A stretch of 39,371 nt of DNA from a virus: positions 1-39,371 of the IMG/VR virus record IMGVR_UViG_3300030085_002209, one strand, 5' to 3'. Positions 1-39,371 of the stretch are shown here, piece after piece. A program made the translations under genes and the position numbers. Within the stretch, counting starts at the first letter, position 1; every line of letters starts with the position of its first letter. The notes under the pieces are model-generated. The model saw nothing but the letters and a program-made list of their open reading frames with translations. It made no database searches and was not told where the DNA came from.

Positions 1-146
1 TTACTGTCAGCAAGCATGCTTTTGCTTTAAAAGATGGTAAGTTAATAGATAATAAAGGAGAAGAATTTAGACCTACTAGAAAGGTAGATGGTGCTTACGA
101 GATATTATTACCTAAAGATTCAATTCAGCTATCTCTTTTTAATTAA
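1..146 (+). CDS. Hypothetical protein, C-terminal fragment (cut by window start)
   Basis: An open frame enters from the left edge (codons in phase with position 3) and ends at TAA 144-146. It encodes about 47 residues ending in LLPKDSIQLSLFN. The sequence is polar and charged, with no motif I recognise. It is followed directly by a promoter for the next gene, so it is probably the last gene of an upstream transcription unit. The function is unknown and the N-terminus is outside the window. Confidence 0.6.
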   Translation, partial: TVSKHAFALKDGKLIDNKGEEFRPTRKVDGAYEILLPKDSIQLSLFN

Positions 147-154
147 AGAGGTAG

Positions 155-183
155 TTGTTTTATTGAATAATATTTCTTATATT
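155..183 (+). promoter_or_regulatory. Bacteroidetes-type promoter (TTG-N20-TATATT)
   Basis: AGTTG (TTG at 155-157) is followed after exactly 20 nt by TATATT (178-183) within TTCTTATATT. The same arrangement recurs seven more times in the window. It drives the gene at 209. The transcript leader carries AAAGGTT directly before the ATG, also shared with other promoter-linked genes. Confidence 0.8.
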
Positions 184-208
184 TAGATATAAATAAAAAA
201 TAAAGGTT

Positions 209-493
209 ATGACTAAAGAACAATTTTTAAATGGAACTCCTTTCTCATTAGATTATGATTACTCATCTGATGCTACTTATGTTTATAATAATCCTGGCGG
301 AAGAGATAAAGGTAGTTTAAGTAGAGAGTATAGAACTAAAGAAGGTAAAGTAGTACTATCAGATCATCTAATGAATATAGATAAGATAGGTAGAAAGATA
401 ATTACTGCTTATTGCTTTATATTAGATAGCAGAATAATAAAGAAGATTAGATTTGAAGACATGATAGAGTTTCCGGAGAAAGATAATATCTAG
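209..493 (+). CDS. Small hypothetical protein (94 aa)
   Basis: A soluble, charged protein of 94 aa rich in Tyr, Asp and Lys, without signal peptide, membrane segment or recognised motif. It has its own promoter (155-183), and the ATG is preceded by AAAGGTT, the start context seen at 823 (minus strand), 2004 (as AACGGTT) and 37624. Position outside the structural module and a dedicated promoter suggest an early or accessory role (inference). Function unknown. Confidence 0.65.
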   Translation: MTKEQFLNGTPFSLDYDYSSDATYVYNNPGGRDKGSLSREYRTKEGKVVLSDHLMNIDKIGRKIITAYCFILDSRIIKKIRFEDMIEFPEKDNI

Positions 494-498
494 TTTCC

Positions 499-613
499 GG
501 ATACCTTACATCCTCTAGACAGCAAGGTGACGGCAGTATGCTATAAGAGTGACAGTAATGTTCCCTATAGCGTCGTGAGAGCTGTCGTGAGAGCCATACC
601 TAGTCGTATATCC
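499..613 (+). ncRNA. Candidate structured RNA, GC-rich, noncoding
   Basis: This stretch is much richer in G+C than its surroundings and lies between the stop at 493 and the minus-strand gene ending at 653. Nested pairings are visible by eye: GGATA 499-503 with TATCC 609-613; GACAGC 518-523 with GCTGTC 581-586; 527-531 with 572-576 (with G-U pairs); GCTATA 540-545 with TATAGC 566-571. An 11-nt direct repeat, GTCGTGAGAGC, occurs at 572-582 and 584-594. No tRNA cloverleaf or CCA end is apparent. It may be a small phage RNA or the processed 3' end of the upstream mRNA. Strand is assumed. Confidence 0.4.
572..594. repeat. Short tandem direct repeat
   Basis: GTCGTGAGAGC occurs twice with a 12-nt period (572-582 and 584-594) in the GC-rich noncoding stretch downstream of the 209 gene. 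The second copy overlaps the 3' arm of the proposed long hairpin. Confidence 0.6.
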
Positions 614-652
614 CTCTTAGATTTTAAGTATATAGTGGTATATATGTATATA

Positions 653-823
653 TTATCTTAACTTATTCTTATAATGACCGTAAGCTATCATAGATAACAT
701 AGCTATTACAAAGGCAAAATAAGTCCAATTAGCAGCATTTGGATTTAAGATAAGAGTGAACCCTACGTAAAACAACATAACAATCATTATTACATTGATA
801 CTAAACATTAACATGTGTTTCAT
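653..823 (-). CDS. Small integral membrane protein (56 aa), the only minus-strand gene
   Basis: A two-helix membrane protein: MLMFSINVIMIVMLFYVGF and, after a short NPNAANW turn, TYFAFVIAMLSMIAYG, ending in a basic tail (HYKNKLR). The open frame could extend to 943, but I choose the ATG at 823. It is preceded by AAAGGTTAT, the start context of other promoter-linked genes. The putative extension would also overlap this gene's own promoter (850-878). It is transcribed against all its neighbours. Function unknown; candidate roles for such phage membrane peptides include superinfection exclusion or lysis control, but nothing in the sequence decides this. Confidence 0.65.
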   Translation of the reverse strand: MKHMLMFSINVIMIVMLFYVGFTLILNPNAANWTYFAFVIAMLSMIAYGHYKNKLR

Positions 824-849
824 AATATAACCTTTTAAGTATTTAAAAT

Positions 850-878
850 AATATAAGAACTTTTTGTATATAAAACAA
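850..878 (-). promoter_or_regulatory. Bacteroidetes-type promoter, minus strand (TTG-N20-TATATT)
   Basis: Read on the minus strand, AGTTG (TTG 878-876) is followed after 20 nt by TATATT (855-850) within GTTCTTATATT. Spacing and flanks match the plus-strand copies exactly. It drives the membrane-protein gene starting at 823. Confidence 0.8.
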
Positions 879-1022
879 CTAATCTTAAAAAAAAATTTTC
901 CAAAAATTTTCTCTATATAGGCTTTTATTGTACAGTATGTCAAAGAACTTATGATGCTGGAGATTCTATGGTGCTTTCTATATATTAATATACGAACTAT
1001 TTATAGATAAACCTACGATACG

Positions 1023-1454
1023 GTGCATAAATTAGATCCATATACGCTTTTTTCTATCTTCGAACAAGGAGATGAAGAAATCTATAAAGAGAATAACGTA
1101 GAAGATGTTCTTAAAAACCCTTATGTACTTATAGGTATGGTAGTAACAGGTGTAGAGAATTATCATTACATTAATAAAATGTACTCTTTGAAACATCCAG
1201 AGCATTATAAAAGAGTAAAAGGTAAGATTAAATACAAGTATTACAATAAACTTTACAACTATCTTAATAGAGTTTCACCTTTACAGTTAGATATAGTATA
1301 TAAAATAGGAGATGATTTCGAAATTGATAGATCTTTAAAGTCTATATATGATTTATTATTTTATTTTCAAGATATAGAAGATTATAATAAATGTAAGATA
1401 ATTAAAGAATATGCCGATCTTTTAATGGATAGAAAGTTGGAAACTTTAATTTAA
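1023..1454 (+). CDS. Hypothetical protein (143 aa), GTG start
   Basis: A 143-residue soluble protein, strongly Tyr/Lys-rich and predicted helical, with no recognised catalytic motif. The frame opens after a stop at 1008-1010, so the GTG at 1023 is the only reasonable start; it is preceded by ATAC, loosely like the ACGGTT start context. TATTTATA (998-1005) lies just upstream. No good TTG-N20-TATATT promoter precedes it (nearest is TATATT at 981 with a poor -33). Its 3' end contains the promoter for the next gene (1437-1465). Function unknown. Confidence 0.6.
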   Translation: MHKLDPYTLFSIFEQGDEEIYKENNVEDVLKNPYVLIGMVVTGVENYHYINKMYSLKHPEHYKRVKGKIKYKYYNKLYNYLNRVSPLQLDIVYKIGDDFEIDRSLKSIYDLLFYFQDIEDYNKCKIIKEYADLLMDRKLETLI

Positions 1455-1465
1455 TTTCTTATATT
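1437..1465 (+). promoter_or_regulatory. Bacteroidetes-type promoter (TTG-N20-TATATT)
   Basis: AGTTGG (TTG 1437-1439) and TATATT (1460-1465, within TTTCTTATATTA) are separated by 20 nt. The -33 part lies inside the last codons of the preceding gene. It drives the small membrane protein at 1494. ACGGTTATA follows at 1475. Confidence 0.8.
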
Positions 1466-1493
1466 AAAGAATTAACGGTTATATTTTAAAATT

Positions 1494-1679
1494 ATGGTAG
1501 ATTTTTTTATTTTTTATTCTTCGGTAGGATTATTATTTGCATTTAGTTTAAATGTAGTATTATTTGCTTTTAATAAACCCGTACTAACATTTAATGAGAC
1601 TATGGCTTGTATAGTATTATGGCCTGCGGTCATAGTAAGTTTTGCAAATAAGTACAATAAGTTCAAAGATACTGAGTAA
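1494..1679 (+). CDS. Small membrane protein (61 aa)
   Basis: Two predicted membrane helices, roughly residues 3-26 (FIFYSSVGLLFAFSLNVVLF) and 33-52 (FNETMACIVLWPAVIVSF), joined by a short NKPVLT loop and followed by a charged tail. It has its own promoter at 1437-1465. The size and topology would fit a holin-like or exclusion peptide, but no family is recognisable, and it is far from any lysis enzyme in this window. Function unknown. Confidence 0.6.
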   Translation: MVDFFIFYSSVGLLFAFSLNVVLFAFNKPVLTFNETMACIVLWPAVIVSFANKYNKFKDTE

Positions 1680-2003
1680 TAATCAAAGTCTCTAATATAT
1701 ACTCAGTACTCCCAATAACGTAATATAAAATAATATAGATATCAGCATATATATTTACTACGTTTGCATTTACCTCTCTATATAATAAGGTTTCTCTTAT
1801 ACGGCTATAAGCAATATGATGTAAGAATGGATGGAAGAAAAAATATATATTAGAAACTAAACTTAAATAACGCGGTGCGACTTCGCGCGTTTGCGCGGCG
1901 AGCTACGCTTTTAATAAAAAACATTAAACCCCCAAAAAAAATTAAAAAAAAGTTGGTAACTTACTATTTTATTCGTATATTATTAATATAAATTAAAACG
2001 GTT
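1680..2003. other. Gene-free 324-nt region with GC-rich hairpin and poly-A tract
   Basis: No credible open frame was seen on either strand. The first 190 nt are AT-rich. A sharply GC-rich island (about 1871-1908) then contains a perfect hairpin, CGCGC 1884-1888 with GCGCG 1893-1897 around a GTTT loop. It is followed by TTTTAATAAAAAA and A-rich runs up to the promoter at 1953. The hairpin could be a terminator for the upstream gene, but it sits about 200 nt past that stop and lacks a directly adjoining long U run. A protein-binding or replication site is equally possible. Confidence 0.5.
1953..1981 (+). promoter_or_regulatory. Bacteroidetes-type promoter (TTG-N20-TATATT)
   Basis: AGTTGG (TTG 1953-1955) and TATATT (1976-1981) are separated by 20 nt. 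It drives the lipoprotein gene at 2004, whose ATG directly follows AACGGTT. Confidence 0.8.
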
Positions 2004-2525
2004 ATGAAATTAAATAAATTATTATTATTATTATTTACTATATTAGCTTTAGGCTGTACTCCTGAAGAAATCGAACCTTCATTATGTCCTGATGGAAACT
2101 GTGATGGAGCTATTTACTTACCTTATCCGCAAAATTCTAACGGAGTTTATATAGTAGATTTAAATTTTGAAGGAGAATACTTGCCTAGATTTGATATCTA
2201 TATAGAAGCTGATGATGTTGATCCTTTTTACTACTATAACGATATAGGAGTAGTTCAAGCGGCGTTTGAATCTTCCTCTAATTGGACTTTACCGAATGGA
2301 CAACTTCAGGAAATAGTACAATCAACTACTATGTACTTAAATAACTCTCCTAATAATACGGAATACACTCCTTCTAATCCAGAAAGAAAATGGGCTAAAC
2401 GAATAGTTGGACCTATACCTCCTAGTTTTGAAGGTGAAATCATTACAATAAATGCAGAAATATATTGGGATGGAGGTTCAAAATACAACTCTCAACTATT
2501 TGAAATAAAAATTCTTATAGAATAG
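2004..2525 (+). CDS. Phage-encoded lipoprotein (173 aa)
   Basis: The N-terminus is a clear lipoprotein signal peptide: MKLNK, a hydrophobic core LLLLLFTILAL, then G-C with the lipidated Cys at residue 18. The mature protein (about 155 aa) is acidic and Tyr/Pro-rich, with a CPDGNCDG motif near the start and a pattern that suggests beta structure. It should sit in the host envelope as a lipid-anchored protein. Phage lipoproteins of this kind often act in superinfection exclusion by masking receptors, which is a family-level analogy and not shown here. It has its own promoter, so expression is probably independent of the late module. No homologous family recognised. Confidence 0.7.
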   Translation: MKLNKLLLLLFTILALGCTPEEIEPSLCPDGNCDGAIYLPYPQNSNGVYIVDLNFEGEYLPRFDIYIEADDVDPFYYYNDIGVVQAAFESSSNWTLPNGQLQEIVQSTTMYLNNSPNNTEYTPSNPERKWAKRIVGPIPPSFEGEIITINAEIYWDGGSKYNSQLFEIKILIE

Positions 2526-2554
2526 TTGCTTTTTAGAATTATTTTTATTACCTT
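2526..2554 (+). promoter_or_regulatory. Probable promoter (TTG-N20-TACCTT)
   Basis: AGTTG (TTG 2526-2528) is followed after 20 nt by TACCTT (2549-2554), a match to the Bacteroidetes TAnnTTTG -7 element though not to the TATATT of the other copies. The -7 element lies in a small hairpin (ATTAC 2547-2551 with GTAAT 2556-2560). It would drive the 2610 gene and the HD-domain/sigma-factor cluster behind it. Confidence 0.5.
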
Positions 2555-2609
2555 AGTAATATTAATATTTTAATTAATAAATTTAATAAATAAATAATAT
2601 AAAATTATA

Positions 2610-2783
2610 ATGAGAAATAAGATACTAATAACAAATAAATTAGAAAAAATCGATAACGAATTATCAAAACTAAATTTCTTTATAAAAAGTAGAGAACAGA
2701 ACGAAGCTCTAAATACTTTACAACACGTAAAGAATATTTTAGCTAATATCGGTACTTTATTAAATACAGAAACTCAAGATTAG
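2610..2783 (+). CDS. Small hypothetical helical protein (57 aa)
   Basis: An ATG at 2610 opens a 57-codon frame ending TAG 2781-2783, one base before the ATG of the next gene. The protein starts MRNKILITNKLEKID and is predicted almost entirely helical with heptad-like leucines and isoleucines (a coiled-coil candidate). Tight coupling to the HD-domain gene at 2785 and the promoter-like element at 2526-2554 support it as real. Function unknown. Confidence 0.6.
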   Translation: MRNKILITNKLEKIDNELSKLNFFIKSREQNEALNTLQHVKNILANIGTLLNTETQD

Positions 2784-2784
2784 T

Positions 2785-3516
2785 ATGCTTACAGCTGAAA
2801 AAATACAATCTAATTGGGATAAGCATCTTAAAATAGTGGATCATTACATTAGTGATCGTAAAAAAGATGTCAATTCTATGCTTAATCATATGTCGGAGAA
2901 CTATATAATGGCTCCTGCAAGCGGTAAATCATGGCATCATAATGCTTTTGCCGGAGGTTACGTAGACCACGTTAATAGAGTAGTCGAATATGCACTAAAA
3001 CAGCATAAATTATACTCAGAAATGGGGGGTACAGTAGATTATTCCGAAGAGGAGTTAGTATTTTCAGCATTATTTCACGATTTAGGTAAATTAGGTGATG
3101 GAGATACAGAAAATTATATACCTCAAACCGATAAATGGAGACAGGATAAACTTTCAGAAATGTATACATACAATCCTAACCTTGATTTCATGTTAATTCC
3201 TGATCGTTCCTTATTTATTTTACAAAAATTCGGTATAAAAGTATCTCAAAAAGAGTTTTTAGCTATTAGATTACATGATGGAGTGTATGATAAAGCTAAC
3301 GAAGCATATTTTTTTAGTAATATGGAGTCTTCAAGACAAAAAACATCTATCATTTCAGTTCTACATTCAGCAGATTTTTTAGCTTCTAAGGTTGAATATG
3401 ATATTTGGAAAGCTAATGGAGGGAATACAATACCAAAAACAAAAAAAACTCAATCATCAACAGGAAAAAAAGTTAATTCTTCGGAAGGATTGAGTAAAAT
3501 GTTAAAAAATTTATAA
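2785..3516 (+). CDS. HD-domain metal-dependent phosphohydrolase
   Basis: A 243-aa member of the HD superfamily. Visible ligands are His62 (GGYVDHVNRV), the His98-Asp99 pair in ALFHDLGKLGD, His164 (IRLHDG) and Asp197 (LHSADFLASK), in the order expected for this fold. HD proteins hydrolyse nucleotides, cyclic nucleotides or other phosphoesters; the substrate here cannot be read. The C-terminal 30 residues are a Lys/Ser/Thr-rich tail. The gene lies between a small coiled-coil gene and a membrane-anchored gene and is probably co-transcribed with the late sigma factor. It could act in nucleotide metabolism or in counter-defence against cyclic-nucleotide signalling (inference). Confidence 0.85.
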   Translation: MLTAEKIQSNWDKHLKIVDHYISDRKKDVNSMLNHMSENYIMAPASGKSWHHNAFAGGYVDHVNRVVEYALKQHKLYSEMGGTVDYSEEELVFSALFHDLGKLGDGDTENYIPQTDKWRQDKLSEMYTYNPNLDFMLIPDRSLFILQKFGIKVSQKEFLAIRLHDGVYDKANEAYFFSNMESSRQKTSIISVLHSADFLASKVEYDIWKANGGNTIPKTKKTQSSTGKKVNSSEGLSKMLKNL

Positions 3517-3519
3517 AAT

Positions 3520-3819
3520 ATGTTAATTTCTATTATTATTTTATCTATAGTTATATTTATTTTATTATTGGCTATACGCAATCTTCTAGTAAAAGTAGAA
3601 AAATACGAAGACGTAACTGTAGATCAAACAGAATATTTACAGAATATATCTAATGTTATTAGAGATTCACAAAAGTACCTTAACAGCCTAGATGAAAAGG
3701 GGATATTTCAATCTGATGATGAGGTCGGTTATTTTTTTGAACAATTAAAAAACGTACAAAAAGAGCTAGACCGATACATGCTCCCTGAGAATTATGGCGA
3801 GAAAGAAATCGAAAAATAA
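3520..3819 (+). CDS. Membrane-anchored coiled-coil protein (99 aa)
   Basis: Residues 1-20 (MLISIIILSIVIFILLLAIR) form one hydrophobic helix and the rest is an acidic helical region with regular hydrophobic spacing. This gives a single-pass protein with a cytoplasmic coiled coil. The frame overlaps the start of the sigma-factor gene by 26 nt (3794-3819), which suggests translational coupling. Function unknown; it could tether a phage factor at the membrane. Confidence 0.65.
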   Translation: MLISIIILSIVIFILLLAIRNLLVKVEKYEDVTVDQTEYLQNISNVIRDSQKYLNSLDEKGIFQSDDEVGYFFEQLKNVQKELDRYMLPENYGEKEIEK

Positions 3820-4498
3820 CTATTTTACTAAAGAGACCGAAGAGTATATAGTTAGATACAACAATTCAATAGATTCGGACTACCGAGCAAAGATCTTTAC
3901 TGATCATATTTACTTTCCTTTTTATAAATTAGCTGAAAATATTATTCATACTTTTAAGTTTTATTATACCGATGTAGAACGTATAGAAGATTTAAAACAT
4001 GAAGTAGTATCAATGCTATTAGAAGAAAAAATTATGAAATTTGATCCTACTAATGGAGCAAAAGCATATTCATATTTTGGAACTATAGTAAAAAGGTGGT
4101 TAATTAATTATAATAATAAAAATTATAAAAAACTTAAACAAATAGGTTCTTTCGATGATATGGAAGAATCGTATGAAGGTAGTATGAACGTAAAATTACC
4201 CGGAGGCATAACATTAAGCCAGTTTTTAGATATGTGGGTAGAAAAAGTTTACGACGATTTAGATAATATATTTATAAAAGATACTGAAAAACGAATAGCT
4301 GACGCAGTACTAACTATTTTCAAAACAAGACACGATTTAGATATTTTTAAGAAAAAAGCTCTTTATATTTACATTCGTGAAATGACAGATTGTGAAACTC
4401 CTCACTTAACTAAAGTTATTTCTATACTTAAAGACGATTTTTATCAGATATACCATAGGTACCATGATAAAGGTAAAATTATAATAAAAGAACTATAA
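3794..4498 (+). CDS. gp55: gp55-like RNA polymerase sigma factor for late transcription
   Basis: A 234-aa protein with the region-2-like core typical of T4 gp55 relatives: a helical segment with HIYFPFYKLAENI (about residues 38-50), then DLKHEVVSMLLEEKIMKFD and KAYSYFGTIVKRWLINYNNK (about 67-110), where sigma factors contact core polymerase and melt the -10 region. In T4, gp55 replaces the host sigma factor and recognises a simple -10-only late promoter. Its position directly ahead of the 25-kb structural module fits that job. The start at ATG 3794 overlaps the previous gene. The C-terminal half is less familiar, and no region 4 (-35 recognition) is visible. Confidence 0.8.
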   Translation: MARKKSKNNYFTKETEEYIVRYNNSIDSDYRAKIFTDHIYFPFYKLAENIIHTFKFYYTDVERIEDLKHEVVSMLLEEKIMKFDPTNGAKAYSYFGTIVKRWLINYNNKNYKKLKQIGSFDDMEESYEGSMNVKLPGGITLSQFLDMWVEKVYDDLDNIFIKDTEKRIADAVLTIFKTRHDLDIFKKKALYIYIREMTDCETPHLTKVISILKDDFYQIYHRYHDKGKIIIKEL

Positions 4499-4518
4499 TC
4501 TATTTATTATAAAAAGAT

Positions 4519-4884
4519 ATGGATTCAGATAAAGAAATATTCAAAGGTAAAACATTATCTAATCTTTTTGAAGAAATCTACAATAATTCTAAAGAGACTA
4601 AAACTCAGGTGAAAGGTCTGATTGGTGAATTAAAACCTCTTATAGAAAATATAGGTGACGCTACTCTTTTAGTTCCTATGATTAAAGAGTACATGGAAAT
4701 AGGAGTTAAGAATGATGAACACTTAATAAAACTAGCTACAGTAATTCAAAGGATAGAAGCTATACAAGCAAAAGGAGGAGATGGAGAAATGTTCGACTTC
4801 TCAGATTTACAAGATTTGTTAGATGAACAAGAAGAAAATCAAAAAGAATTAGAGAATAAAACCGAAGATACAGAAGATAAATAA
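4519..4884 (+). CDS. Acidic coiled-coil protein at head of structural module (121 aa)
   Basis: A 121-aa, strongly acidic, mostly helical protein with a charged C-terminal coiled coil (about residues 88-121, Glu/Gln/Asp-rich). It ends with TAATG overlap into the spike gene at 4884, so the two are translationally coupled. TATTTATT lies 18 nt before the ATG (4501). No catalytic motif. By context it may be a baseplate assembly chaperone or minor structural protein (inference). Confidence 0.6.
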   Translation: MDSDKEIFKGKTLSNLFEEIYNNSKETKTQVKGLIGELKPLIENIGDATLLVPMIKEYMEIGVKNDEHLIKLATVIQRIEAIQAKGGDGEMFDFSDLQDLLDEQEENQKELENKTEDTEDK

Positions 4885-6062
4885 TGGGATTTAAAAATTC
4901 AATTTTTAATTTTGGTTCTAGTAATAAATTATCCGGAGGCGGTGGAGTATCTAGTTACTCATCGTTCGGAAGAGTACTAGATATAATATTAGACGAATCA
5001 CATCCTGAATATGCAAATAAAGGAGGAGCAGCTTCTATTAATGGAGTTTTTTACAAACCTTTAGGAGCAGGTGGAAGTGAGTTGATCACAAGAGATATGA
5101 GTTTTGCTTATCAAAGTAGTTCCCATATTAAGACAGTACCCATAGTAGGAGAGCTAATTGAAGTCACAACATTACCTAACCCAGCATTTTCAGAAAGCGA
5201 ACGTAGAACTCAAAACTATTATATTAGAATACTAAACCTATATAATAGTCCTAACTCAGCAGTCTATCCTGATATGACTCTTAATCCTAACATTGATATT
5301 ACTTTAAGGGGAAAGTTCAAAGAATTAGGTACTGTAAACCCTATATCTTCTTCTCCTGGTGATGTTCAATTTGAAGGTAGACAAGGTCAATCTATACGAT
5401 TTACTGGAGGAAAAGGAAACGGTAACCCTTGGGTAGATGATACCAATTTAGGTAGTCCTATGATTATTATAAGTAATGGTCAGCAAGAGACTGATAACGG
5501 TTTTAAAACTTTAGGAGAAAACATGGATCAAGATGATAGCTCTATTTATTTAGTTTCTAATCATTCTATACCTATAACTCCTGCTAATGATAAAAGATTA
5601 TCTTACGAAGATAAACCTGTAGAAGGTAATGAGTTTAAGGGAAGTCAAGTATTGATCAACGGAGGAAGGTTATTTTTTAATGCTAAATCAAGTGATATAC
5701 AACTCTCAAGTGTGACGTCAATAGGAATGAATACCGGAGGTACAGTTAATATAGATGCAACTGAATATATGTGCTTAGACGGAACTAAGATATACTTAGG
5801 AGCTTCAGCACTATCAGCTCCTGAAGTATCAAAAGAACCAGTAATTAAAGGTAACCAACTTGAAGGGTTCCTTTTTAATTTATTAAATCTTTTAGAAGGA
5901 ATGGCTAATGATATGGCAAGAGCTAAAACAGTCAAGAACCATCCTATACCTGCTATTAATAAAAGAGGGTTGCAAGCGAAACCTGTTATACTAGCTTTAA
6001 AAAGTAGAATTAATCCTAACGGTCCTTCAACTTTGAAATCTAAAAAAGTATTTACTGAATAA
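4884..6062 (+). CDS. gp5: gp5-like baseplate hub / central spike protein
   Basis: A 392-aa protein with the layout of a gp5/VgrG-type spike. An N-terminal Gly/Ser-rich leader is followed by an OB-fold-like segment (about 30-150, with SFGRVLDIILDESHPEY and VPIVGELIEV). The C-terminal half has repeated beta strands (QVLINGGRLFFNAKSSDIQL, GGTVNIDATEYMCLDGTKIYLG) ending in EPVIKGNQL, as in other phage spikes. No lysozyme domain like that inserted in T4 gp5 is visible. It would form the trimeric tip that punctures the outer membrane. It is followed by a 1-nt overlap into the next gene and then gp25 and gp6 homologues, a typical baseplate gene order. Confidence 0.7.
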   Translation: MGFKNSIFNFGSSNKLSGGGGVSSYSSFGRVLDIILDESHPEYANKGGAASINGVFYKPLGAGGSELITRDMSFAYQSSSHIKTVPIVGELIEVTTLPNPAFSESERRTQNYYIRILNLYNSPNSAVYPDMTLNPNIDITLRGKFKELGTVNPISSSPGDVQFEGRQGQSIRFTGGKGNGNPWVDDTNLGSPMIIISNGQQETDNGFKTLGENMDQDDSSIYLVSNHSIPITPANDKRLSYEDKPVEGNEFKGSQVLINGGRLFFNAKSSDIQLSSVTSIGMNTGGTVNIDATEYMCLDGTKIYLGASALSAPEVSKEPVIKGNQLEGFLFNLLNLLEGMANDMARAKTVKNHPIPAINKRGLQAKPVILALKSRINPNGPSTLKSKKVFTE

Positions 6063-6898
6063 TGGCATTACGTTCTCAAATATCATCTATCGTAGCTAAT
6101 CAACTAGGAGGTATTCAAGGTAATATAGAAGCTAGAATACAGACTGAAACAGTAAAATTATTAGAAAAATTCTCTAATAGATGTCCAGATAGGGATGAGC
6201 TCATAAAAATAATTAAAACACGTAACAGTCTTTTGAGAGTAATAAACTCATTTCAAAAAAAAGTAAATAGATTTAATTCTATTCCTAATAAATTAAGACG
6301 GCCTATAAGTATAGCTAAAAGAATAATAAAATTATTAAAACGTAATAGAACTAAATTAGCTATAGGAAATAGACCTTCCTTCTCAGATTTTGATAGAGGG
6401 GGTCTTTTCTCTGCTAAAACAGCAGGCTTTACAAATAGACAAGCTGATAGATTAGTAAAAACTACTCTATTATTAGAAGATTTAGAAGATGACCTAGCAG
6501 CAGTAAAAGGATTACTACAGGGAGTAGCACCTTCGTTTGATAATATTAAAGAACTTTTAGAAAGTATTAATGTTAACGTAGAAGAATGTGCTGAAGAATT
6601 ACAACAATCACAAGACCAGGCTAACTTAATGGATTTAATAAAAGAAGTCCAGCCTTTAGAAAATACAGGCTCTGAAGGAACTCCTGATGAAAACTTTACT
6701 TATAGAGGAGCAAATGGAAAAGATTATGCTCTTTCTATAATCGAATCACCTTCTGATGACACTACGGTTCTTAGAAGAGTTGCTATAGCAAAAGATATAT
6801 TTGGTATTACTGTACTTAGAGGGCAACCTTCATATAGTTCTGATACTAAAATACTTTTAGATGAATTAAAATTTAGAATAGATAATCAACTTCCATAA
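6062..6898 (+). CDS. Probable baseplate/tail structural protein, helical (278 aa)
   Basis: A 278-aa protein with a basic, helical N-terminal half (RRPISIAKRIIKLLKRNRTK) and a long coiled-coil-like segment about residues 130-195 (LEDLEDDLAAVKGLLQG, ECAEELQQSQ). The C-terminal third looks beta-rich. It starts at the last base of the spike gene stop and sits between spike and gp25 homologues, so a structural or assembly role in the baseplate is likely from context. I do not recognise the family. Confidence 0.6.
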   Translation: MALRSQISSIVANQLGGIQGNIEARIQTETVKLLEKFSNRCPDRDELIKIIKTRNSLLRVINSFQKKVNRFNSIPNKLRRPISIAKRIIKLLKRNRTKLAIGNRPSFSDFDRGGLFSAKTAGFTNRQADRLVKTTLLLEDLEDDLAAVKGLLQGVAPSFDNIKELLESINVNVEECAEELQQSQDQANLMDLIKEVQPLENTGSEGTPDENFTYRGANGKDYALSIIESPSDDTTVLRRVAIAKDIFGITVLRGQPSYSSDTKILLDELKFRIDNQLP

Positions 6899-6915
6899 CA
6901 CAACTATTTATAATT

Positions 6916-7362
6916 ATGAAAATAAATCAATTAAGGAAAATAATAAAAGAAGAAGTAAAATCTGCTATTAAAGAAGAGTTACAAGATTTATTAACTGAAG
7001 CAGTTAAAATAGCAAGTAAACCTGAAACAAATAATAACAGATACAAACCAGTTACACAAAAAGATATAAAACAAACCTGGTCTACAGGCAAAATGAGCTC
7101 AGGCACAACACCTATACAAGAAATGCTTAGTCAGACTAGAGCTTCAATGACAGGTGAAGAATATAGAAATGTGTTTGCAGGGAATGCAGATATGGTACAA
7201 AAGCCTAACTTTGCTTCATCAATGGCAAGTAATATGGGTATGACAGATGCTAGAGGACCTATGCCAGGTATGGATATAAGTAAATTAGATTTTGTAAAAA
7301 AAGCAGGAGCTGTGTATAACAAATCAGTAGAAAAAGATAAACAAAAATACGGAGTAGCATAA
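6916..7362 (+). CDS. Hypothetical virion-associated protein with amphipathic leader (148 aa)
   Basis: The N-terminus MKINQLRKIIKEEVKSAIKE is a strongly amphipathic, charged helix with several [I/L]-x-E sites (IKE, LTE). It resembles T4-type capsid-targeting leaders and the leaders of other proteins in this window. The remainder is low in charge and Met/Gly-rich (SSMASNMGMTDARGPMPGMD), with no known domain. TATTTATA is located 11 nt upstream of the ATG (6905). It lies between baseplate genes and is probably co-expressed with them. Function unknown; an internal or baseplate component is plausible. Confidence 0.55.
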   Translation: MKINQLRKIIKEEVKSAIKEELQDLLTEAVKIASKPETNNNRYKPVTQKDIKQTWSTGKMSSGTTPIQEMLSQTRASMTGEEYRNVFAGNADMVQKPNFASSMASNMGMTDARGPMPGMDISKLDFVKKAGAVYNKSVEKDKQKYGVA

Positions 7363-7363
7363 A

Positions 7364-7774
7364 ATGGCATTTAATAGTAGAAAAATAAATCCTTTAGATT
7401 TACAACCTAGAAAAGCTATAGGTGTTTCTCTACCGCTTTCAGGCAAAGCAGTTTTTAACCAAACGTTTCAAACTAAAGATGCTATAAGAACTAACCTGAT
7501 TAATTATTTTTTAACTGGACAGGGAGAAAGATACTTAAACCCGACTTTTGGTACTGAAATAAGGAACTTAATGTTTGAAAATATAACACAAGAAATGGTT
7601 AGTAGAGTAAAAAGCACAGTACAAAGAGGATTAGCAGAGTTCTTCCCATCAGTACAACCTACTGATTTTGAAGTTACAGGTAATCCTGATACTAATACGG
7701 TTTCGTTATTATTAAGATATGCAATCCAAGATACCAATATTGAAGATGAGGTATTAATAAATTTTGAGCAATAA
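7364..7774 (+). CDS. gp25: gp25-like baseplate wedge protein (GPW/gp25 family)
   Basis: A 136-aa protein of the expected length for T4 gp25/P2 gpW. It has the characteristic core: an early segment with KDAIRTNLINYFLTGQGERY, then LNPTFGTEIRNLMFEN, and a C-terminal beta hairpin ending VLINFEQ. The family is lysozyme-like in fold and forms part of the wedge that links the hub to the sheath. The stop overlaps the ATG of the gp6 homologue (TAATG), matching the usual W-J (25-6) order. High confidence from sequence and order. Confidence 0.88.
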   Translation: MAFNSRKINPLDLQPRKAIGVSLPLSGKAVFNQTFQTKDAIRTNLINYFLTGQGERYLNPTFGTEIRNLMFENITQEMVSRVKSTVQRGLAEFFPSVQPTDFEVTGNPDTNTVSLLLRYAIQDTNIEDEVLINFEQ

Positions 7775-9600
7775 TGGCTGAAAAAAGAGACATAAAATAC
7801 GTAGCTAGAGAATTTTCTGATTATAAACAGGAACTAATAGAATTTGCTAAGAACTACTTTCCTGATAGTTATAACGACTTTTCACCTACTTCTCCCGGTA
7901 TGATGTTTATAGAAATGGCTGCATACGTAGGAGATATACTATCTTTTTATCAAGATACACAGCTACAAGAGACTTTCTTACAGTATGCCAAGGATCCTAG
8001 CAACCTATATACTATGGCGTATATGATGGGGTACCGTCCTAAAGTTACTAACGTTTCCGAAGTTGAACTATCAGTAACTCAGAACGTAGGAGCCGATCCA
8101 ACAACTAACCAACCTAATTGGAATCAAGCTTTGGTAGTAAATGAAAACGCTATAGTAACATCAACTTCTACAGGTAATGCAAATTTTTTCATAGAAAATA
8201 AAATAGACTTTTCTTTTTCTAGCTCTTTTGATCCTACCGACGTAGTAATAACTACTCTAGAGAATGGAGTACCTAGTGAATTTTTACTTACTAAAAAAAT
8301 TAAAGCTTTCTCAGGAGATATCAAGACAGTTACTGAAACCTATACAACTGCAGAAAAATTTGCTACAATTACTATCGAAGATACTAATATTATAGGAGTA
8401 TTAGAAATTACAGATGATAGTAGCGATGAAGTTACTAAATGGAATGAAGTACCTTTTTTAGGACAAGATACTGTTTTTGTTCAAGAATCAAACGTAGGTA
8501 GTGATTCAGATAAAGTACCTAATTCTATTAAATTGCAAAAAGTATCTAAAAGATTTGTAACTAGATTTAATTCTAGCGGAAATCTAATAATTCAGTTTGG
8601 AGCTGGTACAGTAGGGGCTGATGATAGTACTTTTACACCTGATCCTACTAATGTAGGTATGGGGACCTTACAAGGACTAAGCACTATCGATAAAGCTTAT
8701 GATCCATCCAATTTTATGTATACTCAAACATATGGTTTAGCTCCTTCTAATTCTACATTAACTATAAAATACTTAGTAGGAGGAGGGGTAGAAGCTAATG
8801 TTCCTGCAAATACTCTAACAGGCTTTACAGCTACATCTACAGCAGTAGACACAACTTATCAAAATACCCTAGCTTTCAATAACCCGCAACCGGCATCAGG
8901 CGGTAAAGACGGAGATACTATAGAAGAAATAAGACAAAATTCACTCCGTTCATTTTCTGAACAGAAAAGAACAGTTACCTTACAAGATTACACAGTTAGA
9001 GCACTTTCGTTAGATCCTAAATTTGGTACAGTAGCTAAAGTATTTGTTACTCAAGACGAACTGAACAGTACTCAGTCTACTACTGATTCTATAATTGATA
9101 GTAACCCTCTTGCTTTATCTCTTTATGTACTGGGTTACGATGCTAATAAAAAGTTAGTAACTGCTACCGATACTTTAAAAAATAATTTAAGAACTTATAT
9201 GTCGTTCTATACACCTATTACTGACGCTCTTAATATAAAAGATGCATTCGTAGTAAATGTAGGTATTAATTTCGATATATTAGTTAGACCTAATTACAAC
9301 AGTAGAGACGTACTTTTAGCTTGTAATAATACTTTACAAGAATACTTTGATATTTCCAAGTGGAATATAAATCAACCTATCAACATTTCTAGTATATATA
9401 GTTTATTAGATAGAGTTGTTGGAGTGCAGACGGTAAGTAAAATAGAAATAATTAATAAACAAGGAGGAAATTATTCTCAATATGCTTATGATATTAAAGG
9501 AGCTACTCGTAATAATATAGTATATCCTTCATTTGATACGATGATTTTTGAACTTAAATTTCCTAATTTTGATATAAAAGGAAGAACTACAACATTATAA
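7774..9600 (+). CDS. gp6: gp6-like baseplate wedge protein (Baseplate_J family)
   Basis: A 608-aa protein matching T4 gp6/P2 gpJ-type wedge subunits. The N-terminus has the familiar pattern YFPDSYNDFSPTSPGMMFIE followed by MAAYVGDILSFYQDTQLQE. A middle region carries IKYLVGGGVEANVPANTL, and the J-like segment GGKDGDTIEEIRQNSLRSF leads into TLQDYTVRALSLDP. These dimers form the inner baseplate ring that rearranges on infection. It is directly coupled to gp25 upstream and is followed after one base by the next structural gene. Confidence 0.88.
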   Translation: MAEKRDIKYVAREFSDYKQELIEFAKNYFPDSYNDFSPTSPGMMFIEMAAYVGDILSFYQDTQLQETFLQYAKDPSNLYTMAYMMGYRPKVTNVSEVELSVTQNVGADPTTNQPNWNQALVVNENAIVTSTSTGNANFFIENKIDFSFSSSFDPTDVVITTLENGVPSEFLLTKKIKAFSGDIKTVTETYTTAEKFATITIEDTNIIGVLEITDDSSDEVTKWNEVPFLGQDTVFVQESNVGSDSDKVPNSIKLQKVSKRFVTRFNSSGNLIIQFGAGTVGADDSTFTPDPTNVGMGTLQGLSTIDKAYDPSNFMYTQTYGLAPSNSTLTIKYLVGGGVEANVPANTLTGFTATSTAVDTTYQNTLAFNNPQPASGGKDGDTIEEIRQNSLRSFSEQKRTVTLQDYTVRALSLDPKFGTVAKVFVTQDELNSTQSTTDSIIDSNPLALSLYVLGYDANKKLVTATDTLKNNLRTYMSFYTPITDALNIKDAFVVNVGINFDILVRPNYNSRDVLLACNNTLQEYFDISKWNINQPINISSIYSLLDRVVGVQTVSKIEIINKQGGNYSQYAYDIKGATRNNIVYPSFDTMIFELKFPNFDIKGRTTTL

Positions 9601-9601
9601 T

Positions 9602-10735
9602 ATGGCAATTTATAGAATATTTCCCGATAAAGATTCTTTTATTTTTTCTGAAACCAATACAGGTAACGCAGGAAGAGATGAAATAGTAGAAATAGCAGGC
9701 TACAAAGGAACTATAGACGGTACCGGTCAAGCAAGTCGTATAGTAACTAAATTTTTAGATAGTGAGATAGACGATGTTATTAATAATAAAGTAACTTTAG
9801 CTTTGACTAGCTCTATGAGTGCTAGCTTAAAGATGTACCTAGCAGAAGCTTCTGACCTACCTGTAGAATACTGTTTAAAAGCGTACCCAATATTCGTACC
9901 AGGAACAGGAGAATGGGATAATGGAACTGGTAAATTCGCAGATAGTCCTGTTAATAAATCAGGAGTAAGCTGGTTATTTAAAAATTCAGCACAACTAAAT
10001 GCTTGGTCTACAGCTGGATTCACATCTTTTACTACTGCTTCATTTATTTCAGGGAAAGAAGGCGGAGGTAACTGGTATACTGCTTCAAATGGAGTAGATA
10101 TGCAATTTTTCCAATCTCATAGCATATCCTCAGACCATGATATGGATATCAACGTAACTCCTGCTATTAAACAGATTTACGATGATTTACTTCCTAATAA
10201 AGGGTTTATAATTAAATTAGAGGATCAATACGAATTTTTTACCTCTGCTTCTATAAGATTAAAGTATTTTAGTAAAGATACCAATACTATATATCCTCCG
10301 TTTTTGGAAATAGGATGGGACGATAGAGTTTATACTACAGGTAGTTTGTCTGTTCTAGATACTGATATTGCTACTATAGATATAAAAAATAATAAAGGAG
10401 AATATACTGATGAAGGTAAGCAAAGATTTAGAATTACAGCTAGACCTGAATACCCAACCAGAACATTCACAACATCTTCAGTATTTTTGACAAACTTTGC
10501 TCTTCCATCTGCTTCGTATTGGGGATTAAGAGATGAAAATACAGAAGAAATGGTAGTAAACTTTAGCACAGACTTTACTAAAATAAGTTGTGATAGTAAT
10601 GGACCATTTTTTGATGTTTATATGGATGGGTTACAACCTGAAAGATATTATCGTATATTAATCAAGACTACTTTAGATAATAGTACCGTTATAGTAGATA
10701 ATAGAAACATATTTAAAGTTGTAAGAAATGGCTAG
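9602..10735 (+). CDS. Baseplate/tail structural protein with DNRLRE-like beta-sandwich
   Basis: A 377-aa protein. The first about 220 residues look like a DNRLRE-type beta-sandwich: FPDKDSFIFSE at the start, then LKMYLAEASDLPVEYCLKAY, a WDNGTGKFADSP segment and NGVDMQFFQSHSISSD leading to DMDINVTPAIKQIYDDLLPN. The C-terminal part appears to be an immunoglobulin-like or fibronectin-like domain (YRILIKTTLDNSTVIVD). It starts one base after the gp6 homologue and overlaps the next gene by 8 nt. The position in gp6-gp7/gpI order suggests a wedge or peripheral baseplate component, possibly gp8-like in role; homology to gp8 is not evident. Confidence 0.6.
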   Translation: MAIYRIFPDKDSFIFSETNTGNAGRDEIVEIAGYKGTIDGTGQASRIVTKFLDSEIDDVINNKVTLALTSSMSASLKMYLAEASDLPVEYCLKAYPIFVPGTGEWDNGTGKFADSPVNKSGVSWLFKNSAQLNAWSTAGFTSFTTASFISGKEGGGNWYTASNGVDMQFFQSHSISSDHDMDINVTPAIKQIYDDLLPNKGFIIKLEDQYEFFTSASIRLKYFSKDTNTIYPPFLEIGWDDRVYTTGSLSVLDTDIATIDIKNNKGEYTDEGKQRFRITARPEYPTRTFTTSSVFLTNFALPSASYWGLRDENTEEMVVNFSTDFTKISCDSNGPFFDVYMDGLQPERYYRILIKTTLDNSTVIVDNRNIFKVVRNG

Positions 10736-11066
10736 AGAAAAAATTAGAATAATTACAAAATCTAATAATCGGGAAAAGCTCCGTAACGTAATAGATACTG
10801 AATTCAAAACTTATGTAGATCCCGTAGATGTTATAGATAATGATACAGTTGAAGAGCTTTTTAGACTTTATGATAAACTCTATTACAATATACCATTAGA
10901 AGGAGAGAATAATTCTCACGAGTATATTTTAGCTAGAAGTTCTCAACTTGTAGATTTAGAAAAAGATACTGATGAAATACAACCTCTATTGGACGAAATA
11001 GGTCAACTTAGACAGCAATTATTAGCTGCTAATGAACAGATATTTGAATTAGAAAAAGATGCCTAA
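10728..11066 (+). CDS. Small coiled-coil structural/assembly protein (112 aa)
   Basis: A 112-aa acidic protein. The first half is compact (EKLRNVIDTEFKTYVDPVDV) and the last 30 residues form a leucine-rich coiled coil (LLDEIGQLRQQLLAANEQIF). It overlaps both neighbours (8 nt each), so it is translated with the large tail protein that follows. It may be a scaffold or small wedge subunit; no family recognised. Confidence 0.6.
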   Translation: MAREKIRIITKSNNREKLRNVIDTEFKTYVDPVDVIDNDTVEELFRLYDKLYYNIPLEGENNSHEYILARSSQLVDLEKDTDEIQPLLDEIGQLRQQLLAANEQIFELEKDA

Positions 11067-14000
11067 AATTGAATATAACGTCTTTAAAGTTGATCCTGTA
11101 GGATTAGCAAGATTTAAAGAACTACCGAACGAAAGTTTAGAAAATATAATTGAACCTGTAGAAGTAGCAGGGTCCTTTATTTCAAACGAAGATTTTGTAG
11201 AACTATCCTATTTTACTTTAGATAACGTTAGAGTTCAAACTGTAGCTGACTACCGTAACTACTCCGTTGTTTCAGGAGAAAGAACTTCGGGTGCTGCAGG
11301 AAATGCAGAAATATCAGTTGATCCTTTAGAAGATTACAAAATTTTTTACGGAACTACAGGAGAAGTAAAAGCTCTGTACAATTTTTTAAGAGATCCTTTC
11401 CTCACTAATAGAGTAAGACAACAATTTTTTTTCGAAAGCATTTCTTCTGACAGAAAAGAGGCTAGATTATTACCTGTTGCATTAGATTCACTAACGGTAC
11501 AGCAAGTAGGTCAAAGATTAAATACAAGATTTTTTGAAGAAGTTTATAGTGTTAACTTACATTTATACCCTAGTGAAAATAATTTTCATAGTATAGTTAA
11601 TGTAGATATTAAACCTTTTAGAGGAACAACTTCACTTATTTTAAAATTTGCAGAACCTTTACCTCAATCTTACGAAGTAAATAATTTAACTTTTATAGTT
11701 GAAAAAATAGCAGATTCTATAGCTTACGAAATAGAAACAGAAGTTATTCCCGATGAAGAAATTGTACCAACATTAAGAGGAGCTAATTTTAACGTAGATG
11801 TCGAAGAGCAGAATACTGAACCTTCGCAATACTATAATTATAATGAATTATTTAGCTTTCCTGTTAATAATACTAATAGAGAATTAAATTCACTTTTCAA
11901 CGAAAAAGGAGCTGAACTTAGTATAGACTATTCTAGTTTTAGTAATTTTATTAATTTTTCATCAGCTGAAGAAAGACTAAGAAATTTTAGATATAAATTA
12001 GATCTTATAAATTCATATCAAAGCAGTTTAGATAATATAAACGATTCTACTTACACTTCCGCTGGAATATCAGGAAGTAGGAATTTTTATGAAAATTTAC
12101 TCAATGGGGTAATAAATAATTTTGATCATTTTGAAAGACATTTATATTTCGAAAGTGGTTCAACATCATGGCCTAAACTATTTTCTACTCCTAACGGAGC
12201 TGATAAACCCTATACTAATATGGCTTCTGATGAAGAAGCAGCTATTTCTTTTTACAATACGGAAATACAGTCCGCAGTACTCTATGATTCTCAAAATCCA
12301 GATATACTTACCAATACCATACCAGCATTTTTAAAAGAAGATTCTAATAACGAACCGTATGAACTATTCATACATATGATAGCTCAACATTTCGATAATT
12401 TATGGCTGTATACTGACGCTGTTTCTAAAAAATATGATGCAGATAATAGATTAGATAGAGGTGTGTCTAAAGATTTAGTAGAAGATCTACTTAAGAATTT
12501 CGGAGTAAAACTATACACTAGTACTAAATCTGCAGAAGATCTATTTAGATATTTTACAGCAAACTCTTACGTTACTGATGGAGAATTTTTGCCTTCCGGT
12601 ATTACTAATTCTGGAGAAGAACCATTATCGCAGAATGATTACCAAAAAGAAATTTATAAAAGGATATACCATAATTTACCTATACTATTAAAAAGTAAAG
12701 GTACTGAAAGAGGTTTAAGAGCACTTATAAACTGCTTTGGTATACCTTCAGACGTTCTTAAGATAAAAATTTTCGGAGGTCAATCAGTTAATGATTTACC
12801 TTATTTTGGAGGGGAACAAGCCTTAACTGGTTCGTTCGATAAAGTAAGATTAGATAATACTGGAAGTATAGTTCCGGGTGATACTATATCTTTTTATACT
12901 TCTATAAATAAAAAAGATAATAAATATACTCAAGATTTACATAGAGTTGAAGTAGGATTTTCTCCTTCTGATAATATGGATAACTATATAGTATCTCAAT
13001 CAGCAGTACTTTTTCCAAACGATCCTTTTAATATAGACCAGTATATAGGTGATCCAAGAAGTTACCCTACTAATAAGTATACTGAACTTTATTACCACGC
13101 TCAAACAGTTCTTGCCGATGTTAGTGAGTATAACGTAAAAGACTTTGTTAGATTAATTAAATTTTTCGATAATGTTTTATTTAGAATGGTTCGTGATTTT
13201 ATTCCTGCAAGAGCAGTTACGGATGCAGGTATAATAATTAAACCACATTTATTAGAAAGAAATAAAGCTAAAGAGCCCGTAATGACATGGACTAGACCTG
13301 AATATACTGGTTCTATTAAAGTAATAACTATGTCCGGTTCTAACGCAGGTGCATACCAGAATATAGGTTTCGGTTCAGTAGCTACATCTACTGACAGTGC
13401 AGTATTCAATAAAGAATCTAAAACTGCTTATAGCAGAGAAGTTATGACACCGTTAGGAATAAGACCTAAGGTAATAAATTCATTGTCTGAAATTCTAGTA
13501 GAAAAGAATTTTAACGAAGCTAAATTTGACGGGGAACTAAAAAACAGTTACTTTAGAATTACTAACGGTGAATTGAACGATGAAAATCCCTTTAAGCAGA
13601 TTACTTACCCAGAAATACAATACAATACTCAATTTTGGACTGAAATACCCCCAGAACTTTGTATACTATCTACTGAAAATACTGAATATATAATTACTAA
13701 TCCTGCACAAGACTTAAATCTAGCCGCTGGAGTTTTTATAGGAGATACTCCTTTGTACAATTTTTTCGTAGACGGAGATACTCCAAATGTTAATTCTTTT
13801 ACCCACAATTTTAGTGAAGGTTCACAGTACGACGTTTTTAACATAGTTGCTGAACATATTAATCATCCTAATATTTTTAACTCTGCTTCTCAAGAAGAAG
13901 GCTGTCGAGAGTCAAGAGATGTAAGAATTGTAAGTTGCTTCTTAGGATCAGTACCAACAGGAAACATACCTCCAATAGTTACTAGTAATTTACCATATAA

Positions 14001-15261
14001 TTTATATGAAATATTTTTTAATCCTGATGATCCTAATGATCCTGGAACACGAAATTCTGAAATTACTTATTTTGTAAACGGAGTTGAGGTAGGAACTACT
14101 GTTAACGGTATAGATGATGAAGAAAATCCTAACTATAATCCTTCCAACCCTGCTACTGCATATAGTATACCTGCTGATTATGTAGGAACTACTGTAGATT
14201 TTGAAGCAAGAGATAAGTACTCTTCGGTCTGTAGAATACTTCTTCAATTAAATTACGACTCTTGTCCTTTATTTGACCCTTCATTTTTAATTCCTGGAAG
14301 AGAATGGATTACTGGATTGATTCCTCAAATAGAAACAGCCACTGCTACCCAACCTGCTGTTTTTATAGCTCCTTTTACTTTCTCTGGGGTTACAACTACT
14401 ACGACATTTAAATTTAGGTTAAGAGTAGTACATGCGTACAGGTTAGCTAACGGAACAGAAATAAGTAATAGTTATCAAACTGAATTTGTAGATATTAACA
14501 TTGACAATTGGAATGGTGTTACAGGCCTATCTAATGTACCTAACAACTACTTCGATATTATAGCATCAGATGAATTTAACTTAAGTTGGCTATTCCCCGA
14601 TCCACCTCCTGCAGTAACTGGTAACTTCCCGTACACAGAAGATAAATATACTAGGTTCATTCAATTCAAAGCTATTACTAGCGTTACATGTGATGCTTTG
14701 AGTAGGTGGTACTTATTCGATAGTGCTGAAAAGTCTAAACGTGAAGTAGTAATGAAATTCTTTGGATCTCCAAATGGAAGTGCAATTAACGACTATGCTT
14801 TAGGTAATATATGTACTATTGCTAACGATAAGACAGTATATGTAAATTTACCTATATCTCAACCTACTCCTGATCCTATAACTATAATTTTACAACCGTC
14901 TGATTTTCCAATTTTTGAAAATGGACTTGATGGTGATTCAACACCAGCTGAATTCGGAGTATATGGAGCGGTAAATTCAAGTGATGGAGAAAATAGAGGT
15001 CGTAGATGGAATGTAGAATCGACTGCTGGAGGAGTACAGTTTGGAGCGTGGGATCAAGAAACGGAATTTGACCCTAACTTTGGAGGTAACGAAGGTTATG
15101 ATTTCACTGTAGTTAACGGTAAAATAATTTGCTCTGAGCCTGGTGGAGATAGTGTTACAGAAGTAGGAGGTAACGATAACGACGTTGATAACCCAGGAGA
15201 AAGCGGAGTTAGTGGTCATGATAGCCAAAATCCTAATATAAGCTCAGGAAATTACGGATAA
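11059..15261 (+). CDS. Very large baseplate/tail protein (1400 aa), gpI/gp7-position
   Basis: At 1400 aa this is the longest gene in the window. Around residues 530-575 it has KEIYKRIYHNLPILLKSKGT followed by ERGLRALINCFGIP, a motif resembling the P2 gpI-type tail-protein signature (helix, LP, KGT, G-I-P). Its place after gp25(W)- and gp6(J)-like genes matches the W-J-I order of P2 and the gp7 slot in T4. The C-terminal about 450 residues are beta-rich, with Ig-like stretches (ITYFVNGVEVGTTVNG) and a Cys-containing region, ending in a Gly/Asn/Asp-rich tail (SGHDSQNPNISSGNYG). It likely joins the wedge to fibres; the assignment to gp7 is by position only. Confidence 0.65.
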   Translation: MPKIEYNVFKVDPVGLARFKELPNESLENIIEPVEVAGSFISNEDFVELSYFTLDNVRVQTVADYRNYSVVSGERTSGAAGNAEISVDPLEDYKIFYGTTGEVKALYNFLRDPFLTNRVRQQFFFESISSDRKEARLLPVALDSLTVQQVGQRLNTRFFEEVYSVNLHLYPSENNFHSIVNVDIKPFRGTTSLILKFAEPLPQSYEVNNLTFIVEKIADSIAYEIETEVIPDEEIVPTLRGANFNVDVEEQNTEPSQYYNYNELFSFPVNNTNRELNSLFNEKGAELSIDYSSFSNFINFSSAEERLRNFRYKLDLINSYQSSLDNINDSTYTSAGISGSRNFYENLLNGVINNFDHFERHLYFESGSTSWPKLFSTPNGADKPYTNMASDEEAAISFYNTEIQSAVLYDSQNPDILTNTIPAFLKEDSNNEPYELFIHMIAQHFDNLWLYTDAVSKKYDADNRLDRGVSKDLVEDLLKNFGVKLYTSTKSAEDLFRYFTANSYVTDGEFLPSGITNSGEEPLSQNDYQKEIYKRIYHNLPILLKSKGTERGLRALINCFGIPSDVLKIKIFGGQSVNDLPYFGGEQALTGSFDKVRLDNTGSIVPGDTISFYTSINKKDNKYTQDLHRVEVGFSPSDNMDNYIVSQSAVLFPNDPFNIDQYIGDPRSYPTNKYTELYYHAQTVLADVSEYNVKDFVRLIKFFDNVLFRMVRDFIPARAVTDAGIIIKPHLLERNKAKEPVMTWTRPEYTGSIKVITMSGSNAGAYQNIGFGSVATSTDSAVFNKESKTAYSREVMTPLGIRPKVINSLSEILVEKNFNEAKFDGELKNSYFRITNGELNDENPFKQITYPEIQYNTQFWTEIPPELCILSTENTEYIITNPAQDLNLAAGVFIGDTPLYNFFVDGDTPNVNSFTHNFSEGSQYDVFNIVAEHINHPNIFNSASQEEGCRESRDVRIVSCFLGSVPTGNIPPIVTSNLPYNLYEIFFNPDDPNDPGTRNSEITYFVNGVEVGTTVNGIDDEENPNYNPSNPATAYSIPADYVGTTVDFEARDKYSSVCRILLQLNYDSCPLFDPSFLIPGREWITGLIPQIETATATQPAVFIAPFTFSGVTTTTTFKFRLRVVHAYRLANGTEISNSYQTEFVDINIDNWNGVTGLSNVPNNYFDIIASDEFNLSWLFPDPPPAVTGNFPYTEDKYTRFIQFKAITSVTCDALSRWYLFDSAEKSKREVVMKFFGSPNGSAINDYALGNICTIANDKTVYVNLPISQPTPDPITIILQPSDFPIFENGLDGDSTPAEFGVYGAVNSSDGENRGRRWNVESTAGGVQFGAWDQETEFDPNFGGNEGYDFTVVNGKIICSEPGGDSVTEVGGNDNDVDNPGESGVSGHDSQNPNISSGNYG

Positions 15262-15276
15262 AAATATTTATAAAAG

Positions 15277-16506
15277 ATGACAGTAGCAGAATTTTTATTA
15301 TTACATACCTCAGGACCGTTGAACTTTTCCAACTGGATAAATGTTCTATATAACTCTGTAGGTATTAATCCCGATACAGGGCTAGAAGAAGGTAGGATAG
15401 ATGCTATTACAGTAACTGCAAATGCTCTATCTTTCAACGGTGTAACTGAACAGCCCGATATAGATTTATTAACGATCCTTCAACAAGTAGAAACAGTAAA
15501 CTTAATATTTGATAATGTAAATTATACGTTTACGATTACAGCAGTAGATTTCATAGATGGGCAAAATGCATTTTTCTTTTTTCAAGTTACTTCTGATACT
15601 TTAGTACCTAATGTAAATGACGCTAGCTTGGCTAATGCTCAATACAATACAGTAGTAAACTTAAACCCTATTTTATCTTCAGCCACATTTTTAAATTCAG
15701 ATTACAATATCACAATAAATAACGGTACTGTATTAAGGGAACATCCAAATAAACTTATTGCTGATAGAGAAGCTGGTTTTACGAACCCTTCTAACTTTTC
15801 AGCTATACTTAGTACTTCAGCTTCGAAAGCTAATTTGCAAGAAAGTTTCTATACTTCTACCGGTTTAACTAATGCTAGATACGAAGGTACTACAACTGAC
15901 GCTGAAGATTTTGCAGGAGTACTGCCAAGCTTTAGTGCAAGAGAATTTACTGGAGAAATACACCCTCCTAATGCTAATAGAGATTATGCATGCGGTATAG
16001 GATTAAATACTAATAGAGTTTTAGTTCCAATGTTGCATACAGGAAAAGCTACTAATCCTCTCTTTAGTTCTAGTTCTACTAATATTGAAACTTCTGATTT
16101 AGTTAATTCTACACAAACTACAATAGAATATAATTTAATAAATAATTTAACTGCTACTAATGCATCTTTAGTAGAAGTAGGAGACTTATTAAAGACCTCA
16201 GATTCAAATGAAATTTTAAAAGTAGTGCAGAATAATTTAGATACTAAAATACTTCAAGTTAATAGAGGACATATGCAAACAACTGCAGCACCTATTCAAG
16301 CTACTAGAACTATTGAAAAAATAGATAGAACCGATCTATTTAGATTTGATCAGTTTGGTACTAATTTATCTACTGTAGGAGAAGCTATAGTATATGTACA
16401 GGAAAATAATTTACTACTGAATACTGATGAATTTGGAACAGTATTTAGTTCATCAATTTGTCCTGATCCTCTTCTATTAGGAATAGATAATCCAAATTCA
16501 AATTAA
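15277..16506 (+). CDS. Virion/tail structural protein (409 aa)
   Basis: A 409-aa Ser/Thr/Asn-rich protein with low charge and long beta-prone segments, typical of phage tail or fibre-associated proteins. A central stretch has REHPNKLIADREAGFTNPSN and later NRDYACGIGLNTNRVLVPML. TATTTATA is only 4 nt upstream of the ATG (15265-15272). It is flanked by the large tail protein and a conserved small virion protein. No specific family recognised. Confidence 0.55.
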   Translation: MTVAEFLLLHTSGPLNFSNWINVLYNSVGINPDTGLEEGRIDAITVTANALSFNGVTEQPDIDLLTILQQVETVNLIFDNVNYTFTITAVDFIDGQNAFFFFQVTSDTLVPNVNDASLANAQYNTVVNLNPILSSATFLNSDYNITINNGTVLREHPNKLIADREAGFTNPSNFSAILSTSASKANLQESFYTSTGLTNARYEGTTTDAEDFAGVLPSFSAREFTGEIHPPNANRDYACGIGLNTNRVLVPMLHTGKATNPLFSSSSTNIETSDLVNSTQTTIEYNLINNLTATNASLVEVGDLLKTSDSNEILKVVQNNLDTKILQVNRGHMQTTAAPIQATRTIEKIDRTDLFRFDQFGTNLSTVGEAIVYVQENNLLLNTDEFGTVFSSSICPDPLLLGIDNPNSN

Positions 16507-16552
16507 TAAAACATTAAAATAAGATATTTATATAAAAAGAAAAAAATAAAAA

Positions 16553-17212
16553 ATGGGATATTTAGATAATTCAATCGTAACAGTAGATGCAATTCTTACT
16601 AAAAAAGGAAGAGAATTGTTAGCTAGAGGAGATGGTTCCTTCAAGATTACTCAATTTGCTTTATCCGACGATGAAATTGATTATACTTTGTATAACCCTA
16701 CTCATAATTTAGGGTCTCAATTTTACGGTCAAGCAATAGAAAACTTACCTATGCTAGAAGCATTTCCAGATGAAACTCAGGTAATGAAATATAAACTTAC
16801 TACCTTACCTAGAGGTACTGCAAAATTACCTATCCTAGATTTAGGATATACATCGATTAGACTAAAACAAGGAGCTTCTTTAGCAGTAACTCCACAGACT
16901 TTAAATTATTTAGGTTCATCCCAAACCTTCGAAGCTGGTGGTTATGTAGCTACTTTAGCAGATGCTAGAGTATTGCAGACTTATAATGGAGTAGGTATTA
17001 ATACTCCTGAAGCTGAAAGATTAAATTCTACAACTACTTTAGGTACTAACGTTTCTAAAACAGTTATAGGTACGTCTATAAATTTAACAGCAACAACTGT
17101 CAATACTTTATTTGGTACCCAAACTACATTACAAACAACACTTACAGTTATAGGTAGAGATTCTGGAGCTAGAATTACTATACCGGTAACAATTGTAAAA
17201 GTAAATAATTAA
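16553..17212 (+). CDS. Conserved virion protein of marine phages (219 aa)
   Basis: A 219-aa protein starting MGYLDNSIVTVDAILTKKGR and continuing with a compact FKITQFALSDDEIDYTLYN segment. I recognise this N-terminus as a recurrent type in structural modules of uncultured marine tailed phages, but no biochemical role is known to me. The C-terminal 90 residues are Thr-rich and beta-prone (TATTVNTLFGTQTTLQTTLT). It is the first of three neighbouring genes (16553, 17220, 18240) that probably form a tail substructure. A 46-nt gap with TATTTATA (16525-16532) precedes it. Confidence 0.6.
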   Translation: MGYLDNSIVTVDAILTKKGRELLARGDGSFKITQFALSDDEIDYTLYNPTHNLGSQFYGQAIENLPMLEAFPDETQVMKYKLTTLPRGTAKLPILDLGYTSIRLKQGASLAVTPQTLNYLGSSQTFEAGGYVATLADARVLQTYNGVGINTPEAERLNSTTTLGTNVSKTVIGTSINLTATTVNTLFGTQTTLQTTLTVIGRDSGARITIPVTIVKVNN

Positions 17213-17219
17213 TTAAGAT

Positions 17220-24511: not shown

Positions 24512-27460
24512 AAAAATAAAACATGGCTAACGAACACATTTTAAAAAATTCACTGATAGTTACTGGAAGTATAACAGCCTCTGATGGGTTTTTCGGTGAC
24601 GGTTCAGGTTTAACTAATATTACCTCTACTTCGGAATGGGACGGTAGTAGAAATGGTAATGCAAGTATTACAGGTTCTTTAGATGTTTCAGGTTCAGGAG
24701 CTATAGTAGACTTTACCAATACCTCAGCTATTTCAGGTTCTACTTTTTCAGGTTCATTCTCAGGAAACGGTTCAGGACTAACTAATCTTAATATTAATGG
24801 AATTACGGGTAATAATTTAATCCTATCAGGAGCTTTTTCTGGTTCATTCTCCGGTGACGGTAGTAACTTAACCGGTATAACAATATTTCCTTTTACAGGT
24901 AGTGCCGTAATAACAGGTTCATTATTAGTTTCAGGTTCAAATACTACAGTAAATTTTGTAGATGTAGCGGCTATATCTGGTTCAATATTTTCAGGATCAT
25001 TTGTTGGAGATGCATCAGGTTTAACTAATTTACCTGAAACTGAATGGGATGGTTCAAGAAACGGTAACGCTTCTATTACAGGTTCTTTTGTAGTATCAGG
25101 ATCAAGTCCGTTAATAGATTTAAAAGGTCTAACTACTATAGATAGAAATATAGAAATATCTAATCGTGGAGAAGATAAGTCTTTAGGATTAGGTAGCGAA
25201 GCTTTACCTACTTCTACTATACTTAATAGAGAAGCTATAGCTTTAGGACATAGAGCTATGCGTCTTCAAGTATCGGGTTCTAATTCATGTAACTTAGCCA
25301 TAGGACAATGCGCATTAGCTTCTAATGTTAAAGGTGTAAATGTTATAGCTATAGGAGCTTGTAGTTTACGAAACTCTGTAGGATTAAGCTCTTCAGGAAA
25401 TATTAATTTTAGTCATAATTTAGCTATAGGTATATTAGCAGGTCATTGTATGACTATTGGTAGATATAATACTATCTTAGGTCATGAAGCTTTAGCTGAT
25501 GGAACGGGAGCAAGTAACAGTGTTGTTATAGGATATAAAGCAGGTAAAAAGAATAGTACTTCTAATAACGTCTTTATCGGAATGTGCTCAGGTCAGATGA
25601 ACCTAGGTAATAGCAATACTTTTTTAGGTTATAAGACCGGAAATTGTTCTACTACTGCTAGATGTAATGTAGCTATAGGGGATAGAGCATTACAAAGTAA
25701 TTCTGCCAACTGCTTAACAGGTTGTTGTAATGTTGCATTAGGGATTATGGCCGGTGGTGAAGCAAATAAAGCTTCAAGCAAGAACGTATATATAGGACCA
25801 GAAGCAGGACCTAGTACAGGAACAATACAGAGTTGTCAATTTTATTTAGGTATCGGTCAAGGAGAAAGCCCTTTGATGAGAGGAGATTTCGGCACTGGTC
25901 ATTTAGTAATTAATACTCACGTATCAGCTTCAGCATTTAGTGGTTCATTTATAGGAGACGGTTCTCAACTTACAGGAGTTGCAGGTCAAGGATTTCCTTT
26001 CGTTGGAGATGCTGTAATAACTGGTTCTTTAGAAGTTTCTCAAAGTCTTAGAACTAGCGTAGCTCTATCGATACCAGCTGGTCATGTAGTGTTGAGACAA
26101 GTATCTGAATCGTTAAACTTTACTAAAGATTCTCAAGCTGCTGCTGCAGGTGTACCGTTAGGAGGTTTGTATAGAAGTGGTAATTTTATAGCAATAAGAA
26201 TAGAATAATAATATAATATGGGATTAAAAGTAGGAGATATAGACATAACAGGTGCATTGAACCTTTCCGGTTCCTTTGCTATATCAGGATCATCAGGTGC
26301 TTTTACCGGATCGTTTTCTGGTGATGGCTCAGGATTGACTAAAGTAACTGGTTCATGGTCTGGATTTAGAACAGGAGATGCTCAACTCTCAGGATCTTTA
26401 AGTGTTAGTAGTTCAATAACTGCTTCTGCTTTTAGTGGAGATGGCTCAGGACTAACAGGTGTAACTGGAGAATGGGACGGTACCTTTACTGGTTCAGCTG
26501 AAATATCAGGCTCTTTGAGAGTAGAAGGTAGAGTAAGTCAAATCGGATTAGGTAATAGTTCGTATTTCGGTTTTGGAGCTGGAGAAAGCGACGATAAATC
26601 TAATAATGGCAATTCAGCCTTTGGACATAACGCATTTAAAAATAATGAAACAGGAGCTCAAAATACAGCTGTAGGATTTGAAGCTTTAAAAACTAACACA
26701 AACGGTTCTGGTAATACATCAGTAGGGTATATAACTTTAACTTCTAATACAGGTCAATTTAATACAGCAGTCGGTAATATAGCTTTAGGTAGTGATAACT
26801 CAGGAGACTGTAATGTTGCTGTCGGTAATGCAGCCCTATTTGGAAATACCTCAGGAGACCTTAATACTGCTATAGGTTCTTGTGCTCTCATAGCTAATAA
26901 TTCAGGTAATAATAATACTGCTTTAGGTTTTAATGCAGGAGGTCATAATACAGGAAGTGGTGCTAATAATATATTCATAGGCTATAATGCAGGACCTACT
27001 AGTGGTTCTTCAGTATCAAATAAATTATATATTCATAATAATAGCGGTAGTGCTTTAATAGAAGGAGATTTTTCTACTTCTTCTGTTACTATAAACGGAT
27101 CAATTACTGCATCAGGAAATATAAGTTCATCAGGTACGATTTTTGCTTCTAAATTTGAATCAGCAGGTGCTTCTAATGAAACTATATCGTTTAACGATAA
27201 TTTAAATATAACCGGTGATATAACAGCATCAGGACATATAAGTTCGAGTGGTACTATTACAGGTAACTCTATTACAGTTAATGACGACGGTTATAATTTT
27301 ACTAAACATAATATGAGGATGACACCTCAATCTACTGGGATACTTCTCTTCTCAGGAGTTACAACAGCAAAATTTGAAGGTATTGTTAGTGCAAGTGGAG
27401 CTATAACAGCTAGTGCTTACAAAGGAGACGGCTCAGGTCTAACTAATTTACCTGCTTTTT
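22787..27460 (+). repeat. Dispersed fibre cassette repeat (SGSFSGDGSGLTG / EWDGSRNG units)
   Basis: Across three adjacent fibre genes the same cassette recurs with high amino-acid and local DNA similarity: ISGSxFSGSF-x-GDGSGLTx, then EWDGxRNGxAxITGSLxVSGS. Copies lie at about 22787-23030 and 23840-24130 (gene at 22052), 24590-24790 and 24840-25110 (gene at 24523), and 26280-26520 and near 27420 (gene at 26218). The octamer TCAGGTTC recurs throughout. Copies within and between genes offer targets for homologous recombination. Confidence 0.75.
24523..26208 (+). CDS. Long repetitive tail fibre 2, YadA-like head repeats (561 aa)
   Basis: A 561-aa protein that opens directly with Ser/Gly cassettes (ITASDGFFGDGSGLTNI, EWDGSRNGNASITGS) and lacks the KGS-LT-EMD docking motif of the other fibres. 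The middle (about 215-450) has YadA-like head repeats with AIALGHRAMRLQ, NLAIGQCALAS, VIAIGACSLRN and NVALGIMAGGEANK, again with many Cys in the repeat loops. The C-terminal 60 residues (SLEVSQSLRTSVALSIPAGH onward) are a short unique end. It may attach to the distal end of fibre 1 or form a separate fibre; the order of assembly cannot be read. It is likely a trimer, by analogy to YadA-type adhesins. Confidence 0.7.
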   Translation: MANEHILKNSLIVTGSITASDGFFGDGSGLTNITSTSEWDGSRNGNASITGSLDVSGSGAIVDFTNTSAISGSTFSGSFSGNGSGLTNLNINGITGNNLILSGAFSGSFSGDGSNLTGITIFPFTGSAVITGSLLVSGSNTTVNFVDVAAISGSIFSGSFVGDASGLTNLPETEWDGSRNGNASITGSFVVSGSSPLIDLKGLTTIDRNIEISNRGEDKSLGLGSEALPTSTILNREAIALGHRAMRLQVSGSNSCNLAIGQCALASNVKGVNVIAIGACSLRNSVGLSSSGNINFSHNLAIGILAGHCMTIGRYNTILGHEALADGTGASNSVVIGYKAGKKNSTSNNVFIGMCSGQMNLGNSNTFLGYKTGNCSTTARCNVAIGDRALQSNSANCLTGCCNVALGIMAGGEANKASSKNVYIGPEAGPSTGTIQSCQFYLGIGQGESPLMRGDFGTGHLVINTHVSASAFSGSFIGDGSQLTGVAGQGFPFVGDAVITGSLEVSQSLRTSVALSIPAGHVVLRQVSESLNFTKDSQAAAAGVPLGGLYRSGNFIAIRIE

Positions 27461-29037
27461 ATAGTGCACCAACTATATCAGGTTCTTTTACTTCAGTATC
27501 TAGTTCTATCGCTGAAGATATAGCATTTAATTTAAGGGGTGCAGTATTTACATCTTCAATCGATGGTAGTTCAACCGAATACGGCAGTATAGTTCCTACT
27601 TCAGGCTCAAATATAATAACCGATGCTCAGAATTCCTCGATTTTGGGAGGTAATCGTAACATCATTACACAAGGAGCTTCAGATTGCGCTACAATTGCAG
27701 GAGGTTCAGATAATCTGATAAGCGTATCAAACAGAACATTTATAGGTTCTGGGTGTAGCAATACTATTGCTCCTAATAGTCTTCGTTCTGCTATAGTAGG
27801 AGGATCAGGAAATACAGTAAATAGCGGTTCAATCAATGCTTTTATAGGAGCTGGTGGTTGTAACGACGTTGAAGCAGATATGGCATCGGTAGTAGGAGGA
27901 TGTAGAAACTCAGGTTCATCTGATTATTCGTTTATCGGTGGTGGTTGTGGTAACTGTATTTCAGGTTCTAACAATGCCCAGTACGGAGTTGTAGCAGGCG
28001 GTTTTTCAAACACTATCAGGGAACCATATACTTTCTTAGGCGGTGGTTCTAATAATGAAATAGTGAAAGCAGTAAATGACGTAGGATATTCAGTCTTAGT
28101 AGGAGGTCAACTTAACACAGTTGGTTTTGGCGGTGCGACATTAGTAGGAGGAGGTCAAAACGATGCTTGTGGATGTTTATCTTTTGTAGGAGGAGGTTTC
28201 TGTAACAACAATAATGGATGTTATGGAATAGTAGCAGGTGGTTGTAAAAACGATATTGCTTCTTCAACTTGTTACGGTATAGCTGTAGGAGGACAATTAA
28301 ATGAAATGTCTGGTAGCTACTCTGCAATAGTTGGAGGTAGAAGTAATAAAACTGAATCGCCTTATTCGTTTATTGGTGGAGGTTGTTCTAACCATATTAT
28401 GTCAGGTTCAGACTGCTTTGGTGTAATCGCAGGTGGACAAAATAACTGTATTTCTGGTTCAGGAGCTCCATCAGCTGATAACGGACACCAATTTATTGGG
28501 GGTGGTAAAAGTAATAAAGCAATGGAAATATTTGCTTCTGTAGTAGGAGGTAATATTAACAAAGCATGTCAGTTCTTTAGTTTTGTTGGAGGTGGAGAAA
28601 ATAACTTAACTTGCTATCATGATAATTCTTATTTCTCTGCAATCGTTGCCGGATGTAAAAATATCGTAGAAGGTGATCACGCTTTTATAGGTGGTGGTGA
28701 CAGAAACTATTCTTCAGGTAGTTCAGGAGTAGTAGTAGGTGGTCAACGTAATTCTGGTTCAGCAGAATTTGGAGGAATATTAGGAGGTAAAAATAACTGT
28801 AACCAACACGATTGTTCTTTCGTAGTAGGTTCAGATATTACTTCTGCTAGAGACTGTACTACACACGTTAATAACTTATTAGTTTCAGGGTCAACAACTG
28901 CTAATGCTATATTACAATTAACTAGAAGAACGACTAATCCAACTCCAGCAGTAGAAGGAATGGTAATAGCATCAGGATCAGCAGGAAGTAGTAAACTATA
29001 TTACTTTAATGGGTCTACTTGGAACGCATTACATTAA
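26218..29037 (+). CDS. Long repetitive tail fibre 3, two kinds of head repeat (939 aa)
   Basis: The largest fibre (939 aa). After two Ser/Gly cassettes it has a very regular block (about 135-245) of 20-23-residue units such as TAVGFEALKTNTNGSGNTSV and TAVGNIALGSDNSGDCNVAV. A second, different block (about 460-895) has about 30-residue units with the pattern x-V-x-GGxxN (SVVGGCRNSGSSDYSFIGGG, VVAGGFSNTIREPYTFLGGG). Cys recurs at matching places in many units (GGC, GNCIS). The end (LQLTRRTTNPTPAVEGMVIA to YYFNGSTWNALH) resembles the C-terminal caps of fibre proteins in many phages and prophages. Trimeric beta-solenoid fibre inferred. Confidence 0.75.
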   Translation: MGLKVGDIDITGALNLSGSFAISGSSGAFTGSFSGDGSGLTKVTGSWSGFRTGDAQLSGSLSVSSSITASAFSGDGSGLTGVTGEWDGTFTGSAEISGSLRVEGRVSQIGLGNSSYFGFGAGESDDKSNNGNSAFGHNAFKNNETGAQNTAVGFEALKTNTNGSGNTSVGYITLTSNTGQFNTAVGNIALGSDNSGDCNVAVGNAALFGNTSGDLNTAIGSCALIANNSGNNNTALGFNAGGHNTGSGANNIFIGYNAGPTSGSSVSNKLYIHNNSGSALIEGDFSTSSVTINGSITASGNISSSGTIFASKFESAGASNETISFNDNLNITGDITASGHISSSGTITGNSITVNDDGYNFTKHNMRMTPQSTGILLFSGVTTAKFEGIVSASGAITASAYKGDGSGLTNLPAFYSAPTISGSFTSVSSSIAEDIAFNLRGAVFTSSIDGSSTEYGSIVPTSGSNIITDAQNSSILGGNRNIITQGASDCATIAGGSDNLISVSNRTFIGSGCSNTIAPNSLRSAIVGGSGNTVNSGSINAFIGAGGCNDVEADMASVVGGCRNSGSSDYSFIGGGCGNCISGSNNAQYGVVAGGFSNTIREPYTFLGGGSNNEIVKAVNDVGYSVLVGGQLNTVGFGGATLVGGGQNDACGCLSFVGGGFCNNNNGCYGIVAGGCKNDIASSTCYGIAVGGQLNEMSGSYSAIVGGRSNKTESPYSFIGGGCSNHIMSGSDCFGVIAGGQNNCISGSGAPSADNGHQFIGGGKSNKAMEIFASVVGGNINKACQFFSFVGGGENNLTCYHDNSYFSAIVAGCKNIVEGDHAFIGGGDRNYSSGSSGVVVGGQRNSGSAEFGGILGGKNNCNQHDCSFVVGSDITSARDCTTHVNNLLVSGSTTANAILQLTRRTTNPTPAVEGMVIASGSAGSSKLYYFNGSTWNALH

Positions 29038-29057
29038 AATAAATAACAACTAAAAAA

Positions 29058-29366
29058 ATGCAACATACTTGGAAAATATACGAACTTGAAAGAAATCTTT
29101 CTGACGGAGTAGTAAATAAAGTTACTTACGGGTGTGAATCATTAGATTCTGGTTTTACTACTAGAACTATAGGAAATTTTCAAATTTCAGGTTCAGCCGA
29201 AGATGCTGGCTTTATAGCTTATGAATCGCTTAATGAAAATAATGTTTTAGAATGGTTAGATTCTAACGTTGATAAAAATGCTATAGAAAATGAAAACTCT
29301 AATAAATTAGCAGGTTCTATCGCAGCAGCTTCTAAAATTACTTCTGGAAACGGTATTCCTTGGTAA
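29058..29366 (+). CDS. Small conserved phage protein, copy A (DUF7936-like)
   Basis: A 102-aa protein beginning WKIYELERNLSDGVV and ending SGNGIPW. The pattern W-x-I-x-x-L-x-R-x-x-x-D-G at the N-terminus and G-x-P-W at the C-terminus fits a small family frequent in marine phages (DUF7936 as I recall it; not verified). It is a clear paralogue of the gene at 29425 (RNLSDG, DVNAIE and GVPW shared). It follows the last fibre gene by 20 nt and has no promoter of its own, so it should be expressed with the late module. It may be virion-associated; function unknown. Confidence 0.65.
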   Translation: MQHTWKIYELERNLSDGVVNKVTYGCESLDSGFTTRTIGNFQISGSAEDAGFIAYESLNENNVLEWLDSNVDKNAIENENSNKLAGSIAAASKITSGNGIPW

Positions 29367-29369
29367 TAG

Positions 29370-29398
29370 TTGTTTTTAAATAATTTTTTAACTATATT
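29370..29398 (+). promoter_or_regulatory. Bacteroidetes-type promoter (TTG-N20-TATATT)
   Basis: AGTTG (TTG 29370-29372) and TATATT (29393-29398) are separated by 20 nt in the gap between the two paralogues. It drives copy B at 29425 and probably the glycosyltransferase behind it. Confidence 0.78.
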
Positions 29399-29424
29399 AT
29401 ATAAAACTAAATAAATTTTAAACT

Positions 29425-29739
29425 ATGATTCATAGATGGTATATAGATAATTTAAAAAGAAATCTATCAGACGGTTTAATAACTACTGCTTCATATCACT
29501 GTAAAAGTAGAGAAGATGATATGTTTGCTTCCATAACTCATGGAGATTTTAATCTACCTTCTAAAAACTCTTCAGATGCAGACTTCGTACAATACGAAAA
29601 TCTAACTCCAAATATTGTTTTAGGATGGATTACAGGTAGTTTAGATGTAAACGCTATAGAAACAGCAAATTCAGCTTCAGTAGCAGCCAAAATAGCAGCT
29701 CATAATGCTAAAACTGAAGATACCGGAGTACCTTGGTAG
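29425..29739 (+). CDS. Small conserved phage protein, copy B (DUF7936-like)
   Basis: A 104-aa paralogue of the gene at 29058: WYIDNLKRNLSDGLITTASY at the start, then FVQYENLTPNIVLGWITGSL and SLDVNAIETANS, ending TEDTGVPW. The two copies have diverged substantially while keeping the W, RNLSDG, DVNAIE-like and PW positions. Unlike copy A it has a dedicated promoter (29370-29398), which suggests different timing. Function unknown. Confidence 0.65.
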   Translation: MIHRWYIDNLKRNLSDGLITTASYHCKSREDDMFASITHGDFNLPSKNSSDADFVQYENLTPNIVLGWITGSLDVNAIETANSASVAAKIAAHNAKTEDTGVPW

Positions 29740-29757
29740 ATTATAAATTAAATTAAT

Positions 29758-30633
29758 ATGACGGTTATATTTCACGTAGAAGGTGGCCTAGGTAAGCATA
29801 TCATGGCTACTGCACTTCTAAAAGTTATACACAAAAAACACTCAAAAGACGATATTCACGTAGTATGTTCATATCCTGATGTCTTTAAACATAATCCACT
29901 AGTTAAAAAAGTTCATGCAAATGGAAAGCATGGTGATTTTTATACTAGGTACATAAAAGATAAAGAAAGTAACTGTAAACTATACTTTAGCGATCCTTAT
30001 ACTCATTCGGACTTTATATTAGAACAAGACCATTTATTTAATATATGGGCTAAACAATGGGGATTTGAATACGAGGGAGAATCACCTCAAATATATTTAA
30101 CTGAAGCAGAGATACAATATTTTAAACCTTTTTATAAAACTGATAAACCTATCTTAGCAATACAGCCTAACGGAGGTCCACAAAATCAAGGATATAATTA
30201 TTCATGGACTAGAGATATACCCGAACCTGCTATGTTAAAAGTTATAGAAGAATTTAAAAAAGATTATTCTATAGTTCATATTAAGCGAGACGACCAGAAA
30301 AAATACCCCGATACTCTACATGCTTTAGATGGATTTAGAAGTATAGGTATTTTATTACAACTAGCAAATAAAAGATTACTTATCGATTCATTTGCACAGC
30401 ATCTAGCTACAGCTTTTAATCTTCCTTCTACTGTCTGTTGGGTTACAACTAAACCTGAAGTTTTCGGATACGAATTACATTCTAATATCAGAGCTAATAA
30501 ATTTAACTTACCAGTAGAGTTTCCAAATAATTTATATCAACCGTTTAATCTTGCTCAAGATATTTCTTCTTGCCCTTACAGTAAATTAGAAGATGTATTC
30601 GATGTCGATAAAATTATCAAATCTCTTAAATAA
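29758..30633 (+). CDS. GT9-like glycosyltransferase (heptosyltransferase-type)
   Basis: A 291-aa protein with the layout of glycosyltransferase family 9. The N-terminal Rossmann part has FHVEGGLGKHIMATALLKVI, the usual G-x-G-x-x motif after the first strand, and later DIHVVCSYPDVFKHNP. The C-terminal donor-binding part has LAIQPNGGPQNQGYNYSWTR and RLLIDSFAQHLATAFNLPST with a DSFxxHLA pattern that replaces the usual D-T/S-G-x-x-H-x-A. Family members transfer heptose or related sugars from nucleotide donors to lipopolysaccharide. In a phage it could modify host surface sugars or glycosylate virion proteins such as the Ser/Thr-rich fibres next door (inference). It ends with TAATG coupling to the next gene. 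Confidence 0.72.
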   Translation: MTVIFHVEGGLGKHIMATALLKVIHKKHSKDDIHVVCSYPDVFKHNPLVKKVHANGKHGDFYTRYIKDKESNCKLYFSDPYTHSDFILEQDHLFNIWAKQWGFEYEGESPQIYLTEAEIQYFKPFYKTDKPILAIQPNGGPQNQGYNYSWTRDIPEPAMLKVIEEFKKDYSIVHIKRDDQKKYPDTLHALDGFRSIGILLQLANKRLLIDSFAQHLATAFNLPSTVCWVTTKPEVFGYELHSNIRANKFNLPVEFPNNLYQPFNLAQDISSCPYSKLEDVFDVDKIIKSLK

Positions 30634-31115
30634 TGACTGATCCTACTTGGACTTACCAAGGTCTACCTATTTTGTCTATTGAAGGTATGCCTAAAGATAC
30701 TTACGGTTTTATCTATCAAGTTACTCATATTCCTACTGGTAGAAAGTATTTAGGAAAAAAAGTATTATTTTTTGAAAGAAATAAAAAATTAGGTAAAAAA
30801 GAACTACAAGCATTAAAAGAAGAAAGAAAAGCTAAAGGTATAGGAGGAAGAGTACCCTTAAAAAAGAAAGTTATAAAAGAATCAGATTGGGTAACTTATT
30901 ATGGTTCTCAAAAAGAGATCCTTGAATTAGTAAAGAACGGTAATAAAAAAGATTTCAGGAGAGAAATCCTTAAATATGTAACTGACAAAAAACAATTAAC
31001 ATATTTTGAATGTAAATACCTATTTATAAATGAGGTATTGGAGACTCGTAATAATTATATTAACGATAATATCCTCGGTAAATTTTACAGAAAAGATTTT
31101 TTAAATGAAAATTAA
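30633..31115 (+). CDS. GIY-YIG nuclease family protein (Seg-like)
   Basis: A 160-aa protein with a GIY-YIG module. GFIYQVTHIPTGRKYLGKK (about residues 25-43) carries the GIY (as FIY) and YIG (as YLG) elements. DWVTYYGSQKEI (about 88-99) follows, and the candidate catalytic Glu lies in LTYFECKYLF (Glu about 125). The C-terminus NNYINDNILGKFY fits related phage proteins. T4 Seg enzymes and intron endonucleases such as I-TevI belong to this superfamily. It is a free-standing gene here; whether it mobilises the intron at 19887 is unknown. A 30-residue Lys-rich insert separates the two halves. Confidence 0.72.
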   Translation: MTDPTWTYQGLPILSIEGMPKDTYGFIYQVTHIPTGRKYLGKKVLFFERNKKLGKKELQALKEERKAKGIGGRVPLKKKVIKESDWVTYYGSQKEILELVKNGNKKDFRREILKYVTDKKQLTYFECKYLFINEVLETRNNYINDNILGKFYRKDFLNEN

Positions 31116-31407
31116 AGATATATTATTAGAAGAATACGAAAAAGGTAACGTAAAGCTTATGGGCGATGTTATCTTACCGATTGGTAAGCAAATGGTACTA
31201 CAAGCTGAAGAGGATACATATAATAGAGGTCTGTTAGTTACAAACAATAAAGATAAAAGCTACGATATAGCATATTGGGCTGATAAATTCGAACCTTACC
31301 CAATAGAAGTAGAAATAGACGGTAAATCAGTCTCTAAAGATGCTAAAGTAATTAAACTATTATTTCACCCTGAAATGGATGAATCTACCTCAAAAGATAT
31401 AAAATGA
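31105..31407 (+). CDS. Hypothetical protein with possible capsid-targeting leader (100 aa)
   Basis: A 100-aa protein whose N-terminus MKIKDILLEEYEKGNVKLMG resembles T4 capsid-targeting leaders (a hydrophobic/charged decapeptide ending L-x-E). The rest has a compact beta-prone core (YDIAYWADKFEPYPIEVEID) with no known motif. It overlaps the neighbours on both sides (11 nt and 4 nt), so it belongs to an operon with the nuclease and the following genes. Function unknown. Confidence 0.6.
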   Translation: MKIKDILLEEYEKGNVKLMGDVILPIGKQMVLQAEEDTYNRGLLVTNNKDKSYDIAYWADKFEPYPIEVEIDGKSVSKDAKVIKLLFHPEMDESTSKDIK

Positions 31408-31952
31408 TTAAAATTAAAGACATAGTAGGGCTTCCATCTTTAACTTATCATTTAGAAAACGATCTCTCGTTATATGAGAATGTCTATCGTTATTCAAGTG
31501 ATAAATTTATACAACTATTTGCTGAAGCAAGAGATGCTTGGAGAGACGGTTATATACAGTTAAACGAAGAAGATACTAAATTACTAGAAGAAACTAATAT
31601 AGGTGAGTACGGGGTATTCGAAGGAGAAAAAGTACCTTTAGATTTACCTATGGTAGACGAAGCAGAGTATAAAGGTAAGAATGTAGCTTTAAATAAACCA
31701 AAAAGAGGAGGACCTAAAAAGTTTTACGTCTATGTTAAGAATCCAAAAACGGGAAATGTTAAAAAAGTAAATTTCGGAGATAGCGGAAACCTTTCCGTTA
31801 AGTTAAATGAGCCAGGAGCTAGAGCTTCTTTCGCAGCTAGACATAAATGTGCTCAAAAGAAAGATAAAACTAAACCTGGTTATTGGTCCTGTAATATAGG
31901 TCGTTATTGGAAATCATTAGGAGGTTCTAGAAATTTCAGTGGATACTGGTAG
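31404..31952 (+). CDS. Conserved marine-phage protein with YWSCNIGRYW-type C-terminus (182 aa)
   Basis: A 182-aa protein starting MIKIKDIVGLPSLTYHL. The C-terminal 85 residues form a conserved basic module: KKFYVYVKNPKTGNVKKVNF, then ARASFAARHKCAQKKDKTKP and GYWSCNIGRYWKSLGG. I recognise this C-terminal pattern as common in structural and packaging regions of marine phages, but its function is unknown. The Cys/His content is too low to assert a zinc site. It is coupled by 4-nt overlap to the preceding gene and by 14-nt overlap to the next. Confidence 0.6.
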   Translation: MIKIKDIVGLPSLTYHLENDLSLYENVYRYSSDKFIQLFAEARDAWRDGYIQLNEEDTKLLEETNIGEYGVFEGEKVPLDLPMVDEAEYKGKNVALNKPKRGGPKKFYVYVKNPKTGNVKKVNFGDSGNLSVKLNEPGARASFAARHKCAQKKDKTKPGYWSCNIGRYWKSLGGSRNFSGYW

Positions 31953-32190
31953 ACCATATACAGAAAAAGGCGAAATAAGAACTTTTTTAGTTGATACTAA
32001 AGAAGAAGAATTAGTTTGGCATAGAGATTACGAAGATAGAATTATAGAACCACTTCACGAAACTGATTGGAAATTTCAATACGATAACAATACTCCGGAG
32101 AGTTTAAAACGACTATTTATTAGAAAGGGTGTATATCATAGGTTGATTAAAGGCTCTGGAGATTTAAAATTAAAAGTAATAAAACTGTAA
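31939..32190 (+). CDS. Small conserved phage protein (83 aa)
   Basis: An 83-aa protein with the compact pattern EIRTFLVDTKEEELVWHRDY followed by DRIIEPLHETDWKFQYDN, and ending YHRLIKGSGDLKLKVIKL. The HRD-E-R and H-R arrangement looks like a small beta-barrel (cupin-like) fold, but this is only an impression. It overlaps the previous gene by 14 nt and is followed immediately by the 44-aa basic gene. Function unknown. Confidence 0.6.
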   Translation: MDTGRPYTEKGEIRTFLVDTKEEELVWHRDYEDRIIEPLHETDWKFQYDNNTPESLKRLFIRKGVYHRLIKGSGDLKLKVIKL

Positions 32191-32325
32191 ATGGCTAAAA
32201 TAGTACTTAGCGATTACTTAGGTTCTAAGAGTAGAAAAAGACCAGGTATACACGCTAAAAGTAAAACATCTAAGCTTAAAAATAGTAGAAACTATAAAAA
32301 AGCTTATAAAGGACAAGGTAGATGA
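32191..32325 (+). CDS. Very small basic protein (44 aa)
   Basis: ATG 32191 directly follows the stop of the previous gene and the frame ends at TGA 32323-32325, overlapping the next ATG (32322). The 44-aa product is extremely basic (SKSRKRPGIHAKSKTSKLKN, ending YKKAYKGQGR). Similar short RPGxHAKxKxSK proteins recur in marine phages. It is probably a nucleic-acid-binding peptide. Being packed head-to-tail with its neighbours supports it as a real gene despite its length. Confidence 0.7.
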   Translation: MAKIVLSDYLGSKSRKRPGIHAKSKTSKLKNSRNYKKAYKGQGR

Positions 32326-32753
32326 AACTTTCACAAATCATATTAGAGGGACCCCTAGAATATGATCCTGATTTTAATCGTGAGATAGATAAGATACAAG
32401 ATCAGGGCGGAAAGTACTTAGGTTCAGGCGATTATGGTTCAGTATACCTTTTAAAAGGAAAGGCAGTTAAAGTAACAACAGATTCTATTGAATTAGATCA
32501 CGCTGAAAAACTTAAAGGCAAAAAAACTAATAATTTTGTTTATATTTTTGACGTTAATAGGTTAAATAATAAACTAGGAATTATTACAATGGAGGTTATG
32601 GGAGAATACAAAGGGGATATTCCGGAAGATTTTATTGATAAATTAGAAAAAGAAGCTGTTAGATTTAATATAGATCCAACAGAGTTAGACATAAGACCTG
32701 ATAATTTCATGGTACATCCTAAATCAGGTAAGTTAAAAATGACTGACGTTTAG
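32322..32753 (+). CDS. Miniature protein-kinase-like protein with leader peptide (143 aa)
   Basis: A 143-aa protein with signs of a kinase fold. A glycine-rich loop LGSGDYGSVYLLKG is at 33-46, a VAIK-like lysine in AVKVT (Lys50), a hinge-like ITMEVMGEYKG at about 88-98, a catalytic-loop-like DIRPDNFMV (Asp123, Asn128) and a terminal MTDV in the place of DFG. The usual C-lobe helices after DFG are missing, so it is much shorter than normal kinases (about 250 aa). It may be a minimal kinase or a pseudokinase. The N-terminus MKLSQIILE-G matches a T4-type capsid-targeting leader. It overlaps the preceding gene by 4 nt. Confidence 0.6.
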   Translation: MKLSQIILEGPLEYDPDFNREIDKIQDQGGKYLGSGDYGSVYLLKGKAVKVTTDSIELDHAEKLKGKKTNNFVYIFDVNRLNNKLGIITMEVMGEYKGDIPEDFIDKLEKEAVRFNIDPTELDIRPDNFMVHPKSGKLKMTDV

Positions 32754-32782
32754 TTGGTAAATACAATATTTTTTCATATATT
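32754..32782 (+). promoter_or_regulatory. Bacteroidetes-type promoter (TTG-N20-TATATT)
   Basis: AGTTGG (TTG 32754-32756, directly after the stop of the kinase-like gene) and TATATT (32777-32782) are separated by 20 nt. It drives the primase gene at 32802 and probably the replication and nucleotide-enzyme operon behind it. Confidence 0.8.
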
Positions 32783-32801
32783 ATAGAGTTAACTATGAAG
32801 T

Positions 32802-33728
32802 ATGGATTATAGTTTTTTATTAGGTTCTATAGAAAATATACTAGGAAAAAGCAATAAAAGAGCAAGAGATAATTACGCTTTTCATTGCCCTTTTTGCAAC
32901 CATCGAAAGCCTAAGTTAGAAATCAACATGGCTACAAATGATGAAGGTAAAAACTTTTGGGAATGTTGGGTATGTAAAACTAGAGGACAGTCAATATTTT
33001 CTCTTTTAAGACAACTGAAAGTACCTAAAGTTGAAGCTAATGAAGTACTCAAGTATGTTAAAAGAGGTAAGAAGTATGAGTATAAAAATACGGAAGTAGC
33101 AGAATTACCAAAAGAATTTCAACTACTTTACTCAGCTTCCAGTACTTCTATTATTGCTAATAAAGTTAAAAAATATTTATATGAACGAGGACTTACCGAC
33201 AATGATTTTATTAAATATAGTATTGGATACACAACAGGTGGAGACTATGGAGGAAGAATCATTATCCCAAGCTATTCTTCATCCAATAGGCTCAACTATT
33301 TTGTTGGGAGAACTTATGAGAGAGCTTACTTTAAATATAAAAATCCCGAAACTTCCAAGGACATAGTATTTTTTGAAAACTTAATTAACTGGAATCAACC
33401 TATTATTTTATGTGAAGGAGCATTTGATGCTATTGCCATTCGTAGAAATGCAGTACCTATATTAGGTAAAAGTCTTTCCCCTTCATTATTAAAAAAAATT
33501 ATTACTTCTAAACTAAAAGATATCTACATAGCTTTAGATAAAGATGCTCAAAAAGATGCATTAGAAATAGCAGAAAATTTACTTAACTTAGGTAAGAGGG
33601 TCTTCCTAGTTGATTTAAAACAAAAAGACCCTAGCGAGATGGGCTTCGAAGCTTTTACTCGTCTTATACAATCAGCAGATGAATTAGACTTATCAAGTTT
33701 AATGCTGCATAAAATGGAAGCCATATGA
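32802..33728 (+). CDS. DNA primase (DnaG-type: zinc ribbon and Toprim)
   Basis: A 308-aa primase. A zinc ribbon with Cys29, Cys32, Cys55 and Cys58 (HCPFCNHRK, WECWVCKTRG) comes first. The catalytic core has GGRIIIPSYSSSNRLNYFVG and a Toprim domain with Glu205 in IILCEGAFDAIAI and the Asp-x-Asp pair in ALDKDAQKDAL (Asp246, Asp248). It would make RNA primers for the phage replisome. It is shorter than bacterial DnaG and has no helicase domain, like T4 gp61-type phage primases. It is the first gene after a host-type promoter and overlaps the downstream nuclease gene by 4 nt. Confidence 0.88.
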   Translation: MDYSFLLGSIENILGKSNKRARDNYAFHCPFCNHRKPKLEINMATNDEGKNFWECWVCKTRGQSIFSLLRQLKVPKVEANEVLKYVKRGKKYEYKNTEVAELPKEFQLLYSASSTSIIANKVKKYLYERGLTDNDFIKYSIGYTTGGDYGGRIIIPSYSSSNRLNYFVGRTYERAYFKYKNPETSKDIVFFENLINWNQPIILCEGAFDAIAIRRNAVPILGKSLSPSLLKKIITSKLKDIYIALDKDAQKDALEIAENLLNLGKRVFLVDLKQKDPSEMGFEAFTRLIQSADELDLSSLMLHKMEAI

Positions 33729-34507
33729 TAAGGCAAGGAACTAATATCCTAAAAGAAAATTCAAAAAATAGATTAAATTTTAAACCTGAATTAAAACAAA
33801 TTAATTTTTTAGATCGTAGAGTCTACAAAAGGGACGAAGGAGTTTATTATCCTTCTGTTACCACTATACTACAATATATGCCAAAAAATAAATTTTTTGA
33901 TAACTGGTTAAAAGATGTAGGTCATAACGCTGATCTTATAATGAGAAAAGCAGGAAAGGAAGGTACACAAGTTCATGAAGCAGCAGAAGCTTTAGTAAAA
34001 GGTGAAGAAGTCAATTGGATGGATGATTACGGTAACGCTAAATATTCTCAAATAGTATGGGAAATGATCTTAAAATTTCATGATTTTTGGTCTACTTATA
34101 AACCTAAACTTATATCTACCGAAGAATTTGTATTTTCAGATAAATTTAAGTATGCCGGTACTGCCGATTTATTAGTTGAAATGGACGGTGAAATTTGGTT
34201 ATTAGATTTAAAAACTTCAAACAATCTACATAGATCGTATGATCTTCAACTTGCAGCATACGCTAAAGCAATCGAAGAAGCAAAAGGAATAAAAATACAA
34301 AGAACAGGAATAATTTGGTTAAAAGCTAATACTAGATCAGCATCTAAAAAGAAAGGTGTTTACCAAGGTAAAGGTTGGCAAATTAAAATTATAGATAAAA
34401 TAGATTATAATTTTGACTTATTTCAGACGATTTATAAACTTTACTTATTAGATAACCCTAAGACTGAACCTATTTATAAGAGTTACCCAACAACTCTTAA
34501 AATATGA
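33725..34507 (+). CDS. PD-(D/E)XK family exonuclease (RecB/Cas4-like)
   Basis: A 260-aa nuclease. YYPSVTTILQYMP is followed by GTQVHEAAEALVKG (with His84), Glu133/Glu134, and the active-site set Asp148 in YAGTADLLVEM, Asp161-x-Lys163 in IWLLDLKTS, then QLAAYAKAIEEA (motif with Gln175 and Tyr179). This is the RecB-type nuclease fold without the FeS-binding cysteines of Cas4. It may act in recombination-dependent replication or DNA degradation together with the adjacent primase. It overlaps both neighbours by 4 nt. Confidence 0.85.
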   Translation: MIRQGTNILKENSKNRLNFKPELKQINFLDRRVYKRDEGVYYPSVTTILQYMPKNKFFDNWLKDVGHNADLIMRKAGKEGTQVHEAAEALVKGEEVNWMDDYGNAKYSQIVWEMILKFHDFWSTYKPKLISTEEFVFSDKFKYAGTADLLVEMDGEIWLLDLKTSNNLHRSYDLQLAAYAKAIEEAKGIKIQRTGIIWLKANTRSASKKKGVYQGKGWQIKIIDKIDYNFDLFQTIYKLYLLDNPKTEPIYKSYPTTLKI

Positions 34508-35439
34508 AAAAAATAATAGAATGGCATCAAAATATGGTTTTTAATTTTATGGCCAAGCTTAACTTAGGAGTATATGAAATAGCTTGGATATCATGGCTGA
34601 AAGGTTTATTGATGGGAGCTGTATTTACACTACTATGTAGCTGTGGAGTACAGTTTCAATATGGAGTATTAAATACGGCAGGACAAATAGACGGTATATA
34701 CCAGACTCCAAATACTAAAGTAGATACTATTAGCTCAGTTTTTGATTTAAAAAGGAAGCTCAGAAACGACTTTAATTTTAGGTACGATTTTGCAACTTAT
34801 GCAATGAACCAACCTTATTCTTTCTACTGGAATAATCCTAGATTAGAGGGTATTTGGCGACCATATAATAGGTTTGATGTTTATTTTCATAGCAACTGGT
34901 TTTGGAACGATTGGGCTTTTAATTACCCTTTCCATCATACTTGGGGTTGGAATAATTGGTATAGTTGGAATAGACCATATTACTACTACGGATGGATTAG
35001 ACCTTATAGTCCATGGAATAATTGGTATCAAGGACCTTTTAATAATCAGAGTTACAATATAGTCTATAATGCTAGTAGAAGAGGTAGCTTAACTTCTAAT
35101 CTTAATTCAAGTATTTCTAATAGAATTCAAACTAATAGAGTATTAAACGTAAGTAAAAGACCAGTAAACAATAATGCTGTAAATACATTAATTAATAATT
35201 ATAAACCTAATAACAACTATAATTATAAACCTAGTAACAATAATATTATAATTGTAAAACCTAATAACAATAATAATTGGAAACCGAGTAATAATAATAA
35301 TAACTATAAACCTAGTAATAACTATTCTAGACCAAGCAATAATTACTCAAGACCAAGTAACAACTATTCTAAACCTAGTAATAGCAGTATGTCAAGACCA
35401 TCATCTTCATCTAGAGGTGGTAAAATAAATAGAGAATAA
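34504..35439 (+). CDS. Membrane/lipoprotein-like protein with Tyr/Trp/Asn-rich repeats (311 aa)
   Basis: A 311-aa protein in three parts. The N-terminus (MKKIIEWHQNMVFNFMAKLN) precedes a hydrophobic segment WISWLKGLLMGAVFTLLCSC with a possible lipobox Cys47. A middle part is extremely Tyr/Trp/Asn-rich (WNNWYSWNRPYYYYGWIRPY). The C-terminal about 110 residues are low complexity, built of Asn runs and KPSNN / SRPSNNY repeats. Tyr/Trp-rich lipoproteins of this style are common in Flavobacteria, so host origin of the middle part is likely. The opening segment resembles small phage membrane proteins, so a fusion is possible. It overlaps the nuclease stop by 4 nt. It is likely displayed on the envelope; function unknown. 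Confidence 0.6.
   Translation: MKKIIEWHQNMVFNFMAKLNLGVYEIAWISWLKGLLMGAVFTLLCSCGVQFQYGVLNTAGQIDGIYQTPNTKVDTISSVFDLKRKLRNDFNFRYDFATYAMNQPYSFYWNNPRLEGIWRPYNRFDVYFHSNWFWNDWAFNYPFHHTWGWNNWYSWNRPYYYYGWIRPYSPWNNWYQGPFNNQSYNIVYNASRRGSLTSNLNSSISNRIQTNRVLNVSKRPVNNNAVNTLINNYKPNNNYNYKPSNNNIIIVKPNNNNNWKPSNNNNNYKPSNNYSRPSNNYSRPSNNYSKPSNSSMSRPSSSSRGGKINRE
35203..35400 (+). repeat. Asn/Pro/Ser low-complexity coding repeat
   Basis: Imperfect tandem units encoding [K/R]P-[S/N]-NN(N)Y, at the DNA level variants of AAACCTAGTAATAAC and AGACCAAGTAACAAC. It lies in the 3' third of the gene at 34504. Such A/T-rich tandem units are prone to length change by slippage. Confidence 0.65.
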
Positions 35440-36368
35440 TGATAGAATTACTGAGCCTTATACGAGAACAAATTGAAAAACCTAAAGCAGTAGTAATGGC
35501 TGGTGGTGGAGGAACAGGTAAAACATTTCTCTTGAATCAGTTAGATCTAGATTCTTTGACTCAATTTAATCCTGACAAATACGTCGAAGATCCTAACCAT
35601 CCATTTTACAATAAACTAACACCAGCTACTAACCAAGTAGGTAAGGACGTTGAAACTGCTGCAGAAAAAGGAATTAGTTTTGTTTGGGATACTACTGCTT
35701 CTAATCCGTCTAAAATACAAAAACTTTTAGATAGAGGATATGACGTATATATGATTATGGTTTATGCTCATCCTATGATTTCTTATGCTGCTAATTTTGA
35801 AAGAAAAAGATCTCTTCCTTCTATAGCCGTCTTCTCAACTTGGCGTAATGTATATCAACTAATAAGTAAATATAGAGAAATGTTAGGAGATAATTTATCT
35901 ATATACGTTAGCGATAGAGGCGGTAAATATAAAAAAGAAGTTGAAGAGTTCAATAAAGCAGCAGAGAGAGGAGTAAATGGTGTAAAAGAGTATTTAAAAG
36001 TTTATAACGAAAAAAATCAAGCTGGTAAATCAACTTTCTTTGAACCAGTAAAGATGAACTCAGAAGAGGAAAAAGCTTTTAACGATGCAGTAATAGATAT
36101 AGATTATGATAGAAATAATAGGTCTGAAGATAAAGCAATTAAACAAGCTTTTTTAAAACTATATCAAAAAAACGGCGTAGGACCAGGAGATGACCAATTG
36201 GTAAAAGCTAGAGACGAATTTAGACTTAAAAGAGAAAAATCTCAAAAAAGATTAGATGACGTATTGAAAAATATAGCTGAAATGTTATTTAGTTCTGATT
36301 TTCAAGAACTCCTTAAAACATCTTCTGTTGCAGATATTGATAAAAAAGTACAAAATTTCTTATCATGA
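35439..36368 (+). CDS. P-loop kinase, zeta-toxin-like, with leader peptide
   Basis: A 309-aa protein with a Walker A motif AGGGGTGKT (about residues 21-29) after strand KAVVM. NPDKYVEDPNHPFYNKL and GISFVWDTTASNPSKIQKLL (an acceptor-site-like Asp-Thr-Thr) follow, then YDVYMIMVYAHPMISYAANF. This order resembles zeta-toxin and related small-molecule kinases. The C-terminal 130 residues are charged and helical. The start MIELLSLIRE-Q matches the [I/L]-x-E leader pattern. No epsilon-like antitoxin is next to it. It overlaps the following NTase gene by 4 nt, so a joint role in nucleotide or sugar-nucleotide metabolism is possible. Confidence 0.7.
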   Translation: MIELLSLIREQIEKPKAVVMAGGGGTGKTFLLNQLDLDSLTQFNPDKYVEDPNHPFYNKLTPATNQVGKDVETAAEKGISFVWDTTASNPSKIQKLLDRGYDVYMIMVYAHPMISYAANFERKRSLPSIAVFSTWRNVYQLISKYREMLGDNLSIYVSDRGGKYKKEVEEFNKAAERGVNGVKEYLKVYNEKNQAGKSTFFEPVKMNSEEEKAFNDAVIDIDYDRNNRSEDKAIKQAFLKLYQKNGVGPGDDQLVKARDEFRLKREKSQKRLDDVLKNIAEMLFSSDFQELLKTSSVADIDKKVQNFLS

Positions 36369-37555
36369 TAGCGTTATACCCAGGAGCATTTAAACCACCT
36401 CACAGAGGGCATTTTGAAGTAGTAAAAAGTTTACTACAAGGTAATCATGGAGGTAAAGTTTATGATATAGATAATTATGCTTCAGCAGGTTCTAGTGTAT
36501 TAAAAGGAGATAGTGATAAATTACAAAAAATTCGAAAAGTTTTAGTATTTATAGGAGAAGGAGGAAGAAATGGTATAACTAGAGGTGAATCTACTAAAGT
36601 ATGGAAAATATATGCTAAATATATTCCTGGAGTAGTAATAATGGACGGAGGAAAAAATCCAATGTTGACAGCTAAAGATTATGCCAAAGCAAACCAACAA
36701 GAAAAATTTTATGCTGTAACAGGAGTTAGATCAGAAGAAGATTTACCGGATCTTAAAAGAGTTACAACTTTTAAAAATAGAGATAATGTACAAGGGTTAG
36801 TAATTCCATCTGCTGAAGGTTCAAAAGTTAGAGCAACTGATTTTAGAAAAGCAATCCTTTCAGGTAACTTAGATGAAGTTTTAGATTTTTTTCCTAGTGA
36901 ATTATCAAAAGAAGAAATTTTAAATATTATAAGTATGTTAAAGTCAAGTATTATAGCGGAAAAAATGAGCGACGATTTGGATAACGTTATGGAAAATATT
37001 TTCAAAACCGAAGGGTCATCAGGAACTGCAACAGCACCTAAAAGTATCATACGCTCTGAAGATAGAGATAAGTTATTAAAAGTATTTACTCAACTAAGAA
37101 AAACTTTAGATCCTGAAACATTTGAATTAATATTTAATCAAAATCATATTAGAATACAAATTAAAGATATTGACTTAAAGATAGGATTCGATTATACCCC
37201 TTTTATGGCATCTCTTTTAGAATATATGATTAACGAAGGACATAATATAGTGCCCCTTCCTGAAGTTAAAATTAAGAGAGATATGGTTGAATCATCTGAT
37301 TTTTTCGGTAAAACAGCTTATTATGAACCTACTAAGCAAGAAGTAGTTTTGTATGTTGAAGGTCGGCATCCTAAAGATGTAATGAGATCATTTGCTCATG
37401 AAATGATTCACCATAAACAAAATATTGAAGGTAGGTTAGGTAAAATTAGTACAACTGATACAAATAAAGACGATAATCTACTAGAACTAGAAAAAGAAGC
37501 TTATTTAGAAGGTAATATTGCTTTTAGAAACTGGGAAGACTCAGTAAAAAATTAA
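36365..37555 (+). CDS. Nucleotidyltransferase fused to an HExxH metallopeptidase-like domain
   Basis: A 396-aa two-domain protein. Residues 1-190 form a cytidylyltransferase/NMN-adenylyltransferase-like domain: YPGAFKPPHRGHFEVV with H13-x-G-H16, a loop with VRSEEDLPDL, and SKVRATDFRKAILSG, similar to the ISxTxIR motif. A linker follows, then a C-terminal domain (about 225-396) with MRSFAHEMIHHKQNIEG carrying H345-E346-x-x-H349 and a downstream Glu378 in LELEKEAYLEG, as in gluzincin-type zinc peptidases. The first domain alone has the normal family length. The combination is unusual. It is coupled to the P-loop kinase upstream by 4-nt overlap. Confidence 0.72.
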   Translation: MIALYPGAFKPPHRGHFEVVKSLLQGNHGGKVYDIDNYASAGSSVLKGDSDKLQKIRKVLVFIGEGGRNGITRGESTKVWKIYAKYIPGVVIMDGGKNPMLTAKDYAKANQQEKFYAVTGVRSEEDLPDLKRVTTFKNRDNVQGLVIPSAEGSKVRATDFRKAILSGNLDEVLDFFPSELSKEEILNIISMLKSSIIAEKMSDDLDNVMENIFKTEGSSGTATAPKSIIRSEDRDKLLKVFTQLRKTLDPETFELIFNQNHIRIQIKDIDLKIGFDYTPFMASLLEYMINEGHNIVPLPEVKIKRDMVESSDFFGKTAYYEPTKQEVVLYVEGRHPKDVMRSFAHEMIHHKQNIEGRLGKISTTDTNKDDNLLELEKEAYLEGNIAFRNWEDSVKN

Positions 37556-37563
37556 TTAAAAAG

Positions 37564-37592
37564 TTGGATAATTGTATGGAATTTCTTATATT
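37564..37592 (+). promoter_or_regulatory. Bacteroidetes-type promoter (TTG-N20-TATATT)
   Basis: AGTTGG (TTG 37564-37566) and TATATT (37587-37592, within TTTCTTATATTTA) are separated by 20 nt. It drives the HAD gene at 37624; AAAGGTTAT precedes the ATG. Confidence 0.8.
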
Positions 37593-37623
37593 TAATAAAA
37601 TACTATATTAAAATAAAGGTTAT

Positions 37624-38169
37624 ATGAATACAAGTATTGTAGATTTATTAGAAGCATATCCGCTTCCGGAACAAAAAGAAATGCCACCATATAAAATATA
37701 CTGTGATATGGATGGAGTTTTAACTGATTTTGAATCTCGCTTCGAACATTTTACTGGAATGTCACCAAAAGAGTATGAAAATAATTACGGCACAGCAGCA
37801 TTTTGGAATCTTATAGATGTTGAAGTAGGAGTAAGATTTTGGGTTGGAATGGATTGGATGCCTCAAGGAAAGGAATTATGGAACTTTATTCTTCCTTACA
37901 AACCTGATTTATTAACTTCACCGTCTAGAGATAATAATTCTAGATTAGGTAAAAATTTATGGGTTAAAAATAATTTAAATCCAAAACCGAAAGTAATTTT
38001 TGCTTATTCTGCTGACAAACAAAGATATGCTAATGAAAATAGTATATTAATTGATGATAAAAAATCTAATATTAATGAATGGATAGCAAAAGGTGGAATA
38101 GCTTTTAGAGTAAAAGGAGGAGACATAACACCAGCAATTCAAGGACTTAAAGAACTAGGATATGAATAA
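37624..38169 (+). CDS. HAD-family 5'(3')-deoxyribonucleotidase-like phosphatase
   Basis: A 181-aa HAD phosphatase. Motif I is IYCDMDGVLTDFE (nucleophile Asp28, acid/base Asp30). FWVGMDWMPQGKELWNFI is cap-like. The TSPSRD segment gives motif II. Motif III/IV lies in KVIFAYSADKQRYA and NSILIDDKKSNINEW. The overall pattern matches phage 5'(3')-deoxyribonucleotidases, which remove phosphate from dNMPs and help tune pools. The first 15 residues (MNTSIVDLLE-AYPLPE) precede the core and look like a leader ending L-L-E. It has its own promoter and an 8-nt overlap with the zinc-ribbon gene. Confidence 0.8.
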   Translation: MNTSIVDLLEAYPLPEQKEMPPYKIYCDMDGVLTDFESRFEHFTGMSPKEYENNYGTAAFWNLIDVEVGVRFWVGMDWMPQGKELWNFILPYKPDLLTSPSRDNNSRLGKNLWVKNNLNPKPKVIFAYSADKQRYANENSILIDDKKSNINEWIAKGGIAFRVKGGDITPAIQGLKELGYE

Positions 38170-38737
38170 CGATTCAGTACTAAAAAAGGAATTTAAAAAA
38201 TCTGACGTACAGAGAGTTAGAAACTTAGTTAATAAAGATTTTACCGGAGCTACTAAATCACAATCAGGATATAAAAAATCTTACAAAAGATATAAGGAAG
38301 GTGATATTTGGGAAGTAGATGGAAGAAAATGGACTATTAAAAATGGTATCAAACAAAATATTACTAAATTAGATTCTGCAAAAAAATCAATTAGAATTCC
38401 TTTAATTTGTCCTAAATGTAGCAAATCTCTTAAACATCATCTACATACTAAAATGTATAAAATACATGGATTCTGCTTAGACTGTACTGTAGATATGGAA
38501 CATAAACTTAAACTAGCAGGATTATATAAGCAGTACGAACAGCGTATGCTTCAAGGGAATATGAAAGTTTTTGCTCAAGATATAGAAGCATGGGCTGGAG
38601 AATTAGTTAATACTAATGATAGTTATGTTACCGAAGGTGGAGATATAGAAGATTGGAGATCTAATAATCAAAAAAATAAAGAGTTTTTAAGCGATATAAA
38701 AGAATATATCCAACATCTTTCTAAACACATAAAATAG
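38162..38737 (+). CDS. Conserved zinc-ribbon phage protein (191 aa)
   Basis: A 191-aa protein. The N-terminal half is basic (KKSDVQRVRNLVNKDFTG, then EGDIWEVDGRKWTIKNGIKQ). A zinc ribbon follows, with CPKCSKSLKHHLHTKMYKIH and GFCLDCTVDMEHKLKLAG, i.e. C-x2-C and C-x2-C spaced by about 24 residues with His between. This arrangement is frequent in marine phages as a conserved hypothetical. It could bind nucleic acid or be a regulator. Overlaps the HAD gene by 8 nt. Confidence 0.65.
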   Translation: MNNDSVLKKEFKKSDVQRVRNLVNKDFTGATKSQSGYKKSYKRYKEGDIWEVDGRKWTIKNGIKQNITKLDSAKKSIRIPLICPKCSKSLKHHLHTKMYKIHGFCLDCTVDMEHKLKLAGLYKQYEQRMLQGNMKVFAQDIEAWAGELVNTNDSYVTEGGDIEDWRSNNQKNKEFLSDIKEYIQHLSKHIK

Positions 38738-38761
38738 GTATATTTATATATAAACCTATTT
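38732..38761 (+). terminator. Inverted repeat at gene end (possible terminator)
   Basis: AAATAGGT (38732-38739) and ACCTATTT (38754-38761) are perfect inverted copies flanking an AT-rich loop that contains TATTTATATATA. The left arm includes the stop codon of the preceding gene and the right arm ends 6 nt before the ATG at 38768. It could form a hairpin in the mRNA, though it is AT-rich and lacks a U tail. Confidence 0.35.
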
Positions 38762-38767
38762 AATACT

Positions 38768-39115
38768 ATGACACAGAAACAATTATTAGAATCTGTACTT
38801 TCTGAAATAGTTCATATCAAAAAACATATGCCTAATGGAGAATTAAAGCAAATGCAAAAAGATATGGAAGATTTAAAAGAAAACATTTCAGACCTTAAAT
38901 ATACTTTACTTAATCCTGATAATGGAGTTATAGTTACTACTAATAAAAATACTGCCTTTCGCAAATCTATGGAAAGTAATGAAAGAGACTTTTTAGCAAA
39001 AATGATTGAATTAGAAGGTATAAAACGTTGGAAGGAAGGAGTTACTAAAGCTCTGTGGATACTATTCACAGCACTAGCAGGCATTATAATAAGATTATTA
39101 ACTGAAGTAGTATAA
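38768..39115 (+). CDS. Coiled-coil protein with C-terminal membrane anchor (XhlA-like layout)
   Basis: A 115-aa protein with a long helical, coiled-coil N-terminal region (MPNGELKQMQKDMEDLKENI) and one C-terminal hydrophobic helix (ALWILFTALAGIIIRLLTEV). This layout is like haemolysin/holin-associated XhlA proteins. The first residues MTQKQLLESVLSEI have the leader-like L-x-E pattern. A lysis or membrane-attachment role is possible, but no endolysin is seen nearby. The stop overlaps the ATG of the following gene (TAATG). Confidence 0.6.
   Translation: MTQKQLLESVLSEIVHIKKHMPNGELKQMQKDMEDLKENISDLKYTLLNPDNGVIVTTNKNTAFRKSMESNERDFLAKMIELEGIKRWKEGVTKALWILFTALAGIIIRLLTEVV

Positions 39116-39371: not shown

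Follow-up and report, generated by a model that had tools for sequence, protein, structure and literature searches.

A rigidly spaced promoter class, probably of early/middle type, in a T4-like phage of Flavobacteriia

Which polymerase reads a set of nearly identical, rigidly spaced promoter-like sites in a phage genome, and do these sites reveal the host? This question is raised by a virus record of 39,371 bases (32% G+C), analysed here over its whole length and called the window. A sequence-only reading had described eight sites in which AGTTG is followed, after exactly 20 nt, by a second box. All eight were present as described:

155-183 (+), promoter TTG-N20-TATATT, probably early/middle class, before ORF 209-493; matrix score 32.1
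850-878 (-), promoter TTG-N20-TATATT, probably early/middle class, before the ATG at 823 (56-aa ORF); 21.8
1437-1465 (+), promoter, probably early/middle class, before ORF 1494-1679; 28.3
1953-1981 (+), promoter, probably early/middle class, before ORF 2004-2525; 23.8
2526-2554 (+), off-consensus promoter (TACCTT), heading the gene run of phosphohydrolase and putative sigma factor; 23.2
29370-29398 (+), promoter, probably early/middle class, before ORF 29425-29739; 20.2
32754-32782 (+), promoter, probably early/middle class, before the DNA primase gene; among the top eight matrix scores
37564-37592 (+), promoter, probably early/middle class, before the deoxyribonucleotidase gene; 26.9

The window is a T4-like phage fragment, collinear with Flavobacterium phage vB_FspM_immuto_2-6A (immuto below), a T4-like reference relative with annotated Gp20 and Gp23 homologues. 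Its gene order (phosphohydrolase, sigma-like protein, gp25, baseplate wedge, tail proteins, NAD synthetase, primase, exonuclease, deoxyribonucleotidase) parallels immuto 77-111 kb. In addition, a 64-kb contig with a 98% identical stretch spanning window positions 7220-28245 shares the last three promoters of the window and has one further promoter past the window end.

Seven of the eight sites are exact AGTTG-N20-TATATT and the site at 2526 carries TACCTT, as had been claimed, and the location just upstream of genes was borne out by an ATG about 19-55 nt downstream of every site. The exact motif occurs 7 times on both strands of the window, against a mean of 0.17 and a maximum of 1 in second-order Markov sequences; other spacings from 14 to 26 gave at most one match each, and the reversed pattern, used as control, gave 0. 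A position weight matrix trained on 42 immuto sites alone and then run over the window placed the eight sites at ranks 1-8 (scores 20.2-32.1), and simulated windows reached the score of the eighth-ranked site 0.04 times per window. The ninth hit, at 10631 (+), scores 16.7 and lies within a gene, and the tenth scores 13.8. The reported absence of sites from 2.6 to 29.3 kb is thus correct as far as good matches are concerned; the degenerate site at 10631, however, is a full motif in relatives, so that the late block of this lineage is not strictly motif-free. Its counterparts are complete TTG-N20-TATATT sites at immuto 85184 and in another relative, inside a late gene and just upstream of the next ORF, and may be an internal promoter or reflect coding conservation. 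We conclude that a large phage very probably uses the eight sites as promoters, all of one rigidly spaced type.

The same class is found across the relatives of the window. The plus strand of immuto holds 39 TTG-TATATT pairs at N20 and 0-4 at other spacings; these sites lie mostly about 20-40 nt before genes, mostly non-late ones, reach their highest density at 60-77 kb, where small genes form an array, and also precede SSB, primase, FolE and GroES. A peak at one spacing is likewise seen in 80 related loci, and most of the 28 long contigs examined have TTG-N20-TATATT in excess, with a bias in strand (52 versus 3, for example). Before genes of T4-like loci that were not selected by the motif, it occurs 33 times forward and 0 times in reverse, and the primase promoter is kept in all 16 relatives with upstream sequence. 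Multiple near-identical promoters thus precede non-structural genes in a T4-like genome, as is characteristic of T4-like pre-replicative promoters. At least 120 viral stretches contain the extended pattern AGTTG-N16-TTCn-TATATTnAGGTAT, with up to 12 copies per stretch among the matches listed. The profile of 403 distinct sites reads AAAWAGTTG-N16-TTCnTATATTTAGGTAT, in which AGTTG, TTC, TA and TT were imposed by the search pattern and the A-tract, A at -5, GG and TAT were free; since some loci were fetched with a GGTAT-bearing pattern, its downstream letters are somewhat inflated. A at -5 was present in 88% of the immuto sites, gathered without the GGTAT-bearing pattern. In the lineage consensus, an A-tract and AGTTG (about -33) are followed by a spacer fixed at 20 nt, whose last letters are TTCn, and by TATATTTA(GG)TAT, which runs into the expected start. 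No matrix excess was seen in unrelated Flavobacterium and Cellulophaga phages. As judged by sequence comparison, the N20 motif is lineage-specific and common to many T4-like phages of Flavobacteria.

The sites had been taken to match the Bacteroidetes primary sigma pattern and, in this way, to point to the host. Promoters of this sigma (sigma-ABfr, TTTG/TAnnTTTG) indeed share TTG near -33 and TAnnTT near -7 with the phage sites, at about the right distance, and ordinary host primary-sigma promoters, read by unmodified E-sigma-A through the TTG/TAnnTTTG match, would account for this likeness and for TTG-N20-TAHHTTTG in the distant relative Mel-JY01. However, the phage sites have no TTTG at the -7 box, a rigid N20 and a strong -33, whereas F. 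johnsoniae promoters have a weak -33 and near-invariant T-12 A-11 T-8 T-7 T-6 G-5 (PMC6847099). T-6 G-5 is found at 0/8 window sites, TTG-N20-TAHHTTTG has a count of 0 in the window, and among the 403 phage sites -5 is G in 1% and A in 89%. TAHHTTTG precedes genes 289 times forward versus 127 in reverse in 80 Flavobacteriia loci, but 6 versus 25 times in T4-like loci, where it is depleted; correspondingly, forward and reverse counts of TG after TAHHTT are 266/96 in hosts and 2/23 in T4-like loci. Moreover, Flavobacteriia loci weakly favour TTG at N19 (19/3), and 15 whole host genomes gave no motif excess (7 hits versus 12 reversed-control hits). The alternative sigma motifs of F. psychrophilum (sigma-54, TAnnTTGY and CGT; PMC9723704) were also considered as the identity of the N20 class and did not match. 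These comparisons with host genomes, unrelated phages and alternative sigmas indicate that the N20 motif is not a standard host promoter, and we regard its reading by an unmodified host sigma as improbable. Of the proposed match, TTG around -33 and TAnnTT therefore stand, but T-6 G-5 does not. The phage is one of Flavobacteriia, but the motif shows no excess in hosts or in unrelated Flavobacterium phages, and kinship among phages is a better guide to the host than the N20 motif. By its letters, this putative promoter class resembles the host promoter code and consistently breaks it at one key letter.

Late genes are marked by another motif, TATTTATA. It stands before 16 of 62 immuto late genes, against 0.6 expected, including those for TerL, gp20, sheath, tube, hub and tape measure, among others. 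Upstream of genes in T4-like loci it occurs 82 times forward and 0 times in reverse, at a median of 19 nt before the ATG in the related loci. In the window, TATTTATA is present inside genes too; the candidate late promoters and the sigma-like gene are:

3794-4498 (+), gene for a probable gp55-like late sigma factor of 234 aa, carried by hundreds of related contigs
4501-4508 (+), candidate late promoter, TATTTATT variant, before ORF 4519
6905-6912 (+), candidate late promoter TATTTATA, before ORF 6916
15265-15272 (+), candidate late promoter TATTTATA, before ORF 15277
16525-16532 (+), candidate late promoter TATTTATA, before ORF 16553; score 18.3, joint best of the window
22031-22038 (+), candidate late promoter TATTTATA, before ORF 22052; score 18.3, joint best of the window
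38741-38748 (+), candidate late promoter TATTTATA, before ORF 38768

T4 late promoters are TATAAATA and are read by gp55. The phage resembles T4 in having a -10-like motif before virion genes together with a gp55-like sigma in the genome; the difference is that TATTTATA is the reverse complement of the T4 form. The separate late promoter class that had been postulated thus gained support, both from the motif that marks late genes and from the gp55-like sigma encoded in the window. At some sites in relatives the two motifs are joined, with TTG 24-26 nt before TATTTATA.

The assignment of ORF 3794-4498 comes mainly from structure. Its sequence weakly matches Pfam Sigma70_r2 at E 0.053 and phrog_234 (late sigma) at E 2.9, with E 0.5 for the immuto ortholog, and a PDB sequence search gave no sigma match. 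The top structural match of its AlphaFold model (pLDDT 74.5) is T4 gp55 (7d7c_F; Z 9.8, rmsd 6.0, 125/137 residues aligned), and sigma factors make up most of the next rows; VIA-align cautions that helical proteins can give Z values below about 13. Foldseek alone gave nothing significant for the model (E above 2), and the gp55-like label is therefore held short of final confidence. The model thus gives good but not final confidence in a gp55-like sigma with a sigma region 2 fold. The C-terminal sliding-clamp-binding motif of the gp55 family is not kept in all T4-family phages (PMC2988020). Around this gene, most of 50 sigma loci have an N20 site that departs from the consensus (TACCTT, TAACTT or TATCTT), about 1.1-1.4 kb upstream, so that TACCTT of the site at 2526 looks like a conserved feature. 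Many relatives have a second N20 site 237-249 nt upstream of the sigma gene, inside the preceding gene, which is absent in the window.

Taken together, we consider it likely that the eight sites are early/middle (pre-replicative) promoters of a T4-like Flavobacteriia phage, where timing and start sites are inferred; early and middle are not separable here, and the class carries a joint label. Because TAHHTTTG is depleted upstream of phage genes, early transcription probably proceeds through the N20 class, unless a polymerase is injected; the class is then probably active at entry and served by host polymerase, possibly with an injected or early phage factor. A partial search, over nine immuto proteins, recognised no phage RNA polymerase. 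Host RNA polymerase core with primary sigma, or a phage-altered form of it, would fire the N20 promoters, and the absence of T-6 G-5 would be compensated by the strong contact at -33 together with the A-tract upstream, the TTC extension and the discriminator. The 3794 gene would then yield the gp55-like sigma that directs polymerase to TATTTATA late promoters, a presumed pairing. In such a division, the N20 class would serve early and middle genes, and TATTTATA with the gp55-like sigma the late genes. In T4 itself, a single host polymerase serves three classes of promoter (PMC2988021, PMC2988020). Like the 'uber' UP/-35/TGn/-10 early promoters of T4, N20 sites are many strong, similar promoters before pre-replicative genes, and both have an upstream element and extra conserved letters (PMC2988021). 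Unlike the N20 class, most T4 early promoters fit the host consensus very well; the frame of the N20 class is a Bacteroidetes-like TTG/TAnnTT whose spacer is fixed at 20 nt and which lacks the host T-6 G-5. Against the early/middle explanation, it would be odd for unmodified host sigma-A to read promoters that have lost G-5, and Foldseek matches the sigma model weakly. We found no transcript data for these phages in the literature.

Other readers of the N20 sites have to be weighed against this explanation. In a middle-type arrangement, a MotA/AsiA-like or other phage factor would alter host sigma, and AGTTG at fixed spacing would replace the usual contacts while TTTG goes unread. The single fixed spacing with conserved spacer letters, the restriction to one lineage and the depletion of TAHHTTTG before phage genes agree with this, and it could also allow host promoter shut-off; however, no such factor was identified, nor was another early promoter class found that could express it first. 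We regard it as possible but rather unlikely; it overlaps with the phage-altered branch of the early/middle explanation. Much less plausible is that the gp55-like sigma itself reads the N20 sites. The two do co-occur (17 of 28 contigs have the sigma, and the others may be fragments), but late genes are marked by a different motif, T4 gp55 is the counterpart of sigma domain 2 only (PMC2988020), and the gene run of the sigma itself opens with the N20 class. Coincidental AT-rich repeats without promoter function, to which the base composition of the window would lend itself, have a negligible chance of being correct in view of the single-spacing peak, strand bias and orthologous conservation, and their chance component is already refuted.

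How may G-5 have been lost? Mel-JY01, which has the sigma, carries TTG-N20-TAHHTTTG 8 times forward and 0 times in reverse upstream of genes. TTTG in the same N20 frame suggests that the N20 class descends from a host-sigma promoter and that loss of G-5 is derived. This genome (PP395634, 'Microcystis phage Mel-JY01') encodes a gp55-like sigma and a primase of flavophage type at 36-38% identity; such genes together with Bacteroidetes-type promoters make the recorded cyanobacterial host look doubtful. A speculative extension, to which we give a rather low probability, is that the T4-like flavophage lineage recoded its early promoters off G-5 and avoids host-type boxes, giving a promoter-level code of self and non-self. 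If so, a phage factor or modified template could silence host TAnnTTTG promoters while sparing the phage. Guanine modification via the DpdA pathway is a candidate trigger of this recoding. Immuto 18607-37015 has an annotated 7-deazaguanine DNA modification set (QueC/D/E, FolE, QueF and DpdA). A search of 17 records found DpdA in 13, and it was not found in Mel-JY01, which retains TTTG, but this contrast involves one outgroup only, and GG directly after the box speaks against the trigger. In addition, record G003, possibly a fragment, has A-5 in 19/19 sites and no DpdA was found in it.

We found no promoter map for T4-like Bacteroidetes phages in the open-access literature searched. With the N20 and TATTTATA motifs, transcription units of many environmental phage contigs could be annotated as early or late, and the missing G-5 raises a testable question, namely how a polymerase can be captured by a phage that does not conform to its -7 box.

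Some N20 promoters overlap hairpins. PMC4503421 cites PeSLs as composite early promoter/terminator cassettes of T4-type phages. Similar to that description, 11 of 42 immuto sites and most primase promoters of relatives have a terminator-like hairpin that overlaps the promoter; different from it, the N20-class hairpin contains the -33 TTG, and its U-run is the spacer end. No strong hairpin was seen at the eight window sites, which thus do not have the stem-loop fused to a promoter that defines a PeSL. A hairpin as a general N20 feature was rejected, as a fold of -8 kcal/mol or lower is reached by only 4.0% of the 403 sites versus 0.6% of shuffled ones.

Several smaller observations concern leaders and neighbouring genes. 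GGTTAT occurs in the leaders of five of the eight promoters (205, 832 on the minus strand, 1477, 2000 and 37618), at or shortly before the start codon, and in 99 of the 403 related leaders; it is possibly a translation or mRNA-stability element. In the tail region, a Group I intron (Rfam RF00028, 91.6 bits) was detected at 19914-20188 (+), at the end of ORF 18240-19931, and the 339-nt gap between this ORF and the next is without a long ORF. Finally, the adjacent genes 29058-29366 and 29425-29739 both belong to PHROG 7802, and the second has its own N20 promoter.
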